In this document: positions 1 through 64,000 of the stretch, piece by piece
Numbering within the stretch: position 1 is the first letter of the stretch
Layout: each line of letters begins with the position of its first letter
NCBI RefSeq assembly: GCF_022865125.1
Contig: NZ_CP094833.1
Location: 33,479 to 97,478, forward strand
Reading direction: 5' to 3'
From: Acuticoccus sp. I52.16.1
GTDB lineage: Bacteria; Pseudomonadota; Alphaproteobacteria; Rhizobiales; Amorphaceae
DNA length: 64,000 bases
Notes under the pieces: model-generated
What the model was told of the DNA's origin: nothing
Seen by the model: the letters and a program-made list of their open reading frames with translations, nothing else
The model's database searches: none
Position numbers and translations under genes: made by a program

Positions 1-622
1 TCGCGTGGAGGCCGGTGACGAGGCCGGCCTGGGTGCCCGCGCTCCCCGTCGCGTGGACGATGCGCGAGACGGCGAGGGAGCGCTCGTTCGCCTGGTGCAC
101 CAGCTCCAGCGCGCAGTTGACGTAGCCGAGCGCGCCGGTCGGGTTGGAGCCGCCGCCGGGGATCACGTAGGGACGCCGCCCCTCGGCGCGCAAGCGCGCC
201 GCGGCCGCCTCGCAGGCGGCGACCATGTCGGTCCCGCCCGGCACGTGCTCCAGGGTGGCTGCGTGCAGGCGGTCGAGGAGGACGTTGCCGTTCTGGGTAT
301 AGTCGGGGTCGGTCGAGCCGGTGCGGTCTTCCAGGAGGGCGTGGCAGTCGACCCCGAGGCGCGCCGCGAAGGCCGCGGTCTGGCGCACGTGGTTGGACTG
401 CGTGGCGCCCTGGGTGACGACGACGTCGGCCCCTTGCGCGCTCGCCTCGCCCATCAGGAACTCCAGCTTGCGGGTCTTGTTGCCGCCGGTCGACATGCCG
501 GTGCAGTCGTCCCGCTTGATGAAGAGGCGCGGGCCGCCGAGCTCCTTGGAAAGCCGTTCCATCGGCTCCAGCGGCGTCGGCAGGTGGGCGAGGTGGTGGC
601 GCGGGAAGCGGGCGAGGTGCAT
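1..622 (-). CDS. PLP-dependent D-cysteine desulfhydrase / L-cysteate sulfo-lyase family enzyme (3' part outside window)
   Basis: The minus strand gives an uninterrupted reading frame from ATG at 622 to the window edge (about 207 residues). The C-terminal third is missing. The N-terminus ([19 protein letters not shown]) and the PLP-lysine region ([12 protein letters not shown], with KRDD just before) are typical of the fold-type II PLP enzymes DcyD and Cuy[10 protein letters not shown] motif and a GGGSNP phosphate-binding loop follow. Family members release sulfide from D-cysteine, or sulfite from L-cysteate. The N-terminus looks more like the marine cysteate lyases, but the sequence alone does not settle the substrate. 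The gene is divergent from ugd across a 273-bp spacer. Confidence 0.85.
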
Positions 623-895
623 GGAGGGTCCGTGAGGCGTCCGATCGAGGAGGCGCCATGGTCCGGGAAAGCCGCCCGCGGGGCAAGCCGGCGAAGCGAG
701 GCGGTGTGACGGGACGGTGTGGCGGGGCAATGAGGTGGGCCCCTCCCGCGCGGAGCCGCGACGTCACCGCGTTGCCGCGATAGCCGATAAAGGGACGCCG
801 GCGGAGCGGCGGCACCTTGCGCGAATGGTCCCGGTCCTCCATTGCCAAGCGTGAATCGAGCGGGCGGTGTCCCGCGGACAATCTCGGGGAATGTC

Positions 896-2275
896 ATGCG
901 TGTCGTCATGATCGGGACGGGATATGTCGGGCTGGTGTCCGGCGCCTGCTTTGCCGACTTCGGCCACGAGGTCACCTGCATCGACAAGGATGCCGGCAAG
1001 ATCGCCTCGCTCGAGAAAGGCGTGATGCCGATCTACGAGCCCGGCCTCGACGTCCTCGTCGAGCAGAACGTGAAGGCGGGGCGGCTCTCCTTCTCGACCG
1101 AGCCGGATGCGGTGAAGGAGGCCGACGTGGTCTTCCTCGCGGTCGGCACGCCGACGCGGCGCGGCGACGGCCACGCCGACCTCACCTACGTCTACGCCGC
1201 GGCCGAGGAGATCGGCCGGCTGATCACCGGCTATACGGTGATCGTGACCAAGTCGACGGTACCGGTGGGGACCGGCGACGAGGTCGAGGCGATCATCCGC
1301 GGCGTGGCGCCGGAGGCCGAATTCGACGTCGCTTCCAACCCGGAGTTCCTGCGCGAGGGCGCGGCGATCGAGGACTTCAAGCGGCCGGACCGCGTGGTGG
1401 TCGGCGCCGAGACCGAGCGCGCGCTCGCCGTCCTGCGCGACCTCTACCGCCCGCTCTTCCTCAACGAGACGCCCGTGGTCGCGGTGAACCGGCGCACCGC
1501 CGAGCTGACGAAGTACGCCGCCAACGCCTTCCTCGCGACCAAGATCGCCTTCATCAACGAGATCGCCGATCTGTGCGACGTGGTGGGCGCCAACGTGCAG
1601 CAGGTCGCCAAGGGTATCGGCCTCGACAAGCGCATCGGCGGCAAGTTCCTCAACGCCGGCCCCGGCTATGGCGGCTCCTGCTTCCCCAAGGACACGCTCG
1701 CCCTGTCGCGCACCGCGCACCAGGTCGCGAGCCCCGTGACGATCGTCGACTCGGTGATCGCCTCCAACGACAAGCGCAAGGCGGCGATGGCGGACGTGGT
1801 GGTGCGCGCCGCGGGCGGCTCGGTCGCCGGCAAGACGATCGCGGTGCTCGGCCTCACCTTCAAGCCCAACACCGACGACATGCGCGAGGCGCCGAGCCTC
1901 GTCGTGGTGCCGGCGCTGGTGAAGGCGGGGGCGCGCGTGACGGCGTTCGACCCGGAAGGCATGGACGAGGCCAAGAAGCACATCGCCGACGTGACCTTCG
2001 CGCCCAGCGCGCCGGCCTGCCTGGAGGGGGCGGATCTCGCGGTGATCCTGACCGAGTGGGACCAGTTCCGCGCCTTCGACCTGAAGACGATGGCGGAGGG
2101 TCTGAAAGACCGCCTTTTGGTGGACCTGCGCAACATCTATACCCGCGACGAGGCCGAGCGGGCCGGCCTGACCTACGTGTCGGTCGGCCGGCCGGACGCG
2201 GGCAGCGGCGCATCCCTCGGGGCGAAGGTGTCCGACCTCGCCAGGGAGAGGGACGGGCGCGGCGCGGCGCGGTAG
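896..2275 (+). CDS. ugd: UDP-glucose 6-dehydrogenase
   Basis: A 459-residue cytoplasmic enzyme that oxidises UDP-glucose to UDP-glucuronate with two NAD+. The N-terminal Rossmann motif MIGTGYVGLVSG begins at residue 4. The catalytic cysteine lies in GGSCFPKD at about residue 262, and the family NAFLATKIAF helix precedes it. Length is usual for the single-chain bacterial enzyme. An in-frame ATG exists at 842, but ATG 896 has GGGGA five bases upstream and puts the dinucleotide-binding strand at the very start, so 896 is preferred. The next gene, a UDP-glucuronate epimerase, starts 21 bp downstream, so the pair should supply UDP-GlcA and UDP-GalA for the acidic polysaccharide. Confidence 0.95.
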   Translation: MRVVMIGTGYVGLVSGACFADFGHEVTCIDKDAGKIASLEKGVMPIYEPGLDVLVEQNVKAGRLSFSTEPDAVKEADVVFLAVGTPTRRGDGHADLTYVYAAAEEIGRLITGYTVIVTKSTVPVGTGDEVEAIIRGVAPEAEFDVASNPEFLREGAAIEDFKRPDRVVVGAETERALAVLRDLYRPLFLNETPVVAVNRRTAELTKYAANAFLATKIAFINEIADLCDVVGANVQQVAKGIGLDKRIGGKFLNAGPGYGGSCFPKDTLALSRTAHQVASPVTIVDSVIASNDKRKAAMADVVVRAAGGSVAGKTIAVLGLTFKPNTDDMREAPSLVVVPALVKAGARVTAFDPEGMDEAKKHIADVTFAPSAPACLEGADLAVILTEWDQFRAFDLKTMAEGLKDRLLVDLRNIYTRDEAERAGLTYVSVGRPDAGSGASLGAKVSDLARERDGRGAAR

Positions 2276-2296
2276 CAGGGGCCACCTTCGGCCCCC

Positions 2297-3394
2297 ATGA
2301 ACAGAGCCGCCGGCCACGGGCCCGCGGCGCGTGTTGGGAGGCACGTCTTGGACCAGGGAGGCAGGAAGGTTCTCGTCACCGGGACGGCCGGGTTCATCGG
2401 CTATCACGTGGCGCGCCGGCTGGTGGCACGCGGCGACCGGGTGACCGGGTTCGACGTCGTCAACGACTATTACGACGTGAGGCTGAAAGAGGCGCGGCTG
2501 CGTGAGCTGGAGAGCGCCGCCTCGTCCGCGGCGGCGGCGGGGGGCGGGTTCCGCTTCGTGCGGGCCGACCTCGCCGATCAGGCGGCCGTGAACCGGGCGT
2601 TCGCGGACGGCGGCTTCGACCGGGTGATCCACCTCGCCGCCCAGGCCGGGGTGCGCCACAGCCTGACCCACCCGCACGCCTACGTGCACTCCAACCTGGT
2701 GGGCTTCACCAACGTGCTGGAAGCGTGCCGCCACGCCGGGACGGCCCACCTCACCTACGCCTCGACCTCCTCGGTCTACGGCGGCAACACGTCGATGCCG
2801 TTCCGCGAGAGCGACGGGGTCGACCACCCGCTGCAGTTCTATGCCGCCACCAAGCGGGCGAACGAGCTGATGGCGCACGCCTACAGCCACCTCTTCGCGC
2901 TGCCGACGACGGGCCTGCGCTTCTTCACCGTCTACGGCCCGTGGGGGCGGCCGGACATGGCGCTCTTCCTGTTCACGCGGGCGATGCTGGCGGGCGAGCC
3001 GATCCCGGTCTTCAACCACGGCAACCACACGCGCGATTTCACCTACGTCGACGACATCGCCGAAGGCGTGATCCGCGCCTCGGACGACGTCGCCACGCCC
3101 GACCTCGGCTTCGACGCGGCGCGGCCGGATCCGTCACGCTCCTCGGCGCCGTTCCGGATCTTCAACATCGGCAACAACCAGCCGGTGAAGCTGTCGGCCT
3201 ATATCGACGCCCTGGAAGAGGCGCTGGGGGTGACGGCCGAGCGCGAGCTGCTGCCGTTACAGCCCGGCGACGTGCCGGACACCTTCGCCGACGTCTCGGC
3301 GCTGGAGGCCGCCATCGGCTACCGTCCGTCCACCCCGGTGAAGGAGGGCGTGGCGCGCTTCGTGGAGTGGTACCGGTCCTACTACGGCGTGTAG
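2297..3394 (+). CDS. NAD-dependent UDP-glucuronate 4-epimerase (SDR family)
   Basis: An extended short-chain dehydrogenase of 365 residues from ATG 2297. The nucleotide-binding loop GTAGFIG is near residue 29. STSSVYGG and the catalytic YAATK follow in the middle, then the [14 protein letters not shown] segment characteristic of LspL/Gla-type UDP-glucuronate/galacturonate epimerases. TTG at 2348 is a likely alternative start: GGGAGG lies a few bases upstream, and it gives 348 residues, closer to the family size of about 335-340. The gene sits directly behind ugd and probably converts its product to UDP-galacturonate. Confidence 0.9.
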
Positions 3395-3412
3395 CCGCGT
3401 CACGGGACGCGG
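3395..3412 (+). terminator. Terminator-like hairpin after the ugd-epimerase pair
   Basis: CCGCGTC, a four-base loop and GACGCGG form a perfect 7-bp stem right after the epimerase stop codon. There is no T-tract, so intrinsic termination would be weak. The position between convergent transcription units supports a 3'-end role. Confidence 0.45.
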
Positions 3413-3451
3413 GGGGCGGCGACCGGGGCCGGCGCGGCCACGCGCCGGGGT

Positions 3452-3658
3452 CTACTCGCTGGGCGTCAGGGGCGTCGCGTGGATGCCGGGGCCGCGGCGG
3501 CCGATGCGGTCGGCGCTCGCCCAGTCGGGCCACCAGCCGGCCCTCTCCAGGCCGACGACGACCACCACCAGGACGGCGACGCCCACCAGGGCGAATAGGA
3601 GCCGGCGCGACGGCCGGCGCCGCGCCCACATCACCATCCGCAGCCACCACAGGTCCAT
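3452..3658 (-). CDS. Small single-pass membrane protein, unknown function
   Basis: A 68-residue frame with a basic N-terminal stretch (WARRRPSRR), one strongly hydrophobic segment at about residues 21-36 (LLFALVGVAVLVVVVVG), then a short region with two tryptophans and a charged tail. The positive-inside pattern suggests the N-terminus faces the cytoplasm. It lies 24 bp downstream of the malate synthase gene on the same strand and may be co-transcribed. Short proteins of this shape are common in alphaproteobacteria. No function can be assigned. Confidence 0.6.
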   Translation of the reverse strand: MDLWWLRMVMWARRRPSRRLLFALVGVAVLVVVVVGLERAGWWPDWASADRIGRRGPGIHATPLTPSE

Positions 3659-3682
3659 GGCCGTCCCCGCCGGCGCGCCCCC

Positions 3683-5824
3683 TCAGGCCGCCTTCGCCTC
3701 GCGGCGGTAGCGGTGCAGGATCGGCTCGGTGTAGCCCGACGGCTGCGCCGCACCCTCCAGGATCAGCGCCCGCGTGGCGCGGAAGGCGGTGCCGTCGAAG
3801 GACGGGGCCATCGGCGTGTAGTTGGCGTCGCCCGCGTTCTGCGCGTCGACCTTCTCGGCCATGCGCCTCAGCGAGGCCTCGACCTCCTCCTCGGTGATCA
3901 GCCCGTGCATCAGCCAGTTGGCGAGGAGCTGGGCGGAGATGCGCAGGGTGGCGCGGTCTTCCATCAGGCCGACGTCGTTGATGTCGGGCACCTTGGAGCA
4001 GCCGATCCCCTGGTCCACCCAGCGCACCACGTAGCCCAGCATCGACTGGCAGCTGTCGTCGAGCGCGCGCGCGACCGTCTCCGGGTCGAGATTGCGCCCG
4101 GCCAGCAGCGGCGGCGTCAGCAGCGTCTCCTGCGAGGCCGGCGCCCGGCCGGCGATCTCGGCCTGGCGCGCGCCCACGTCGACCGCGTGGTAGTGCGTGG
4201 CGTGCAGCGTCGCCGCCGTCGGCGAAGGCACCCATGCGGTGTTGGCGCCGGCCGTCGGGTGGCCGATCTTGGCCTCCAGCATCTCCGCCATCTTGTCCGG
4301 CTTGGCCCACATGCCCTTGCCGATCTGCCCATGCCCCGGCAGCCCCGCGGTCAGGCCGGCGTCGACGTTGTTGTCCTCGTAGGTGAGGAGCCAGGGGGCC
4401 GACTTCATCTCGTCCTTGGGGATCACCGGGCCCGCCTTCATGGCGGTGTGGATCTCGTCGCCGGTGCGGTCGAGGAAGCCGGTGTTGATGAACACCAGGC
4501 GGTCCTTCACCTCGGCCATAGCGGCCAGGAGGTTGGCCGAGGTGCGCCGCTCCTCGTCCATCACGCCGAGCTTCACGGTGTTCTCCGGCAGGCCCAGGAT
4601 CGTCTCGACCCGGGCATAGAGGTCGCGTGCGAAGGCGACCTCGTCCGGGCCGTGCATCTTCGGCTTCACCACGTAGACCGAGCCGGCGCGCGAGTTGCGA
4701 AGCCCCTCGGTCTTGGCGAGGTCGTGCATCGCGCAGGCGACGGTCACGGCGGCGTCGAGCATGCCCTCGGGCGTCTCCTCGCCGTCCAGCATGACGGCGT
4801 CGGTGGTCATCAGGTGGCCGACATTGCGCACCAGCAGGAGGGCGCGGCCGGGCAGCGTCACCGTCTCGCCCGACGGCGTGCGCACCTCGAGATCCGGGTT
4901 GAGGCGGCGCGTCATCGTCTGCCCGCCCTTCTGGAAGGTCTCGGCGAGGTCGCCCTTCATCAGGCCGAGCCAGTTGCGATAGACCAGCACCTTGTCCTCG
5001 GCGTCGACCGCGGCGACCGAGTCCTCGCAGTCCTGGATGGCGGTCATCGCCGATTCCATGATCACGTCCGACAGCCCGGCCGGGTGCGAGGCGCCGACCT
5101 CGGTCGAGGGGTCGACGGCGAGGATCACGTGCAGCCCGTTGTGCCTCAGCACATAGCGCACCGCCTCGCCCTCGCCGATCGCGCCGACATACTCGACCCC
5201 CGCGGCGAACGGCACCGGCGTGCCGCCGACCTCGGCGAGGAGCTCGCGCCGGTCGGCCCGGTAGTGCGTGACCTCGGCGTGCGAGCCCGCCGCCAGCGGC
5301 AGCCGCTCGTCGAGGAACTTCGCCGCCCACGCGACCACCTTGGCGCCGCGCTCGGAATCGTAGCGCGAGCCGGCCGCCGCGCCCGGAATGGCGTCGGTGC
5401 CGTAGAGCGCGTCGTACAGGCTGCCCCAGCGCGCGTTGGCGGCGTTGAGGGCGAAGCGCGCGTTGGAGACCGGCACCACCAGCTGCGGCCCGGCGATCTC
5501 GGCGATCTCGGGGTCGACGTTGCGGGTGGTGACCTCGAAGGGGGCGGGGGCGGGCTTCAGGTAGCCGATCTCGGTCAGGAAGGCGATCTGGGCCGCGGTG
5601 TCGTAGGGCTTGCCCTTCTGCGTCTCGTTCCAGGCGTCGATCTCGGCCTGGAGACGGTCGCGCTCGGCCAGCAGCGACCGGTTCCGGGGGGCGAGATCCT
5701 TCAAGAGTGCGGCATAGCCGGACCAGAAGGCGTCCGCCGTGACCCCGGTCAGGACCTCGTCCTCGATCAGCCGGGCCAGCGGCTCGGCCACGGTCAGACC
5801 ATGGCGCTCGACGGTCTCGCTCAT
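3683..5824 (-). CDS. glcB: Malate synthase G
   Basis: A 713-residue enzyme, the normal length for the monomeric G isoform (about 720), that condenses glyoxylate with acetyl-CoA to malate. The conserved core is present throughout: GTDAIPGAA, DCEDSVAAVDAEDK, FINTGFLDRTGDEIHT and SAPWLLTYEDNN. ATG 5824 is preceded by GGGAGACGAGG on the coding strand, and family homology begins there. The frame stays open further upstream (to 6829), but that part is non-coding in character. Because the protein is the stand-alone G form, glycolate or allantoin-type glyoxylate use is as likely as a glyoxylate shunt. No isocitrate lyase is seen nearby. Confidence 0.95.
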   Translation of the reverse strand: MSETVERHGLTVAEPLARLIEDEVLTGVTADAFWSGYAALLKDLAPRNRSLLAERDRLQAEIDAWNETQKGKPYDTAAQIAFLTEIGYLKPAPAPFEVTTRNVDPEIAEIAGPQLVVPVSNARFALNAANARWGSLYDALYGTDAIPGAAAGSRYDSERGAKVVAWAAKFLDERLPLAAGSHAEVTHYRADRRELLAEVGGTPVPFAAGVEYVGAIGEGEAVRYVLRHNGLHVILAVDPSTEVGASHPAGLSDVIMESAMTAIQDCEDSVAAVDAEDKVLVYRNWLGLMKGDLAETFQKGGQTMTRRLNPDLEVRTPSGETVTLPGRALLLVRNVGHLMTTDAVMLDGEETPEGMLDAAVTVACAMHDLAKTEGLRNSRAGSVYVVKPKMHGPDEVAFARDLYARVETILGLPENTVKLGVMDEERRTSANLLAAMAEVKDRLVFINTGFLDRTGDEIHTAMKAGPVIPKDEMKSAPWLLTYEDNNVDAGLTAGLPGHGQIGKGMWAKPDKMAEMLEAKIGHPTAGANTAWVPSPTAATLHATHYHAVDVGARQAEIAGRAPASQETLLTPPLLAGRNLDPETVARALDDSCQSMLGYVVRWVDQGIGCSKVPDINDVGLMEDRATLRISAQLLANWLMHGLITEEEVEASLRRMAEKVDAQNAGDANYTPMAPSFDGTAFRATRALILEGAAQPSGYTEPILHRYRREAKAA

Positions 5825-6049
5825 CCTCGTCTCCCAATCTCTTGTCGTCGTCCGCCGACTGCGGCGCGGCGTTGCGTGAGGCGTTCTTAGAATAGAACGG
5901 TAAGGACGTGAAATACCGGCGCCGAGGCCGAGGCCTAGGGGAGGAGCCGTGGGCTCGAGCCTCGGTGGGCGGGAGCGCCGTCGCGTGTGGTCGTGCGCGG
6001 GCGACTGTGCTGGGCTGGGTGGGCGGCGAACGCAGGAAAGGACAGCGGC

Positions 6050-6790
6050 ATGGCGAGCGAGGGCGAGGGCGACGGCGGGCCGAGGATCCTCGGGGTCCTC
6101 GGCGGGATGGGGCCGGAGGCGACCATCCTCCTGATGCAGCGGATCCTCGAGGCGACGCCGGCACCCGCCGGACGGCCGCGCGACGATGCCGACCACCTGC
6201 CGCTGCTGGTCGACAACAACACCCAGGTGCCCTCGCGCATCCGCCACCTCGTCGAGGGCACCGGCGAGGACCCCGGCCCCACCCTCGCCGCCATGGCCCG
6301 GCGGCTCGAGGCGGCCGGCGCCGCCGCGCTGGCGATGCCCTGCAACACCGCCCACGCCTATGCCGGTGCCATCCGCGAGGCGGTGCGCCTCCCCTTCCTC
6401 GACATGGTGGCGCTGACGGCCGACGCCGCCGCGCCGCTTCCTGCCGGACCGGCCGGCATCCTGGCCTCGCCGGCGACGCGGATCACCGGGATCTTCGCCG
6501 CGGCGTTCGCGGCGCGGGGCCGGGAGGTGATCCATCCGGCCGACGAGGCGGCGATGCTGGGGGCGATCCGGGCGGTGAAGGCCGGGCAGGGGGAGCGGGC
6601 GCGCCCGGTGCTCGAGGCGGCCGCCGCCGAACTCGCGGGCGCCGGGGCCGCGGTGCTGATCGTCGGCTGCAGCGAGTTCTCGCTGCTGTCGCGCGGCCTC
6701 GCCGCGACGGTCCCGGTCATCGACACGCTCGACGTGCTCGCCGTCGCGGCGGTGCGCTTCGCCCTGGCGCCGCGGCCGCTCCCGGCATGA
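6050..6790 (+). CDS. Aspartate/glutamate racemase family protein
   Basis: 246 residues with the two-cysteine, cofactor-free racemase architecture: GVLGGMGPEAT at the N-terminus, the first catalytic cysteine in MPCNTAHAY, and the second in VGCSEFSLL near the C-terminus. Both acid/base cysteines are present, so the enzyme should be active. The preferred ATG (6050) has AGGAAAGGA about nine bases upstream. A longer in-frame start at 5987 adds only a Gly/Ala/Trp-rich leader. Substrate may be aspartate, glutamate or another amino acid; the family is broad. A 10-bp hairpin follows the stop codon. Confidence 0.88.
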   Translation: MASEGEGDGGPRILGVLGGMGPEATILLMQRILEATPAPAGRPRDDADHLPLLVDNNTQVPSRIRHLVEGTGEDPGPTLAAMARRLEAAGAAALAMPCNTAHAYAGAIREAVRLPFLDMVALTADAAAPLPAGPAGILASPATRITGIFAAAFAARGREVIHPADEAAMLGAIRAVKAGQGERARPVLEAAAAELAGAGAAVLIVGCSEFSLLSRGLAATVPVIDTLDVLAVAAVRFALAPRPLPA

Positions 6791-6809
6791 CGGTCCGTCA
6801 CCTCGAGGC

Positions 6810-6840
6810 GCCCGCCGCCGCGGCCGCATCGGCGGCGGGC
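6810..6840 (+). terminator. Terminator-like hairpin behind the racemase gene
   Basis: GCCCGCCGCC and GGCGGCGGGC form a perfect 10-bp stem around an 11-base loop, starting about 20 bp after the racemase stop. No U-run follows, so Rho or pausing would be needed for termination. Confidence 0.5.
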
Positions 6841-7207
6841 AGCGCCTCGATCCGGCGCGGCACCGCGTCCGTCACCGCCGCGGGGGGCAGCGCGCCACGG
6901 CGCAGGGCGCGCTGCCGATCGCCGAGGCGAGGGCGGGAGAAGACGCGAGAGGACGGGGCGGGAAAGGCTCGGGGCCGCTTCGCCGGGCGCCGGCGAACCT
7001 GCGTCGCGCGAAGTGCGGCGAGCGAAGTGGAAGGCCGGCGCGGGCCGGGGAAGGGTTCCGCGCCCGCCTCCCACACTTGACGCCTTCCACCGAACGCGGT
7101 CCAAACCGCTGGCGTCCCCGTGGCCCGGATCCCGCGGCCGGGAGGGCGTGCCAGACCCTCGGCCGCGCCCGTCCCGGCGCCGCCCCCCGCGGAACCCAAG
7201 GTGAGAC
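6841..7207. other. Intergenic region upstream of the sugar-acid operon
   Basis: About 370 bp without a convincing gene. Frames in it are high-GC shadows rich in Arg/Pro. TTGACG at 7077-7082 could be a -35 element for the operon starting at 7208, but the hexamer 17 bp later matches a -10 poorly. No terminator, RNA gene or repeat is obvious. Confidence 0.35.
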
Positions 7208-7999
7208 GTGCCACACTCCCGCTCCCTCAAACGACGCCTCGCCGCCAAGGATCTCTTGTTCGGCTCCTGGAACCAGCTCGGCTATCCGCAGACGACCGAG
7301 ATCCAGGCCCGCGCCGCCTTCGACTTCTGTGCCATCGACATGGAGCACACCTCCATCGGCACGCACGAGCTGCTCAACTCGATCCAGATCAGCCAGCTCG
7401 CCGGCCAGCCCGTCCTGGTGCGCGTCTCCGGCCATGACCCGCTCTACGCCAAGCGCGCGCTGGACGCGGGCGCCGACGGCATCATCTGTCCCATGGTCGA
7501 GACCGTCGAGCAGGCCGAGCGGGCGCGCGACAGCGTCTACTACGCGCCGCGCGGCAGCCGTGGCGTCGGCCTCGCCCGCGCGCAAGGCTTCGGCCTCGAC
7601 TTCGACGGCTACCGCGACGCCAGCGACGACGAGCTGGTGCTGATCGTCCAGATCGAGCACTGGCGCGGCGCGGAAAACCTCGAGAAGATCCTCGACGTCG
7701 ACGGGGTCGACGGCTTCCTGGTCGGCCCCTACGACCTCTCCGCCTCGTTCGGCAAGCCCGGCAAGTTCGACGATCCGGACGTCGCCGCCGCGCTCAGCCG
7801 CATCGGCTCGATCGTCAAGGAGCACGACAAGCCCTCCGGGCTCCACGTCGTCCACCCGGACCGCGAGAACCTGAAGAAACGCGTCGCGGAAGGCTACCGC
7901 TTCATCGCCTACGGGACCGACATGCTGCTCTTCGCCAGAGCCGTCGCCGAGACGACGGACCACTTCGCCGAATTGCGCGCGCAGGACCCGGCCGCCTGA
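7208..7999 (+). CDS. HpcH/HpaI family class II aldolase
   Basis: 263 residues, usual for metal-dependent pyruvate aldolases such as HpaI and GarL, which make or cleave 2-keto-3-deoxy acids. Visible motifs are DMEHTS at residues 44-49, LVRVSGHDP with the pyruvate-site Arg at about 72, CPMVET at 94-99, and the metal ligands Glu150 (VQIEHW) and Asp176 (VGPYDLSASFG). The stop codon overlaps the ATG of the CMP-sugar synthetase gene by one base, so translation is coupled. That context suggests a synthetic (aldol-forming) role making a keto-deoxy sugar acid, in place of the usual catabolic cleavage. This role is inferred. Confidence 0.9.
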   Translation: MPHSRSLKRRLAAKDLLFGSWNQLGYPQTTEIQARAAFDFCAIDMEHTSIGTHELLNSIQISQLAGQPVLVRVSGHDPLYAKRALDAGADGIICPMVETVEQAERARDSVYYAPRGSRGVGLARAQGFGLDFDGYRDASDDELVLIVQIEHWRGAENLEKILDVDGVDGFLVGPYDLSASFGKPGKFDDPDVAAALSRIGSIVKEHDKPSGLHVVHPDRENLKKRVAEGYRFIAYGTDMLLFARAVAETTDHFAELRAQDPAA

Positions 8000-8697
8000 T
8001 GGCTCCCGTCATCGCGATCGTGCCCATGAAGGGGCACTCGGCGCGGGTGCCGAAGAAGAACCTGAAGCCGATGTGCGGGCGCCCGCTCTATCACTGGATC
8101 ACTAGGACGCTGCTGGCCGCGGACGGCGTCGACCGCGTGGTGATCGAGACCGATGCCGACGAGATCGAGGCGGACGTCGCCGCCAGCTTCCCCCAGATCG
8201 AGGTGCTGCGCCGGCCGGTGCACCTCCACGGCGACGACGTCCCGATGAACGCCGTCCTCGACGACGCGATGCGCCAGCTCGAGGCCCGGCTCGATACGGG
8301 GGCGGTCTTCCTGCAGTCGCACTCGACCAACCCGCTTCTGAAATCCGCGACCGTGGCCGCGGCGCTGGCGCGCTACCTGGCGCCGGGCGACCACGACAGC
8401 CTCTTTGCGGTGACGCGCTGGCAGACGCGCTTCTTCTGGGCCGACGGCCGGCCGGTGAACCACAACCCCGACGAACTCCTGCCGACCCAGGACCTGCCGC
8501 CGCTCTACGAGGAGAACTCCAACCTCTACGTCTTCACCCGCGAGAGCTTCGACAAGCGCGGCCACCGCATCGGCACCGCCCCGAAGATGTACGAGATGGA
8601 ATATATCGAGGCCGTCGATATCGACGAGATCCAGCACTTCGACCTCGCCGAGGCGCTGCTCGAGCGGGCCATCGCCCGCGGCGAGGTGAGCGCCTGA
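7999..8697 (+). CDS. Acylneuraminate/KDO-type cytidylyltransferase (CMP-sugar synthetase)
   Basis: A 232-residue nucleotidyltransferase. The N-terminal CTP-binding signature appears as PMKGHSARVPKKNLKPMCG, a variant of the PxRGGSxxxPxKN loop in NeuA/KdsB proteins. VFLQSHSTNPLL corresponds to the sugar-side LQPTxPLR strand. Such enzymes attach CMP to 2-keto-3-deoxy sugar acids before transfer into surface glycans. The preceding gene encodes a pyruvate aldolase and the following two encode a dehydrogenase and a phosphatase, all overlapping, so its substrate is probably the product of that aldolase. The exact sugar is unknown. Confidence 0.88.
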   Translation: MAPVIAIVPMKGHSARVPKKNLKPMCGRPLYHWITRTLLAADGVDRVVIETDADEIEADVAASFPQIEVLRRPVHLHGDDVPMNAVLDDAMRQLEARLDTGAVFLQSHSTNPLLKSATVAAALARYLAPGDHDSLFAVTRWQTRFFWADGRPVNHNPDELLPTQDLPPLYEENSNLYVFTRESFDKRGHRIGTAPKMYEMEYIEAVDIDEIQHFDLAEALLERAIARGEVSA

Positions 8698-9635
8698 TGG
8701 CGACGATCCTCACCACCACCTCGTCGTTCAAGGAACGCGACAACGAGACCACCCGCCGTCTCGCCGCGGCCGGGCACCGGATCCTCTTCAGCCCGCTCGG
8801 CCGCCGCCTCGGCGAGGACGACGCCGTCGCCCTCTTCGCCGAGCACGACCCGATCGGCATCGTCGCCGGCGTCGAGCCGCTGACCGACCGGGTGATGGCC
8901 GCCGCGCCCTCGCTCAAGGCGATCGCCCGCTGCGGCACGGGGCTCGATTCGGTCGACCTCGAGGCCGCCCGGGCGCGCGGCATCGTCGTCTCCAACACGC
9001 CCGGCGCGCCGGCGCTGGCGGTCGCCGAGCTGGCCGTCGGCCACATCCTGGGGGCGCTCAGGCGCATCGCCGAGGCCGACCGGCTGATCCGCGAAGGCAA
9101 CTGGACGGCGCTGTCCGGCGGGCTCCTGGGCGCGCGCACCGTGGGGATCGTCGGCTTCGGGCGCATCGGCCAGCGCGTCGCCGAGCTCGTCACCCCGTTC
9201 GGCGGCCGGCTGATCGCCGCCGACCCCTTCGCCGAGGCCAAGGCCGCCGCCAACAAGGGCGTCGAGCTCGTCGCCCTCGACACGCTGCTGGCCGAGGCCG
9301 ACGTCGTCACCCTCCACGCCGCGCCCGGCACCGTGCGCCTCGGCGCCGAGGAGCTGGCGCGCTGCCGGGCGGGCGCCATCCTCGTCAACACCGCCCGCGG
9401 CGACCTCGTCGACGAAGGTGCGCTGCTCGCCGCCCTCCAGGCCGGACGGCTCGCCGGCGCCGCGCTCGACGTCTTCGCCGAGGAGCCCTATGCCGGCCCC
9501 CTCGCCGCGCTTCCCGGCGTGACGATGACGGCCCACATGGGGTCTTACGCGGCCGAGAGCCGCTCGCTGCAGGAGCGCGAGGCGCTGGACAACCTTCTCG
9601 CCGACCTCGTGCGCATCGGGGCCGTCGCGCCATGA
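8697..9635 (+). CDS. D-isomer-specific 2-hydroxyacid dehydrogenase (phosphoglycerate dehydrogenase-like)
   Basis: 312 residues with the two-domain formate/glycerate dehydrogenase layout. An Arg-containing RCGTGLDSVDL stretch leads into the NAD-binding GFGRIGQRV loop (about residues 155-163). NTARGDLVDE carries the substrate Arg, FAEEP the catalytic Glu, and TAHMGSYAAES the His. The ATG overlaps the preceding stop by one base. In this operon it may interconvert a 2-keto and a 2-hydroxy sugar acid or make the aldehyde acceptor. That is inferred; the family alone does not reveal the substrate. Confidence 0.9.
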   Translation: MATILTTTSSFKERDNETTRRLAAAGHRILFSPLGRRLGEDDAVALFAEHDPIGIVAGVEPLTDRVMAAAPSLKAIARCGTGLDSVDLEAARARGIVVSNTPGAPALAVAELAVGHILGALRRIAEADRLIREGNWTALSGGLLGARTVGIVGFGRIGQRVAELVTPFGGRLIAADPFAEAKAAANKGVELVALDTLLAEADVVTLHAAPGTVRLGAEELARCRAGAILVNTARGDLVDEGALLAALQAGRLAGAALDVFAEEPYAGPLAALPGVTMTAHMGSYAAESRSLQEREALDNLLADLVRIGAVAP

Positions 9636-10369
9636 CCTCCCGCGACACGACCCCTCGCGACATGAGGAGTGACGACATGACCGCGCCGGGAGAGTTGTCA
9701 GCTGTCAACGCGCCGGTCCGCTTCGACGGAATCCGGGCGGTCGTGTTCGATTTCGACGGCGTCGTCGTCGACAGCGTCGACGTCAAGACCGAGGCCTTCG
9801 TCGCCCTCTACGCGCCCTACGGCGAAAAGGTCATGGACGCGGTGCGCGCCTATCACCTCGCCCACGGCGGCATGCCCCGCGCCGACAAGCTGCGCCACTG
9901 GCAGCGCACGCTGGTGGACGGCCCCGACGACGCGGCGACGATCACCGGCCTCGGCGCCCGCTTCGGCGCCATGGTGAAGGAGAAGGTCATCGCCGCGCCC
10001 CAGATCGCCGGCGCCGAAGCCGCCCTCGCCGCATTGTCGGCCCGCCTGCCGCTCCACGTCGCCTCCGCGACGCCGGAGGTGGAGCTGCACGAGATCGTCG
10101 CCGCGCGCGGGCTGACGGGCTATTTTCGCAGCGTCCACGGCATCCCGACCACCAAGGTCGACGCGTTGCGCATGCGCCTGGCCGAAGGCCTCGCGCCGGA
10201 CGAAGTGCTGATGATCGGCGACGCCACCGCCGACCATGCCGCCGCCGCCGCCGTGGGGACGCGGTTTCTCGGCGTCGTCGCCGCGGGGCCCGGCCCCTTC
10301 CCGGCCGGAACGCCCCGCGTCGCCGATCTGACGGACCTGCCGGCGATCGTTTCGCAGAGCGCGGCGTGA
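9632..10369 (+). CDS. HAD-superfamily phosphatase (beta-phosphoglucomutase/KdsC-like role)
   Basis: 245 residues from ATG 9632, which overlaps the dehydrogenase stop (ATGA). HAD motif I is VFDFDGVVVDS, motif II is VASATPEVEL, the Lys is in TTKVDALR, and motif IV is MIGDATADHAAAA. A helical C1 cap lies between motifs I and II. ATG 9677 is another good start (AGGAG eight bases upstream). The first 30 residues are unusual: three imperfect 15-bp repeats (9638-9682), then a parS-like palindrome inside codons at 9694-9709. A phosphatase fits the CMP-sugar-acid operon, since KdsC does the same job for KDO. Confidence 0.88.
   Translation: MTSRDTTPRDMRSDDMTAPGELSAVNAPVRFDGIRAVVFDFDGVVVDSVDVKTEAFVALYAPYGEKVMDAVRAYHLAHGGMPRADKLRHWQRTLVDGPDDAATITGLGARFGAMVKEKVIAAPQIAGAEAALAALSARLPLHVASATPEVELHEIVAARGLTGYFRSVHGIPTTKVDALRMRLAEGLAPDEVLMIGDATADHAAAAAVGTRFLGVVAAGPGPFPAGTPRVADLTDLPAIVSQSAA
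9638..9682. repeat. Three imperfect 15-bp tandem repeats at the HAD gene start
   Basis: Units at 9638-9652, 9653-9667 and 9668-9682 share the core CGCGACAYGA and encode SRDTT, PRDMR and SDDMT. They lie between the two possible start codons of the HAD gene. Confidence 0.55.
9694..9709. other. parS-like RepB binding site 1 (inside HAD gene 5' end)
   Basis: GTTGTCAGCTGTCAAC fits the repABC centromere pattern GTTNNNNGCNNNNAAC and is palindromic except for one base pair. It is identical to the copy between repA and repB. It lies 3.1 kb upstream of repA, within the codons for ELSAVN of the HAD protein. Confidence 0.75.
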
Positions 10370-10385
10370 ACGGGACCGCCGCATC

Positions 10386-10409
10386 GCTCGGGACTCACCA
10401 AGGAACAGG
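10386..10409. repeat. Dispersed intergenic repeat, copy 1 (left module)
   Basis: A 24-bp segment beginning GCTCGGGACTCACC recurs at 46055-46078 with one mismatch. In both places it is followed by a GGCACCGCCGTGCC hairpin module, here displaced by a 145-bp inverted repeat. Confidence 0.7.
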
Positions 10410-10416
10410 GCGGGCG

Positions 10417-10561
10417 CCTGTTCCTCGGACCCGTCCGTCGCTGAATGAAGCCCTGAGGCGGACGCGGGCGGGGCGCAAGGCACGCTTCGCTCTTCGGCCT
10501 TGCACCCCGCCCACGTCCGCCTCCGACCGGGCTTCAGCGACGGACGGCTCCGAGGAACAGG
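10417..10561. repeat. Long inverted repeat (about 65-bp arms) between HAD and epimerase genes
   Basis: The left arm (from CCTGTTCCTCGGA) and right arm (ending TCCGAGGAACAGG) pair along about 65 bases with a few mismatches and small bulges. The tip is near GCAAGGCACGC...CTTCGGCCTTGC. Its termini match the flanking GAGGAACAGG module, as if the hairpin had inserted there. It could act as a strong RNA structure or a palindromic mobile repeat. Confidence 0.75.
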
Positions 10562-10565
10562 CTGA

Positions 10566-10587
10566 GGCACCGCCGTGCCGCGGTGCC
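10566..10587. repeat. Dispersed intergenic repeat, copy 1 (right hairpin module)
   Basis: GGCACCGC and GCGGTGCC form an 8-bp stem around CGTGCC. The same module with one change occurs at 46084-46105. Confidence 0.7.
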
Positions 10588-10733
10588 CCCAGGGCCGCGC
10601 CCCGCCGTGCGGGGAGAGAGCCTCGCAGGGTGAGCGCGGCGTGGGGGGAGAGAGAGAAGAGAGACGGGCCGGCGGGGGGGCGGGGATGACGAAGGAGATG
10701 ACGGGGGGGCCGACGGGGGGGACGACGGGGGGG

Positions 10734-11660
10734 ATGCGCAAAGCCGTCGTCACCGGCGGGTCGGGCTTTCTCGGCAGCCACGTCGCCGACGCCTTCTCCG
10801 CCGCCGGCTACGCCGTCGGCGTCTACGACGTGCGGCCCTCGCCCCACCTCGGGGCGGGCCAGACCATGACGACCGGCGACCTCGCCGACGTGGACGCCCT
10901 CGCCGCGGCGTTCGAGGGCGCCGACGTCGTCGCCCATTTCGCCGGCATCGCCGACATCGGCGCCGCCAACGTCGACCCGGTGCGGACCGCTCACGTCAAC
11001 CTCGTCGGCACCGTCAACACGCTGGAGGCGGCCGTGCGCGCCGGGGTGAAGCGCTACCTCTTCGCCTCGACCGTCTACGTCTATTCCGACATGGGCGGCT
11101 TCTACCGGGCCTCCAAGCAGGCCTGCGAGGCCTTCGTCGAGACCTTCTCGCAGGAGCGCGGCCTTCCCTTCACCATCCTGCGCTACGGCACCCTCTACGG
11201 CCGCCGTTCCGGCGGCACCAACCGCATCCATTCCATGGTGACGTCCGCCATCCGCGACAAGGCGATCGCCTATCCCGGCTCCGGCGAGGCGCTGCGCGAC
11301 GTCATCCACGCCCGCGACGCCGCCACCCTCACCGTGCGCACCCTCGCCCCCGAATATGCCGACGCCCACCTCCTCATCACCGGCCAGGAGCGCGTGCGGG
11401 TGAAGGACATCGCCCGGATGATCGCCGAAATCGTCCCCGGCCCCATCGCCCTCGACTTCAAGGACGGCGAGCCGGAGGGGCACTACATGCTGACCCCCTA
11501 TTCGTTCGCGCCGCGTCTGTCCAAGAAGCTGGTGCCGACCGAATATATCGACATCGGCCAAGGCCTCTACGACTGCATCCAGGAGGCCTGGGACGCTGCC
11601 CACCCGCAGGAGCCCACCTACCTGCCCGGCTCCGGCAAGAGCCGCGACGGCACGTCCTGA
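10734..11660 (+). CDS. NAD-dependent sugar epimerase/dehydratase (SDR family)
   Basis: 308 residues from ATG 10734. The Rossmann loop VVTGGSGFLGSH is at residues 4-15, the ASTVYVYS strand follows, and the catalytic Tyr and Lys are in FYRASKQ. The C-terminal half (RYGTLYGRRSG) is typical of nucleotide-sugar epimerases. In-frame ATGs at 10686 and 10698 would add a Thr/Gly-rich leader encoded by G-tracts; 10734 is preferred because it begins at the first beta strand. The intervening spacer holds inverted repeats, so it may or may not belong to the preceding sugar-acid operon. Its substrate is unknown. Confidence 0.85.
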   Translation: MRKAVVTGGSGFLGSHVADAFSAAGYAVGVYDVRPSPHLGAGQTMTTGDLADVDALAAAFEGADVVAHFAGIADIGAANVDPVRTAHVNLVGTVNTLEAAVRAGVKRYLFASTVYVYSDMGGFYRASKQACEAFVETFSQERGLPFTILRYGTLYGRRSGGTNRIHSMVTSAIRDKAIAYPGSGEALRDVIHARDAATLTVRTLAPEYADAHLLITGQERVRVKDIARMIAEIVPGPIALDFKDGEPEGHYMLTPYSFAPRLSKKLVPTEYIDIGQGLYDCIQEAWDAAHPQEPTYLPGSGKSRDGTS

Positions 11661-11689
11661 CGACGCGCCGCCAACCCGAGGACACACCC

Positions 11690-12013
11690 ATGATCACCCG
11701 CATCGGCCTCTTCGACGGCACCATCAGGCCCGGCCAGGAGAGCGCCTTCTACGCCTACGTCTGGGAGGAGATGCTCGCCGTGTGGCAGGCCTTCCCGGGC
11801 CTGCGCAGCCTCCAGGTGCTGACCGGCGAATCGCCGGAGCTCGGCACCGCCTACCCCCTCGTCACCGTCTTCCAGTTCGACGACGAGGCCGCCCTCGCCG
11901 CCGCCCTCGCCTCGCCCGAGCGCCAGCGCTCGCTGGAGAAGACCAAGGGCCTTCTGGAGATGTTCGACGGCCGCGTCGTGCACCAGGTCCTCAAGCCGCT
12001 CCCCCGCCCGTGA
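11690..12013 (+). CDS. Ferredoxin-fold (dimeric alpha-beta barrel-like) protein, unknown function
   Basis: 107 residues that look like one alpha+beta barrel half: a beta strand (ITRIGLFDG), a helix (ESAFYAYVWEEMLAVWQAF), a strand ending LRSLQVLTG, then a second strand-helix pair. The pattern recalls EthD or antibiotic-biosynthesis-monooxygenase-like proteins, but no catalytic signature is clear. It lies 29 bp after the epimerase gene, and its stop codon overlaps a GTG of the following exonuclease gene, so it is probably in the same operon. Confidence 0.7.
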   Translation: MITRIGLFDGTIRPGQESAFYAYVWEEMLAVWQAFPGLRSLQVLTGESPELGTAYPLVTVFQFDDEAALAAALASPERQRSLEKTKGLLEMFDGRVVHQVLKPLPRP

Positions 12014-12045
12014 GCCTTCCGCCCGTGAGCCTTCCGCCCGTGAGC
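12010..12045 (+). repeat. 15-bp tandem repeat with iterated GTG start codons
   Basis: The unit GTGAGCCTTCCGCCC is present twice, followed by a partial third copy. Each begins with an in-frame GTG, offering three possible starts for the exonuclease gene. Confidence 0.8.
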
Positions 12046-12672
12046 CAAGCCGGGCGCGAAGCCGGTGAGGGCACCTACGTCGTCGTCGACATCGAGGCGG
12101 ACGGGCCCGACCCGCACCGCAACTCGATGCTGTGCCTGGCCGCCGCCGCCGTCTCGGCGGCCACGCTGCGCGAGGTCGGCGCCTTCACCGTCAACCTCGC
12201 CCCGCGCGAAGGCCGCACCACCAACCCCAAGACCCTCGCCTGGTTCGCCGAGGACGCCCCCGAGGCCTGGGCCGCCATCACCCGCGACCCCGTCCCCGCC
12301 GGCGAGGCGATGGCCCGCTTCGTCGCCTTCGTGGAAAGCCTGCCGGGGCCGCGGATCTTCGTCGCCCACCCCGTCATCTTCGACGGCTCGTGGGTCGACC
12401 ATTATCTCGAGCTCTACACCGACGTGCGCCTCTTCGGCCTCGCGGTGCACCGCACCTCGCTGTTCCAGCGCACCGGGCTCGACCTGCCGTCGCTGATCAT
12501 GGGCGTCACCGGCCGCCCCTTCGACGCCTGTCACCGCGGCCGGATCCCCGAAGAGTGGTTCGGCGACGTCCCCCACACCCACGACGCCCTCGACGACGCG
12601 AGGGGCTACGCCAGCGTTCTCGCCCACGTCCTCGCATTGCGCCGCTCCGGTCCGGTCTTAACCCCGCCTTAG
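12010..12672 (+). CDS. DEDDh 3'-5' exonuclease (DnaQ-like)
   Basis: About 220 residues. The exonuclease motifs are Exo I in VVVDIEADGPDP, Exo II in VAHPVIFDGSWVDHYL, and Exo III with HDALDDARGYA, giving the DEDDh set for two-metal 3'-5' hydrolysis of DNA or RNA. No ATG fits. Three GTG codons at 12010, 12025 and 12040 lie in 15-bp tandem repeats, and the first overlaps the preceding TGA (GTGA). Stand-alone proteins of this type range from proofreading to oligoribonucleotide turnover. Its job beside sugar genes is unclear. Confidence 0.8.
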   Translation: MSLPPVSLPPVSQAGREAGEGTYVVVDIEADGPDPHRNSMLCLAAAAVSAATLREVGAFTVNLAPREGRTTNPKTLAWFAEDAPEAWAAITRDPVPAGEAMARFVAFVESLPGPRIFVAHPVIFDGSWVDHYLELYTDVRLFGLAVHRTSLFQRTGLDLPSLIMGVTGRPFDACHRGRIPEEWFGDVPHTHDALDDARGYASVLAHVLALRRSGPVLTPP

Positions 12673-12750
12673 CCCTCACGCGCGAAAGGTGGGGTCACGC
12701 CGTCGCGACGCGATGGCGCGGATCGCTGTGAACGGGGAGCTTCACCCGCA

Positions 12751-13989
12751 ATGAGTGAGACCGGCGTGACACCCATCGGAACGAACGACCCCGTCGGCTA
12801 CGACACCATCGCCGGCGACGCCGCCACCTTGAGTGCGCAGATCACCCGCCTGCGGGCGCAGATCTTCGAGCCGGAGATGGTCAAGACGCTGCGCCCCTTC
12901 ACCAGCGCGGAGGCGGCCAAGCTGCTCGGCGTCACGGATTCCTACCTGCGCCACCTGGCGCGGGCCGGCGAAGGACCGGAGCCGGCCCGCCAGTCCGGCA
13001 ACCGCCACGCCTACAGCCTCGCCCAGATCGACGAGCTGCGCTCCCTGCTCGCCCGCAAAGGCGGCCCCAAGGCGCGTGTCGTCACCCCCAATCGGCCGCC
13101 GCACGAGAGCGCGCAGGTGATCGCCGTCGCCAACTTCAAGGGCGGCTCGGGCAAGACCACGACGACCGTGCACCTCGCCCAGCACCTCGCCATGCGCGGC
13201 TTCAAGGTGCTCGCCGTCGACCTCGACCCGCAGGCGTCCCTGTCGAGCCTCTTCGGCTACCAGCCGGAGGCGGACGTCTCCTCCGGCGAGACTCTCTACG
13301 GTGCCATCCGCTACGACGACCCGCGGCCCATCACCGAGGTCATCCGTCCCACCTACTTCCCGAACCTCGACCTGGTGCCCGGCAACCTGGAGCTCCACGA
13401 GTTCGAGCACGAGACGCCCCGCGCGCTGATGGAGCGCGGCGCCCGCCAGGCCCCGTTCTACAGCCGCGTCGCGACGGCGCTGGCCGCGGTCTCGATGCGC
13501 TACGACATCGTCGTCATCGACTGCCCGCCCCAGCTCGGCTTCCTGACGCTGGGCGCCCTGTGCGCGGCCACCGGCGTCCTCGTCACGGTGCATCCGCAGA
13601 TGCTGGACATCGCCTCGATGAGCCAGTTCCTCAACATGACGGCCGACCTGATGGACGTGGTGCGCCGCGCCGGCGCCGACGTCGAGCTCGACTTCTTCCG
13701 TTACGTCCTGACCCGCTACGAGCCCAAGGACGGGCCGCAGGCGCAGGTCGCCGGCTTCCTGCGCTCGCTGTTCGGCGAGCGGGTGCTGACCAACGCCATG
13801 GTGAAGTCGACCGCGCTCGCCGACGCCGGCCTGTCCAAGCAGACCCTCTACGAGGTCGGCCGCGAGGGGATGACGCGCTCCACCTACGACCGGGCGCTCG
13901 AGAGCCTCGACGCCGTCAACGGCGAGATCGAGGCGCTGATCCGCGCGGTGTGGGATGCCAGGAGCGTACCGGCGCAGGCGGCCGAGTGA
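12751..13989 (+). CDS. repA: Plasmid partitioning protein RepA (ParA-type ATPase of repABC replicons)
   Basis: 412 residues, typical for RepA (about 400). It has an N-terminal winged-helix segment (SAEAAKLLGVTDSYLRHL), the deviant Walker A FKGGSGKTTTT at about residue 130, Walker A' VLAVDLDPQAS, and Walker B IVVIDCPPQLG. The C-terminal region (DAGLSKQTLYEVGREGMTR) is strongly RepA-like. The protein drives segregation with RepB on parS and normally represses its own promoter. repB follows after 103 bp containing a parS-like site. In classical operons repC comes third; here it is absent. Confidence 0.95.
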   Translation: MSETGVTPIGTNDPVGYDTIAGDAATLSAQITRLRAQIFEPEMVKTLRPFTSAEAAKLLGVTDSYLRHLARAGEGPEPARQSGNRHAYSLAQIDELRSLLARKGGPKARVVTPNRPPHESAQVIAVANFKGGSGKTTTTVHLAQHLAMRGFKVLAVDLDPQASLSSLFGYQPEADVSSGETLYGAIRYDDPRPITEVIRPTYFPNLDLVPGNLELHEFEHETPRALMERGARQAPFYSRVATALAAVSMRYDIVVIDCPPQLGFLTLGALCAATGVLVTVHPQMLDIASMSQFLNMTADLMDVVRRAGADVELDFFRYVLTRYEPKDGPQAQVAGFLRSLFGERVLTNAMVKSTALADAGLSKQTLYEVGREGMTRSTYDRALESLDAVNGEIEALIRAVWDARSVPAQAAE

Positions 13990-14029
13990 GGGCGTCGACG
14001 GCTGACGACCGGGGCCGCCTCGGTGCAGA

Positions 14030-14045
14030 GTTGTCAGCTGTCAAC
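14030..14045. other. parS-like RepB binding site 2 (repA-repB spacer)
   Basis: GTTGTCAGCTGTCAAC, identical to site 1, lies 41 bp after repA and 48 bp before repB. This is a position in which centromere sites are known in repABC plasmids. Confidence 0.88.
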
Positions 14046-14092
14046 TCGGGCCGCCGGGACAGGTGAGGCGGGCGACAAGGGGGAGTGAGGCG

Positions 14093-15178
14093 ATGACCAA
14101 GCGGCGCGCGGCGATGGAGCGGCTTCTCAGCGTGGAGCCGATCGCGGCCAACCCGGGCGGCGGCAATCCCGGTGCGAATTCGGGCGGCGTGAACCCGGGG
14201 GGCGATCCGGGCGCGCCCGCCGGCACGAAGGCCGCGCCCGGCGGCGGCGAGGCGAGATCCCGCCCCGCACCCCCCACCCGCTCGGGCGCGGTGCGCACCA
14301 TGGGTCTCGCGCTCGACCGCATCACCGACCCCGCCGCGACGCGCGAGGCCGTCATCGAGCTCGACACCGCGCTGCTCGACCCGTCCTTCGTGCGCGACCG
14401 GCTCGACGAGGCCGAGCCCGAAGGCGCCGAGGACCCCGCCGATCTCGACCCGACCGGCCTTGCCGCCCTCGCCCAGAGCATCGCCGAAGGCGGGCAGGCG
14501 GTGCCGATCCTGGTGCGCCCGCACCCCGCGATCGACGGCCGTTACCAGATCGCCTACGGCCACCGCCGCTGGCTCGCCTGCAAGGCGCTGGGCCGCCCGG
14601 TGCGCGCGATCGTGCGCAGGCTCGACGACGAGGCGCTGGTGCTCGCCCAGGGCCGCGAGAACAACGCCCGGCGCGACCTCACCTTCATCGAGCGGGCGCA
14701 GTTCGCCGCCGCCCTCGTCGCCCGCGGCATGGCCCGTCCGACCGTCGGCAAGGCGATCGGGGTGGACAAGTCCGAGCTCGCCCGCTTGCTCGCCGTCGCC
14801 AACGGCCTGCCCGAGGGCCTCGCGCCGCTGATCGGCCGCGCGCCCAAGGCGGGGCGGCCGCGCTGGTTGCGTCTCGTCGAGCTGTGCCGCAGCGAGGGAG
14901 ACGACGCCGCCTTCACCGCCGCCGCCGCCGCCGCGCCGCTGCCGACCGACGACCGCTTCAAGACCGTCTTCGACGCGCTCACCATGCGCCGCAATGCCGC
15001 CCGCGCGCTGGAGACGCCGCCCCCGCCGCCGCAGCCCGAGGGCGCGCCGATGACGGTCGCGCGGGGCCCCGGCCGCACCGTCATCACGATCGACAGCCGC
15101 AAGGCGCCGGACTTCGCCGCCTATGTCGAGGAGCGCCTCGCGGCGCTCTACCGGGAGTTCTGCGACGGCAAAAGGTGA
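14093..15178 (+). CDS. repB: Plasmid partitioning protein RepB (ParB family)
   Basis: 361 residues. A low-complexity Asn/Gly/Pro-rich N-terminal linker (about residues 20-60) replaces part of the usual start. The ParB nuclease-like domain follows, with QAVPILVRPH, a YGHRRWLACKALG loop and REN...LTFIERAQFAAALVARG. A helix-turn-helix (TVGKAIGVDKSELARLLAVA) comes next for parS recognition. ATG 14093 has GGGGGAGTGAGG upstream; an in-frame ATG at 14063 lies closer to parS. The downstream neighbour is a convergent glycosyltransferase gene, so there is no repC and no room for the repB-repC antisense RNA. Confidence 0.93.
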   Translation: MTKRRAAMERLLSVEPIAANPGGGNPGANSGGVNPGGDPGAPAGTKAAPGGGEARSRPAPPTRSGAVRTMGLALDRITDPAATREAVIELDTALLDPSFVRDRLDEAEPEGAEDPADLDPTGLAALAQSIAEGGQAVPILVRPHPAIDGRYQIAYGHRRWLACKALGRPVRAIVRRLDDEALVLAQGRENNARRDLTFIERAQFAAALVARGMARPTVGKAIGVDKSELARLLAVANGLPEGLAPLIGRAPKAGRPRWLRLVELCRSEGDDAAFTAAAAAAPLPTDDRFKTVFDALTMRRNAARALETPPPPPQPEGAPMTVARGPGRTVITIDSRKAPDFAAYVEERLAALYREFCDGKR

Positions 15179-15226
15179 GGCCGGGGTCGCCGGCCTCCTG
15201 CACAGCCGCCCGTCATGCGCCATCCG

Positions 15227-16258
15227 TCATGCGCCGCCCGCGCGGCGATGCAGCGCCTGCTGGATCGCGTTGCCGAGGTGGGCGGACGGATCGCTCCCGA
15301 CCCAGCGCTGTCCGTCGTCCTTCAGCACCGAGATCAGACGTGGCCGGTCCTCCAGCCACATCCGGTGCCCGATCTCGGCCCGCGCCCGCGCGCCCTGCGA
15401 CAGGCGCTCGGCGGTCTGCGCGGTGAGGGCCGGAAGGTCCGTCGGCCGCTTCGGGTCGAACAGGATGCCGCTCGCCAGGTGCCCGATCGTCTCGTTCGCC
15501 GGCGCCACGTCAGGCGCCACCACGATCTGTCCCCGCCCCATGGCGCGGCGGGTCGCGTGGTCGATCCCCGGCGCCAGCCCAAAGGCGGGCGAGGCGAACA
15601 CGAAGTGCGCCTCGGCTTCGATCTCGGCCGGGCTCTCGCCCTCGCCCTCGTTGCCGCCCTCGGAGGCCGCGGTCCGGGGGGGCGCCGGCAGCGCCGCCGG
15701 ATCGGCGATCGCCAGGTTCGGGATCGTCAGGTCCGGAATCGCCAGGTGGCGGCACTGCTGGGCGACGATCCCCCGCGTCGGCATCCCGGCCCGGGGCCCG
15801 TGCGTCGCGCCTCGGCCCGGTTCGGCGTCGACGAAGACCGCGCGCCAGGCCTCGGGAGCGAAGTCGCGGGCCGGCACGGCGCCGGCCGGCTGCGGCCAGT
15901 GGTCGAAGTAGGCCGAGCGGCACTCGTGCGCCTGCAGCGCCTCGTGCTGCCGCCGGGAGAACGACACGAACCGCGCCGCTCCGGCGAACTGCTGCCAGTA
16001 GGTCCCCGCGCGCGGCGCCATCGAGGGTACGATCACCGCCCGCCGCAGGCCGATGGCCAGCAACCCCGCGGCGACCGCCTCGGTGCGCCAGAAGAGGGCG
16101 AGGTCGGCCGGCTCCGCCAGCCCCAGCCGCAGCGCCTCGGCGAGCGGCGCGGCCGGGTCCACGGCGACCCGCGTCACCTCGCCCATCTCTTCCAGAACCT
16201 CGGCGAGCACGTTGCGGTCGCCCGTGCCGGCGAGCGGCTCCACGCTCAGGATCTTCAT
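15227..16258 (-). CDS. Putative glycosyltransferase (GT4-like), polysaccharide locus
   Basis: 343 residues from ATG 16258, which overlaps the stop of the preceding GT2 gene by four bases. No textbook signature is complete. The C-terminal half (FASPAFGLAPGIDHA... NETIGHLASGILFDP) resembles the acceptor-side Glu and loop of GT-B enzymes, and DFAPEAWRAVFVDAEP could be the nucleotide-binding strand. Residues near the middle (LAIPD, LTIPN, LAIAD) come from a 15-bp tandem repeat, followed by an acidic linker. It probably acts with the GT2 partner in glycan assembly. The assignment is by context as much as sequence. Confidence 0.6.
   Translation of the reverse strand: MKILSVEPLAGTGDRNVLAEVLEEMGEVTRVAVDPAAPLAEALRLGLAEPADLALFWRTEAVAAGLLAIGLRRAVIVPSMAPRAGTYWQQFAGAARFVSFSRRQHEALQAHECRSAYFDHWPQPAGAVPARDFAPEAWRAVFVDAEPGRGATHGPRAGMPTRGIVAQQCRHLAIPDLTIPNLAIADPAALPAPPRTAASEGGNEGEGESPAEIEAEAHFVFASPAFGLAPGIDHATRRAMGRGQIVVAPDVAPANETIGHLASGILFDPKRPTDLPALTAQTAERLSQGARARAEIGHRMWLEDRPRLISVLKDDGQRWVGSDPSAHLGNAIQQALHRRAGGA
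15708..15752. repeat. 15-bp tandem repeat inside the GT4-like gene
   Basis: Three units (15708-15722, 15723-15737, 15738-15752) of the type ATCGYCAGGTYCGGR encode LAIPD, LTIPN and LAIAD on the minus strand. Confidence 0.75.
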
Positions 16259-17958
16259 GCCGCGCTCTCCGTCGTGGTGGCGGCCGCGAGGCCCGCCCGA
16301 GCCTCCTCCCCGGCCCCGGCCGGCGCCACCACCACCAGCCGTTCCAGCCCCAGCCCCAGCATGCGCGGGTCGCCCGGCGGCTGCGCCAGCGCCGACACCG
16401 CCAGCACCAGCTCGTTGACGTCGCCGCTCCGCCACACGTCGGCGACCGGCACGCGCACCTCGCCCCGCCGCACCAGCGGCGCGCTGGCGACGACGGCGCC
16501 GTTGAGCTCGATCGTCAGCGTCTGCGTCTCGTCCAGGAACGGGTTTTCGCGCACCATCAGCACGAGCGCCTCCGCCGGCCCTTCGGCCCGGAAGACGATG
16601 TCCGCCCGCTCCGAGAGCGACCACACGTGCGTCTCCTCCAGGCCCGCCCAGCCGTGCGCCAGGAGCTTGGCGCTGGCCGCGCTGCGGCTGGAGAAGTGCG
16701 TCTCGCCCGGCCCCAGCAGCGGCGGCTCGCGCTTGGCGAGCGTCTCGAAGCGGAAGCGCCGCAGGGCGAGCGAGACGTAGCGCTCCGCCGGCACCGTCTC
16801 CGCCGGGCTCCCCGCCTCGGCGCTCGCTCCCGCGGCCGCCCCCCCGCCTTCACCGGGCGGCACCGCGACGGACCGCACCTCGCCGTGGCGCGGCAGGCAG
16901 TCGACCACGGTCCCCGGGGCCAGCGGCTGCGCCAGCGTCAACGTCAGCGCGAACGGCCCCCGCGGCACCCCCTGCATCGCGACCACCTTGCCCGCGACGC
17001 GCAGCTCCAGGCTCTGGTCGGCGAGGTCGTTGTGCCCCTCCAGGACGAGGGTGTGCGCGCGCCCGCCGCTCGGCGTCGCCAGGCGAAAGCCCTCGCCGGC
17101 GCACCAGGCGAGCGGGGGCTCGGCGGCCGGTGCGCCGTTGGCGTGCGGCGGGCGAGGCGGCCGAGGCGGGCGCGCCAGCACACCGTCCACGATCGCCCCG
17201 TTCATCGGGCTGGTGGACGGGAAAGGCGGCGCCCCGCCGCCCGGATAGAAGTGGTCGTCGATCGCGTCCGGGTCCTGCGAGTGGCGCCGGTAGAGGGCGC
17301 AGAACTCCATCCGGCAGCGCGCATGGCGGCGGATCGACATGCCGCCGCCGGCGTAGAGCGAGACGATCTCGTCGATATATTGCATGCGCGCGCCGCGGTC
17401 GTAGGCGGTCAGCAGGAAGGCGTGGTCGGCGCAGATCTCGTAGGCGGTGTCGTAGCCGTGCGCCTCGAGCAGCGAGGCGCGCGTGAAGGTCGCCTGATGG
17501 CCGGGGATCTTCGCCAGCCACGCCTCGCAGACGTCCCCGCGCCGCAGCGTCTCGCGCAGCGCCGCATAGTCGGCCGAGCGCGCCAGCGTGTGCCGCCCGC
17601 CGTCGACGTAGAGGTGGTCGCCGTAGAGGATGTCCGGATCGCCGACGCGCCGCGCCCAGATCGTCGACAGCGTGCTGCGGGCGTGGAACCGGTCGCCCGC
17701 ATTCATGAAGAGCACATACTCGTTGGAGGCCATCTGCGCGGCCTCGTTCATGGCGTAGAAGATGCCCGCGTCGAAGGTGGTGGCGACCTTGTCGATCTCT
17801 CCGGCGTAGCGGGCGAGGACCTCGGGAGTGCGGTCCCAGCTGGTACCGTCGACGACGATCGTCTCGACGTCCGCGAAGTCCTGCTGCAGGACGCTCTCGA
17901 GAGTCGCCGGCAGCAGGTCCGCCGCGTTCAGCGCGACGGTGATGATGGTGAAACTCAT
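16255..17958 (-). CDS. Family 2 glycosyltransferase with C-terminal beta-sandwich extension
   Basis: 567 residues. The N-terminal 230 residues form a GT-A domain: FTIITVALNAADLLPATLESV, VVDGTSWDRTPEVL, FDAGIFYAMNEAA and LFMNAGDRF. This is the WcaA/colanic-acid-like pattern with NAGD in the metal-binding loop. The remaining 330 residues are Ala/Pro-rich with beta-sheet-like segments (ELRVAGKVVAMQGV, LTIELNGAVVASAPL), perhaps a carbohydrate-binding module. Transcription runs leftward into the GT4-like gene with an ATGA overlap. Palindromic elements precede it at 18010-18042. Confidence 0.88.
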   Translation of the reverse strand: MSFTIITVALNAADLLPATLESVLQQDFADVETIVVDGTSWDRTPEVLARYAGEIDKVATTFDAGIFYAMNEAAQMASNEYVLFMNAGDRFHARSTLSTIWARRVGDPDILYGDHLYVDGGRHTLARSADYAALRETLRRGDVCEAWLAKIPGHQATFTRASLLEAHGYDTAYEICADHAFLLTAYDRGARMQYIDEIVSLYAGGGMSIRRHARCRMEFCALYRRHSQDPDAIDDHFYPGGGAPPFPSTSPMNGAIVDGVLARPPRPPRPPHANGAPAAEPPLAWCAGEGFRLATPSGGRAHTLVLEGHNDLADQSLELRVAGKVVAMQGVPRGPFALTLTLAQPLAPGTVVDCLPRHGEVRSVAVPPGEGGGAAAGASAEAGSPAETVPAERYVSLALRRFRFETLAKREPPLLGPGETHFSSRSAASAKLLAHGWAGLEETHVWSLSERADIVFRAEGPAEALVLMVRENPFLDETQTLTIELNGAVVASAPLVRRGEVRVPVADVWRSGDVNELVLAVSALAQPPGDPRMLGLGLERLVVVAPAGAGEEARAGLAAATTTESAA

Positions 17959-18009
17959 GGCCCCCCTCGATCAACGCCGCCGCCCCCCGGCCGCGAACAT
18001 TGCTTGAGC

Positions 18010-18042
18010 GATTTATAAATCACCTTTTGCCTACGTCGTAGG
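18010..18042. promoter_or_regulatory. Two adjacent palindromes upstream of the GT2 operon
   Basis: GATTTATAAATC (18010-18021) is a perfect 12-bp palindrome. CCTACGTCGTAGG (18030-18042) is a 13-bp one with a central base. Both sit 52-84 bp upstream of the minus-strand GT2 start, in an AT-richer patch of an otherwise GC-rich window. They could be a promoter/operator pair. Confidence 0.4.
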
Positions 18043-18224
18043 CCGTCGCATCCGCCAAGGCCAGCGCCCCATCCCTCCTCGCGCCCATCCCTTTTCGTGC
18101 TGCGTCCCTCCGGACCGGCGCGCAGAGGGGGCCGTCGCGGGGCGTCCTTCGGATCCGCCACGGACATCGAGACACGCCGGGCATCGGGACACGCCGGGCA
18201 CCAACCGGTGCGGCCGCTCGGCTC
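18043..18224. other. Rest of the divergent GT2-ZIP intergenic region
   Basis: No gene is apparent. A 17-bp direct repeat of the type CATCGRGACACGCCGGG occurs twice around 18165-18198. Confidence 0.4.
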
Positions 18225-18276
18225 TTGGCCGGGACGCGCGGCCTCATATATAAGAATTGGTCTAATTAAAATATTC
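18225..18276 (+). promoter_or_regulatory. Promoter with Irr/Fur-like operator in front of the ZIP transporter gene
   Basis: TTGGCC (18225-18230), an 18-bp spacer and TATAAG (18249-18254) make a plausible sigma-70-type promoter. Overlapping the -10, ATAAGAA-TTG-GTCTAAT (18250-18266) agrees at about 10 of 14 informative positions with the rhizobial iron control element TTTAGAA-N3-TTCTAAA. The strongly AT-rich stretch is exceptional here. Metal regulation is inferred. Confidence 0.45.
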
Positions 18277-18289
18277 GAGGTCGGCTCGC

Positions 18290-19021
18290 ATGAGTGGCGC
18301 CACCGTCTTCGCCCTGGCGCTCCTGACCGCCCTCGCGACCGGGCTCGGCGCCCTGCCGTTCGCGCTCGTGACCGGGATCGCCCGGCACCGGCTGGGGCTG
18401 GCCGACGCTCTCGCCGCGGGGCTGATGCTGGCCGCCAGCGTGGTCCTTCTCCTGGAGGGCTTCCCGCACGGGGCCGGCTTCACCGCGGCGGGCGCAGCCA
18501 CGGGCGTCCTCGCCGTCCTCCTCACCCGGCGCCTTCTGGCCCGCCACGATCATCTCGAGGTCGGCGCGCTGCACGGCGCCGACGCGCGCCGCGCCGTCCT
18601 CATCGTCGGGGTGATGACGGCGCACTCCTTCGCCGAGGGCATCGGCGTCGGCGTCGCCTATGGCGGCGGCGAGGCGCTGGGTCTCTTCGTCACCGCCGCG
18701 ATCGCGCTGCAGAACGTGCCGGAGGGGCTGGCCATCGCCCTCGTCCTGGTGCCCTCGGGGGTCTCGGTGGGGCGCGCGGCGGGGTGGGCCGTGGTGTCGA
18801 GCCTGCCGCAGCCGCTGTTCGCGGTGCCGGCCTTCCTGGCGGTCGAGGCGTTCGCCCAGGCGCTCCCCTTCGGCCTCGGCTTCGCCGCCGGGGCGATGGT
18901 GGCGATGGCCCTCGCCGACCTCCTGGTCGACGCGGTTCGCCTGTCCGGATGGCGTGCCGCCCCGGTCTGCCTCGCGGCGACGGGCATGGGCCTGGCGGTC
19001 GATTTCGCGCTCGTCCCCTGA
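18290..19021 (+). CDS. ZIP-family metal cation transporter
   Basis: 243 residues, a polytopic inner-membrane protein of about eight hydrophobic segments. Diagnostic ZIP motifs are TAHSFAEGIGVG in the fourth membrane segment and ALQNVPEGLAIALVL in the fifth, carrying the His/Asn/Glu metal ligands. The His-containing loop between segments 3 and 4 is short. Size and motifs resemble ZupT/GufA-like importers of zinc, iron or manganese. The upstream AT-rich promoter carries an Irr/Fur-like operator, which would suit iron or broad divalent uptake. The actual metal cannot be read from the sequence. Confidence 0.9.
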   Translation: MSGATVFALALLTALATGLGALPFALVTGIARHRLGLADALAAGLMLAASVVLLLEGFPHGAGFTAAGAATGVLAVLLTRRLLARHDHLEVGALHGADARRAVLIVGVMTAHSFAEGIGVGVAYGGGEALGLFVTAAIALQNVPEGLAIALVLVPSGVSVGRAAGWAVVSSLPQPLFAVPAFLAVEAFAQALPFGLGFAAGAMVAMALADLLVDAVRLSGWRAAPVCLAATGMGLAVDFALVP

Positions 19022-19022
19022 C

Positions 19023-19085
19023 CCCGGCCCTGACCCTGCCCCCGACCCGGCCCTGGCCCCGACCCGGCCCTGGCCCCGACCCCTC
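19023..19085. repeat. 17-bp tandem repeat after the ZIP gene
   Basis: Units of CCCGACCCGGCCCTGGC at 19041-19057 and 19058-19074, a partial third copy, and degenerate flanking copies from 19023. Confidence 0.8.
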
Positions 19086-19171
19086 GCGCGGAGGGCGGCC
19101 GAATTCCATCTGACCACCGCCGGCCTAGTATGTTAGGGCTGGTGCACATCGTTTTCGTGGAGGAGCCCCGC

Positions 19172-20158
19172 GTGTCACAACCGACAAGCCCCGAGTATTC
19201 GCTGGCCGGAAAGCGCGTCTGGGTGGCCGGGCATCGCGGCATGGTCGGCGGGGCGATCGTGCGCCAGCTGCAGGAGCGCGACGTCGCCGTGCTGACCGCC
19301 TCGCGCACCGAGTGCGACCTGCGCGACGCCGCCGCCGTCGCCCGTTGGATGGAGGCCAACCGGCCCGACGCCGTGGTGATCGCCGCCGCCAAGGTGGGCG
19401 GGATCCTCGCCAACGACACCTACCCGGTCGATTTCCTGCAGGACAACCTGCTGATCCAGACCAACATCATCAAGTCCGCCTTCGACACCAAGGTCGAGAA
19501 GCTCCTGTTCCTCGGCTCGTCCTGCATCTACCCCAAGTTCGCCGACCAGCCGATCACCGAGGACAGCCTGCTGACCGGCCCGCTGGAGCCGACCAACGAG
19601 TGGTACGCGATCGCCAAGATCGCCGGCATCAAGCTCGCCCAGGCCTACCAGAAGCAGTATGGCTGCCGGTACATCTCGGCGATGCCGACCAACCTTTACG
19701 GACCGGGCGACAACTTCGACCTCTCCTCCAGCCACGTCATCCCGGCGCTGATGAGGAAGGCCCACCAGGCCAAGGTCGACGGGGCGCCCGGCTTCGAGGT
19801 GTGGGGCTCGGGCACCCCCCGGCGCGAGTTCCTGCACGTCGACGATCTCGCCCGCGGCTGCGTCTTCCTGCTGGAGCACTACGAGGGCTTCGAGCACGTC
19901 AACATCGGCTCCGGCACGGACCTGCCGATCAGGGACCTGGCGCTGGAGATCGCCCGCGTCGTCGGCTGCGGCGAGGATCTCACCTTCGACCGCTCCAAGC
20001 CCGACGGCACCCCGCGCAAGCTGATGTCGGGCGACCGGATCGCCGCGCTCGGCTGGGCCCCGCAGATCTCCCTCGCCGAGGGCCTCGCCTCGACCTATCG
20101 ATGGTTCCTGGAGAACGCCGACGCCCTGCCGCAGCGCACCACCGAAATGGCGCGCTGA
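19172..20158 (+). CDS. fcl: GDP-L-fucose synthase
   Basis: 328 residues from GTG 19172. This start is preferred over ATG 19130 because GGAGGAG lies six bases upstream. The enzyme epimerises and reduces GDP-4-keto-6-deoxymannose to GDP-L-fucose. Seen: the NADP-binding VAGHRGMVGGAI loop, AAKVGGILAN, the GSSCIYPK catalytic Ser/Cys region, NEWYAIAKIAG with the Tyr/Lys pair, and NLYGPGDNFD. All are hallmarks of Fcl/WcaG. The partner GDP-mannose 4,6-dehydratase (gmd) is not in the window. Confidence 0.95.
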   Translation: MSQPTSPEYSLAGKRVWVAGHRGMVGGAIVRQLQERDVAVLTASRTECDLRDAAAVARWMEANRPDAVVIAAAKVGGILANDTYPVDFLQDNLLIQTNIIKSAFDTKVEKLLFLGSSCIYPKFADQPITEDSLLTGPLEPTNEWYAIAKIAGIKLAQAYQKQYGCRYISAMPTNLYGPGDNFDLSSSHVIPALMRKAHQAKVDGAPGFEVWGSGTPRREFLHVDDLARGCVFLLEHYEGFEHVNIGSGTDLPIRDLALEIARVVGCGEDLTFDRSKPDGTPRKLMSGDRIAALGWAPQISLAEGLASTYRWFLENADALPQRTTEMAR

Positions 20159-20224
20159 GACCCGAAGCGCCCGCCGGCGGTCGAGTGGCGGTCGAGACGT
20201 GGCGGTCGATATGGGGCCGGGGAA

Positions 20225-20240
20225 GTTGTCAGCTGACAAC
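20225..20240. other. parS-like RepB binding site 3
   Basis: GTTGTCAGCTGACAAC is a perfect 16-bp palindrome fitting GTTNNNNGCNNNNAAC, located between the convergent fcl and bphP genes. Confidence 0.85.
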
Positions 20241-20248
20241 TCGCAGCG

Positions 20249-22855
20249 TCAGCCGCGGCGCCCGGCCACCTTCGACAGCGCCTCGATCACGTCCTCGGCC
20301 GAGTAGGGCTTCTTGACCGAGAGCGTGCCCGGCCGCGCCTCGGCCGGCAGGTCCAGCGTCTCGCCGTAGCCCGTCACGAACACGTACGGCACGCCCTTGG
20401 CGTTGAGCGGGTCGATCAGCGCGAAGCTCGTCTCGCCGCCCAGGTTCACGTCCAGCATCGCGACGTCGATCGTCTCCTCGGCGACGATGCGCATCGCGTC
20501 GGCGAGGCTCATCGCGGTGAAGACGTTGCCCAGCCCCCTCTCCAGGAGCAGCTGCTCGGCGTCGAGCGCCATGATCATGTTGTCCTCCACCAGGAGGGCG
20601 GTCATCCCGGCGAGGCCCTCCGGCGCGGGCGTCGCCGGCAGCGGCGCGGGCGCCGGCGCGGCGTTCGAGGTGCCCATCGAGATCACCTTCCCCGGCAGCA
20701 CGAAGCGCGCCTCCAGCCCCTTCAGCCGCCAGTTGAGGCTGGCCTCGCCGCCCAGCTCGTGCGGGATCGAGCGTTCGATGATGGTCGAGCCGAAGCCGCG
20801 CCGCGTCGGCGCCTGGACCGGCGGCCCGCCGCTCTCGCGCCAGTCGATGACGCAGCAGGAGCGCTCGTCGATCGCCCAGTCGACATGGACGACGCCGGTG
20901 GAATCGGACAGCGCACCGTACTTGGCCGAGTTCGTGACCATCTCGTGCATCACCAAGGCGAGCGTGGAGAAGGCCTCGGCGTTGACGAGGACCGGCGGTC
21001 CCGACAGCTCCACCCGCCCGGCCTTCTCGCCGACATAGGCCTCCGCCTCGGTGCGCACGAGGCCCTCCAGGCTCTGCGCCGCGAACGAGGCGTCGGTGAT
21101 CTGGTCGTGCGCGCGCGCCAGCGCCTGGATGCGTCCGCCGATGATCTGCGCGAAGTCGTTCACCGAGGTGGCGCTGCCGCGGCTCTGCAGCACCACGGCG
21201 CGGATCACCGCCAGGATGTTGCGCACCCGGTGATTGAGCTCGGCGATCAGGAGCTCCTGGCGCTGCGAGGCGACCTCCCTGAGCCGCTCGTTCTCCTCGT
21301 TGAAGCGCAAGAGCACTTCCATGATCGCCACGCGCAGCGCCTCGGCCGACTTCTGCTCCGACACGCTCCACGCCGCGGACTTGCCGCGCACCGTCTCCTG
21401 CCACGCCTCGAAGCTCTTGCGCGGCGAGAGGCGCGGCCCGTTGGGCCCGAACGTGGTCTCCTTGTGCGACGGGTCGCCCGCCCAGGTGACGGTGCGGGCG
21501 ATCTCGCGGCGGAAGAAGATCAGGTAGTCCCGCGGCGTGCGCGAGATCGGCACCGCGATCAGCCCGGCCGCCCGGTCGACGAACTCCGCCGCCTTGGGAT
21601 AGACCGCCGACAGCTCGTCCGTGACGTAGACCCGGCTCGCCGCCGCGCGGTTGAGGAAGCGCGCCAGGCCCGGCATGTCGTCGGGGAAGGGGCAGGTGCC
21701 GACGGTGCGCACCCGCCCCTCCGACCACACCGCGAACCCGTCCGAGGGGATCATCTCGCGAAAGTCGGAGGCGAAGTTGATGAGCTGGTCGGGCGAGGGC
21801 GAGGTCGAGACCAGCCGCCCCACCACGCGGTCGTGCAGGTCCCGCGCCGCCTCCTCGGTCTGGCGCATCTCCTTGGCGAGGCGCCCCTCGATGACGAGGG
21901 CGACGATCTGCCCGAAGAGCTCCAGCACCGAGCGCAGCTCCATCGAGAGCCGCCGCGGCGCGTAGTGGTGCAGCGCGAAGAGGCCCCACAATTCGCCGCC
22001 GATCACGATCGAGATCGAGAACGAGGCGCCGACGCCCATGTTGGTGAGATACTCGATGTGGATCGGCGACACCGCCCGCGTCACCGACAGCGAGAGGTCC
22101 AGCACCGTCCCGTCCGGGTCGATCCCCGGCACGACCGGCACCGTCTCGCCGCCGACGTCGGCGATGATGCGGGTGCGGTTCTTGACGTAGAGCCGGCGCG
22201 CCTGGGTGGGGATGTCGCTCGCCGGATAGTTGAGGCCGAGGAAGGGCTCGATGCCGCGCCGCGCCGCCTCGGCGACGACCGCGCCCGAGCCGTCGGGGGC
22301 GAAGCGGTAGAGCATTACCCGGTCGAACCCGGTGACGGCGCGCAGCTGGCGCACCGCCTCGGTGGTGAGCGCCTCCAGCGAGATGCAGCGCTCGATGCGC
22401 CCGATCATCGTCTTGACCAGCGTGCCGGAGCTCGCCGCCGACATCGTGCACGGCTCGGCCTCCACCACGATGGAGTGGCGCACGATGTGGATCGCGAGGT
22501 CGAAGCGGCGGCCGTCGTTGAAGAGGTCGATGCCGAAGATGCGCTCCGAACCCTCGCCGGGGCTGAGGCCCTGCAGGCGGTCGCGGATGTCGTGCACGCT
22601 GGAGGGGGGCAGCAGCTCGGTGAGCGGCAGGCCGAGGCAGTCGTCCGCCGAGCGCCCGGCGATCTCGCCGATGTTGGCCGAGACGTGCTGGACCAGCCAG
22701 TCCATGGAGACGGCGAAGAGGTAGCCGAACGGCTGGATCCGCCCCAGCAGGTGGATCGGCTCCCGGTCGCAGTTCGACAGATCGACGGAGAAGGCCTCTG
22801 CGTCGTTCTTCGGGGCGTCGTTCTTCGGGGCGCCGTCCGGAGCGTCGCTCGTCAT
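20249..22855 (-). CDS. bphP: Bacteriophytochrome: PAS-GAF-PHY photosensor, HWE histidine kinase and response-regulator domain
   Basis: 868 residues. The biliverdin-binding cysteine sits near the N-terminus (DLSNCDREPIHLLGRIQPFGY, about residue 28). PASDIP in the GAF domain (LNYPASDIPTQARRLYV) and the PHY region follow (FAVWSEGRVRTVG; FFRREIARTVTWAG). The kinase has the HWE/HisKA_2 H-box LIAELNHRVRNILAVIR and N-box LVMHEMVTNSAKYGALS. A receiver domain is fused at the C-terminus (LLVEDNMIM, Asp in DVAMLDVN, Lys in VKKPYS). The ATG overlaps the heme oxygenase stop (ATGA), so light sensor and chromophore synthesis are coupled. Output targets are not evident. Confidence 0.95.
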   Translation of the reverse strand: MTSDAPDGAPKNDAPKNDAEAFSVDLSNCDREPIHLLGRIQPFGYLFAVSMDWLVQHVSANIGEIAGRSADDCLGLPLTELLPPSSVHDIRDRLQGLSPGEGSERIFGIDLFNDGRRFDLAIHIVRHSIVVEAEPCTMSAASSGTLVKTMIGRIERCISLEALTTEAVRQLRAVTGFDRVMLYRFAPDGSGAVVAEAARRGIEPFLGLNYPASDIPTQARRLYVKNRTRIIADVGGETVPVVPGIDPDGTVLDLSLSVTRAVSPIHIEYLTNMGVGASFSISIVIGGELWGLFALHHYAPRRLSMELRSVLELFGQIVALVIEGRLAKEMRQTEEAARDLHDRVVGRLVSTSPSPDQLINFASDFREMIPSDGFAVWSEGRVRTVGTCPFPDDMPGLARFLNRAAASRVYVTDELSAVYPKAAEFVDRAAGLIAVPISRTPRDYLIFFRREIARTVTWAGDPSHKETTFGPNGPRLSPRKSFEAWQETVRGKSAAWSVSEQKSAEALRVAIMEVLLRFNEENERLREVASQRQELLIAELNHRVRNILAVIRAVVLQSRGSATSVNDFAQIIGGRIQALARAHDQITDASFAAQSLEGLVRTEAEAYVGEKAGRVELSGPPVLVNAEAFSTLALVMHEMVTNSAKYGALSDSTGVVHVDWAIDERSCCVIDWRESGGPPVQAPTRRGFGSTIIERSIPHELGGEASLNWRLKGLEARFVLPGKVISMGTSNAAPAPAPLPATPAPEGLAGMTALLVEDNMIMALDAEQLLLERGLGNVFTAMSLADAMRIVAEETIDVAMLDVNLGGETSFALIDPLNAKGVPYVFVTGYGETLDLPAEARPGTLSVKKPYSAEDVIEALSKVAGRRG
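22806..22835. repeat. 15-bp tandem repeat at the bphP N-terminus
   Basis: Two near-identical units (22806-22820, 22821-22835) encode APKND twice, just before the chromophore-binding PAS domain. Confidence 0.8.
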
Positions 22856-23502
22856 GGCGCGGGGCCGTCGGTCAGTGCGCTTGCCCTTTCGAATAGCTTG
22901 AAGGCAGCGTGTGCCGCGGCCGCCGTCCGCTCGACGTCGCAGGGGTCGAGGCGTGCGCTCAAGGCGTCGAACGCGGCAAAGACAGGCCCGGAGGCCGCGG
23001 CAGCTGCCGTCAAGTAGGCGATGGCCGGTTCGCTCCCATCCTGCCGCCGGCTCCATCCTTTCAGGATCATGCGGGCGCCGAGCCTCGAACCGTCTAGGAC
23101 ATAGACAACCCCGGTCGCCTCTGGAAGCCCTCGCCCGAGGCCCGCGAGGCACGCCTCCAGCGGCTCGCGGGCCAGCCGCGCGAGCCCCGCCGCCGCCACG
23201 TCGCTCGCCAGCTCCGCCGCCAGCGGTCGGCGCAGGGCCGCCACCTCCGCCGGCACGAGCGAGGCGTCCCCCGCGCCGGCGCCGGCCAGCCAGCCCTCCA
23301 GGACGGCGTGGCACGCCTCGTTCATGCGCAGGAAGGCCCGGTAGGCCTGCCGCTCGGCCGGGTCGGTGAGCGCGGCGAAGCGCTGGTCGAGCGTGCCGTG
23401 CGCCTCGGCCGTCGCGCCGCGCAGCCGGCGCCGCAACGCTCCGGGGTCGACCGGTGCGGGGCGGGGCGCGGAGCAGGGGGCGAGAAGGGTGGGATGGAAC
23501 AT
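22852..23502 (-). CDS. bphO: Biliverdin-producing heme oxygenase
   Basis: 216 residues, usual for bacterial heme oxygenases. The proximal-His helix is GATAEAHGTLDQRF (His about 35), the distal region includes VVYVLDGSRLGARMI, and the remainder is helical. It cleaves heme to biliverdin IX-alpha, the chromophore of the phytochrome encoded directly downstream with a 4-bp overlap. A side effect is heme-iron release. The presumed promoter region (23503-23700) carries repeated CATGTCC elements. Confidence 0.9.
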   Translation of the reverse strand: MFHPTLLAPCSAPRPAPVDPGALRRRLRGATAEAHGTLDQRFAALTDPAERQAYRAFLRMNEACHAVLEGWLAGAGAGDASLVPAEVAALRRPLAAELASDVAAAGLARLAREPLEACLAGLGRGLPEATGVVYVLDGSRLGARMILKGWSRRQDGSEPAIAYLTAAAAASGPVFAAFDALSARLDPCDVERTAAAAHAAFKLFERASALTDGPAP

Positions 23503-23601
23503 GCCTGACCTATCGACCCGCCCGAACTCGTGCGGCGGGAACCATGAGAATAGAAGACGATACCTCTTCGCGTCATCAAGGGGTGCGGTTCGCGCGTCCT
23601 C

Positions 23602-23688
23602 GTCGCATGTCCCCCCGTCACATGTCCCCGTCGCACGTTCCCTTCACATGTCCACATCGGGGGCCGCCCGCGTGCCCGCTCGCATGTC
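23602..23688. repeat. Direct repeats of YCRCATGTCC upstream of bphO
   Basis: GTCGCATGTCC (23602), GTCACATGTCC (23617), a diverged GTCGCACGTTCC (23630), TTCACATGTCC (23643) and CTCGCATGTCC (23678) lie 100-190 bp upstream of bphO. First spacings are 13-15 bp. They could be iterated regulator sites; nothing else is seen in this 294-bp spacer. Confidence 0.55.
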
Positions 23689-23796
23689 CGCCTGCGGGTC
23701 TGCCACGCGGATCGGGCGCAGGTCCACCACGCGCTCGCCGCATGGCTTCCCGGCCGCGGATCGTCCGGGACCCGGCGGACCGCCCTTGCGGGCGGG

Positions 23797-25290
23797 TCAG
23801 CGCTGGTCCCAGCCGCCGAGCTGGCGCGTCTTCCTGGCGTCCGCCGCGGCCGCCGGCGCGTCGCCGGCGAGGCGCAGGGTGCGCTCCAGCAGCACCTCGT
23901 AGATCGGCCGCCCGCCGAGCCGGTCGGCGACGAGGTTGGCGAACAGGCACGTCACGATCGCCGGCACGAAGGCGCCATAGTCGCCCGTCAGCTCGGCGAT
24001 CAGCACCACCCCGACCAGCGGCGCGCGCACCGTCGCCGAGAACAGCCCCCCCATCGCCGCCACCGCGAACGCCGGCAGCGCCCCCGGCGGCAGCGTCACG
24101 CCGAGGTCGAGCACCAGCCCGTAGAGCAGCCCGATCGCCGTCGCCAGCGCCAGGATGGGGGCGAAGATGCCCCCCGGTGCCCCGGTCGCGTAACTCGCCA
24201 TCGTCATGACGAAGCGCACCAGCACGACGATCGCGAGCGTCGTCAGCGGCAGGTTCTCGCGCATCAGCGAGACGGCGAGCGTCTCCCCGCCCATCGTCGC
24301 CTCCGGCAGCACCATGAGGAGGACGCCCACGGCAAAGCCCACGACCGCCGGCACGAGGTAGAACGACACATGTCGGCCGACGCCGAGCGCGGCGTCCATC
24401 GACCAGACCAGCACGCGGTTGAAGACGACGCCGACGACCCCCAGCAGCACCCCCAGCCCGGCGAAGGCCGGCAGCAGCCCCAGCGGCATCTGCGGCACGT
24501 CCACCAGCATGAAGGGCTGGCGGCCGGTCATCGCCTCGGTGACGACGCCGCTGGCGACCGCGGCCAGCATCACGCCGGAGTAGGTCTTGACGCAGTAGGG
24601 GAACTGCCGCCGGGTCTCCTCGATGACGAAGAGGATGGAGGCGAGCGGCGCGCTGAAGGCCGCGGCCAGCCCCGCCGCCGCGCCCGCCGCCAGCAGGCCG
24701 CGGCCGTCGCGCCCGCGCACCCCGAAGGTCTCCGACGCGGCCGCCGCGATCGACGAGCCCATGTGGATCGTCGGCCCCTCCCGCCCGGCGACGAGGCCCG
24801 AACCCAGCGCCAGCAGCCCGCCGAAGAACTTCACCGGCAGGATGCGGCGCCAGCGCACCGGGCGCCGGCCCTCCATCGCGCCCTCGATCTCCTGCACGCC
24901 CGAGCCGCCCGCCTCCGGCGCGAAGGCGCGCACGATCATCACCGACAGCACCACCAGGACGGCCGCGATCAGCCCCGCCGCCAGGACGGCGACCCCGCCG
25001 GAGGCCCCGAGGTCGACATGCCCGGCCCCGCCCAGGAGGCGCTGCAGCGCCCGCGGTCCGGCGAGCAGCGCGTCGATCCCGGCGCCGACGAGGCTCAGCC
25101 CCTGCGGCCAGGCGATGCCGTCGTCGAGGGCGCGCTGCAGCGCCGCCGGCCAGCGCAGCGCCGCGTCGACGGCGACGTGCAGCAGCGTGCCGATGACGCC
25201 GGTGATGGCCCCGACGAGGACGGCGAGGACATAAAAAGGCAGATCGCCGCTCGGGCTCGGCTCGGCCTCGTGCGAAGGGGTCGGCTCCAT
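23797..25290 (-). CDS. ClC-family chloride channel / H+-Cl- antiporter
   Basis: 497 residues, 10-12 membrane segments. The selectivity-filter motifs are present: GGSGVQEIEGA (a variant of GSGIP), VAGREGPTIHMGSS with the gating Glu, and ASYATGAPGGIFAPILAL. The central Tyr region lies in the last third. The family catalyses Cl-/H+ exchange in acid resistance or anion homeostasis. It lacks a C-terminal CBS pair, as in E. coli ClcA. It is monocistronic, with convergent repeats on one side and the cls-EEP pair on the other. Confidence 0.93.
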   Translation of the reverse strand: MEPTPSHEAEPSPSGDLPFYVLAVLVGAITGVIGTLLHVAVDAALRWPAALQRALDDGIAWPQGLSLVGAGIDALLAGPRALQRLLGGAGHVDLGASGGVAVLAAGLIAAVLVVLSVMIVRAFAPEAGGSGVQEIEGAMEGRRPVRWRRILPVKFFGGLLALGSGLVAGREGPTIHMGSSIAAAASETFGVRGRDGRGLLAAGAAAGLAAAFSAPLASILFVIEETRRQFPYCVKTYSGVMLAAVASGVVTEAMTGRQPFMLVDVPQMPLGLLPAFAGLGVLLGVVGVVFNRVLVWSMDAALGVGRHVSFYLVPAVVGFAVGVLLMVLPEATMGGETLAVSLMRENLPLTTLAIVVLVRFVMTMASYATGAPGGIFAPILALATAIGLLYGLVLDLGVTLPPGALPAFAVAAMGGLFSATVRAPLVGVVLIAELTGDYGAFVPAIVTCLFANLVADRLGGRPIYEVLLERTLRLAGDAPAAAADARKTRQLGGWDQR

Positions 25291-25427
25291 CTCGTCGCCT
25301 GTGATTGCCCGTCGTCGTGTCGGGAGAAGGGCTGCGCGGCCGGCAGCGGAAGGGTGTTCCCCTGGCTACACCGGCGCCCGAGCCTCCGGCAACGGCCCTC
25401 CCGGCCGCGCCTGTGCGGTCGGCGCGC

Positions 25428-26855
25428 TCACAGCAGCGGCGCCAGCAGCCGCGTCGCCGGGGCCAGCATGCGCACGACCGGCGAGAAGGCCGCATAACCC
25501 TCCTCGTTGACGAGCTTGCTGCGGGCGAAGTCGGCCTCCAGCATCGCCGCCGTCTCGGTGGCGAAGTCCATGTCGAAGAGGATCGCCGTGTTCTCGAAGT
25601 TGAGGTGCAGCGAGCGGTTGTCGAAGTTCACCGTGCCGATCGCCGACACGTGGTCGTCCACCAGCATCACCTTCTGGTGCATGAACCCGGCCTGGTAGCG
25701 GTAGAGCTTCACCCCCGCCCGGGTGATCTCGTCGGCATAGGCGAAGCCGGCCAGCCAGACGATGGTGTGGTCGGGCCGGTCGGGGATCATCACCCGCACG
25801 TCCACCCCCTTCAGCGCCGCCAGCTTCAGCGCCGACAGGACGTCGAGGTCCGGCACGAAGTAGGGCGTCGTCAGCCACAGCCGGCTCGTGGCCGAGACGA
25901 TGAGGTGCATCAGCGTCAGCGAGCAGGCCGGCAGCGTGTCGGCCGGCCCGGTGGGGAGCATCAGCACCGGGGTCGTCAGCTCGTCCTCGGGCGAAGGCGG
26001 GGCGGCCTCGCGGGCGCACGGCGCCCCCCCCGCCCACAGCCAGTCGACGTCGAAGGCCGCCTGCGCCACGTGCGCGGCCGGCCCGGTGATCTCCACGGCC
26101 GTGTCGCGCCAGTCGCCGAAGGCGGGGTCGAGGCCGAGATATTCGTCCGCAACGTTCGGGCCGCCGACGATCGCGATGCGCCCGTCCGCGGCCACCAGCT
26201 TGCGGTGGTTGCGGTAGTTGAGCCGCAGCATCTTCGGCAGGCGGCGGATGAGGTGGAACTCCTGCACCCCGACGCCCGCCTCGCGCAGCCCGTCCCAGTA
26301 GGTACCCGGCACGTTGCGGGCGCCGATGCCGTCGTAGATGACACGCACGTCGACACCCTCGCGGGCGCGGCGCACCAGCGCCTCGTGCAGGCGCCGGCCG
26401 AGCCCGTCGTCGCGGAAGATGTAGAACTGCACGACGATGTGGCGCTTGGCGGCGGCGATGAGGTCGAACACCGCCTCGAACACCTGGTCGCCGTCGATCA
26501 GGAGCCGCGGCGGCCCCGAATAGAGGATCGGCGTCGGCGCGAAGCGCTCCAGCACGCGCCAGGTGGGCGAGACCGGGGCGATCGCCTCGTCCGGGATCGC
26601 CCCGGCGAAGAGGCCGGCATAGGCGTCGGCGCGCAGCGTGGCCTGGTCGTTCTCGAAGGCGCCGGGGCGCGGCGGGCCGATGAAGAGGTAGGCCGGCAGC
26701 GCGATCCACGGCATCATGATGAGCGCGATCGCCCAGGCGACGGCCCCTTGCGCGGTATGGGCGTGCTGCGCGGCCTTGATGGCGGCGACCACCCCGGCGA
26801 GCACCGCCGCGGCGTGGAGGGCGGCGACGAGCCCGCCCCAGAAGACGAGGCTCAT
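25428..26855 (-). CDS. cls: Cardiolipin synthase (phospholipase D family)
   Basis: 475 residues: two N-terminal membrane segments (about 1-25 and 38-60; PWIALPAYLFIG), then two HKD motifs, NHRKLVAADGR with GGPN, and HQKVMLVDD with GTVNFDNRS. It joins two phosphatidylglycerol molecules to cardiolipin at the inner membrane. ATG 26855 overlaps the stop of the upstream EEP-family gene (ATGA). Length and order are as in ClsA/ClsB-type enzymes. Confidence 0.92.
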   Translation of the reverse strand: MSLVFWGGLVAALHAAAVLAGVVAAIKAAQHAHTAQGAVAWAIALIMMPWIALPAYLFIGPPRPGAFENDQATLRADAYAGLFAGAIPDEAIAPVSPTWRVLERFAPTPILYSGPPRLLIDGDQVFEAVFDLIAAAKRHIVVQFYIFRDDGLGRRLHEALVRRAREGVDVRVIYDGIGARNVPGTYWDGLREAGVGVQEFHLIRRLPKMLRLNYRNHRKLVAADGRIAIVGGPNVADEYLGLDPAFGDWRDTAVEITGPAAHVAQAAFDVDWLWAGGAPCAREAAPPSPEDELTTPVLMLPTGPADTLPACSLTLMHLIVSATSRLWLTTPYFVPDLDVLSALKLAALKGVDVRVMIPDRPDHTIVWLAGFAYADEITRAGVKLYRYQAGFMHQKVMLVDDHVSAIGTVNFDNRSLHLNFENTAILFDMDFATETAAMLEADFARSKLVNEEGYAAFSPVVRMLAPATRLLAPLL

Positions 26856-27589
26856 GCGGCCCCCGTCGCCACGGCCGCGACGGCGGCGAGGATCGAGCCT
26901 TTCACCTTCAGGTCGGCCCACAGCGGCAGGTGGTCCGAGGCGCGGCGGGCCGCGCCCTCGCGCAGCACGCCCTGCTCCAGCACCTCGACGTCCTCGCTGA
27001 CGGCGAGGCGGTCGAGCGCGGCGACGGGGCGGGTGGCGTGGAAGGTCGGCTGCGGCGGTACGAGGTGGTAGCGCTCGGCGAACACGGCGATGCACCCGGT
27101 CGCCTGCTGCCAGTTGTTCATGTCGCCCATGATGACGGTCGGGCGTGGCTCCAGCTCGCCGAGCGCGGCGACGATGCGGTGCGCCTGACGCACGCGCATG
27201 CCCCCCGTCAGCCCGAGGTGGGCGCCGACGACGCGCAGCCGCTGGCCGTTCACCACCAGGTCCGCCGCGACGGCGCCGCGCGGCTCCAGGGTGGGCAGCT
27301 CGATGCGGTGCGTCGCCTCGATCTCCACCCCCTCGCGCACCAGGATGGCGTTGCCGTGCCAGCCGATGCCGCCGTCGTGCAAGGCGAGGGGGGCGGGGGT
27401 CCACGCGGTGTCGGTGAGGTGGGCGTGGGAGAGGGCGGCGAGGCGCTTGCCGAAGCGCTTGTCGGCCTCCTGCAGGGCGACGACGTCGGCGCCGAGGTCG
27501 TCGATCACGCCGATGACGCGCTCGGGCTTGCGCCGCCAGTCGAGCCCGACGCACTTGCGAATATTGTAGGTGGCGACCCGAAGGCGCAT
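26852..27589 (-). CDS. Endonuclease/exonuclease/phosphatase (EEP) family protein
   Basis: 245 residues with the DNase I-like fold: RVATYNIRKCVG, VVALQEAD (metal Glu), the His in GAHLGL, IMGDMNNW (catalytic Asp/Asn), and ASDHLPLWADL (terminal Asp-His). ATG 27589 has GGAGGGACGG upstream; ATG 27604 is possible. Pairing with cardiolipin synthase is recurrent in proteobacteria, so a phosphodiesterase role on lipid head groups is as plausible as nuclease activity. Confidence 0.85.
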   Translation of the reverse strand: MRLRVATYNIRKCVGLDWRRKPERVIGVIDDLGADVVALQEADKRFGKRLAALSHAHLTDTAWTPAPLALHDGGIGWHGNAILVREGVEIEATHRIELPTLEPRGAVAADLVVNGQRLRVVGAHLGLTGGMRVRQAHRIVAALGELEPRPTVIMGDMNNWQQATGCIAVFAERYHLVPPQPTFHATRPVAALDRLAVSEDVEVLEQGVLREGAARRASDHLPLWADLKVKGSILAAVAAVATGAA

Positions 27590-27755
27590 CCGCCGTCCCT
27601 CCATGCTGGAGGAGAGATGTGGCGCGTTCGTCGCCCGCCGCCAGCGCTGCGCGGTCCGGGCGGTCCGAAACGCGCCGTCCTCGCCCGGGGGCGGGCCGTC
27701 CGTCCCGCCGGCCCACATCCAGGGGCGCCGCCCCGGTCTCGCCGTCCTCGCGTGG

Positions 27756-28226
27756 TTATGCGGCAGGGCCATTTTCGTTTGCATCGCCGGCATCGTGGCG
27801 GCGGGCGCCGTCGTCCATCAGGTCGATCAGGGTGATGGCGTCGTAGGTGTCGAGCACGGCGCGGATGCCGGCGCCCAGTGCGCTATCGAGACGCATGTCG
27901 GCGTCGCGGGTACGGGCCTCGCGGGGGTCGTCGGAGGCCCGCATCATGGAGGCGGGGGCGCATTCGCGGAAGCGCGGCTCGAACATGCGGATGACGGAGC
28001 CGACGGTAATCCGGTGCGGATCGCGGGCGAGGCGGATGCCCCCGCCGCGGCCGCGCGTGGAGGCGATGATCCCCTCTTTCGTGGCGATCTTCAGGAGCTT
28101 GTAGATGGTGTACTCGGTCAGGTCCGTGTCGGCCGCGATCGCGCTCACCTGCACAAGATCTGGGTGTCGTTCCGCACAATATGTGAGGACTTGAAGTGCG
28201 TAACGAGTCTGATCCGTGAACCGCAT
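27756..28226 (-). CDS. Rrf2-family transcriptional regulator with a reduced cysteine set
   Basis: About 156 residues (ATG 28226; 28235 also in frame). The winged helix is clear: MRFTDQTRYALQVLTYCA, LTEYTIYKLLKIATKEGI, and the wing STRGRGGGIRLA. In IscR/RirA/NsrR three cysteines after the wing bind an Fe-S cluster. Here only one (RECAPAS) remains at the corresponding place, with Met/Asp where the others should be. It resembles RirA/IscR of alphaproteobacteria and is divergent from the TonB-ExbBD operon, so it may control iron uptake and itself. That role is inferred. Confidence 0.85.
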   Translation of the reverse strand: MRFTDQTRYALQVLTYCAERHPDLVQVSAIAADTDLTEYTIYKLLKIATKEGIIASTRGRGGGIRLARDPHRITVGSVIRMFEPRFRECAPASMMRASDDPREARTRDADMRLDSALGAGIRAVLDTYDAITLIDLMDDGARRHDAGDANENGPAA

Positions 28227-28240
28227 CCACGGCATCTATC

Positions 28241-28268
28241 CTTAGAATTTGTCCAAATCAATATGGAC
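28241..28268. promoter_or_regulatory. ICE-like iron box and overlapping inverted repeat between Rrf2 and TonB operons
   Basis: CTTAGAA-TTT-GTCCAAA (28241-28257) matches the Irr iron control element TTTAGAA-N3-TTCTAAA at about 11 of 14 positions. GTCCA (28251-28255) and TGGAC (28264-28268) form a separate inverted repeat that could be the Rrf2 operator. The region is the AT-richest part of the divergent spacer. Confidence 0.5.
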
Positions 28269-28396
28269 CAATAGCAAACGGGTCGCCTTGCGCTCGGCAC
28301 TTGTCTCGAATAGTCAACTTTGCCGCGCGCCCCGCACGCCCACTGGACACCCATCGCCCCGGCGCAGCGGGGGTTCCTCTTGCACGGACGACCATC

Positions 28397-28924
28397 ATGT
28401 CTTTCCCGTTTTCCGTTCGACTGGCGGCCGTTTGTCTTGCCCTTTCGGCCTTCGCCCCGGCTCTGATCGCGCCGCGCCCGGCGCTGGCGCAGGACACGCA
28501 AGTCACCGCCACCTCGAGCGACGCCACCTCGACCGACGCCGCTTCGAGCGACGCCGTGCCGTCGGAGGCCGCCCGGCCCGCCCTCGCCCTCGCCCTCAAC
28601 AGCCTGGCGCCGAGCGGGGAGGCTTGCCGCCTCTCCTTCGTGGTGCGCAACGACATGGGCGCCGAGATCGAGGATCTCGGCCTGGAGCTGGCCGTCTTCG
28701 GCAGCGACGGCGGGCTGTCGCAGTTGCTGCGCTTCAGCTTCGGCATGCTGCTCGAAGGCAAGACCCGCGTGAAGCAGTTCGACCTCGCCGAGACGCCGTG
28801 CGAGGAGATCGGCCGCGTGCTCGTCAACGACGTGGTGCGCTGCGAGGGCGGCGAGCTGACCGCGCTGGCGTGCCTGCGCGCACTGTCGGCCCGGTCGGAC
28901 GCCGACATCGCGTTCGGGCTTTAA
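28397..28924 (+). CDS. Secreted/periplasmic protein heading the TonB-ExbBD operon, unknown function
   Basis: 175 residues with a Sec signal peptide: hydrophobic core AAVCLALSAFAPALIA and an AXA-type site in PALAQ near residue 32. A Ser/Asp/Ala-rich linker encoded by three 15-bp repeats follows, then a domain with four cysteines (EACRLS, TPCEEI, VRCEGG, LACLRA) that could form two disulfides. The ATG at 28397 begins the signal peptide. The exbB gene starts 3 bp after its stop, so it probably works with the energising complex, perhaps as a periplasmic accessory. No known family is recognised. Confidence 0.75.
   Translation: MSFPFSVRLAAVCLALSAFAPALIAPRPALAQDTQVTATSSDATSTDAASSDAVPSEAARPALALALNSLAPSGEACRLSFVVRNDMGAEIEDLGLELAVFGSDGGLSQLLRFSFGMLLEGKTRVKQFDLAETPCEEIGRVLVNDVVRCEGGELTALACLRALSARSDADIAFGL
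28511..28555. repeat. 15-bp tandem repeat in the secreted protein linker
   Basis: Three units (28511-28525, 28526-28540, 28541-28555) of the type ACCTCGASCGACGCC encode TSSDA, TSTDA and ASSDA. Confidence 0.8.
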
Positions 28925-28927
28925 CCG

Positions 28928-29674
28928 ATGGAGGCGATCATGGGCCGGATCCTCGACACGCTGGGGGCTACGGAGTTCGGCGGCATCATCGACGTGCTCG
29001 CGCTCGGCGGGCCCGTGGTGGCGCTCCTGTTGGTGCTGTCGGTGGTGGCGGTCGCGGTGGCGATCGCCAAGGCGGTGCAGTTCGCCGGCGCCGGCATCGG
29101 CCGCCACGGCCGGGCCCGCGAGGCGATCCGGCTCTATGCGCGCGGCGACGTCGGCGGGGCGCTCAAGCGCGCGTCCGGCACGCTGAGCGCGGCGGTGGTG
29201 CGCTTCGCAATCGACGCGGCGGAGCGGCAGGACCCGGCCGCGGCGCGCGACGGCACCGAGAGCTACGCGGTGCTGCGCCTGCACCAGCTCAAGCGCTATA
29301 CCGGCCTGCTCGACACGATCGCGCAGATCTCGCCGCTGCTGGGCCTCTTCGGCACCGTGCTGGGCATGATCGAGGCCTTCCGCGCGCTCGAAGGGGCGGG
29401 CGCGGCGGTCGACCCGTCGATTCTCGCCGGCGGCATCTGGGTGGCGCTCCTGACGACGGCCGTCGGCCTCGCGGTGGCGATGCCCGCCTCGGTCCTCGCC
29501 TCCTGGTTCGACGGGCGGCTGGAGAACGAGGAGGTCGCGCTCGGCGCGCTGATCGCCGACGTCTTCAACGGCGCCAGCGCCGAGGCCGCCGAGGCGGCGG
29601 ACGCCTCCGGGACGGCCCCGCTCTACCAGCGCCCCCACGCCGCGCCGAGCGGACTGACGACCGTCCCGCGATGA
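28928..29674 (+). CDS. exbB: MotA/TolQ/ExbB proton channel family protein
   Basis: 248 residues with three membrane segments: one near residues 24-48 (GGPVVALLLVLSVVAVAVAIA) and a pair at about 135-195. The second and third contain the signature SPLLGLFGTVLGMIEAF and LLTTAVGLAVAMPASVLASWF. It should form the pentameric stator that uses proton motive force to drive TonB. ATG 28940 is an alternative start. The stop overlaps the ATG of the first exbD gene. Confidence 0.93.
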   Translation: MEAIMGRILDTLGATEFGGIIDVLALGGPVVALLLVLSVVAVAVAIAKAVQFAGAGIGRHGRAREAIRLYARGDVGGALKRASGTLSAAVVRFAIDAAERQDPAAARDGTESYAVLRLHQLKRYTGLLDTIAQISPLLGLFGTVLGMIEAFRALEGAGAAVDPSILAGGIWVALLTTAVGLAVAMPASVLASWFDGRLENEEVALGALIADVFNGASAEAAEAADASGTAPLYQRPHAAPSGLTTVPR

Positions 29675-30132
29675 TCCGGATGCCGGCGCGGCGACGGCGG
29701 CGTCTGCCCCTGACGCCGCTGATCGACGTCATCTTCCTGCTGCTCCTGTTCTTCATGCTGTCGTCGACCTTCCTGCGCTTCAACGAAGTGGAGGTGGCCT
29801 CGGCGGGGGCGGCGCAGGGCGGCGCCTCCACGGGCACCGCCGCGCTCCTGAAGCTCGCCGGTGACGGCACGCTGGCGCTCAACGGCGAGCGGCTGACGCA
29901 GGACGCCCTGGTCGGCGCGCTGGACGCGCTGAGCGCGGGCGGCACGACGCGGCTGGTGCTGACGGCCGAGACCGGCAGCGCGGTGCAGGACCTCGTCGAC
30001 GTGCTGGCGCTGCTCGAGGCGGGTCCGATGCCGGTGATCCTCGCCGGCGGCGCCGCTCCCGCCGCCGCCTCTTCCGCCGCTGCCGGAGGCAACCCCGGTG
30101 CGCCGGCGCCGGGCGCGGAGGCGCGGCCATGA
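29671..30132 (+). CDS. exbD: ExbD/TolR family protein 1
   Basis: 153 residues. A basic N-terminus (ARRRRRLPL), then one membrane helix TPLIDVIFLLLLFFMLSSTF with the conserved proton-carrying Asp. A periplasmic domain (NGERLTQDALVGAL; RLVLTAETGSAVQDLVDVL) and a Pro/Ala-rich tail follow. The ATG overlaps the exbB stop (ATGA) and the stop overlaps the next exbD-like gene. It is the canonical partner for ExbB. Confidence 0.92.
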   Translation: MIRMPARRRRRLPLTPLIDVIFLLLLFFMLSSTFLRFNEVEVASAGAAQGGASTGTAALLKLAGDGTLALNGERLTQDALVGALDALSAGGTTRLVLTAETGSAVQDLVDVLALLEAGPMPVILAGGAAPAAASSAAAGGNPGAPAPGAEARP

Positions 30133-30551
30133 TGCGCCGGCGCCGTCTGGGCGCCCCGCGGCGCCACAAGGAGGAGCGCGAGAGCACCATCCCGCTCATC
30201 AACGTGGTCTTCCTGCTGCTGGTCTTCTTCCTGGTAGCGGGCACCCTGTCGGCCCCGCGCGACGCGACCGTCGATCTCGCGACCGCCGAGGCCTTCGACC
30301 CGGCCGCGCTCGACCCGCAGGCGATCTATGTCGACGCGTCGGGCGCCATCCGGGTCGCCGGCACGGTGATGGACGCGCCGGCCGCGCTGGCGAAGATCGA
30401 GGGCGACGGGTTGGCGCAGGGGCAGGCGATCGTCGTGGTGCCGGACCGCACGCTGGAGGCGAGCCTCCTGCTCGCCCGGCTGGCCGAGCTGCGCCAGGCG
30501 AGCGCGCGGCCGATCCGCATTCTGACCCGCCGGCCGGGAGGGGGCGCATGA
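30129..30551 (+). CDS. ExbD/TolR family protein 2 with Asn in place of the membrane Asp
   Basis: 140 residues with the same layout as the preceding ExbD, but its membrane helix reads IPLINVVFLLLVFFLVAG. The conserved Asp is replaced by Asn, so it probably cannot carry protons. Its periplasmic domain is otherwise complete (AIYVDASGAIRVAGTV; IRILTRRPGG). Overlaps on both sides (ATGA) place it firmly in the operon. It may form a heterodimer with ExbD 1 in the stator pore. Confidence 0.88.
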   Translation: MMRRRRLGAPRRHKEERESTIPLINVVFLLLVFFLVAGTLSAPRDATVDLATAEAFDPAALDPQAIYVDASGAIRVAGTVMDAPAALAKIEGDGLAQGQAIVVVPDRTLEASLLLARLAELRQASARPIRILTRRPGGGA

Positions 30552-31996
30552 GGCTGACCTCGCGCATATGGCTGGTGGCGTTCGTCCTGTCGCTGACGGC
30601 GCACGTCGCCGTGGCGGCCTTCCTGTCGGTCGAGGAGACGGCGCCGCCGCCTTCCGAATCGACCCCGGTGCCGATCGTGCTGGCGCCGACGACGATCGAG
30701 AACATGGAAGACGAGGAGCGCACCGAGGCCGCCGAGGAGGCCGAGGAGGCCGGTGCCGTCGAGGCGCAGTCGCAGGACGCCATGGAGGTCGAGGAGGCCG
30801 AGGCGCCCGACGCGCAGGCCCCCCCGCCGGAGGAGGCAGCGCCGGTCGAGGAGGCCGCCGAGGAGGCGCCGCCCGCCCAGGCCGCCCCGGCCGAGATCGC
30901 TGCCCCGGCCGAGATCGCCGAGACCGCCGCCCCGGCCGAGCCCGAGGCGCTGCCGGAGGCCCCCACCCAGGAGGTCGCCCGGGAAACCGTTCAGGAGACG
31001 GTCGAGGAGACGGTTCAGGAGACCGTCCAGGAGACGGTGGACGCGGCGCCGGCCGAGCCCGTCGAGGCGGCCGCGGTGGAGGCCGAGACCCCGCCCCCGG
31101 CCGAGATCCCGCCCCCCGCCCAGGCCGCGCCGGTGGAGATGGCCGCCGTGGTGCCCGAGACGCCGCGAGAGGCCCCCGAGGAAGACATGCCGGAGGAGGC
31201 CGCCGAGACCCCGCCGGAGACACCCGAGATGGTGGAGGAGGTCGCCGAGGCCCTTCCGCCCGAGGTGCCGCCCGAGGTGGCGCCCGAGCTGGCGATGGCC
31301 GTCCCCGAGGTGGGCGCGCCGATCGCCGCGACGGCCGAGCCGGAGGCGGTGAGCGAGCCGGAGACCCTCCCGGAGGTGGCCGCGGTGCCGCAGGAGACCG
31401 GGCCGGCCGACCCGACGATCCCGTTCCCGACGCGGCGCCCGCCGCCGGACGCCCGGACGCCGACCTTCTCGGCGGAGCAGGCCGACGCGCTGGAGGCGAT
31501 GCCGACGCCGATGCGACATCCGCTTGCCAGCAAGGCGCGGGCAGTGGCGCTGAAGCGCTCGCAGGATCAGCTGGTGGCCGAACAGGCCCGCCAGGCCGAA
31601 GAGGCGCGCCAGGCGGCGGCCGCGGCGACCGCCCGGCGGCGACAGACGGCGCGCACGCAGCAGGCCTCGCCCACCCCGACGCGCACGCAGAGCCGGCCGG
31701 CACGGTCGGGCGGGCGGCGCAGCGGGCAGGCCGAGGCGGCCTACGCCCAGGCGGTCCGCTCGCGCATCGCCGGCGCCTTCCGTCAGGCGGCGGGCCGCAG
31801 CGGCACGGGCTCGGCGACGGTGGCGCTGACGATCGGCCGCAACGGCCGGGTCAGCGGGGCGCGCCTGGTCCGCCGGTCGGGCAATGCGGCGGTGGACCGT
31901 GCGGCCCTCTCGGCGGTGCGGCTGCGCTTCCCGGCCTTCCCGAGCGACATCGCGCGGGCCAGCCTGTCCTTCACCGTCCCCCTGTCGGTCCGCTGA
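30548..31996 (+). CDS. tonB: TonB energy transducer with a long Pro/Glu/Ala-rich periplasmic region
   Basis: 482 residues, about twice E. coli TonB (239). An N-terminal membrane anchor (IWLVAFVLSLTAHVAVAAFL) is followed by about 300 residues rich in Pro/Glu/Ala, including short repeats (EETVQETVQETV). A basic Gln/Arg region (about 330-390) comes next, then a TonB C-terminal domain: AYAQAVRSRIAGAFRQ, VALTIGRNGRVSGARLVRRSG, VPLSVR. It transmits ExbBD energy to outer-membrane receptors. No TonB-dependent receptor is in the window. Its stop is followed by a convergent methyltransferase gene. Confidence 0.9.
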   Translation: MRLTSRIWLVAFVLSLTAHVAVAAFLSVEETAPPPSESTPVPIVLAPTTIENMEDEERTEAAEEAEEAGAVEAQSQDAMEVEEAEAPDAQAPPPEEAAPVEEAAEEAPPAQAAPAEIAAPAEIAETAAPAEPEALPEAPTQEVARETVQETVEETVQETVQETVDAAPAEPVEAAAVEAETPPPAEIPPPAQAAPVEMAAVVPETPREAPEEDMPEEAAETPPETPEMVEEVAEALPPEVPPEVAPELAMAVPEVGAPIAATAEPEAVSEPETLPEVAAVPQETGPADPTIPFPTRRPPPDARTPTFSAEQADALEAMPTPMRHPLASKARAVALKRSQDQLVAEQARQAEEARQAAAAATARRRQTARTQQASPTPTRTQSRPARSGGRRSGQAEAAYAQAVRSRIAGAFRQAAGRSGTGSATVALTIGRNGRVSGARLVRRSGNAAVDRAALSAVRLRFPAFPSDIARASLSFTVPLSVR

Positions 31997-32036
31997 GCGC
32001 GACCGGCGGCAGCCGGCGCAGGCCCGACGGCGCGGC

Positions 32037-32843
32037 TCAGCGCCCCGACACGGGGTCGCGAAACACGTAGGCGGTATATTCGTAGAGGTCGTAGTCGTTG
32101 CGCAGCACGACGCGGCGGCCGGCGAGGCGGAAGAGCTCGGCGCACAACGCGTCCTGCGGGACGTGGAAGAGGTCGTCGCGGGTCCAGTCGACGACCGCGG
32201 ACATGACGTTGAAGGCCATGCCGCGCCGCGCGAACGGCCACAGCCGCGCCAGGCACGCCGTCATGAAGTCCCACATCGCCGCCTCGCTCACCTCGGCCCG
32301 CACCGTGAAGAGGCCGTTGAGGACGATGTAGTCGAACGGCTGCGGCAGCGCCGGGTCCGGGGCGGCGAGGATATCGCGCACCAGGAAGGTCGCGCCGGGA
32401 AGCTTGGCCCTGGCCTCGGCGATGGCGCTCGGGGAGATGTCGACGCCCAGGTAGCCGGCCGGGGCACGGCCCGTCGCCTCGAGGTGGGAGAGGAAGGCGC
32501 CGGTGCCGCAGGCGACGTCGCACAAGGTGGAGGCGGCGAGGCGGTCGCCGGCGAGCCCCGCCATGATGTCGAAGCGTTTGACGCGGTCGGCTTCGTTGGG
32601 CCATCCGGCGCCCTCCGCGGTGTCCCCGTGCCGCTCCAGGGCGGCGTCGTAGTAGCGGGCGATCGCCTCGGGGCTCTGCTCTCGGCGGCCCCCGTCGCCC
32701 CCGCTCGCGTCCTCCCCCCGCGGCCGTCCGCTCGCGTTCTCGTCCCGCGGCCGGCCGCTCATGTTCTCGTCCCGCGGCCGGCCGCTCATGTTCTCGTCCC
32801 GCGGCCGGCCGCTCATGTTCTCGTCCCGCGGCCGGCCGCTCAT
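32037..32843 (-). CDS. SAM-dependent methyltransferase with a 9-residue-repeat N-terminus
   Basis: 268 residues from ATG 32843, which overlaps the stop of the wbqC-like gene (ATGA). The first 50 residues are tandem copies of MSGRPRDEN, then ASGRPRGED, encoded by 27-bp DNA repeats. Four in-frame ATGs (32843, 32816, 32789, 32762) are therefore possible starts. The class I methyltransferase core follows: LCDVACGTGAFLSHLE (motif I), YLGVDISPSAI (motif II), and PFDYIVLNGLF (motif IV). It is the last gene of the polysaccharide operon and probably O-methylates a sugar. The target is unknown. Confidence 0.85.
   Translation of the reverse strand: MSGRPRDENMSGRPRDENMSGRPRDENMSGRPRDENASGRPRGEDASGGDGGRREQSPEAIARYYDAALERHGDTAEGAGWPNEADRVKRFDIMAGLAGDRLAASTLCDVACGTGAFLSHLEATGRAPAGYLGVDISPSAIAEARAKLPGATFLVRDILAAPDPALPQPFDYIVLNGLFTVRAEVSEAAMWDFMTACLARLWPFARRGMAFNVMSAVVDWTRDDLFHVPQDALCAELFRLAGRRVVLRNDYDLYEYTAYVFRDPVSGR
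32704..32838. repeat. 27-bp minisatellite, five units, at the methyltransferase start
   Basis: Units at 32704, 32731, 32758, 32785 and 32812. The last three are identical and the first two slightly diverged. Each of the three identical units encodes an ATG, and the flanking CAT at 32841-32843 adds a fourth. Confidence 0.9.
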
Positions 32844-33508
32844 GCCGGCTCCACGCGCGCGGCGGCGGCGTCCGCGGCGAGGGCGCCGGGCGGGGCGGTC
32901 CACAGGCTCTCCAGCATCATCACGTGGGGGCCCTCGTAGGGCGCCAGGAATTCGAGCGCCAGGCCATGTCCGGCGAAGAACTCGGCCGAATAGAGGCCGC
33001 GGCCGCCCGGCGAGTTGAGGTAGCGCGTCGCCCCGACCCGGCGCGCGATCGTGGCGATCCGCTCGGCCTGGCGCACCGTCTCGGGCAGCTGGAAGGTGGA
33101 CGAACGGACCATCGGCGTCGCGACCCCCAGCGCGGCCGCCGTGGCCTCGAGGTTGCGCACCACGTAGTCGGCCGGCGTGTCGAGGGGCGAGGCGAGCGCG
33201 GCGGCGACTTCCGGCGGCCCCGCGGCGGGCGGCGCCAGACAGGCCACCTCGGCGAGGCGGGCGTCGAAGGTGGCGCGGGCGCCCTCGGCGAAGGCGAGCG
33301 CGTCGATCCGGGTCTCCTGTGGCTGGCGTGCGAGCGGCAGGGTCAGCCAGCGCCGCGCGCCGGCGTGGTCCGGCACCTCGGTGCGGTGGACGCGGCCGCG
33401 GCGCGGGAACTGCACGCAGTCGAACAGGACGAACAGGTCGACCGCCGCGATCAGCCGGAAATAGCCCATGTAGGGGTAGAAGTAGGGCTGCATCACCGCG
33501 ACCCTCAC
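32840..33508 (-). CDS. WbqC-like family protein
   Basis: 222 residues from GTG 33508 (GTGA overlap with the preceding stop). The N-terminus (VRVAVMQPYFYPYMGYFRLI, then LFVLFDCVQFPRRGRVHR) is diagnostic of the WbqC family, found in O-antigen and amino-sugar clusters. Family members are proposed to modify amino sugars, for example by attaching amino acids or acyl groups. The DegT aminotransferase and NeuD-like acetyltransferase encoded in this operon fit such a pathway. No catalytic residues are firmly established for the family. Confidence 0.88.
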   Translation of the reverse strand: MRVAVMQPYFYPYMGYFRLIAAVDLFVLFDCVQFPRRGRVHRTEVPDHAGARRWLTLPLARQPQETRIDALAFAEGARATFDARLAEVACLAPPAAGPPEVAAALASPLDTPADYVVRNLEATAAALGVATPMVRSSTFQLPETVRQAERIATIARRVGATRYLNSPGGRGLYSAEFFAGHGLALEFLAPYEGPHVMMLESLWTAPPGALAADAAAARVEPA

Positions 33509-34434
33509 CGCACCCTCCGGTCGCCGGCGGCGAGGCGGGCGAAGAGCGCGTCCGGCAGGGCGATGGCGCCGCCGGCGGTGCGCGCGGCGAACTCGTCCGC
33601 GGCATAGGCCTCGCGGGCGAACTCGTCCTCCAGGCGACCGGCCTCCAGGCACTCCACCCAGTGCTTCCAGTGCGCGGCGGTGCGGGCGTGCACCTCGGGA
33701 AGGTCCGCGAGGTGGGCGCGCACGTTCTCCACCTTGCGGGCGAACCGCTCGTAGGTGGTGAACGGCAGGTGCGCCAGGAGCAGCCCCTTCGCCATCACCG
33801 CCTTGCGCAGCGTCCCGTCGGCGCCGACGAGGCGGTGCGCGCCGACGTCGAACCGCACCGCGGCGCGCGGGCGGAAGATCGGCCGCGGCGAGATGCGGTG
33901 CTCGGACCAGCGCCGGGCGGGGTCGAGCCGCCCGTCCACCACCGCGTGCTCGCGCTCGGCGACGAGGGGGACGGCGGTGCGCGCGGCGAGGCGCTCCAGC
34001 ATCGCCGCGCTGCTCTCGCCGCGCTGGCGGGCGTAGTTGTAGCGCGGCAGGTTGAGCGGCTCCTCGCCGGCGAGCTCGGGGAGGGTGTGCAGGTCGGGCC
34101 GGGCGGTGAGGACGAACTCGTCGGCGTCCGAGATCAGCAGCCAGTCGGGCCGGGTCTCGGCCAGGATGGTGCGCATCGGCTCGGCGGCGAAGGAGAGGAA
34201 GTCGTCCGCCGCGTCGAGCCGCTCCATGACGACGACGCGCACGGCCCCCTCCGCCCCGATCCGCTCCAGCGCCGGGGCGAGGGCGCGCATCGCGGCCGAC
34301 GGCTCCACCATCACCACCACCACGCGGTCGAAGCCGACGGCGAGGCGGTTCCTCACCGCAGGGCCGGTCACCTCGAGGTCGTCCTTCACGGCGACGATCG
34401 AGACGAGGGTCGTCGATGCGACGGGCTCAGCCAT
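33505..34434 (-). CDS. GT-A type glycosyltransferase (family 2-like, DADEF motif)
   Basis: 309 residues from ATG 34434. The start (LVSIVAVKDDLEVTGPAVRN) and WLLISDADEFVL, with the DxD metal-binding motif, indicate a GT-A fold. Later segments (FTTYERFARKVENVRAHL) match the helical C-terminus common in GT2-like and DUF-type transferases that handle surface glycans. The gene overlaps the propeller gene upstream by 8 bp and the wbqC-like gene downstream by 4 bp. Donor and acceptor are unknown. Confidence 0.82.
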   Translation of the reverse strand: MAEPVASTTLVSIVAVKDDLEVTGPAVRNRLAVGFDRVVVVMVEPSAAMRALAPALERIGAEGAVRVVVMERLDAADDFLSFAAEPMRTILAETRPDWLLISDADEFVLTARPDLHTLPELAGEEPLNLPRYNYARQRGESSAAMLERLAARTAVPLVAEREHAVVDGRLDPARRWSEHRISPRPIFRPRAAVRFDVGAHRLVGADGTLRKAVMAKGLLLAHLPFTTYERFARKVENVRAHLADLPEVHARTAAHWKHWVECLEAGRLEDEFAREAYAADEFAARTAGGAIALPDALFARLAAGDRRVR

Positions 34435-35536
34435 CGGTGCTCGGCTGCAGGAGGGCGGCGCCGAAGCCGTCCCGGCCGAAGCCGTTGCCGTTGTAGAGGA
34501 CGAGCGTGCGACCGGCATGGGTGACGATCTGCGGGTAGGCCTGCATGTCGTGGTCCCAGGCGCCGGGCTCGGGGGGCGGCGTCAGCACCGGCGGTTCGGC
34601 GCCGCGGGTGAAGTGCAGCCCGTCCGGCGAGGTCGCGGCGACGAGGCGATAGCGCGCGGCGGCGTCCTCGCGGAAGCCCTCGCGGCCGCGGGCGGCGAAG
34701 AGCATCAGCCAGCCCGCCGGCGTGCGGTGGACGGCGGCGCGCACCAGCCCGCCTTCCTCGCCGCCGGCGAGGGGGACGGTGGCGCTCGGCTCGATGGTCC
34801 AGGCGATGCCGTCGGGCGATGCGGCGTAGAGGAGGTCGTAGACGGGCTCGGGCTTGCCCTCCACGCAGGCCCACTCGGTGAAGCGCGAGAACCACATGCC
34901 CCATCCCTCGCCCGATCCGCCCTCGCCCGATCCCCCATTCGTGCGGAACACGGTCGGCAGCGCCGCGCCGAGGGGGATGTGCGGCGAGGGGGCGAGGATC
35001 GGCGCGTCGGTGAGGCGGGTGAAGGTGACGCCGCCGTCGTCGCTGACGGCGAGGCCGATGCCGGGGCGGTAGGGCACGTCGTCCCGCCGGCTGAGGCCCA
35101 TGTAATAGAGGAAGATGCGCCCCCCGTCGCGGATGGCGGTGCCGGGGCCGATGCCGTGCTCGTCGAACGTGCCCGGGGCGCCGACGTCCAGCACCGGCTC
35201 GGGACGGATGTCGACCACGCGCATGTCGTAGGGGGTGGCGTCGTCCTGCGCGACGCCCGAGAGCGTCGCAGGGTCGTAGGCGTCGCCGGGCGGGGCCGAG
35301 CCCTCCTGCGGGACGCCGGGCGGCGTCACGTCGACGGCGAAGATGCGGCTGACGTTGTGAGCGTCGCGCCCGCCGACGAAGACGCGCCAGATCTCGGCAC
35401 CGCTCTCGGTGGCGAGGGGGAGCACCGTGGGCGCCTGGGCGTGGCTGACCCAGCGGGGATTGTCGGCAGGCGGCACCAGGATGCGCGCGCGGTCGGTGAG
35501 CTGCCACGAGGTGAGCTGCCACAAGGTCGTCGACAT
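34427..35536 (-). CDS. Five-bladed beta-propeller protein resembling GH43/GH32-type glycosidases
   Basis: 369 residues. Repeated blade-like segments occur: RWVSHAQAPTVLPL, WRVFVGGRDAHN, IGPGTAIRDGGRIFLYYMG, GLAVSDDGGVTF, MWFSRFTEWACVEG, LYAASPDGIAWTI and DMQAYPQIVTHAGRTLVLYNG. Asp and Glu residues in strands are compatible with a furanosidase-like fold. No signal peptide is visible, so it is probably cytoplasmic. Such proteins occur in polysaccharide clusters where they trim or act on activated sugars. Two pairs of 15-bp repeats lie in the gene (35496-35525 and 34905-34934). Function is uncertain. Confidence 0.7.
   Translation of the reverse strand: MSTTLWQLTSWQLTDRARILVPPADNPRWVSHAQAPTVLPLATESGAEIWRVFVGGRDAHNVSRIFAVDVTPPGVPQEGSAPPGDAYDPATLSGVAQDDATPYDMRVVDIRPEPVLDVGAPGTFDEHGIGPGTAIRDGGRIFLYYMGLSRRDDVPYRPGIGLAVSDDGGVTFTRLTDAPILAPSPHIPLGAALPTVFRTNGGSGEGGSGEGWGMWFSRFTEWACVEGKPEPVYDLLYAASPDGIAWTIEPSATVPLAGGEEGGLVRAAVHRTPAGWLMLFAARGREGFREDAAARYRLVAATSPDGLHFTRGAEPPVLTPPPEPGAWDHDMQAYPQIVTHAGRTLVLYNGNGFGRDGFGAALLQPSTDG
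34905..34934. repeat. 15-bp tandem repeat in the propeller gene (GGSGE twice)
   Basis: Two units differing by one base, encoding GGSGE GGSGE in a loop between blades. Confidence 0.8.
35496..35525. repeat. 15-bp tandem repeat at the propeller N-terminus
   Basis: Units GTGAGCTGCCACGAG and GTGAGCTGCCACAAG encode WQLT(S/D) twice within the first 15 residues. Confidence 0.8.
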
Positions 35537-35550
35537 CGGGGGATCCGGCT

Positions 35551-36228
35551 TCAGAGGAGGTGGGCGATGCGCTTGCTGGGAAAGGGCTTGATCGGCGCCG
35601 CCTCGCCGCTGACGACCGACCCCTCCGGCAGGTTGGCCTTCACCACGGCGGCGTTGAGCACCGCGCAGCGCGCCCCCAGCGTGATGCCGTGGACGAGGCC
35701 GGCCTGGCCGCCGAGATAGCACTCCGGCCCGATCGTCGTCGCCCCCGCGATCCCCACCTGCGAGGCGATGAAGCAGTGGTCGCCGACGCTCACGTGGTGG
35801 CCGATGTGGTTGCCGCTCCAGATGATCACGTTGTCGCCGATCGAGGCGAACGGCTGGATGATGTTGGCCTCCAGGATGATGCAGTGCTCGCCGATCGCGT
35901 CGGTGTTGATGTGGCAGTCGGGGTGGATGAACGAGGCGAACGCGTAGCCCTTCGCCTTGCCCTCCAGATAGCGGTCGCGCCGCACCGAATTCAGCCCCTT
36001 GTAGGTGAGCGGCCCCAGCAGCGAGACGCTGCCGGGCGGGTAGTGGCGCTCGATCTCGTCCCACGGAACGGCGGGCTTGCCGTTGAAGGTGCCGCCCTCG
36101 GGCAGGAAGTCCCGGTCGACGGTGTAGGCGAGGACGTTGAGGTCGCTGTAGCGGTCCAGGTAGACGGAGATGACCTCGGAGACCATTCCGGTCCCGAACA
36201 GGACGACGTCGGTCTTGGTATCGGTCAT
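35551..36228 (-). CDS. NeuD/PglD-like sugar O- or N-acetyltransferase
   Basis: 225 residues. A short Rossmann-like N-terminal domain (VVLFGTGMVSEVISVYLDRY) precedes a left-handed beta-helix with hexapeptide repeats (IGEHCIILEANIIQPFASIG, NVIIWSGNHIGHHVSVG, IGPECYLGGQAGLVHG). The His in NHIGHH is a likely catalytic base. Family members acetylate amino sugars made by neighbouring DegT aminotransferases, using acetyl-CoA. The start overlaps the upstream GT61 stop (ATGA). Confidence 0.9.
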   Translation of the reverse strand: MTDTKTDVVLFGTGMVSEVISVYLDRYSDLNVLAYTVDRDFLPEGGTFNGKPAVPWDEIERHYPPGSVSLLGPLTYKGLNSVRRDRYLEGKAKGYAFASFIHPDCHINTDAIGEHCIILEANIIQPFASIGDNVIIWSGNHIGHHVSVGDHCFIASQVGIAGATTIGPECYLGGQAGLVHGITLGARCAVLNAAVVKANLPEGSVVSGEAAPIKPFPSKRIAHLL

Positions 36229-37619
36229 GCGGGAACTTTCAGCTGGGAGTGCAGGAGCGCCGCCAGGGCCTCTTCGTCGATCCGGTAGCTCGACTTGTCC
36301 TGGTAGACGTCGTCGAGGCTGGCGAAGGGGCCGATGAGGGCGACGATGTCGAGGCCGATGTCGGCGAGCGGCTGCGCCCAGAGCGCCTGCAGCGGCATCG
36401 CCGGATGGCTGAGGAGGGCGACGCGCGTGCCCGGACGGCACATGGCGATGCCGTTGGTGGCCGAGCCGGTCTGGGCGACGACCCGCTCGGCGCGGCGGTA
36501 GAGGCGGAACTGGTCGAGGAAGGAGAGGGTCTCGGGCCGCGTCTCGACATAGCCCTCGGCCGCCAGGATCGCCGCGACCCTCTCGTGGTTGACGATGGCG
36601 CGGTGACGGGCGGTGTCGCGGGCGATGAAGAGCCTCTCGCCGCCCCCCGGCTCGGCCGCCTCGCCGCGGCCGAAGCGCGTCTCCAGGTCGTCGAACGCGG
36701 CGCGCAGGATGTCGGCGACCGGCCCGGCCGGCATGACGAGGGCGTTGGGGTCGACCCCGACGTCGGTCGTCAGGATCTTGGGACTGTACATCCAGTTGTT
36801 CATCACCCAGAGGCGGCCGACCTCGACGCGCATGTTGCGCGGCACCTCGATGATCGGGTGGCGCTGGCCGACGAAGGCGGCGATCGACTGGCGGTGCTGG
36901 CGTGGCATCGCCGCGTCGAGGAGGATGGGCACGCCCTTGATGTCGATCGTGGCGCGGATCGACAGGAACTTCAAAAACTCCTCGCCCATCCAGTGGCCGA
37001 AGGAGACCGTGTCGATCCCCATCAGCGAGATCGCCTCGGGGATCGCCAGCGCGCTCATGCGGCGCCGGTCGTCGAGGACGTGGACGGTCTCGCCCTCGCG
37101 GTGGAAGACGACCGGGTCGAACGCGCTGTCGATCGGCATGCGGTCGATCTCGCCGTCCTGGAAGTCGAACAGGAAGGTGCCGTCGGCGAGGCGGATCGTC
37201 GAGGTGCGCGAGAACGCCGTGGCGCCCCGGAAGAGCGCCAGCTCGACGCGCCGGGTGCGGCCCTCGATGGGGACCGCCATCGCCTCGCCGCCGACGATCG
37301 GCGAGGGGTCGAGCCGGGCCTCTTCGCCGCCGGGATGGAGGACGTGGACCGTCTCGGCGTGACTGGCGGTGAGGGCGCTGAAGGGCGCGATGCGCTGCCG
37401 CACGAGGGCGACGTTGGGGCCGAGCCCCATCAGCGCGCGGTAGTGTGCGAAGGCCTCCTCGAGGGGCGAGGCCGCCTTCAGGGCGCGTTTCACCTGGAGG
37501 AGGTGCAGGAGCGGGACGGGGCGCCCGGCCTCGGCGGTCTCGTGCAGCTTGGCGAGGAAGGCCTGCTCCTGCGGCGAGAGGGAGAGCGAGGGTGCGGGGT
37601 GGTCGGTCGTGTCGGTCAT
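36225..37619 (-). CDS. Glycosyltransferase family 61 protein
   Basis: 464 residues. The C-terminal half carries the DUF563/GT61 pattern: WMYSPKILT, LFIARDTARHRAIVNHERVAAIL, YVETRPETLSFLDQFRLYRRAERVVAQTGSATNG, then a terminal catalytic-loop segment (ALWAQPLADIG). The N-terminal half is a less conserved beta-rich domain. Overlaps of four bases with the aminotransferase and acetyltransferase genes on either side place it in the same operon. It transfers a sugar, perhaps the modified amino sugar, onto the polysaccharide. The specific linkage is unknown. Confidence 0.85.
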   Translation of the reverse strand: MTDTTDHPAPSLSLSPQEQAFLAKLHETAEAGRPVPLLHLLQVKRALKAASPLEEAFAHYRALMGLGPNVALVRQRIAPFSALTASHAETVHVLHPGGEEARLDPSPIVGGEAMAVPIEGRTRRVELALFRGATAFSRTSTIRLADGTFLFDFQDGEIDRMPIDSAFDPVVFHREGETVHVLDDRRRMSALAIPEAISLMGIDTVSFGHWMGEEFLKFLSIRATIDIKGVPILLDAAMPRQHRQSIAAFVGQRHPIIEVPRNMRVEVGRLWVMNNWMYSPKILTTDVGVDPNALVMPAGPVADILRAAFDDLETRFGRGEAAEPGGGERLFIARDTARHRAIVNHERVAAILAAEGYVETRPETLSFLDQFRLYRRAERVVAQTGSATNGIAMCRPGTRVALLSHPAMPLQALWAQPLADIGLDIVALIGPFASLDDVYQDKSSYRIDEEALAALLHSQLKVPA

Positions 37620-38848
37620 CCGTATCTCGGTTGGCGCGGCGTGGTGCCGGCCGTCGCGCCGATGCGCGTCTCGCCGCCGCCGGCATGGTTGCCGTTGAGG
37701 GTGTGGAGGACGAAGGCGATGTCCTCGTCCGTCAAGTCGATGGCGGCGGGAAGGCCCAGATGGCGCAGGGTCAGCTCCTCGGTGACGGGGAGCGGGTCGT
37801 GCGGCGCGTCGGCGAAGGCGGGCTGGCGGTGCAGCCCCATCCCGTACCAGCGCCGCGTGCCGATGCCGCGGGCGGCGAGGCGCTGCTCGGCGAGGTGGGA
37901 GACGGCCGCGTTGGGGCTGTCGAGGATGACGTAGGCGGCGCTCACCTCGGGCGTCGCGACGATCGTGCCGGCCTGGTCGGGCGCGGTGTCGCCGCCGCGG
38001 TAGGCCGCGGCGATGCGGGCATAGGCGTCCTCGCGCCGGGTCCACTCGTCGAGGCAGGCGAGGCCCATGGCGGCATGGTACTCGCTGAGCTTGCCGTTGA
38101 AGCCCTCGAACAGGCACAGCCGCTGGTCGGTGACGCCGAAGCAGGAGATCTGCGCCACCTGGAAGAGCCGGCTCTCGTCGCGCCACAGCACCGCCCCGCC
38201 CTCGGCGGTCGAGAAGGACTTGGTCGCGTGGAAGGAGAGCGCGGCGGGGACGGTGGCGGAGACGAGGCCGGGGTCGCGCACGAAGGGCTCGAAGGCGGGC
38301 GCGGCGTCGACGACGACGGGGACGCCCGTGGCGGCATGGACGCGCTCCCAGCCGCGCATGTCCGGCACGCGGCCGTAGGCGGTGACGGGCATGACGAGGC
38401 CGGCTTCGGCGAGGTGCGGGTGCGCGGCGATCGCGTCCGGGTCGAGGGTCCAGGTCTCGGGATCGACGTCGACGAAGTAGGGGCGGTAGCCGCAGCGGAT
38501 CACCGACAGCGCCGTGGCGACGAAGGTGTAGGAGGGCATCAGCGCCAGCGGCCGCTCCGGGGTCGCCCGGCCGGCGGCGGCGAGCACGGCCGCCTCGATG
38601 GCGGCGCTGCCGGTGGAGGCGGTGACGAGGAGGCTCGTCGCCTCGCTGGCCCCGCCGCTGAAGAGGGCGTTGAGACGCCGCTCCAGGCGCTGCACCAGCT
38701 CGCCGCGGTTGGAGTACCAGCGCGTCTCGTCGATGCGGGCGAGGTAGGGCAGCAGCGTCTCGGCCGTCGGCAGGCGCGGCGACTGCACCTGCGCCAGGCT
38801 GGGGCTCGGCGTCGACGTCACGGCGGCCTGTCGTATGGATTGGCTCAT
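37616..38848 (-). CDS. DegT/DnrJ/EryC1-family PLP-dependent sugar aminotransferase
   Basis: 410 residues. Seen: TASTGSAAIEAAVLAA (PLP-phosphate loop), MPSYTFVATALSVIRCGYRPYFVDVD, VVVDAAPAFEP (Asp for the pyridine N), SFHATKSFSTAEGG (PLP Lys), and FNGKLSEYHAAMGL. This set defines the DegT family that aminates keto sugars of nucleotide sugars. ATG 38848 begins a Ser/Pro-rich extension of about 30 residues. It heads a seven-gene operon running to 32037. An A/T-richer promoter region lies immediately upstream (38860-38930). Confidence 0.92.
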   Translation of the reverse strand: MSQSIRQAAVTSTPSPSLAQVQSPRLPTAETLLPYLARIDETRWYSNRGELVQRLERRLNALFSGGASEATSLLVTASTGSAAIEAAVLAAAGRATPERPLALMPSYTFVATALSVIRCGYRPYFVDVDPETWTLDPDAIAAHPHLAEAGLVMPVTAYGRVPDMRGWERVHAATGVPVVVDAAPAFEPFVRDPGLVSATVPAALSFHATKSFSTAEGGAVLWRDESRLFQVAQISCFGVTDQRLCLFEGFNGKLSEYHAAMGLACLDEWTRREDAYARIAAAYRGGDTAPDQAGTIVATPEVSAAYVILDSPNAAVSHLAEQRLAARGIGTRRWYGMGLHRQPAFADAPHDPLPVTEELTLRHLGLPAAIDLTDEDIAFVLHTLNGNHAGGGETRIGATAGTTPRQPRYG

Positions 38849-39015
38849 CGCGATACTCCCACCCGCACGCGCTCGATCAGGTTCTCCCTTAATCGATTTC
38901 GTCGGCGGGCGGACCTTATAGGTGGAGTTTAAGTGCTGCTCGCGTGCGGCGCCAGCGGGGGCCGGGGGCACCGCGCAGCGACCGTTCGGCGGGCTGCGCC
39001 GCGTCGAGGGGGAGC

Positions 39016-40209
39016 TTATGCGGCGCCGGCGGCGAGGCGCTCCAGGTGGGCCGAGACGCCGACGCCGAGCGCCCTCATGCGTGCGCGCAGGGTCGCGGCG
39101 GTGCGCGCGCGCCAGGCGTCGAAGGCGGCGCCGTCGAAGCGGATCTGCGGCAGCATCTCGCCGATCGACGAGGCGGCCATCACCGCCTCCATGTCGATCG
39201 CGGGCAGGTGCATGGTGTCGGCGAGCTCGCCGGTGCGCGAATCGTGCGCGATGACGACGCCGGGCGTGCCGGCCGCGATCGCCGCCATGTTGCCGTGCAG
39301 GCGCGTGCCGATCATCAGCTTGAGCTCGGCCATCTCCTTCATCCACTCCGGGGCGCTGGTGTAGAAGCGCCCGCGCCGGGCCATGAAGCTCCAGAACTCG
39401 TCGTCGCCGGCCTCGGGCTGGAGCACCGACTTGATGGTGCCGCGCAGCGCCGGCGGCACCGTCTCCCAGCTGCGCCCGGCGGCGTAGACCGCCTCCGGCC
39501 CGCCGGACTGCTGGATGTAGAGCCCGCCGCGGGCGCGCAGCCACTCGAAGAGCTTCTTCTCGAGGGCGCGCTTGTGCGGCTCGCGCTGGATCTCGAACGG
39601 GGCGGCCGCCGTCAGCCCGAAGAGCGGGATCTCGGGGCTTCCGGCGAGGGCGGCGAGCTTGGTTTGCATGGCGCGTCCGGCCCGCGGGTCGGGGTTGAGG
39701 AGGGCGGAGGGGCAGCCCAGCACCTCGACGTCGTCGATCCCGAACTCGGCGCAGACCGTCTGCGAGAAGGCGCCCCGCACCGAGACGAAGGCGGCGCGCT
39801 CGGCGATGACGGCGGCGAGGCGGGCGACCTGGGGGTCGGCCTTGAGCGCCTCGACCGTCTCGCGCTCGCCGCCGAGCTTGGGCGACTGGGCGCCGAGGCC
39901 GAGGACGATGAGCGGGCGGCGGGCGCGCTCCAGGAAGTTGGAGAAGCCGGTCCAGTCGGCGCCGAGGCGCAGGTGGTTGGCGGCCGGCACGACGACGTAC
40001 TTGGCGCCGGCGAGGGCGTTGGGGTCGGTGTAGGGAACCTCCGAGCGGCCGACGTGGCGCTGCGGCCCGGCCAGCAGCCGGGTGGCGGCGTACTGGAACA
40101 TCAGGTTGCCGGAGTTGGCGCCCAGCACCGCGAGCAGGCCCGGCACGTCGAACCGGGCGGGGTCGCGCACATAGCCCGGCGTCCCCATGAAGGCCAGCGG
40201 CTCACTCAT
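39016..40209 (-). CDS. Polysaccharide pyruvyl transferase family protein 1
   Basis: 397 residues, exactly the length of its upstream tandem paralogue. Motifs: GLLAVLGANSGNLMFQYAATRLL at the N-terminus, VVPAANHLRLGADWTGF, VLGLGAQSPKLGG, SVRGAFSQTVC, and the catalytic-region MIGTRLHGNMAAIAAG with Arg/His. Such enzymes (CsaB-like) transfer pyruvate from PEP to form ketals on sugars, adding negative charge. It lies 91 bp after paralogue 2 and 167 bp before the DegT operon. Confidence 0.9.
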   Translation of the reverse strand: MSEPLAFMGTPGYVRDPARFDVPGLLAVLGANSGNLMFQYAATRLLAGPQRHVGRSEVPYTDPNALAGAKYVVVPAANHLRLGADWTGFSNFLERARRPLIVLGLGAQSPKLGGERETVEALKADPQVARLAAVIAERAAFVSVRGAFSQTVCAEFGIDDVEVLGCPSALLNPDPRAGRAMQTKLAALAGSPEIPLFGLTAAAPFEIQREPHKRALEKKLFEWLRARGGLYIQQSGGPEAVYAAGRSWETVPPALRGTIKSVLQPEAGDDEFWSFMARRGRFYTSAPEWMKEMAELKLMIGTRLHGNMAAIAAGTPGVVIAHDSRTGELADTMHLPAIDMEAVMAASSIGEMLPQIRFDGAAFDAWRARTAATLRARMRALGVGVSAHLERLAAGAA

Positions 40210-40300
40210 CGCACTCTCTCGCCCCGCCTTCGTCCTGCCGTGCGGCGGGGTCCGAGCGGCCCCGCGTCGGGCCCCAAATCGTCATAGACGCCCCGCGAGG

Positions 40301-41494
40301 TCAACGCCCGAGCGCGGCGACGTCGTCGGCCGCGACGAGGCCGACGCGGGCGAAGGCGTCGACGAGCCCGGCGGCGATGCGTCGGCGGCCGGCGTCGAAG
40401 GCGTCCGCGTCGAAGCGGGTGCGGGCGAAGAGGTCCTCGAGGCGCGGCGTCTCGATCACCTCGCCGAGCGTCAGGGTCGGCAGCGCCATGGTGTCGACGA
40501 GCTCGGCGGTCCGCGCGTCGTGCGTGACGACGATGCCGGGGATGCCGGCGGCGAGCGCCGCCATGGCACCGTGCAGGCGGGTGCCGAGGACGGCGTCGAA
40601 CGGCTTCACCGCGTCGATCCAGCGCCCCGCGTCGCTGAACAGGCGGCCGCGCCGGCGCATCAGCTCGACGAAGGCGTCGAGGCTCATGTCGGGCGCCAGG
40701 ATGCGGCGGATGGAGAGGGTGGCGGCGAGCGAGACCTCGGCGAAGACGCCTTTGGCCATCGCCGCCGCGGCGGTGCCGCCGGACTGCTGCACGTAGAGCC
40801 CGTCGCCGCGCACCATCGCGGCGAAGAGCACGCGCTCGGCGGCGCATTTCGCCTCGTCCCGCATGATCTCGAAGGGGGCGGCGGCGGCGAGCGCGATACG
40901 GGCCGCCTCGCCCTTCTCGCGCGCCTTGCCGAGGCGCCAGGCGATCGAGCGGCCGAGTTCGGCGCGCGGCTCGAGGAACAGCGAGGGGCAGCCGAGCGGC
41001 AGCGTGCCGGTGAGGCCGAGCGCCTCGCACACCCGCTGCGAGAACGGGCCGCGCACGGTGACGAGCACCGCCTTTTCGCGCAGCGCCGCGGCGAGCGCGC
41101 CGACGGAGGGGTCCTTCTCGAGGGCGGCGATGGTCGCCGCTTCGCCTTCGGCGGACGGCGCCTGGGCGCCGAGGCCGAGGACGACGATCGGCACGTCGAG
41201 CTGCGCGAGGCGGGCGGCGAGGCCCGTCCAGTCGGTCCCGAGGCGCAGGTGGTTGGCCATGGGAAGGACCAGCGCCTTGGCCCCGGCGAGGGTCGCCTCG
41301 GCCTCGGGACCGGAGAGGGTGGTGAGGTGGCGCGCCGGGTGGGCGAAGAGGCGGGGGGCGGCGCGCTGGAACATCAGGTTGCCGGAGTTGGCGCCGAGCC
41401 GCGCGAGCAGGGCCTCGAGCGACAGCGTCTCGGCCTCGGCGATGGCACCGGGCGAGCCGAGGAAGGCGAGATGGTCGCCGTTCCGCACGCTCAT
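40301..41494 (-). CDS. Polysaccharide pyruvyl transferase family protein 2
   Basis: 397 residues from ATG 41494. Collinear with paralogue 1: ALLARLGANSGNLMFQRAA, LPMANHLRLGTDWTGL, VLGLGAQAPSAEGEA, TVRGPFSQRVC, YVQQSGG, and VLGTRLHGAMAALAAG. The pair clearly arose by tandem duplication followed by divergence, especially in the C-terminal third. They may act on different sugars or on successive sites of one repeat unit. Confidence 0.9.
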   Translation of the reverse strand: MSVRNGDHLAFLGSPGAIAEAETLSLEALLARLGANSGNLMFQRAAPRLFAHPARHLTTLSGPEAEATLAGAKALVLPMANHLRLGTDWTGLAARLAQLDVPIVVLGLGAQAPSAEGEAATIAALEKDPSVGALAAALREKAVLVTVRGPFSQRVCEALGLTGTLPLGCPSLFLEPRAELGRSIAWRLGKAREKGEAARIALAAAAPFEIMRDEAKCAAERVLFAAMVRGDGLYVQQSGGTAAAAMAKGVFAEVSLAATLSIRRILAPDMSLDAFVELMRRRGRLFSDAGRWIDAVKPFDAVLGTRLHGAMAALAAGIPGIVVTHDARTAELVDTMALPTLTLGEVIETPRLEDLFARTRFDADAFDAGRRRIAAGLVDAFARVGLVAADDVAALGR

Positions 41495-41783
41495 CGGCGG
41501 GCGTCCGGGGGAGGGACCGTCATCGCGCGGGCCCGCTCGTCTCGATGCGGGGTCGATGAGGGGGTGAAGGTCACGGCGTCTCCCGTCCGTCGCGTGGTGC
41601 AAGCGTGGTGCGAGGGAGGCTGTAGCGGCCGGCGGCCGGGGGCCACAAGCCCGCCGCGCCGCCGCGCGCGTCGCAATCTCTGATTTTGCTTCCCCTTCAC
41701 CACCCCCTTCACCACCCCCGGCCCATCCCGGCCCGAGCCCGTTCCGGGTGGGTCCCCTTCGGCGGGGGTTCCTCGGGACCGCC
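41495..41783. other. Spacer between pyruvyl transferase 2 and the sulfotransferase
   Basis: No gene seen. It contains a short direct repeat (CCCCTTCACCAC twice at about 41692-41716), and otherwise only GC-rich shadow frames. Confidence 0.4.
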
Positions 41784-42533
41784 TCAGGATCGCGGCGTCA
41801 GCGCCGCGGCGAGGCGCTGCTGGACGTCGGCGACGCCGGGGAACTCGGCGTGGACGCGCTCGACCACGGCCGGGGAGAAGAGCTCGACGGCGCGCTCGCC
41901 TTCGGTGCGGGTGCCGTGCTTGGCGCGGATGTGCGGGGCGTTGACGATGAAGTGGCGGATGGCGCCCGTCAGCGTCTCGCGGTCGAGGACGGGGAAGGCG
42001 TGCGCCAGCTCCGCGGCGACGGGGGCGGCGTTGTCGGCGTCGAGGAAGATGTCGAGCGGGTAGTTCTTGAAGGCGGGGTTGGCGTAGTCCCAGGCGACCA
42101 TGCTCTTCAGCGTGCGGCCGAAGACGTGGTCGATCTCGAAGAGGGCCTTGTCGGAGAGGGTGGGCTGCTCGCGCAGGTGCTCCCCGTAGGTGCGCCCGTC
42201 GTCCAGGATGAAGGCGTTGGGCGGCTCGGTCGGGCTCCGGGTCGTCTCGTGGTAGCGGATGTGGGACAGCAGGAGGTCGAACGGGTCGCGGAAGATGTGC
42301 AGCCCGGCGCCGGCCTTGGCGATGGGGCTGCGCGAATGCGCGTCCTGGACGATGCCGGCCTCGGCGGGGGCGTCCTTGGGGTTGCCCTTGAAGAAGCGCG
42401 CGTCGGCGAACTTGGTGTAGCGGGTGAAGATGTTGCGCAGGAGCACGGTGCCGCAGCGGTGATGGGTGCACACGTAGAGGCGCGGGGGGGCGGCGGGCGA
42501 GGGCGCGCCTGATGCTTCTTCCAACTCTCTCAC
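41784..42533 (-). CDS. Sulfotransferase domain protein
   Basis: 249 residues from GTG 42533, which has GAAGGACG upstream. An ATG at 42620 would add a leader of non-coding character. The 5'-phosphosulfate loop appears as CTHHRCGTVLLRNIF, and the 3'-phosphate strand/helix as FRDPFDLLLSHIRYHE. LKSMVAWDYANPAF resembles a substrate-gating region. It probably sulfates the surface polysaccharide from PAPS, adding to the acidic character provided by pyruvyl groups and uronic acids. Alternative substrates (lipid or peptide) cannot be excluded. Confidence 0.82.
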   Translation of the reverse strand: MRELEEASGAPSPAAPPRLYVCTHHRCGTVLLRNIFTRYTKFADARFFKGNPKDAPAEAGIVQDAHSRSPIAKAGAGLHIFRDPFDLLLSHIRYHETTRSPTEPPNAFILDDGRTYGEHLREQPTLSDKALFEIDHVFGRTLKSMVAWDYANPAFKNYPLDIFLDADNAAPVAAELAHAFPVLDRETLTGAIRHFIVNAPHIRAKHGTRTEGERAVELFSPAVVERVHAEFPGVADVQQRLAAALTPRS

Positions 42534-42669
42534 CGTCCTTCGGATCTCGGCTCGTCGGCGCCGGCCGGCCGCCCCGGATCTTGCCGGGGCGGGCCGCGCC
42601 GGCGGCAAGCCATGCCCCAAGCGGGAGCTGGCGACAACCGGGCAGCGCGTCGGCGGCGGGCCGGCGGGT

Positions 42670-43890
42670 TCAGCGGCGGCCGCCGGCGATCTTCAGGCTC
42701 TCCGGCTCGCGGCGCAGGCGCCACATCGCCAGGGTGCCGAGCGCCGGGCCGATCGCCAGGATCATGAAGGCGTAGCGCCAGGTCAGCGTCTCGATCAGGA
42801 AGGGCATCGCCTGGATCGTCGCGAAGGTGAGGAGGAAGCCGAGCGAGGTCTGCAAGGTCAGCATGGTGCCGACGAGGCGCGGCTCGGCGAGCTCGGCGAT
42901 CGCGGCGGAGAACTGGGCCGAATCGGCGACGATGGTGACGCCCCACACGATGGCGAGCGCGATCAGCACCGCGGGGCCGAGCGCCGGCGTGAAGCCGATC
43001 GTCGCCGCGCACAGGCCCGACACCGTCATCGCCGCCATCGTCACCGTGGTGCGGCCGATGCGGTCGGCCGCCGCGCCGGCGACGACGCAGCCGATCCCGC
43101 CCGAGGCGATGACGAGGAAGGTCAGGAGGCTCGCCGAGGGGATGGCGCGCCCGCCTTCGCCCGCCCCCCAGCCCGCTTCGGCGAGACCCCAGCCGAGGAA
43201 GACCCCGATCCAGGCCCACATCGCGTAGAGCTCGAACATGTGGCCGAGATAGCCGGCGTTGGCGAGGAGCAGGGCCGGCCGGCGCAGCGCGGTGAGCGCC
43301 TCGCCGGGCACGAAGCGCGCGCTGGTGGCGTGGCGCGGGCCGAGGCCGACCGTGAGGATCAGGACGGCGGCGAGGCCCGCCGCCGCGGACGAGGCGCAGA
43401 TGGTGACGCGCCAGTCGAGCCCGGACAGGGCGATGACGAGATGCGGCAGCGCCGAGCCGACGGTGACGGCGCCCACGAGGGTCCCGATGAGGAGGCCGAC
43501 GCCGCGCTGGGCCCATCCGGCGGCGAGCTTCATCCCGACCGGGTAGATCCCCGCCAGGGCCGCCCCGGTGACGAAGCGCAGCAGGAGCGTCGCCGCGCCG
43601 TCGAACCCGGACCACAGGATCAGGAGGTTGGCGAGCGCCCCCGTCGCCGCTGCGGCGGCGAAGAGCCGGCGCGGGTCGATCCGGTCGGCGAGGCCGTACC
43701 AGGCGCTGACGAGCGTGCCGGCGACGAAGCCGAGCTGCACCGCCCCGGTGAGGAGCCCGGCCTCGCGCCGGGTGATCGCCCCGGCCTCGATGAGCGTCGC
43801 GGCGGCCGAGCTGGCCGAGAACCACAAGGTCACCGCCAGCACCTGGCACAGGATGAGGAGGGTGATGGAGTAGAGCCTGCGCGTGGTCAT
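42670..43890 (-). CDS. MFS transporter
   Basis: 406 residues, 12 predicted membrane segments in two halves. The A-type loop is ADRIDPRRLF after segment 2, and AADRIGRTTV lies between segments 8 and 9. The fold resembles the nitrate/nitrite and sugar-phosphate or drug exporters of the cyanate/NarK type (GLLTGAVQLGFVAGTLVSAW). It is not overlapped by its neighbours and lies between the sulfotransferase and TctA genes. No substrate can be inferred. Confidence 0.88.
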   Translation of the reverse strand: MTTRRLYSITLLILCQVLAVTLWFSASSAAATLIEAGAITRREAGLLTGAVQLGFVAGTLVSAWYGLADRIDPRRLFAAAAATGALANLLILWSGFDGAATLLLRFVTGAALAGIYPVGMKLAAGWAQRGVGLLIGTLVGAVTVGSALPHLVIALSGLDWRVTICASSAAAGLAAVLILTVGLGPRHATSARFVPGEALTALRRPALLLANAGYLGHMFELYAMWAWIGVFLGWGLAEAGWGAGEGGRAIPSASLLTFLVIASGGIGCVVAGAAADRIGRTTVTMAAMTVSGLCAATIGFTPALGPAVLIALAIVWGVTIVADSAQFSAAIAELAEPRLVGTMLTLQTSLGFLLTFATIQAMPFLIETLTWRYAFMILAIGPALGTLAMWRLRREPESLKIAGGRR

Positions 43891-43987
43891 GGAAGGCGGT
43901 ATCCGGCCCGCGGCACGGCCCGCCCGCGCCGCCCGGCCTCGCCCGCCCCGTTCCGCCCCGCCGCCGTCGCCGCCCGCCGCGTCCGGG

Positions 43988-45475
43988 TCACGCCTTGCGC
44001 GCCGGTCGCAGCTGCAGCCCCAGCATCAGCAGGAAGGCCATCGTCAGCCCCAGCGAGATCGGGTGCGAGACGAAATCCCACAGGAAGGTCAGCGGGTCGC
44101 CGCGCGCACCGATCATCGCGCGGCGGTAGTTGGCGTCCATCATCGGCCCCAGGATCACCCCCAGGATGACCGGCGCGACGGGAAAGCCGTAGAGCTTCAT
44201 CGCATAGCCCATCACCCCGAAGCCCAGCATCCAGACGATGTCGACCGGGTTGTTCTGGATGGCGTAGGCGCCGACCGCCGACAACACGACGATCACCGGC
44301 ACCAGGATCGCCTTGGGGCACTCGATCACCTTGGCGAAGACGCGCACCCCGGTGAGGCCGAACAGGAGGAGGAAAGCGTTGGCGAGCACCAGCGCGCCGA
44401 CGATGAAGTGGAAGAGGTCCGGCGTCTCGGCGATCAGCAGCGGCCCCGGCTTCAGCCCGTGGATGAAGAGCGCGCCGATGATCACCGCCGTCACCGCGTC
44501 GCCCGGAATGCCGAGCGTCAGCATCGGGATGAAGGCGCCGCCGATGGCCGCGTTGTTGGCCGCCTCGGGCGCCACGAGCCCCTCCTTGGCGCCCTCGCCG
44601 AACGGCACCTCGGGGTTCTTCACCGTGCGCTTGGCCTGATCGTAGGCGAGCAGCGCGGCGATGTCTCCGCCCGTCCCCGGCAGCGCGCCGATCAGCGTGC
44701 CGATGCCCGACGAGCGGATCGCGAGGCCCAGATAGCGCCGCACGTCGCGCCACGCCGGCACGATCTTGGCGACGTTCTGCTTCACCGCCGGCACGTCGAC
44801 GTCGCGCAGCTGCATCAGCGCCTCGGCGACGCCGAAGAAGCCGATCATCGCCACCACGTAGTGGATGCCGCCCATCAGGTGGATGGTGCCGAAGGTGAAG
44901 CGCCCCTCGGCCGTCATCGGGTCGAGCCCGACCATGCCGATGAGGACCCCCAGCGCCCCGGCGAACGCGCCGCGCGTGAAGTCGCCCGACAGCGAGCCGA
45001 CCAGCAGGATGCCGATCAGCCCCAGGAGCAGGTAGTCGCGCGACTGGAAGAGGATCGCGAAGGCCGAGATCGGCGGCGCGAAGGCCGCCAGCGCCACCAC
45101 GCCGATCAGCCCGCCGACGACGCTCATCACCGTGGTGAGGCCGATGGCGGCCCCCGCCTCGCCCCGCTGGGCCAGCGGGTAGCCGTCGAGCGCGGTGGCG
45201 ACGGCCGACGGCGCGCCCGGAATGTTGAGGAGGATCGCCGTGCGCGAGCCGCCGTAGACGCCGCCCACGTAGACCCCCGCGATCAGCGCCAGCGCCGCGT
45301 GCACGTCCCACGCATGGGTGAAGGAGATGAGGATCGAGGTCGCCATCGTCACCGAGAGCCCCGGAATGGCGCCCACGTAGATGCCGGCGAAGGTGCCGAG
45401 CGCGACGAGCGCCAGGGTCCACGGGTCGGTCCAGGGCGCGAGGACGGCGGCGAGAAGGGGGGCGAGGGCGTCCAT
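43988..45475 (-). CDS. tctA: Tripartite tricarboxylate transporter permease TctA
   Basis: 495 residues, the large membrane subunit with about 12 helices. Signatures: GAIPGLSVTMATSILI near the N-terminus (the first Pro-Gly-Leu loop), GSRTAILLNIPGAPSAVATALDGYPLA, and the inverted-repeat counterpart GIGTLIGALPGTGGDIAALLAYDQAKR, followed by the GGAFIPMLTLGIPGDAVTAVIIGAL core. It works with TctB and the periplasmic TctC to import citrate or other carboxylates on a sodium or proton gradient. It follows tctB by 4 bp. Confidence 0.95.
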   Translation of the reverse strand: MDALAPLLAAVLAPWTDPWTLALVALGTFAGIYVGAIPGLSVTMATSILISFTHAWDVHAALALIAGVYVGGVYGGSRTAILLNIPGAPSAVATALDGYPLAQRGEAGAAIGLTTVMSVVGGLIGVVALAAFAPPISAFAILFQSRDYLLLGLIGILLVGSLSGDFTRGAFAGALGVLIGMVGLDPMTAEGRFTFGTIHLMGGIHYVVAMIGFFGVAEALMQLRDVDVPAVKQNVAKIVPAWRDVRRYLGLAIRSSGIGTLIGALPGTGGDIAALLAYDQAKRTVKNPEVPFGEGAKEGLVAPEAANNAAIGGAFIPMLTLGIPGDAVTAVIIGALFIHGLKPGPLLIAETPDLFHFIVGALVLANAFLLLFGLTGVRVFAKVIECPKAILVPVIVVLSAVGAYAIQNNPVDIVWMLGFGVMGYAMKLYGFPVAPVILGVILGPMMDANYRRAMIGARGDPLTFLWDFVSHPISLGLTMAFLLMLGLQLRPARKA

Positions 45476-45479
45476 CGGC

Positions 45480-46019
45480 TCAGAACACCGTGCGCCACAG
45501 CGTGCCGGTCGGCAGCACCACCTGGAAGGCGAGGCGGAAGACCAGCCACACCAGGGCCAGCGTCACCCCCGTCACCGAAGCCGAGGCCAGAAGGCGCCGC
45601 GCCCAGCCGCCGCGCCGCCAGTTGAGGGAGATCGCGGCCAACAGGAAGGCCCCCGCCGCCACCATGAAGCCGAGCCGCGGGATGAGGACGACGAAGCCCA
45701 GCATCAGCACCAGGAACAGCGCCGTGCGCGGCGCCAGCACGAAGGCGAGCCCCCGCAGGCCGCGCGGCCCCTCGCCCGCTGCCCGCAGGCGCGACAGCGT
45801 CAGGCCGAGCGACGTCACCAGCATCGTCCCCGAGGCCAGCATCGGGAAGACCCCCGGCCCCGAGGCCGACGAGAAGCCCGAGATCGCGAACGAGCGCCAC
45901 AGCGCCGCGGCCGAGAAGACCGTCAGCGCCAGGAGGAACCAGCGCTCGCCCGGCCGCACGAGGGGCCTTTCGTGCGCGGTCCTCTCGGCGGGGGAGGGGG
46001 TGGGGCTGGGCTCGGTCAT
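45480..46019 (-). CDS. tctB: Tripartite tricarboxylate transporter small subunit TctB
   Basis: 179 residues with about four membrane segments: FLLALTVFSAAALWRSFAI, FPMLASGTMLVTSLGLTL, APRTALFLVLMLGFVVLIPRLG and SVTGVTLALVWLVFRLAF. The layout matches TctB. It lies between tctC and tctA on the same strand. A dispersed intergenic repeat (46055-46122) sits in the tctC-tctB spacer and could adjust expression of the membrane subunits relative to TctC. Confidence 0.9.
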   Translation of the reverse strand: MTEPSPTPSPAERTAHERPLVRPGERWFLLALTVFSAAALWRSFAISGFSSASGPGVFPMLASGTMLVTSLGLTLSRLRAAGEGPRGLRGLAFVLAPRTALFLVLMLGFVVLIPRLGFMVAAGAFLLAAISLNWRRGGWARRLLASASVTGVTLALVWLVFRLAFQVVLPTGTLWRTVF

Positions 46020-46054
46020 GCGGGACGGCCTTTTCGGCTGGGACGGCCGCGAGG

Positions 46055-46122
46055 GCTCGGGACTCACCGAGGAACAGGCGAAAGGCACCGCCGTGCCGTG
46101 GTGCCGAAACGGGACCGCCTCG
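46055..46122. repeat. Dispersed intergenic repeat, copy 2 (tctC-tctB spacer)
   Basis: A 24-bp module (46055-46078) and a GGCACC-type hairpin (46084-46105) match the repeat at 10386-10587, then GGGACCGCC. The 145-bp inverted repeat of copy 1 is absent here. Confidence 0.7.
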
Positions 46123-46186
46123 GGTCGGGGTATGAGCGGAAAGGATGGAGAGGAGGGGCGAGCGGGCGCGCCTCCCCTCCGTTCCG

Positions 46187-47188
46187 TTACGGGCGCGCGA
46201 TGCCCAGCGTCTCCGGGTCGACCTTCGCCGCGCCCGTGTCCTTCAGCGCGTAGGCCGTCACCTTCTGCCACTGGTCGAGGAACTGCCGCGCCTCATCGCC
46301 CGAGATCGACATCACCACGTTGCCGCGGTTCTCCATCAGCGTCTGGAAGTCGGCGTCCTCGGCGGCGGTGGCGAACGCCTCGGTGAGCGTCGCGACGACG
46401 TCGTCCGGCGTCCCGTTCTTCACGAAGACGCCGTAGAACGGGCCCCACGGCAGGTAGGTCGCCATGTCGGGCAGCGCGTCGGTGATCGCCGGCACGCCCT
46501 CGAGCTGGTCGACCGGCGCGGTGTCGACCACGGCGAGCGCCCGCATCTTGCCCGCCTTGATCTGCTCGGCCGCCGCCGAGATGCCCGACGGCATGAAGTC
46601 GACCTCGCCGCCCAGCATCGCCGTCAGCCCCGGCCCCTCGCCGTCGAACGGAATGGCCGTGACCTCGAAGTCGGCCGCGTTGGCGATCAGCGCGCCGACC
46701 GTGGACGGGAGCCCGCCCGGCCCGGTCGAGCCCATCTTCACCTCGCCCGGACGCGCCGCGATGTCCTGAAGCAGCGCCTCCATGGTGTCGTAGTCCGACC
46801 CCTCCGGCACCACGATCACCGCCACGCCCCGGCCCAGGATGTTGATCGGCGTGAAGTGCGAATAGTCGAGCGGGGACACGCCCATGACCGGGTGCAGCTG
46901 CGGGTTCTCCGCGCCGTAGAGGAAGGTGTAGCCGTCGGCCGGCGCGGCGTTGACGTAGGCGGTCGAGATCGCCCCCGCGCCGCCGGACTTGTTGAGCACC
47001 ACGATCGGCTTGCCGAGCGCCTCCTCGGCGGCCGGGTTCACCGCCCGGGCCACGGTGTCGGTCGCCCCGCCCGCGCCCCACATCACGACGCCCAGAAGCT
47101 CGCGCTCGGGGAAATCCTGCGCCATCGCCGCGCCGGACAGCCCGAGCGCCATGCTGAGCGCCAGCGCGCCCGTGATCTTGATCATCAT
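46187..47188 (-). CDS. tctC: Tripartite tricarboxylate transporter substrate-binding protein TctC
   Basis: 333 residues with a signal peptide (ITGALALSMALGLSGAAMAQ, cleavage near residue 23). The Bug/TctC fold follows: VVMWGAGGATDTVARAV, VVLNKSGGAGAISTAYV, ADGYTFLYG, VPEGSDYDTMEALL, GSTGPGGLPSTVGAL and VKNGTPDDVVATL. The start is one of two adjacent ATGs (47188/47185) behind GGGAGGAC. It binds a carboxylate in the periplasm for TctAB; the ligand is not defined. It is the first gene of the operon. Confidence 0.93.
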   Translation of the reverse strand: MMIKITGALALSMALGLSGAAMAQDFPERELLGVVMWGAGGATDTVARAVNPAAEEALGKPIVVLNKSGGAGAISTAYVNAAPADGYTFLYGAENPQLHPVMGVSPLDYSHFTPINILGRGVAVIVVPEGSDYDTMEALLQDIAARPGEVKMGSTGPGGLPSTVGALIANAADFEVTAIPFDGEGPGLTAMLGGEVDFMPSGISAAAEQIKAGKMRALAVVDTAPVDQLEGVPAITDALPDMATYLPWGPFYGVFVKNGTPDDVVATLTEAFATAAEDADFQTLMENRGNVVMSISGDEARQFLDQWQKVTAYALKDTGAAKVDPETLGIARP

Positions 47189-47416
47189 CGTCCTCCCTGG
47201 TCGGCCCTCTTGTCGTGCCGGCCGCCCCGCAGGGACGGACCGCCGAGGCCGCATGGCCCACGCATAAACCGCGCCGGGCCTCGATGGGAAGGCGTCACGG
47301 CCCCCGCCCGGCGCCGCGCCCCGGCGGTGGAGCGCGAGGCCGGCCGCGAGCCGGCGTCGACGCGCGGAGGCGAAGGGCCCGCAGGGCGGTCGTCCCGCGC
47401 CTCCCGGCCCCCCGGC

Positions 47417-47614
47417 TCAGGCCTCGACCGGCGGGAGGGCCTCCCGCTCCAGCACCAGCTTGGTCATCGCGATCACGTGCTCCGGCGCGGCGTCGTAGCC
47501 GTGGTCCAGCAGCCACAGGCGCATGATGTGGGCCGTGTCGGTCACGTCGATCACCGCGGACTTCTGCGGGCGGCGGACCATGTGGAGGGTCCGTTCGAAG
47601 CGATCGGATTGCAT
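47417..47614 (-). CDS. Small hypothetical protein (65 residues)
   Basis: A frame with a strong ribosome-binding site (GAGGAGGACTGAAC before ATG) encodes a charged protein with no membrane segment or signal: MQSDRFERTLHMVRRPQK, then VIDVTDTAHIMRLWLLDHGYDA, and a helical end. The good start and clean composition support a real gene. It stands alone between tctC and the RTX gene. No family is recognised. Confidence 0.6.
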   Translation of the reverse strand: MQSDRFERTLHMVRRPQKSAVIDVTDTAHIMRLWLLDHGYDAAPEHVIAMTKLVLEREALPPVEA

Positions 47615-47871
47615 GTTCAGTCCTCCTCGTGACCTGCCCGCGCGCCGTGCGCGGCAGGACTGGCGGCAAAGACGGGATGGGCGAAGGCGTCCGGCGTTCC
47701 GTTTTCGGATATCGCCGGCGGCGCGGATGTCGGCGGGTGAGCCGGCTCCCCCGGCTTCCCCGTTCCATGCGAGATCGGCATGGGCCCGACGGCGCGCCCC
47801 GGCCGGGGCCCGCTCGAGGTGGGCCTCCCCGCGCCGGTCCTCGGGGGTCGAGGCCGGGCGGGAGGGCCCGA

Positions 47872-48738
47872 TCAGGCGAACAGGCCGAAGTCGTAGGTCT
47901 CGATGACGACCCCGTCGGCGACGACGTTGACCGTCTCGACGTCGTGGATGGTCAGGTTGAACTGCGACAGGGTGGCCTCGCCGGTCGTGGCGTAGGCGGC
48001 CATGTCGGTGGCGAACCGGCCGTCGTCGAAGTCGGCGATGGCGTCGACCTCGATGTTGACGGTGTCGGAGCCGGTGCTGCCCCAGATCTCGGTGGTGGCG
48101 GCCATCCGCGTGCCGTCGAAGGCGAAGGTGTCGTCCCCTTCGCCGCCGCAGAAGTCGCCGCCGGCGGACATCTCGAACGTGTCGTCGCCCGCGCCGCCAT
48201 AGGCCTCGCCGACGTAGCCCGAGGCGCGGAAGATGTCGTCCCCGGCGCCCAGGTCGATCGTGCCGCCGCCGTCGTGGAGCTGGACGTTGTCGATGCCCGA
48301 GCCGGTGGTGACCGAGCCGACATAGCCGTGCGCGAACAGCTGGTTGTCGCCCTCGCCCAGGTCGACCGTGCCGGCGCCGTTGCCCAGCGTGACGTTGTCG
48401 GTGTCGGCGCCGCCGAACAGGGTGCCGATGTAGCCACCGTTGCCGCCGGAGAAGAGGTTGACGCCCTCGCCCAGGTCCATGGTGCCCGCGGTGGCGCCGT
48501 CGTTCATGAAGACGGTGTCGTTGCCGGTGCCCATGTCGACCGAGTTGACCGACCCGCCGTTGACGAAGAGCGCGTCGTTGCCGGCGCCCATGGTGATGGT
48601 GCCGCCGCCGTTGTTCAGCGTGAACACGTCCTGGCCACCCTCGCCGTTCGCCGCGTCGACGTAGGCGTTGAAGACCGCCGCGTCGCCGCCGTCGGTGCCG
48701 GAGAAGAGAGCGGTGTAGGCGGAGAAGATGGAGGTCAT
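47872..48738 (-). CDS. RTX-like calcium-binding repeat protein, probably type I secreted
   Basis: 288 residues, no N-terminal signal peptide. Residues about 40-210 consist of Gly/Asp-rich nonapeptide-like repeats (GAGNDALF, GTGNDTVF, GGADTDNVTLGNGAGTVDLGEGDN, GGAGDDTFEM, GEGDDTFAFDG) that bind calcium in a parallel beta-roll. The C-terminal 75 residues (FNLTIHDVETVNVVADGV, ending YDFGLFA) could be the type I secretion signal. GGAAGGACG precedes the ATG. A CRP-like site lies 75-90 bp upstream. No type I secretion genes are in the window. Confidence 0.8.
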   Translation of the reverse strand: MTSIFSAYTALFSGTDGGDAAVFNAYVDAANGEGGQDVFTLNNGGGTITMGAGNDALFVNGGSVNSVDMGTGNDTVFMNDGATAGTMDLGEGVNLFSGGNGGYIGTLFGGADTDNVTLGNGAGTVDLGEGDNQLFAHGYVGSVTTGSGIDNVQLHDGGGTIDLGAGDDIFRASGYVGEAYGGAGDDTFEMSAGGDFCGGEGDDTFAFDGTRMAATTEIWGSTGSDTVNIEVDAIADFDDGRFATDMAAYATTGEATLSQFNLTIHDVETVNVVADGVVIETYDFGLFA

Positions 48739-48812
48739 CGCGGCGTCCTTCCTGCTTGTTTTCGTCTGGCCTCGTCGGTGTCCCGAATGTGGCGGGGAGG
48801 AGGCGCGGCGGG

Positions 48813-48828
48813 TGTGACGCACATCACG
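48813..48828 (-). promoter_or_regulatory. CRP/FNR-family-like binding site upstream of the RTX gene
   Basis: TGTGA-CGCACA-TCACG matches the CRP consensus TGTGA-N6-TCACA except for the last base. It lies 75-90 bp upstream of the RTX start codon, a plausible activator position. Confidence 0.45.
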
Positions 48829-48894
48829 CAATGCACGCCGGGGAGGAAAAAGCGGACGGGGCCGGCGCAAAGCGTGATCTGCGCCCATTGAGCG

Positions 48895-49012
48895 GCGCGG
48901 GCGAGGACACACGGGCGAGGACGGTAGGGCGAGGACGGTAGGGGAGGACCGGAGAGCGAGGACCGGAGGACGAGACGGGGCGAGGGGACGGGGCGAGGGG
49001 ACGGGGGCAACC
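48895..49012. repeat. GA-rich tandem repeats in the RTX-rmlA divergent spacer
   Basis: Degenerate units of about 13-14 bp (CGAGGACGGTAGGG, then GAGGACCGGAG, then GGGGCGAGGGGAC) run for about 115 bp. No gene is seen in the 407-bp spacer apart from these and the CRP-like site. Confidence 0.65.
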
Positions 49013-49145
49013 GGGTGCCGGGCCGCGCGAGCCGCCCGCGCTTGCGCAAGCGCGCCGGCCCTGCCAATGCCCATCCGAGCGCACGCCAGCAGGAGGAGAC
49101 CGCCGTGACCCGTGAGCCCCGAGGCCGACGCGAGACGATCGGCGC

Positions 49146-50012
49146 ATGAAAGGCATCGTTCTGGCCGGCGGCTCGGGCACGCGGCTCTATCCGGTCACCC
49201 ACGTCATCTCCAAGCAGCTGCTGCCGGTCTACGACAAGCCGATGATCTACTATCCCGTCAGCACGCTGATGCTGGCCGGGATCCGCGACATCCTGATCAT
49301 CACCACCCCCCAGGACGCGCCGCTGTTCGAGCGGATGCTCGGCGACGGCAGCCAGTGGGGGATCAACATCGCCTTCGCCCAGCAGCCGCGGCCCGAGGGG
49401 CTGGCGCAGGCCTTTCTCATCGGCCGCGAGTTCGTCGGGACCGACAGCGTCGCCCTCGTCCTGGGCGACAACATCTACTACGGCCATGGCCTCGAGGAGA
49501 TGCTGAAGGAGGCCGCCGCGCGCCCGAACGGGGCCACGGTCTTCGCCTATTATGTCAAGGACCCGGAGCGCTACGGCGTCCTCGAGTTCGACAAGGCCGG
49601 CACCCCGGTGCGCATCCTGGAAAAGCCCGCCGTCGCCCCTTCCAGCTACGCCGTCACCGGGCTCTATTTCTACGACAACGACGTGCTCGACATCGCCGCC
49701 GACGTGACGCCGTCGGCGCGCGGCGAGCTCGAGATCACGGACGTGAACCAGGTCTACCTCGACCGCCGCGCCCTCACCGCGCAGACCATGGGCCGCGGCT
49801 ACGCCTGGTTCGACACCGGCACGCACGACAGCCTGGTCGACGCGGCGCTCTTCATCCGTGCGCTGGAGCAGCGGCAGGGGCTCAGGATCGCCTGCCCCGA
49901 GGAGATCGCCTGGCGGCAGGGGTGGCTGTCGGACGAGGCGCTCGTGGCGCTGGGCGAAGCGCAGAAGAAGAGCGGCTACGGCGCCTACCTGCTGGGTCTC
50001 CTGGAGGGCTGA
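49146..50012 (+). CDS. rmlA: Glucose-1-phosphate thymidylyltransferase
   Basis: 288 residues, the standard RmlA length. Motifs: [64 protein letters not shown], and [20 protein letters not shown]. It makes dTDP-glucose, the first step toward dTDP-L-rhamnose. The gene is convergent with rmlD and rmlC, an unusual split arrangement. rmlB, needed for the second step, is absent. Confidence 0.97.
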
Positions 50013-50033
50013 CCCCGCGCCCGGCGGCCGAGG

Positions 50034-50070
50034 CCCGGCCCCGGCCCCGGCCCCGGCCCCGGCCCCGGCC
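50034..50070. repeat. CCGGCC hexanucleotide tandem repeat between rmlA and rmlD
   Basis: About six head-to-tail copies of CCGGCC in the short spacer between convergent genes. Confidence 0.85.
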
Positions 50071-50967
50071 TCAGCCGTCCGGGTCGGCGGCCAGGCGGTC
50101 GAGGACCACCCGCAGCGAGGTCGGCCAGTCCGGCAGCGTCAGGCCGTAGCGCGTGGCGAGGCGGGCCGTGTCGAGGCGCGAGTTCGCCGGGCGCCGCGCC
50201 GGGGTCGGGTACTGCGACGTCGGAATGCCGGCGACCCGGGGCGGGGCGGGGAGGGAGGCCACGATCGCCGCCGCGAAGTCGCGCCAGGTCGTGTCGCCCC
50301 GGCCGGCCACGTGGACGACCTCGCCGCCCGCCGGCCACGCCGCGTGCCGGTGGGCGAGCGCCAGCAGCGTGTCGGCGATGTCGAGCGCGCTCGTCGGGTT
50401 GCCGTGCTGGTCGTTCACCACGGTCAGCCGGTCCCGCTCGGCCCCCAGGCGCAGCATCGTCTTCACGAAGTTCTTGCCGTAGGGCGAGTAGACCCAGGCC
50501 GTGCGCGCGATCAGGTGGCGTCCGCCGGCCGCCCGCACCGCCGCCTCGCCGGCCGCCTTGGTGCGGCCGTAGGCGCTCGCGGGGGCGAGCGGGTCGTCCT
50601 CGCGGTAGGGGCGCTCCAGGGTGCCGTCGAAGACGTAGTCGGTCGAGATGTGGATCAGCGGGACGGCCGCGGCCGCGCACAGCGCCGCCAGCGCGCCGGG
50701 GCCCTCGGCGTTGAGCGCGGCCGCGGCGGCCTCGTCGCTCTCGGCGGCGTCGACGGCGGTGTAGGCGGCGGCGTTGACGACGACCTCCGGCGCGGTCCGC
50801 TCGAGCGCGCGGGCGAGGCTCTCGGGCCGGGTGAGGTCGGCCTCGGGGCGGCCGAGCGCGACGACGTCGTCCGGCCCGGCATGTCCCACCCGAGCGCGTT
50901 CCACCCGAGCGCGTTCCACCAGAGCGCGGGCGACCTGGCCGGAGCGGCCGATGACGAGGATCTTCAT
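50071..50967 (-). CDS. rmlD: dTDP-4-dehydrorhamnose reductase
   Basis: 298 residues. ILVIGRSGQVARAL is the NADPH loop; NAAAYTAVDAAESD, HISTDYVFDG and SAYGRTKAAGE (Tyr/Lys pair) define RmlD. Residues about 16-30 contain a 15-bp-encoded repeat (VERAR twice, then VGHAG) inserted just after the nucleotide-binding loop, which is otherwise short in this family. rmlC follows on the same side after 10 bp upstream. Confidence 0.95.
   Translation of the reverse strand: MKILVIGRSGQVARALVERARVERARVGHAGPDDVVALGRPEADLTRPESLARALERTAPEVVVNAAAYTAVDAAESDEAAAAALNAEGPGALAALCAAAAVPLIHISTDYVFDGTLERPYREDDPLAPASAYGRTKAAGEAAVRAAGGRHLIARTAWVYSPYGKNFVKTMLRLGAERDRLTVVNDQHGNPTSALDIADTLLALAHRHAAWPAGGEVVHVAGRGDTTWRDFAAAIVASLPAPPRVAGIPTSQYPTPARRPANSRLDTARLATRYGLTLPDWPTSLRVVLDRLAADPDG
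50886..50930. repeat. 15-bp tandem repeat in rmlD
   Basis: Two identical units CCACCCGAGCGCGTT (50886-50900, 50901-50915) and a diverged third (50916-50930), encoding VERAR on the minus strand. Confidence 0.85.
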
Positions 50968-50977
50968 GCCGCGCGGC

Positions 50978-51529
50978 CTAGAACGCGACCGGGCCGAGGT
51001 CTTCGAAGGCCGGCAGCGCCGCGTCCTTCTGCGACAGCACGATGTCGCCCGCCCCGCCCCAGTCGATCCCCAGCGCCGGGTCGTCGAAGCGGATGCCGCG
51101 CTCGCTGTCCCGGTCGTAGAAGCCGTCCACCTTGTAGGCGACCTCGGTGTCGTCGACGAGGGTGCGGAAGCCGTGCGCGAAGCCGCGCGGGACGAGGAGC
51201 TGTGCCCCGTTGCGGGCGCTGAGCTCGGCCGAGACCCATTCGCCGTAGGTCGGCGAGCCGGCGCGCAGGTCGACCGCGACGTCGATCACCGCGCCGACCA
51301 GCACCCGCACCAGCTTGGCCTGCGCGTGGGGCGCCACCTGCAAATGCAGGCCCCGCACCGTGCCCGCCCGGCGCGACAGGCTCTGGTTGTCCTGCACGAA
51401 GTCGAGGGCGATGCCGGCTCGCTCCAGGGTGCGGGCGTTCCAGGTTTCCTGGAACCAGCCGCGGTCGTCTTCGAAGCGCCTCGGCGTCAGGAGGACGACG
51501 TCGGGAATCTTGAGAGGAGTCACGTCCAC
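50978..51529 (-). CDS. rmlC: dTDP-4-dehydrorhamnose 3,5-epimerase
   Basis: 183 residues, normal for RmlC. The cupin core is visible: DDRGWFQETWNARTL, GTVRGLHLQVAPHAQAKLVRVL with the catalytic His, DLRAGSPTYGEW, and VPRGFAHGFRTLVDDTEVAYKV. It performs the double epimerisation before RmlD. It precedes rmlD in the transcript. Confidence 0.95.
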   Translation of the reverse strand: MDVTPLKIPDVVLLTPRRFEDDRGWFQETWNARTLERAGIALDFVQDNQSLSRRAGTVRGLHLQVAPHAQAKLVRVLVGAVIDVAVDLRAGSPTYGEWVSAELSARNGAQLLVPRGFAHGFRTLVDDTEVAYKVDGFYDRDSERGIRFDDPALGIDWGGAGDIVLSQKDAALPAFEDLGPVAF

Positions 51530-51608
51530 GGGAGGGCCCTTCGTCGCGCGCGTCAGGCCCCCTATAGGGCATCGCGCACGGCGGCGTAAACGCGGCGCGC
51601 CCGGGCCG

Positions 51609-52688
51609 TCAGGACTTGGGGAAGCACTCCGGATAGTTGGCGTACATCGCCGCGATCGCCATCAGGTGCAGGCTGGTGTCGAAGTAGTTCGTCATCTTCA
51701 TCTCGACCGAGTCGTAGGCGACCGGCTCGTCGTATTCGAGGCAGTGCATCAGCTCGTAGGTGAAGAGGTAGGACTTGCCCCAGAACTTGTCCTTGCGGCC
51801 CAGCGTGTAGACGTCGAAGGGGTAGATGTCGCGGTTGTCGTCGTCGGCCCAGATGCCCATCAGGTACCGGGTGACGTGGTCGTTCGTCTGACCGAACTGC
51901 AGCAGGTAGAGCGGGATGCGCACCGCGTCGTAGCTGAAGCGGCGCGGGAAGCCGCTGGCCGGCACCGGCTCGCCGTATTCGTTGAGGGTCGACCAGTCGG
52001 ACGGCGGGTGGATCAGCGCGTCGAGCAGGCGCTGCCCGTCCTCGAGCACCGCCTCCCACGCATAGTCGGGCGCCAGCGCCTCCATGATCGGCAGGGTCAT
52101 GGGGATGTAGTAGCTGAGGTTCAGCGTCGCGTTCGGCTCGTGGCGCGAGGGGGCGGCCCACTCGCCCGGCAACAGCACGGTGAAGCCGCCATACTCGATC
52201 ACCAGCTTCTTGCCGACCGCCTCGGCGATCGCCGTCGCCTCGGCGAGGTATTCGGCGTTGTCCCAGCGCATGCCGGCCAGCCCCAGCGCCGTCGCGATCA
52301 GGATCTCGCCGTCGGTAGCGTTGTTGCGGTCGGCGATGCCGCGGCCGGGCACCCACTTCCAGGCGAACAGCTTGTCGGCCCGCTGCATCTTGGTCTTGGC
52401 GAAGCGCCAGATCTGGTCGAAGGTCGTCCGGTCGCTGCCCAGCAGGGCCAGCATCATGCCGTAGCCCTGGCTCTCGGAGTGGGTGATGCCGCCGTTCTGC
52501 GGGTCGAACACCCGTCCGTCCGGCTTGATGAAGGCTTGGCGGTAGATCTCGAAGGCGGCGGAGAACCAGCGCTGCTCGGCCGGGGCGAGCTGGCCCAGAT
52601 AGGGCATGTAGGACTGGTTGAGCTGCATCGACCGCGCCGGCGCGGCGCACAGTGCGGCGATCGCCACCACCGCCAACAGGATGCGCAT
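51609..52688 (-). CDS. Glycoside hydrolase family 8 endoglucanase (BcsZ-like), secreted
   Basis: 359 residues with an N-terminal signal peptide (LLAVVAIAALCAAPARS). The family 8 (alpha/alpha)6 signatures are present: ITHSESQGYGMMLALL with the catalytic Glu, WKWVPGRGIADRNNATDGEI with the conserved Asp, and SYYIPMTLPIMEAL. Good Shine-Dalgarno GAGGAG before ATG 52688. Cellulose-synthase genes usually accompany bcsZ but are absent here, so it may trim the acidic polysaccharide made by this locus or work on cellulose made elsewhere. Confidence 0.92.
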   Translation of the reverse strand: MRILLAVVAIAALCAAPARSMQLNQSYMPYLGQLAPAEQRWFSAAFEIYRQAFIKPDGRVFDPQNGGITHSESQGYGMMLALLGSDRTTFDQIWRFAKTKMQRADKLFAWKWVPGRGIADRNNATDGEILIATALGLAGMRWDNAEYLAEATAIAEAVGKKLVIEYGGFTVLLPGEWAAPSRHEPNATLNLSYYIPMTLPIMEALAPDYAWEAVLEDGQRLLDALIHPPSDWSTLNEYGEPVPASGFPRRFSYDAVRIPLYLLQFGQTNDHVTRYLMGIWADDDNRDIYPFDVYTLGRKDKFWGKSYLFTYELMHCLEYDEPVAYDSVEMKMTNYFDTSLHLMAIAAMYANYPECFPKS

Positions 52689-53770
52689 CGTTTCTCCTCG
52701 CACGCCATTCTCCCGGCGAACGCCGAGCCCTCGAACCGTCTGCCGGCGGCCGCTCGCCGCCCCGACCCGGATCACGCCGTCCGGGACGGATCGCCGCCCC
52801 GAGCGCCGCCGATCTCCCGATACACTCTCGGATAAATTGTACTGCCAGCTATCAACATTTTCGTGAATAAGGCAATAAAAACTCCGAGTTTGGAAATAAG
52901 TCGAACGGGCGCGACGCAGGCTGAGCGGGGGCGCCGGCAAGACCCCGCCCGTTCGCGTCCGAGGTGATCGGGGCGTTCGGGCAGCAGTCATGCATTTCGC
53001 GCACGGCTTCTTCTCGCGAATCGTGAATTGGATCAGGAAATTGTCTGATTTGATGCATTGTTGCTCGGGGTGGCCCCGCAAAAGAGGCGAAAGCAAGGCC
53101 TTCGACTTGTTTCGCGCGGGGCGGAGGTGGTCGCCGGCGGTGGCAGGGGCGCGCGGTTGCATCGGCCCAAAGGAGCCCGGCCGAGCCGAGCACACGCAGA
53201 ACGTGCATAGCCCATCGGCAATTTCGGGGACGCGTGGCGCGGCGACGATGCGAACCTGAACGACTTTTTTCACCGGGCGGGGCGTCGGAGGGTCGCTCGA
53301 CCCGATCCTCGTCGACCGAGCTGTCGTGGTGACACGTGGTGACGCCGCCGGGGGGGGGGGGGTCTTCGTGTGGTCGCCCCTCGTCGAGGGCGAGCCGCAC
53401 TTCACCTCGAGAGGTGGCGCGCGGCGGTCGGGAGTGGCCTGGTGCGCGCCGCTCGCGCGGCTGGTACGAGCGCGGCCCCGGACGACGGGGGCGGAAGATC
53501 TCGGCGCGGGCCGGTCAGGAGTCCGTGCCACACTCTGAAGATGAGTGGGCTCGCCTTCTGCGGGAAACCATGGCGACATCCTCACGACTCACACGATGTC
53601 GTGCATGGCCGAAGGATCGGACTAACCGAATTGTGATGGGGCGCTGTTCATCCGCCGATTAATTTCACTGGTACGGCAACACGACCTATGACATAGCGGC
53701 AGGAGGCGTGGGGGCGACGGCCGCGAGGACGAGGGCCCGCCGCCATGACATCGATCTTCGGAGACCTTGG
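52689..53770. other. About 1.1 kb intergenic region with AT-rich segments and a poly-G tract
   Basis: No convincing gene; short frames (for example 52990-53259) lack ribosome-binding sites and family features. The stretch 52825-53100 is clearly AT-richer than its surroundings and includes the near-palindrome AAACTCCGAGTTT (52879-52891). A run of 13 G is at 53350-53362. It probably holds the promoters of the GH8 gene (leftward) and the first propeller gene (rightward), and may be a recent insertion scar. Confidence 0.5.
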
Positions 53771-55102
53771 ATGCCCCGCTTTTTCCGCGCCAACACCAGG
53801 GGTTCGCTCAGCGAGGCGCGGGAGGCGAGGTCGGCCAGCGAAGGCGACATCGTCAGCCAGGGCGTGATCCGCGCGGCCGCGACCGAGCAGGCGCCCAAGA
53901 TGCTCGTCTCGCGCATGCAGGACCACATCGTCGAGACCGACGACGGCCACCTGCACATGATGCTCAACCTCGGCCCCAACCGGGGGCTGACGCTGCTGAG
54001 CAGCACCGACAACGCCAAGACATGGACGATCGCGGCCCAGTTCGACGACGCGGCGCTGCGCACCTCCTCCGACATCCGCCTCACCGACGACGGCGACAAG
54101 CTGCTCGTCGTCTACTCCAACGACACCAAGGGCATCACCTACGTCGGCCTCGACTACAATGCCCGGAACGGCGCCTGGAGCGTGGAGGAGACCTCCGAGG
54201 TCACCAGCTTCGGCATCGATGCCGACACCACCAACCCCACCATCGTGGAAGGCGGGACGGGCAATCTCCTCGTCGCCTACAACATGTCGACCGACCGGGG
54301 CGTGCGCGGCGTCCTCGCCGGCAGCCAGGACGGGGAGAACTGGGTCAAGGTCAGCGGCCTCGACCCGACGGCGCAGACCGGGGCGCTGCGGGTGATGGCG
54401 ACGCCGGACGGCTTCGGCGGCATCTACGCCAGCAAGAACGAGATCTTCTGGGTGACGCTCGAAAACAACGAGTGGGTCTACGAGAAGATCGCCGACAACG
54501 GGCCGGTCGGCCTCTACGCGACCCACTTCTCGACGACGACGGTCGGCGACGACATCTTCCTCGCCTCGGTCTCGGCCGACAACCGCATCACCTTCCTGCA
54601 CTATGACGGCGCGACGAAGACCTGGAGCGACGGGGTGACCCCGCCCAGCACCGTCGGCGACAAGGTCAGCTCGGTGCAGATGAGCGCCGACACCGACGGC
54701 AACATCTACCTCACCTACGACGACTACGACGACGGCACGCTGGTGGTCATCAAGAGCATCGACGAGGGCGACACCTGGGTGCCAGAGGCGGTGCTCGACG
54801 TGCCGCGGCTCTACGAGCAGGCGCCGGTGCGCTGGTTCGAGACCCCGGAACATTTCGACGACGAGTTGCTCGTCGTCTCGCAATTCTATTTCCCTGGGCT
54901 CGACGGCTTCAAGGGCCCCAACGGCCTCTATCATTTCGTCGTCGACACCGATCCCTCCTCGTCGTCCGCCCCGGCCGTGGCGGCGGCGAGCGGCGGGCGC
55001 GCGTTCTCCGGTCCCTTCTTCAGCGGGGACAGCGGGGCCGACTTCTCCGGCCTGCGCGCGGCTTTCAGCCAGCACCACGACGACGTGTCGCCGCTCGCCT
55101 AG
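53771..55102 (+). CDS. Asp-box (BNR/sialidase-like) beta-propeller protein 1
   Basis: 443 residues from ATG 53771 (GGAGACC upstream). No N-terminal signal. Blades carry Asp-box-like SxDxGxTW motifs (STDNAKTW, SQDGENWV, SIDEGDTW). Strongly conserved with the next gene are KMLVSRMQDHIVET, SSDIRL, DADTTNPTI and YATHFSTTTVGDD. Family members bind or hydrolyse glycans, but the sialidase Arg triad is not evident. The C-terminal tail, rich in Ser/Gly/Asp and ending SPLA, may be a type I secretion signal; that is inferred. Confidence 0.8.
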   Translation: MPRFFRANTRGSLSEAREARSASEGDIVSQGVIRAAATEQAPKMLVSRMQDHIVETDDGHLHMMLNLGPNRGLTLLSSTDNAKTWTIAAQFDDAALRTSSDIRLTDDGDKLLVVYSNDTKGITYVGLDYNARNGAWSVEETSEVTSFGIDADTTNPTIVEGGTGNLLVAYNMSTDRGVRGVLAGSQDGENWVKVSGLDPTAQTGALRVMATPDGFGGIYASKNEIFWVTLENNEWVYEKIADNGPVGLYATHFSTTTVGDDIFLASVSADNRITFLHYDGATKTWSDGVTPPSTVGDKVSSVQMSADTDGNIYLTYDDYDDGTLVVIKSIDEGDTWVPEAVLDVPRLYEQAPVRWFETPEHFDDELLVVSQFYFPGLDGFKGPNGLYHFVVDTDPSSSSAPAVAAASGGRAFSGPFFSGDSGADFSGLRAAFSQHHDDVSPLA

Positions 55103-55215
55103 CGGCGGCACGCGCGCCCGGCGCCCGCGGGCGCCCCAACTCGATCGCCATGAACTCGATCGCCGTCTGACGCAGACGAGCCGGTCCGCACAGGCGGGCC
55201 CGGCGCAGAGACGTC

Positions 55216-55246
55216 GTGTGCGCCTCGTCCTGGGCGAGGCGCACAC
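55216..55246. terminator. 12-bp perfect stem-loop between the two propeller genes
   Basis: GTGTGCGCCTCG and CGAGGCGCACAC pair around a 7-base loop, 114 bp after propeller gene 1. No T-tract follows. It could end that transcript or structure the leader of the next gene. Confidence 0.5.
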
Positions 55247-55312
55247 GGAACGGCCCGGGGAGCCGCACGCGCAGCCCCGGCCAGGACCCCGCGAGGGTCC
55301 ACGGGCCGGACC

Positions 55313-55347
55313 CGGCCTGCGGGCCTGCGGGCCTGCGGGCCTGTCGG
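55313..55347. repeat. 8-9-bp GCCTGCGGG tandem repeat
   Basis: Three to four copies in the leader upstream of propeller gene 2. Confidence 0.75.
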
Positions 55348-55425
55348 TCGGGCCTCGGCCCCGGATCGCGCCCGCTTTTTTCGGCGCATCCGCTCGATTT
55401 CGACGTTTTTATCTGGAGGCACCCC

Positions 55426-56784
55426 ATGCCGCTCTTTTCCCGGTTTCGCGACCACTCCGTTTTCGCCCACTCCGCTTTCGACCGGCCCGCGTTCGATTCC
55501 CCCGACCCCGCCCCCGCACGCTTCGCCGTCGCGCAGGGCGACGCCAGCCCCGTCCTGCACCAGGGCCTCCTGTGGAAGGCCTTCGTGCCCGATGCGCCCA
55601 AGCTCATCGTCTCGCGCATGCAGGACCACGTGGTCGAAACCTCCGACGGGCACTTGCACACGCTCGTCAATCTGCACCGCGGCCGCGGCCTGACGCTGCT
55701 GTCGAGCGACGACGACGGCAGGACCTGGGACGTCACGGCGCGCATCCCCAACACCCGCGGCTCCTCCTCCGACATTCGCCTCGTGGAGGGAGAGGACCGC
55801 CTGCTGGTGGTCACCACCACCAAGGCCGGCAAGGTCCTCTACGGCACCTACGACTACGACCTCGCCGACGGCGGCTGGACGCGCGACATCGCCTCCGAGG
55901 TGACGCACGCAGGCATCGACAACACGACGACCAACCCGACCGTCGCGATGGACGCGGAGGGCACCATCGCCGTCGCCTACAACGTCGAGGGGGACGACGG
56001 GCTCGGCCTGGTGTTCGCCTGGTCCGAGGACGGCGGCGCCACCTGGGAGAAGGCCGAGACCGATTTTCCCGGCGTGGCGGCCGGTTCCTTCCGCGTCCTG
56101 TCCACGCCGGACGGGTTCGCCGTCCTCGCCGCCACCGCCGAGGCGATGACCTTCCTCACCTACGATCCGGGCACCGACACCTGGTCCGGCGAGACGGTGA
56201 ACGAGACCGGCGCGGTCGGCCGCTACGCCAGCCACTTCAGCACCACCACGATCGGCGACGACATCTACGCCGCGAGCGTCGACGCGAGCGAGACGCTCAG
56301 CGTCATGCGCTACGAGGGCGCGACCGGGGCGTGGAGCGAGCCGGAGACGCCCGCGCCGATCACCGGCAAGACGACGAACGTGCAGCTGAGCGCCGGGTCC
56401 GACGGCAGCCTCCACCTCGTCTACGACGACCACGACCATCCGGGGCGGCTCGTGGTGCTGGAGAGCGAGGACGGCGGCGAGACCTGGAGCGAGGAGGCGG
56501 TGCTGCAGGTGCCGCGCTGGCTGCGCCTGGAGCCGACGCTGCTGCAGTTCGACGACCTGCCGCTGGTCCGCTTCGAGGCGCCGGAACAGTTCGACGACGA
56601 GCTGCTCGTCGAGGTGCAGGTGAACATCCCCGGCCGCGACGGCTGGACGAGCCTCTACACCTTCGTGCTCGACACCGAGGCCGACGCCGTGCACCTCGCC
56701 GCCCATGATCTTCCTGCCCACAACCTCTCTGCCCACAACCTCTCTGCCCACAACCTCTCTGCCGACGACCTCGCCGCGCTCTGA
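55426..56784 (+). CDS. Asp-box (BNR/sialidase-like) beta-propeller protein 2
   Basis: 452 residues from ATG 55426 (TGGAGGC upstream). It is a paralogue of propeller 1: KLIVSRMQDHVVETSDGHLH, SSDIRLVEGED, DNTTTNPTVAM, RYASHFSTTTIGDDI and QFDDELLVE align along the whole length. Asp-boxes SDDDGRTW, SEDGGATW and SEDGGETW are clearer here. There is no signal peptide. Both ends differ from the paralogue: an N-terminal 15-bp-encoded repeat (HSVFA, HSAFD, RPAFD) and a C-terminal AHNLS repeat. The fold is certain; the ligand is unknown. Confidence 0.82.
   Translation: MPLFSRFRDHSVFAHSAFDRPAFDSPDPAPARFAVAQGDASPVLHQGLLWKAFVPDAPKLIVSRMQDHVVETSDGHLHTLVNLHRGRGLTLLSSDDDGRTWDVTARIPNTRGSSSDIRLVEGEDRLLVVTTTKAGKVLYGTYDYDLADGGWTRDIASEVTHAGIDNTTTNPTVAMDAEGTIAVAYNVEGDDGLGLVFAWSEDGGATWEKAETDFPGVAAGSFRVLSTPDGFAVLAATAEAMTFLTYDPGTDTWSGETVNETGAVGRYASHFSTTTIGDDIYAASVDASETLSVMRYEGATGAWSEPETPAPITGKTTNVQLSAGSDGSLHLVYDDHDHPGRLVVLESEDGGETWSEEAVLQVPRWLRLEPTLLQFDDLPLVRFEAPEQFDDELLVEVQVNIPGRDGWTSLYTFVLDTEADAVHLAAHDLPAHNLSAHNLSAHNLSADDLAAL
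55450..55494. repeat. 15-bp tandem repeat at the N-terminus of propeller 2
   Basis: Units 55450-55464, 55465-55479 and 55480-55494 encode five-residue blocks ending in Phe-Ala or Phe-Asp. Confidence 0.7.
56701..56775. repeat. 15-bp tandem repeat at the C-terminus of propeller 2
   Basis: Three identical GCCCACAACCTCTCT units (56716-56760) flanked by degenerate copies on both sides encode AHNLS repeats that make up the protein's last 26 residues. Confidence 0.9.
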
Positions 56785-56925
56785 CGCCGGCACCGGTGAG
56801 GCGGGCGGGACGCGGCGAGCGGGACGAGGCGGGCGCCGAGGCTCGACAGGGGAACGGGGTGAAGTTGTCCCCGCCCCCCCGCCGCGGCTGTAGAACAGGG
56901 CCGGCTCACTTGAGGGGACCGACCC

Positions 56926-56958
56926 ATGATCGACATGCTGCTGCAGGAGGCGCGCTGA
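56926..56958 (+). CDS. Ten-codon leader ORF overlapping the spike-base gene
   Basis: ATG 56926, preceded by GAGGGG, encodes MIDMLLQEAR. Its TGA overlaps the ATG of the next gene (TGATG), an arrangement that would couple translation. It may be a leader peptide or the remnant of a lost upstream tail gene. Confidence 0.4.
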   Translation: MIDMLLQEAR

Positions 56959-57224
56959 TGGCCGACAATCCGTTCCAGACGTACTCGCAGAGCGTCACCG
57001 CGCCCGCGGTCGACGCTTTTCCCATCACTCCGGACGACGACACCGACCTGACCCAGACCGTGCGGGCCATCTATGTCGGCAACGCCGGCGACGTGAGCCT
57101 CGTCACGGCGGGCGGCTCGACGGTGACCTTCGCCGGCCTCACCGGCAGCATGGTCCTGCCGGTGACGACGAGCCGCGTGCGGGCCAGCGGCACCACGGCG
57201 ACGGGCATCGTCGGCCTCGTCTGA
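56958..57224 (+). CDS. Orphan phage/gene-transfer-agent spike base protein (RCAP_rcc01079-like)
   Basis: 88 residues. The pattern (FPITPDDDTDLTQTVRAIYVGNAGDVSLVT, then TVTFAGLTGSMVLPVTTSRVRASGTTATGIVGLV) is what I recognise from the small spike base proteins associated with Rhodobacter GTA head spikes and related prophages. The GCTTTTCC before ITPDD and the Thr-rich end are typical. No other phage or GTA gene is visible within the window, so it stands alone, possibly as a relic or a reused adhesin piece. Confidence 0.7.
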   Translation: MADNPFQTYSQSVTAPAVDAFPITPDDDTDLTQTVRAIYVGNAGDVSLVTAGGSTVTFAGLTGSMVLPVTTSRVRASGTTATGIVGLV

Positions 57225-57225
57225 G

Positions 57226-57290
57226 GCTCCGCCCGCCCGGGGGCGCCGTCTGCGAAAGGCGCGCCCGGGCGGCCCGGCCCCGGGCGGAGC
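57226..57290 (+). terminator. Strong GC-rich hairpin after the spike-base gene
   Basis: GCTCCGCCC (57226-57234) pairs with GGGCGGAGC (57282-57290), and inner GC-rich segments can extend the stem. It begins two bases after the stop codon. Confidence 0.65.
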
Positions 57291-57421
57291 TCCCATGGCC
57301 TGCAAGGGCCCGTGCATGACCCGTGGATGACGGGCCGGAGCGCCTCAATCTTTTCGAGGCGACCGGTTATTCTCCTGCGCCTCACCTCGCGTTGCCGCGA
57401 TGTTGGAGTGCGTTGGCGATC

Positions 57422-57667
57422 ATGCAGCTCGATCTCTTCCCGACCAATGTGAGGCTGCGTTGCATCGACCCGATGCGCAACAAGCGGCGGTTCTACACGC
57501 TGTCGGTCCAGCCGACGCTGTTCGGGGAATGGGCGCTGGTGCGCGAGTGGGGGCGGCTGGGCTCGGCCGGCCGCGTGCGCACCGACCGCTACGCGACCGC
57601 CGGCCAGGCGATCGACGCGCTGGGCAGCCTCACCCGCGCCAAGCAACGCCGCGGCTATTGCGACTGA
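57422..57667 (+). CDS. WGR domain protein
   Basis: 81 residues. The WGR core is plain: RRFYTLSVQPTLFGEWALVREWGRLGSAGRVRTDRYAT, followed by a helix (AGQAIDALGSL). In eukaryotic PARPs and MolR-type proteins this domain binds nucleic acid. Single-domain bacterial versions are common in alphaproteobacteria on plasmids and chromosomes, with unknown role. ATG 57422 begins at the domain; 57323 would add a non-coding-looking leader. A parS-like site lies 9 bp beyond the stop. Confidence 0.85.
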   Translation: MQLDLFPTNVRLRCIDPMRNKRRFYTLSVQPTLFGEWALVREWGRLGSAGRVRTDRYATAGQAIDALGSLTRAKQRRGYCD

Positions 57668-57675
57668 CGCACGCG

Positions 57676-57691
57676 GTTGTCAGCTGACAAC
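57676..57691. other. parS-like RepB binding site 4
   Basis: GTTGTCAGCTGACAAC, a perfect palindrome identical to site 3, lies 43 kb from repB, between the WGR and cyclase genes. Confidence 0.85.
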
Positions 57692-57700
57692 TCGCGCCGC

Positions 57701-57800
57701 GCCGATTTCCGACCCCGCGCGAAGGCGCGTCGATTCCGGTCCCGCATGGACGCGGGTCGATTCCGGCCCCGCGCGGACGCGGGTTGATCCCGAGCGACGC
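57701..57800. repeat. 26-27-bp non-coding tandem repeat next to parS site 4
   Basis: Units at 57701-57726, 57727-57753, 57754-57780 and a partial 57781-57800, with the core GTCGATTCCGGCCCCGC. They start 9 bp after parS site 4 and end near the cyclase promoter. Confidence 0.8.
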
Positions 57801-57838
57801 AAAAGCGCTTTAGGCTCCCTCGAAACGGGAGAAAGCCC

Positions 57839-58609
57839 ATGCGGATCGTCGATATCTCCAACGCGCTCGAAACCGGGATCCCCTCCGATCCCCCCATGAT
57901 GCTGCCCGGGATCGAGTACGTCGCCCACGAGGACAGCGTGGGGCAGATGGCGGCCGCCTTCCCCGGCCTGACCGCGGACGACCTCCCCGGCGGTGAGGGC
58001 TGGGCCGTCGAGCGGCTCACCGTCTCGACCCACAACGGCACCCACCTCGATGCGCCCTACCATCACCACTCGACGATGAACGGCGGCGAGCGCGCCATCA
58101 CCATCGACGAGGTCCCCCTCGAGTGGTGCTTCGCGCCGGCGGTCAAGCTGGACCTGCGCCACTATGCCGACGGCCACGTCCTCACCGCCGCCGAGATGGA
58201 GGCCGAGTTCGCCGCCCTCGGCCACACCCTGGCGCCGCTGGAGATCGTCCTCGTCAACACCGCCGCCGGCGCCCGCTACGGCGAGGCCGACTACCTCGCC
58301 GCCGGCTGCGGCATCGGCCGGGAGGCGACCTTGTGGCTCCTCGACCAGGGCGTGCGCGTCACCGGCACCGACGCCTGGTCCTGGGACGCGCCCTTCGTCC
58401 ACACGGCGCGCCGCTGGGAGGTCACGCGCGACCCTTCGATCATCTGGGAGGGGCACCGCGCCTCGATGACGACCGGCTACTGCCACATGGAGAAGCTGGC
58501 CAACCTGGAGACGCTCCCCGCCTCGGGCTTCAAGGTCGCCTGCTTCCCCTTCAAGATCAAAGGCGCCTCGGCCGGCTTCACCCGCGCCGTCGCCATCTTC
58601 GAGGATTGA
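57839..58609 (+). CDS. Cyclase family protein (kynurenine formamidase-like metal hydrolase)
   Basis: 256 residues. The metal-binding signature HNGTHLDAPYHH lies near residue 65, with a second His (GHRASM; GYCHMEKLANLE) and TGTDAWSWDAPF later. The family includes KynB and isatin hydrolase, zinc or manganese enzymes that open amide bonds or lactams. Length (about 210 in KynB) is larger and closer to the isatin-hydrolase/cyclase group. It is monocistronic and convergent with the large glycosyltransferase. The substrate is not deducible. Confidence 0.88.
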   Translation: MRIVDISNALETGIPSDPPMMLPGIEYVAHEDSVGQMAAAFPGLTADDLPGGEGWAVERLTVSTHNGTHLDAPYHHHSTMNGGERAITIDEVPLEWCFAPAVKLDLRHYADGHVLTAAEMEAEFAALGHTLAPLEIVLVNTAAGARYGEADYLAAGCGIGREATLWLLDQGVRVTGTDAWSWDAPFVHTARRWEVTRDPSIIWEGHRASMTTGYCHMEKLANLETLPASGFKVACFPFKIKGASAGFTRAVAIFED

Positions 58610-58663
58610 GGCGCGGCGGGTGCGGCTGCGGCGCGGACAGCCGCCGGGCCGGGCGCGCTCGGG

Positions 58664-61600
58664 TCAGGCGGTCGCCGCCACGATCAGCCGGCGCAGCACG
58701 AAGCGGCCGAGGTGGGAGTTGGCCGCCCTCAGCTCGACGCCGAGGGTGTCTCCGGTGACGCCCACCTCGACGGTGACCTCGCCCGGCGCGCCGACCCTCT
58801 CCACCACCTTGCCGCCGAGCACGATGTGCACCTCCGGCTCCACCGCGGCGAAGTCGAACATCACCACGTGGGGCCCCGCCTCGCCGACGTCGACGCGGGT
58901 GATGAACTGGCCCGGATAGGGAGCGCCGTTGCGGCGGAATTCCAGGCCCTTCTCGCCCATCTCCACCTCCGCTCCGCCCGCCGTCACCCAGCTCGAGGAC
59001 GGGTCGGTTCCCGCCTCGCGCGCCAGGAGGTCGGCGGCAAAGGGCACCGCCGGCTCGGCATTCGCCGGGCCCGCGGGCGCCGCGCCGGAGGGGGCGGTCT
59101 CCCCGCCGGTCTCCCCGTCGACCTTCGGGGCGGTCTCGGCGGTCCCGTCCCTCGGGGCGTCGTCGGCGTCGTCGGCGGCGCTCGGCGGGGGCGGCGGCGG
59201 GGCGATCCCCTCCGGCGGCAGGCGGCTCGGCTCGGCGCGCCGCTCCACCACCAGATGGCGCAACCCGACCCGGCGCTGCGGCGTGCCGACATAGTGGATC
59301 GAGCCCGACGCGTCCTGCCGCAGCACCACCTGCGCCTGGACGAGGCCGATGGGAGCGAGGTCCTCCAGCGACAGGAAGAGCCGCCGCACGGGGCCCTCGC
59401 CGACCGGTGCCAGGCCGGCCTGGGGCGTCACCGCCACCACGCGCGAGTCGCGCGTCACCGAGATCACCTCGTCCTCCACCAGGTCGAACACCGCCGCCGC
59501 CAGCGGCCTGTTCTTCGGGTCGGCGAGGGCGAGCGTCAGATAGCGCGTCGTCAGCGGCTGCACCTCCACGCTCACCGTCAGCGGCGCCTCGGCCTCGACC
59601 CGCACCCCGGCGCTGTGGACGCGCTTGTCCGCGACCTCCGCTTCGGCAAACGGCACGAACTCGTCCTCCGCCGGGCCCGCCGCGACCAGGCTCGCCAGGG
59701 CCCAGCCCTCGGTGTCGGGGTCGCGCACCGCCTTGAGCGTGGCCGCCGGGCTCAAGGCGAGGCGTCCGTCCGCGTCGGCGGCCGCGGGAGCATCGCTTGC
59801 CGCCGCGGCGGCGGGCGGCAGAGCCCGGTCCGGCACCGTCAGCGCCGCGCCGAAGGCCGCCTTCAGCGCCGCCGTGTCGCCTGGGCGCACCGCGACGACG
59901 TCGCACGGCACCCCGGGCTGCGAGGGCCACACCGGGCCGAGCGTCGCCCGCCGCACCGCGGCCTCGCCGCCGGCCCGCGACGGCCAGCGCTCCACCAGCG
60001 CGGTGACGAAGCCGAGCCGCTCCAGCTCCTCGGCGATATGGGCGGCGGCGCGGCCGGGCCAGGCGAAGGCCGGCCGCGCCAGTCCCACGACGACCCCCGC
60101 TCGCGGCGCCCGCGCCAGCGCCCGCCACAGCGCCGGCGCCTGCCCCTCCTCGAAGCTCTCCAGCAGCAGATGGGTGGTCTGCGGCCCGGCCGCGTCGAGC
60201 GCGGCGACGGTGGCCGCCGTCAACGGGCTGACGCGCGCCTCGGGATCCAGCGGACGGGCGTCGGTGGCGGTCCAGCCCGCCCCCGTCCCGCCCCGCACCG
60301 CGGCGAGGACATAAGGGTCGGCGACGATCAGCGTGCCGCCCGGCGCGCCCTCCTGCGGCGTGGCGGCGAGGGGGTGGCGCGGGCCGCTCCACAGCACGTG
60401 CCTCCCGTCCGCGGGACCGGGCAGTGCCGCGAGCAGGCGGCCATAGTCGAGCTGTGCCCCCGCGCCGGGTCGCCCGCCCGGCCCCTGGGCGAGCGATGCG
60501 CCGGCGGGAGAACGGCCGGCGCAGGTCGGGCCGGCGCTGATCGGGCCGGGCACGGGCGCGGTGACGAGCGGCAGGGCGACCGGGCGCAGCGCCTCGCCGT
60601 GGGCCGCCTCGCCGCGGCGCCAGGTGGCCCCTTTGGCCAGCGGCGCAAGGGCCAGCAGCGTCTCGGCGAGGCCGGCCCAGGATGCGGCCCGGCGCGCGGT
60701 CTCGATGCCGAAGCGCAGGTCCATCGTCCCCCCGCGACTGGCGCGCGCCAGCTGCGCGGCCGCCTGCGCGATCGCCCGCGGGTCGGCCGCGTCCACCACG
60801 AGGCCGCTGCGGTGCGCGGCGACGAAGGCCCCGAGCCAGGTCCCCGCGCCGGCCACCATCGGGGCCCGCGCATAGAGCGCGGCGGCGGCGAGGTCGCTCG
60901 GCCGGTCGGTGAAGGCGGGCGGCTGCAGCGGCAGCACCACGGCGTCGGCGGCCGCCAGCTCCTCGCGCAGCGCCGCGTCGGCGAGGCCGCCCGCGCGCAC
61001 CTCGTAGGCGCCGAGCGCCTTGGCCGGCTGCGGGTCGGCCCTGCCCCCGCCGGCCAGCGGGTCGGTCCCGAAGACCAGTGTCAACGGCTCGTCCATGAAG
61101 AGGACGCGCAGCGCCGCGCCGATCTCGGCCGCGCGCGCGGCGCCTTCGTCGGCCCCCGTAGCCGGCAGCAGGATGCGCGTCGCCGCCTCCGTGCCGCCCG
61201 CCGTGCGCGGCGGCCGCGCCGGATCCGCGGCGATCGCCGCCACCTCGGCGTCGCCGAAGAACGGGCTGGGCCGCGCCGCGACGGGGAGGTCGAGCCCGGT
61301 GCGCGCCCGCAGCGCCTCGCGCTGGTGGTCCGTCGGCACCGTGGCGTGGATCGCCGGATCGTCCGCCAGCGCGGCCAGCGCCTCGGCGTGGCGGGCGGCG
61401 AAGTCGCGCGCCCAGATGTCCTCGGTGCGCAGGGTGGCAAGGTTCACGCACACCCGCACCGTCGCGCGGTCGAGCGCCAGGCGCTGCAGGATGGCGAGGT
61501 GCTCGAGGCTCCCCTCGGCCATATAGAGAAGGAGCGGCCCCGGTGCCGCGTCCGCCGCGGCGGCGACCGCATGGCCGAACTCCCGTGCGACGCGCCGCGT

Positions 61601-63088
61601 CAGCTCCGGCAGCGCGTCCGGATCGCGCCGGGCGGCCTCGCCGAGGGTGCGGCTGTCACGCGACAGCACGGGGTCGAGGACGACCCCCGCCAGCTCGTCG
61701 CTCTCGCTCTCCCTCTCACCGCTCTCCCTCTCGTCGCCCTCCCTCTCGCCCGCCGGCTCGTCGTCCATCCGGCTGCCCCGCGCCAGGTGCTGGCTGGCGG
61801 CGATGCGCAGGTGCGCCCCGCGGGCGGTGACCGCCGCCGCCAGCGCTCGCGCCGCGGCGAAGGCGCGGCCCGAGGGGGCGACGAGCTCCGGTGCCAGCGA
61901 CAGGATCGTGATCGGCGCGTCCGGATCGGCGAGGCGCACCGGAGCGAGCGGCGCCGCCGCCCCCCGCCGGCGTAACGCCGGCCGCTCCGATGCGGTGAGC
62001 GCGGTGATGTCGACGCCGCGCGCCTCGGCCGCCGCGGCGACCGCTTCGGCCGGGTCGTCGTCCTCGCCGGGGAGGCGCGCGGCGGCCGGATGGGCGGCGC
62101 GGATCCCGGCGGCGAGCGACGCCGGCATCCCGAGCCCGTCATATCCCGAGACGGTCACGCTCTTATAAAGAGAGGTGGCGACGGCGAGCATGAAGGCGAG
62201 GCCGTCGTCGGTCGGCGGCAGGGCGAAGGCCCCGGCCAGATCCGCCCCCGTGGCGTCGGTGTCCGAGGGCACGCCGACGATGCGCTCGTGCCAGACCGCC
62301 GGCACCGCGGCGCGATGCAGCGGCAGGTCGCGCAGCGGCACCACCAGCGTGACGTCGGGCGCCGCCTCCAGCATGGCGTTGACGTGCCCCCGCATCGCCG
62401 CCGCGGCGGCCGACGGGCCGACGTGCAGCGCACTGTCCCCGGCGCACACGAAGCGCGGCGCCAGCGCGGCGAAGCGTTCCGGCTCGGCGGCGAGCGCCCC
62501 GCTGGCGACGACGTCTCGGGCGCCGAGATCGAAGTGGACGAGCTGGGCCAGCGACGGGCCGGCGCCGACGAGGTGCGCCGTCGGTGCCAGGCGCGCGGCG
62601 AGGGCGCGGAGGCGGGCCGCGCCGTCCCCGGCCGCGGGCGGGGCGAGCGCCAGGCCGACCTCGGCGAGCCGCGCGGTGTCGCCCGGCGTGACCCACGGGT
62701 CGGCGAAGACGATGCGGGTGCCGGCGGGCACGGCCGCCTCGAGCGCCGGGAGATCGGCGAACGGCCCGGTCCCGGCGTGTGGCGTGCGCCATATATAAAG
62801 AATGTCGCAGGCGGCGAGGAGCCGCGTCCAGGCGGCCTCGTCCATGCCGCGCGCGGGGTAGACGGTGAGCGTCTCGCCCAGCGGGCCGGCGAGCGCGGCG
62901 GGGTCGGCGGCGGCGGCCATCGCCGCCGGCGGCGCCAGTGCGGCGAGCTGCAGCGGGCCGAGCGTCGCCACGATGGAGATCGCCTCGAGCGCCGGCGCGA
63001 AGGGGGCGACGTGCCAGACGAGGCGGGCGACGACGTCCCGGGCATCCGCCTCGCAGGTCAGGGCCGGATAGAGCGCCACAGTGGCCAT
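58664..63088 (-). CDS. Very large multidomain glycosyltransferase-like protein (1474 residues)
   Basis: No signal peptide or membrane segment. The N-terminal 380 residues form an alpha/beta domain (LVGAGPSLAQLVHFDLGA; FVCAGDSALHVGP; SLYKSVTVSGYDGLG) recalling motility-accessory-factor or sialyl-transferase-like proteins. Residues about 400-830 resemble a GT4 GT-B enzyme (FAAARALAAAVTARGAHLRI; LLYMAEGSLEHLAIL; AADAVVLPLQPPAFTDRPSDLAAAALYARAP). A further GT-like or Rossmann region runs to about 1150. The last 320 residues are two beta-sandwich modules. It carries one 15-bp repeat array (61704-61748). It may assemble a complex glycan; the activity is inferred from fold resemblance. Confidence 0.6.
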   Translation of the reverse strand: MATVALYPALTCEADARDVVARLVWHVAPFAPALEAISIVATLGPLQLAALAPPAAMAAAADPAALAGPLGETLTVYPARGMDEAAWTRLLAACDILYIWRTPHAGTGPFADLPALEAAVPAGTRIVFADPWVTPGDTARLAEVGLALAPPAAGDGAARLRALAARLAPTAHLVGAGPSLAQLVHFDLGARDVVASGALAAEPERFAALAPRFVCAGDSALHVGPSAAAAAMRGHVNAMLEAAPDVTLVVPLRDLPLHRAAVPAVWHERIVGVPSDTDATGADLAGAFALPPTDDGLAFMLAVATSLYKSVTVSGYDGLGMPASLAAGIRAAHPAAARLPGEDDDPAEAVAAAAEARGVDITALTASERPALRRRGAAAPLAPVRLADPDAPITILSLAPELVAPSGRAFAAARALAAAVTARGAHLRIAASQHLARGSRMDDEPAGEREGDERESGERESESDELAGVVLDPVLSRDSRTLGEAARRDPDALPELTRRVAREFGHAVAAAADAAPGPLLLYMAEGSLEHLAILQRLALDRATVRVCVNLATLRTEDIWARDFAARHAEALAALADDPAIHATVPTDHQREALRARTGLDLPVAARPSPFFGDAEVAAIAADPARPPRTAGGTEAATRILLPATGADEGAARAAEIGAALRVLFMDEPLTLVFGTDPLAGGGRADPQPAKALGAYEVRAGGLADAALREELAAADAVVLPLQPPAFTDRPSDLAAAALYARAPMVAGAGTWLGAFVAAHRSGLVVDAADPRAIAQAAAQLARASRGGTMDLRFGIETARRAASWAGLAETLLALAPLAKGATWRRGEAAHGEALRPVALPLVTAPVPGPISAGPTCAGRSPAGASLAQGPGGRPGAGAQLDYGRLLAALPGPADGRHVLWSGPRHPLAATPQEGAPGGTLIVADPYVLAAVRGGTGAGWTATDARPLDPEARVSPLTAATVAALDAAGPQTTHLLLESFEEGQAPALWRALARAPRAGVVVGLARPAFAWPGRAAAHIAEELERLGFVTALVERWPSRAGGEAAVRRATLGPVWPSQPGVPCDVVAVRPGDTAALKAAFGAALTVPDRALPPAAAAASDAPAAADADGRLALSPAATLKAVRDPDTEGWALASLVAAGPAEDEFVPFAEAEVADKRVHSAGVRVEAEAPLTVSVEVQPLTTRYLTLALADPKNRPLAAAVFDLVEDEVISVTRDSRVVAVTPQAGLAPVGEGPVRRLFLSLEDLAPIGLVQAQVVLRQDASGSIHYVGTPQRRVGLRHLVVERRAEPSRLPPEGIAPPPPPPSAADDADDAPRDGTAETAPKVDGETGGETAPSGAAPAGPANAEPAVPFAADLLAREAGTDPSSSWVTAGGAEVEMGEKGLEFRRNGAPYPGQFITRVDVGEAGPHVVMFDFAAVEPEVHIVLGGKVVERVGAPGEVTVEVGVTGDTLGVELRAANSHLGRFVLRRLIVAATA
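61704..61748. repeat. 15-bp tandem repeat in the large glycosyltransferase-like gene
   Basis: Units 61704-61718, 61719-61733 and 61734-61748 of the type YCGCYCTCCCTCTCR encode a Glu/Arg/Ser-rich linker (GEREG, DERES, GERES) near residue 450. Confidence 0.8.
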
Positions 63089-63232
63089 GGGGGGTCTTCA
63101 GCTCCTCGTCAGGGCAGGCGGCCCGGTCGCGATCGTGCGCCGGGGTGGGGCGGGCGCCTCCCGGGCCACCCGCGATAGTCCCCGCACGCGGGCAAGATCA
63201 ACCGTTCGGACCGCGCGGCGGCCGCGGCGCGC

Positions 63233-63853
63233 TCACGGCGCCGCCTTCATGCGCTTGGCGATCTTGGCGATGGTGGCGCGCGAGCAGCCGGTGGCGTGTT
63301 GTACCTGGGACCACGACGCGCCGCGGCGCAGCATCTCGGCGATGGCGGTGTTGCGCTTGACGTTCTCGGGCCGGCCCTTGTAGCGGCCCTCCGCCTTGGC
63401 CCGCGCCTGGCCCTGGGCCTGGCGGCGGCGGCGGTCCTCGTAGTCCTTGCGGGCGACGGCGGCGAGGACGTCGAGCATCATCTGGTTGATGGCGGCGAAC
63501 ATGCGCGCGGTGAAGTCGTCCGGCCGCGTCTTCAGCTGGGTCCAGCTGGTCGGCAGGTCGAGCGCCACGACGCGGATCTGCCGCCGGTCGATCTCGCTGC
63601 GCAGGGACTGCCAGTCGGCGGTGGTGAGGCGGGAGAGGCGGTCGACCTGCTCGATGAGGAGGACGTCGCCCGGACGCGCGTCGCCGAGCAGGCGGAAGAG
63701 CTCGGGCCGGGCGAGCTTGGCCCCGCTCTCGTTCTCGACGTAGGTGGAGGTGATGTGGAGACCGTGCTCGGCGGTGAAGGCCTCGAGGTCGGCCCGGGCG
63801 CGCTCGGCGTTCTGGTCCTCGGTGGAGGCGCGGAGGTAGGCGCGGACGACCAT
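63233..63853 (-). CDS. Serine recombinase (resolvase/invertase family)
   Basis: 206 residues. The catalytic domain starts AYLRASTEDQNAERARADL with the nucleophilic Ser at about residue 9. LLIEQVDRLSRLTTADWQ and VVALDLPTSW follow. A C-terminal helix-turn-helix (MLRRGASWSQVQHATGCSRATIAKIAKRM) binds the site. Length is usual for Tn3-type resolvases. On an accessory replicon it most probably resolves multimers, acting at the repeat-rich region immediately upstream (63905-63992), but inversion or transposon origin is possible. No transposase is visible. Confidence 0.92.
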   Translation of the reverse strand: MVVRAYLRASTEDQNAERARADLEAFTAEHGLHITSTYVENESGAKLARPELFRLLGDARPGDVLLIEQVDRLSRLTTADWQSLRSEIDRRQIRVVALDLPTSWTQLKTRPDDFTARMFAAINQMMLDVLAAVARKDYEDRRRRQAQGQARAKAEGRYKGRPENVKRNTAIAEMLRRGASWSQVQHATGCSRATIAKIAKRMKAAP

Positions 63854-63904
63854 GGACGCTCCCGGCGAGTCTCGCGGTACGGTTTATATGGTCTACCCTC
63901 GTCC

Positions 63905-63987
63905 GGTTCGGTTTGACCTGTCAAGAACCAATTTCTGAACCAACCGCCACCCGGTTCCCCAAAGGCACACCCGAACCGAACCGGTTC
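63905..63987. repeat. GGTTC/GAACC array upstream of the resolvase (candidate res site)
   Basis: Seven copies of the pentamer GGTTC or its complement occur in 83 bp (63905, 63925, 63937, 63953, 63973, 63978, 63983). The stretch includes a 14-bp perfect palindrome CCGAACCGGTTCGG (63976-63989), and is AT-richer than the genes. Confidence 0.55.
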
Positions 63988-64000
63988 GGGTGACCTTTTT
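63968..64000 (+). terminator. Hairpin with T-tract at the window edge
   Basis: CACCCGAACC (63968-63977) and GGTTCGGGTG (63983-63992) form a perfect 10-bp stem with a 5-base loop, followed by ACC and at least five T. It looks like an intrinsic terminator on the plus strand, though no plus-strand gene precedes it closely. It may serve as part of the recombination site instead. Confidence 0.45.

Follow-up and report, generated by a model that had tools for sequence, protein, structure and literature searches.

An RPA-family initiator and a RepABC-type partition module on a repC-less replicon of Acuticoccus

How can a replicon that carries repA and repB without repC be replicated and handed on to daughter cells? 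The window analyzed here is the last 64 kb of contig C6 (97,478 bp in total) of an Acuticoccus genome of 5,526,513 bp; coordinates are those of the window unless prefixed with C6. In our best overall explanation, to which we give a probability of about 0.8, C6 is replicated by an RPA initiator and segregated by a RepABC-type ParABS system.

Partition genes and parS-like sites of C6

The partition locus and the candidate centromere sites comprise the following features:

12751..13989, + strand: repA, RepABC-type ParA partition ATPase, 412 aa (TIGR03453, 601 bits, cut-off 348)
14093..15178, + strand: repB, RepABC-type ParB-like protein, 361 aa from ATG (TIGR03454, 285 bits, taken on the 371-aa form, cut-off 201.5)
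15227-16258, convergent to repB: translated ORF 3' of repB, a putative glycosyltransferase in the initial annotation
9694..9709, + strand: parS1, GTTGTCAGCTGTCAAC, exact motif close to the start of a HAD-like hydrolase ORF
14030..14045, + strand: parS2, GTTGTCAGCTGTCAAC, exact motif in the repA-repB spacer
20225..20240, no strand assigned: parS3, palindrome GTTGTCAGCTGACAAC, exact motif between two convergent genes
57676..57691, no strand assigned: parS4, palindrome GTTGTCAGCTGACAAC, exact motif 8 bp past the stop of ORF 57422-57667

Both TIGR models were exceeded, which bears out the initial annotation of RepA and RepB as a complete, typical RepABC-type pair. RepB also matches PF07506 and PF02195, its nearest solved chain is a ParB (6t1f, E 8.7e-13), and related Acuticoccus RepB proteins are 61-83% identical to it. 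Because three relatives start with MTKRR, ATG 14093 is a better start for RepB than GTG 14063. Together with the RPA gene described below, repA and repB are under purifying selection (dN/dS of 0.15-0.17 for repA, 0.26-0.32 for repB, and 0.05-0.11 for RPA). The gene beyond the convergent ORF (16255-17958) matched glycosyltransferase models, all below their cut-offs.

Of the features that mark RepABC replicons, C6 has the RepA and RepB families and a parS palindrome in or near repAB, and lacks a repC in the same operon. A search with the RepC model PF03428 down to E = 1 gave no match on C6, in agreement with the reported absence of repC. The single match above cut-off in the genome is on contig C5, whose RepB scores 200.3 bits, slightly under the RepB cut-off of 201.5, and the five weaker PF03428 matches within the same E limit all lie on other contigs. 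This search found no repC elsewhere on C6, such as an interrupted operon would leave. According to the legend of Fig. 3 in PMC9040568, some cases lack parS and/or repC; a repAB pair that has no repC is therefore no novelty by itself.

The motif GTTGTCAGCTGWCAAC has four exact matches in the window, at 9694, 14030, 20225, and 57676, as had been reported for 16-bp repABC-type sites. Allowing up to 3 mismatches gave nine matches, namely the four sites on both strands and one 3-mismatch match at 13994; 100 shuffled windows averaged 0.31 matches at the same threshold and none reached nine. Across the whole genome the exact 16-mer occurs only at these four places on C6, and a reversed-pattern control at none. 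With even placement, all four sites would fall on one contig of this size, 1.8% of the genome, with a probability of about 1e-7. Confinement of every exact copy to C6 rules out a 16-mer equally common across replicons. ParS1 is in frame inside the HAD-like ORF (a label from sub-cut-off model matches) if that ORF starts at or before 9677 (ATG), and the corresponding site on contig G005:C12 of a congener is likewise in frame inside the gene; the gene caller chose a later start, 9743. RepB is predicted to bind the four sites, and each may have a role in segregation.

Replication initiator and status of C6

Three further features bear on how C6 is replicated and what kind of replicon it is:

C6:29,887-30,945: RPA-family (PF10134) initiator gene, just outside the window (245.6 bits)
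3683..5824, - strand: malate synthase G (NF002825, 1103.6 bits, cut-off 565; sole genome match at 1e-20)
63233..63853, - strand: serine recombinase adjoining the contig-end repeats (invertase model NF009949, 51.9 bits, under the cut-off of 272)

The PF10134 match spans C6:30151-30873, far above the cut-off of 27 bits, as expected of an RPA-type initiator, and no second RPA gene was matched on C6 by this model. The protein matched no NCBIfam family at 1e-5, so its name rests on PF10134. Two groups of four 22-bp repeats, eight in all, adjoin the gene, with a spacing that is equal or nearly so in three species; iterons next to the initiator gene are typical of RPA-type plasmids. With this gene and its iterons, the repC-less C6 looks like an RPA replicon carrying a RepABC-type partition module. 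RPA and iterons share the contig of the partition pair, and the pairing is found on two other Acuticoccus contigs; both results support the proposal that this pair may serve a replicon with a different type of initiator. A repAB pair without repC inside a window need not, then, imply a broken replicon.

The RPA gene and repAB lie about 15-16 kb apart on C6 and are therefore tied by location only. A ParAB pair of its own type, divergent from RPA, was seen in three of the four RPA plasmid records viewed; C6 has instead the RepABC-type RepAB ~15 kb away. On contig C2 of the same genome, an RPA gene lies beside a ParA 78% identical to the roseobacter type. Among eight RPA neighbourhoods in three Acuticoccus genomes, only L198 (G000:C2; G000 is the genome of C6) had both ParA and ParB, of the kinds searched, at full length, while L196, L201, and L202 gave short ParA-like matches and the remaining four none.

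Chromids combine plasmid-type replication and partition with core genes and a composition near that of the chromosome. C6 has the first in RPA and RepAB, carries one of the two rRNA operons of the genome, and has a GC content of 71.4% versus 69.4% for a sample of C1 (seven stretches, 22 kb of 5.1 Mb). Its malate synthase G, the only one in the genome, also bears on this status. C6 looks like a low-copy, chromid-like plasmid or secondary replicon of Acuticoccus, presumably a closed circle, and the serine recombinase is possibly a resolvase.

In the mechanism we propose, replication would begin at an iteron origin at C6:30,946-31,604, bound by the adjoining RPA-family initiator. Segregation would follow the RepABC-type ParABS scheme: RepB would load at the 16-bp sites, probably in clamp form, and the resulting complexes would be moved by RepA, presumably an active Walker ATPase.

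Module exchange and site layout in Acuticoccus

The pairing of RPA with repAB recurs on two further contigs, G005:C12 and a plasmid of Acuticoccus sp. MNP-M23 that measures 24 kb. Across 150 related genomes, matching 37 RepB loci (E ≤ 1e-20) by hand to 62 RPA loci (E ≤ 1e-15) gave four contigs with both: G000:C6, G005:C12, G007:C6, and G005:C2. On the last, a 1.43-Mb contig, the two lie about 360 kb apart and that repAB has its own repC. G007:C6, the MNP-M23 plasmid, is identical letter by letter to NZ_CP133485.1, whose 20 annotated features include replication initiator protein A, repA, and repB but no repC. In A. yangtzensis, repAB is on C1 and a C6-type RPA on C8, which are separate draft contigs.

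No RPA and RepAB pairing was found outside Acuticoccus at the best 80 of 160 RepB relatives, viewed on genome contigs with flanks of at most 10 kb: 0/80 loci had an RPA match (1e-6) and 70/80 a RepC match (1e-8). The ten without RepC are L115 (A. yangtzensis itself), L129, L130, L134, L139, L141, L162, L166, L180, and L181, the last of which ends right after repB. With L115 and L180 left out, one of eight source genomes (G156) has an RPA, on an 8.4-kb contig distinct from that of L141, which was covered whole. A plasmid collection contains 2150 records with a RepB-like match and 949 with an RPA-like match, of which 40 and 60, respectively, were listed. Among the literature matches listed, no title or abstract opening named an RPA-RepAB pairing.

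The four Acuticoccus RepAs form one clade (100/100) among RepABC-type RepAs, separate from three roseobacter RPA-linked ParAs, which fits the captured module suggested by the initial annotation. The node nesting this group has a support of 89/96, and its sister is weak. In the RPA tree, which has only 16 rows and two long branches, the RPAs of C6, G005:C12, and A. yangtzensis cluster with that of Paracoccus sediminicola (100/100), the MNP-M23 RPA groups with G005:C26 (97/99), and the four RPA partners are joined in 0% of 200 bootstrap trees. One RepA clade with RPA partners of two lineages indicates that the partition module changed initiators at least once. A single capture of repAB by one RPA replicon was dropped, as these partners do not form a single clade. 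In the plasmid record nearest to the C6 RPA, P. sediminicola p3, genes for a small AAA ATPase and a ribbon-helix-helix protein adjoin the initiator. The repAB/parS module was probably acquired from RepABC plasmids by Acuticoccus and would have been used with at least two RPA lineages, by a route of initiator change that we can only infer.

In three Acuticoccus relatives the repA-repB spacer of each likewise contains one or more exact-type sites, and 3/4 C6 sites have a counterpart next to the same gene on G005:C12, where gene order is strongly shuffled relative to C6. The parS1 counterpart differs by one base and keeps the same two flanking genes and frame; that of parS4 is identical, follows the same gene, and lies 1.7 kb from repA. 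ParS3 has no counterpart on G005:C12, where the genes that flank it on C6 are separated, and for two G005 sites there is none on C6. As parS4 is 43 kb away on C6 but less than 2 kb from repA on G005:C12, its distance reflects changed gene order. Sites may have travelled with their gene neighbours during rearrangement while others were gained or lost, in directions that can only be surmised. In A. yangtzensis, 11 parS-like sites form an array with a spacing of 27-55 bp, each departing from the motif by 1 or 2 bases; in two Acuticoccus species other than A. yangtzensis, single sites are spread over 41-48 kb. A search of ten genomes (G000-G009) with the looser pattern GTTGWCNGCNGWCAAC gave 16 places in four of them: 15 lie on the repAB contigs G000:C6, G002:C1, G005:C12, and G007:C6 and one on G005:C23. 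Arrayed and scattered sites for related RepBs offer a natural test of the importance of centromere position.

The distant sites at 20225 and 57676 could be relics of rearrangement with no present role, the spacer site, perhaps with 9694, being sufficient. The shuffled gene order, the repA-proximal counterpart of 57676, and the missing counterpart of parS3 agree with this, as does PMC9040568, which places parS nearly always within or near the operon in published repABC replicons. We nevertheless consider it rather unlikely: the four sites keep the exact motif, the spacers around those shared with G005:C12 align at only 21-43% identity (values that include the sites, which the aligner did not always set opposite each other), and G005:C12 has two more sites, one exact and one variant, about 15 and 23 kb from repAB. 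That RepB instead, or in addition, regulates neighbouring genes or condenses C6 from these sites seems improbable. Three of the four do lie at the 5' side of a gene (parS1, HAD-like ORF; parS2, repB; parS4, ORF 57839-58609), and PMC9040568 discusses control of repABC transcription via parS, but parS3 lies between convergent genes and the gene downstream of parS4 is not the same in C6 and G005:C12.

More serious, at somewhat less than even odds, is a composite origin of C6, in which a repAB plasmid (a RepABC minus repC, or an MNP-M23-like unit minus its own RPA) fused with or gained a second RPA replicon. The separation of RPA from repAB and the difference between the C6 RPA lineage and the one beside repAB in MNP-M23 would both follow, and composite plasmids and reshuffled partition modules are described within RepABC (PMC5613091). 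C6 shows no RepC (E up to 1) or second RPA match to mark such a union, an absence of remnants that is compatible with loss. A bolder reading, which we think less probable than not, is that a single RepAB lineage acts as a partition cassette for two RPA lineages, with a layout quick to change and a centromere position nearly free as long as the sites stay on the molecule. If so, the cassette works on two very different molecules, the chromid-like C6 with its rRNA operon and the MNP-M23 plasmid of 24 kb. The RPA-repAB pairing itself points to initiation and partition modules swapped between unrelated plasmid families, beyond reshuffling within RepABC, and here it concerns a replicon that bears an rRNA operon together with the only copy of a central-metabolism gene.

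Comparison with known replicons

Distant parS sites have been published before, for example the distant 3parS locus of pAMI4 (PMC9040568). With RepABC replicons such as pAMI4, C6 shares the RepA and RepB families, extra sites beyond the operon and within genes, and a parS palindrome that lies, as in Rhizobiales, between repA and repB. It differs from them in having an RPA initiator with iterons and no repC. RPA plasmids with divergent parAB (Antarctobacter pSMS3-2, Pacificitalea pDY25-D, and Alloyangia plas4) resemble C6 in their RPA-family initiator and nearby polysaccharide genes, and MNP-M23 shares with them the divergent arrangement of initiator and partition pair. Their ParAs, unlike the RepA of C6, reach 195-204 bits against TIGR03453, short of its cut-off of 348, and are placed outside the RepABC-type RepAs in the tree. 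Reshuffled A2B2C1 RepABC modules, such as that of Martelella pMM259 (PMC5613091), likewise join a partition pair and a replicase of different groups, with palindromes that follow the partition genes; there the replicase is still a RepC. C6 thus seems to be an unusual combination of known parts, an RPA initiator joined to RepABC-type partition genes and sites.

Partition genes and initiator

RepA and RepB of C6, whose bases 33,479–97,478 form the window, are clearly RepABC-type proteins, and the initial annotation's reading of a repAB pair without repC stood. The genome's RepC (the RepABC initiator, PF03428) is located on C5, divergent from that contig's own repAB instead of sharing an operon with it. 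Between these divergent genes (L061:12323–17573, a C5 locus) are palindromes of the form CGTGACAGCTGTCACG, an exact copy and two that carry a single mismatch, unlike the C6 sites; the same divergent layout occurs in contig C2 of a congener (G005:C2). The best start of repB is window 14093. Its product's nearest solved relatives include ParB, Spo0J, KorB, and nucleoid-occlusion chains, a family by which RepB would be expected to behave as a clamp.

The proposal that another initiator starts the replicon was supported by an RPA (PF10134-family initiator) gene with iterons on C6:

C6:29,887–30,945, RPA gene (gene calls from our own caller, which is based on codon usage and is non-standard)
upstream of the C6 RPA gene, iterons, two groups of four 22-bp repeats (eight in all)

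PF10134 had five matches over its cut-off in the genome, on C3, C2 (two), C4, and C6 (30,151–30,873). The same iterons accompany RPA orthologs (95–96% identical) with equal spacing in the congener's G005:C12 and nearly equal spacing in A. yangtzensis C8, and the stretch upstream of the C6 gene is the putative origin. Simple Nei-Gojobori counts over three species indicated purifying selection on repA, repB, and RPA.

Replicon context

The genome, from the genus Acuticoccus, comprises 5,526,513 bp in six contigs, including C6 (97,478 bp) and C1 (5,134,086 bp). C6 carries one of the genome's two 16S genes and its sole malate synthase G match:

L005:11217–16684 (C6), complete rRNA operon: 16S, tRNA-Ile, tRNA-Ala, 23S, 5S
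window 3683–5824, malate synthase G

C6 appears chromid-like. Its end genes, one per contig end, are divergent neighbours in G005:C12, which suggests that C6 is a circle. Palindromic repeats lie at both ends (L005:1–254, the contig start, which holds a 60-bp tandem unit, and window 63860–64000) near a serine recombinase gene, possibly forming a resolution site. The histidine kinase encoded at window 20249–22855 is bacteriophytochrome-like and also contains a response-regulator domain (322.6 bits, under the model cut-off of 1040).

Of the 74 genes called on C6, 68 have matches in G005:C12 (109,544 bp), where their order is shuffled; identity is at least 50% for 66. At the end of G005:C12, about 354 bp align (83%) with DNA that lies upstream of 16S on C6, beside the same adjoining gene, so an rRNA operon was probably once present at that end too. 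Since 5S and partial 23S genes face outwards at both ends of G002:C1 of A. yangtzensis (134 kb), this contig seems to sit between two inverted rRNA operons. A 21-kb locus of strain JL1095 was found exactly within it.

Scattered parS-like sites

All four 16-bp sites proposed initially are exact, and a scan with four motif variants and up to 2 mismatches disclosed no further ones on C6:

window 9694 (C6 43,172), parS1
window 14030 (C6 47,508), parS2, repA-repB spacer
window 20225 (C6 53,703), parS3
window 57676 (C6 91,154), parS4

In a set of 150 near-palindromic C6 16-mers, only the parS-like motif forms a family of four, and a single further family has three members. G005:C12 has five sites (30,947; 52,390; 55,503; 59,200; 71,845), the last differing by one base from the initial motif, and three of the four C6 sites have counterparts there. 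That of parS1 lies between the same two genes with one base different, both copies in frame inside a HAD-like ORF if that of C6 starts at window 9677 or earlier; the spacer counterpart is the reverse complement; and that of parS4 is identical and follows the same ORF (window 57422–57667). Identity of the spacers was 21–43% including the sites, a rough figure, the sites not lying opposite each other in two alignments. parS3 and the G005 sites 30,947 and 71,845 have no counterpart between the two contigs. On C6, parS4 is about 43 kb from repB, and its counterpart is 1.7 kb from repA; this site was relocated with a gene block. The scatter on C6 is real, though partly a product of rearrangement.

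In A. yangtzensis, 11 parS-like 16-mers with 1 or 2 mismatches each form an array (G002:C1:112638–112940) about 2 kb upstream of repA, spaced at 27–28 bp except for a single gap of 55, and the same contig has one exact site in the spacer; an identical motif-variant scan found none on C8. The plasmid of Acuticoccus sp. MNP-M23 has four spacer sites, two exact, and one more at 13,993, within a gene annotated in the record. Separately, GTTGACCGCGGTCAAC is present at G005:C23:8139–8154 (a 12-kb contig) and twice in the repABC locus of G092:C2 (L063:7496 and 8929), once before repA and once between repA and repB.

Descent and relation to known plasmids

Across 150 related genomes, RepB-like genes occurred at 37 places in 22 and RPA at 62 places in 31. 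Matching by hand gave four contigs with both: C6, G005:C12, G007:C6, and G005:C2. On the last of these, some 360 kb separate RPA from repAB, which has a divergent repC of its own. G007:C6 is identical throughout to the MNP-M23 plasmid NZ_CP133485.1 (24,077 bp, recorded as linear), in which RPA and repA are divergent neighbours separated by six iterons of a sequence other than that of C6. Acuticoccus genomes G001, G003, G004, and G006 have RPA and no RepB-like match at 1e-20. In four Rhizobium loci (L129, L130, L134, L139), no RepC match accompanies repAB, and the ORF that comes next is similar in all of them (379–395 aa); PF10134 was not found in their genomes.

In a RepA tree of 104 rows, the four Acuticoccus RepAs formed one clade (100/100) inside a 57-row clade (89/96), the remaining rows of which come from RepB loci; a RepC match was present in 70 of the 80 named loci (the best 80 of 160). 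Three roseobacter RPA-plasmid ParAs, scoring under the RepA cut-off, fell outside it. In the 16-row RPA tree, one group (100/100) comprised C6, G005:C12, A. yangtzensis, and Paracoccus sediminicola, and another (97/99) comprised MNP-M23 and G005:C26; the two partner lineages were joined in 0 of 200 bootstrap trees. Because there is a single RepA clade but two RPA lineages, a single RepAB lineage has, on these trees, served two initiators, either by movement of the cassette between RPA plasmids or by replacement of the initiator.

PMC9040568 describes parS sites whose distance from repABC ranges from kilobases to tens of kilobases, as well as sites within genes and cases without repC; reshuffling of partition pairs between RepABC groups, their palindromes following them, is described in PMC5613091, and plasmid-borne rRNA operons were already known (PMC10645730). 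Among the open-licence papers listed, we found no description of an RPA initiator paired with RepABC-type RepAB. A repAB without repC, with its scattered sites, is best accounted for by a replicon that combines two plasmid families already known. Roseobacter-type ParAB is also present in this genome, beside one C2 RPA gene (ParA 78%, ParB 43–48% identical); this gene lies in L198 (G000:C2:1–18000), and the second RPA gene is near the other end of C2. Among the matches listed, the plasmid RPA nearest to that of C6 is from P. sediminicola (63.7%), and beside it a small ATPase is paired with a ribbon-helix-helix protein, a combination unlike both C6 repAB and roseobacter ParAB.
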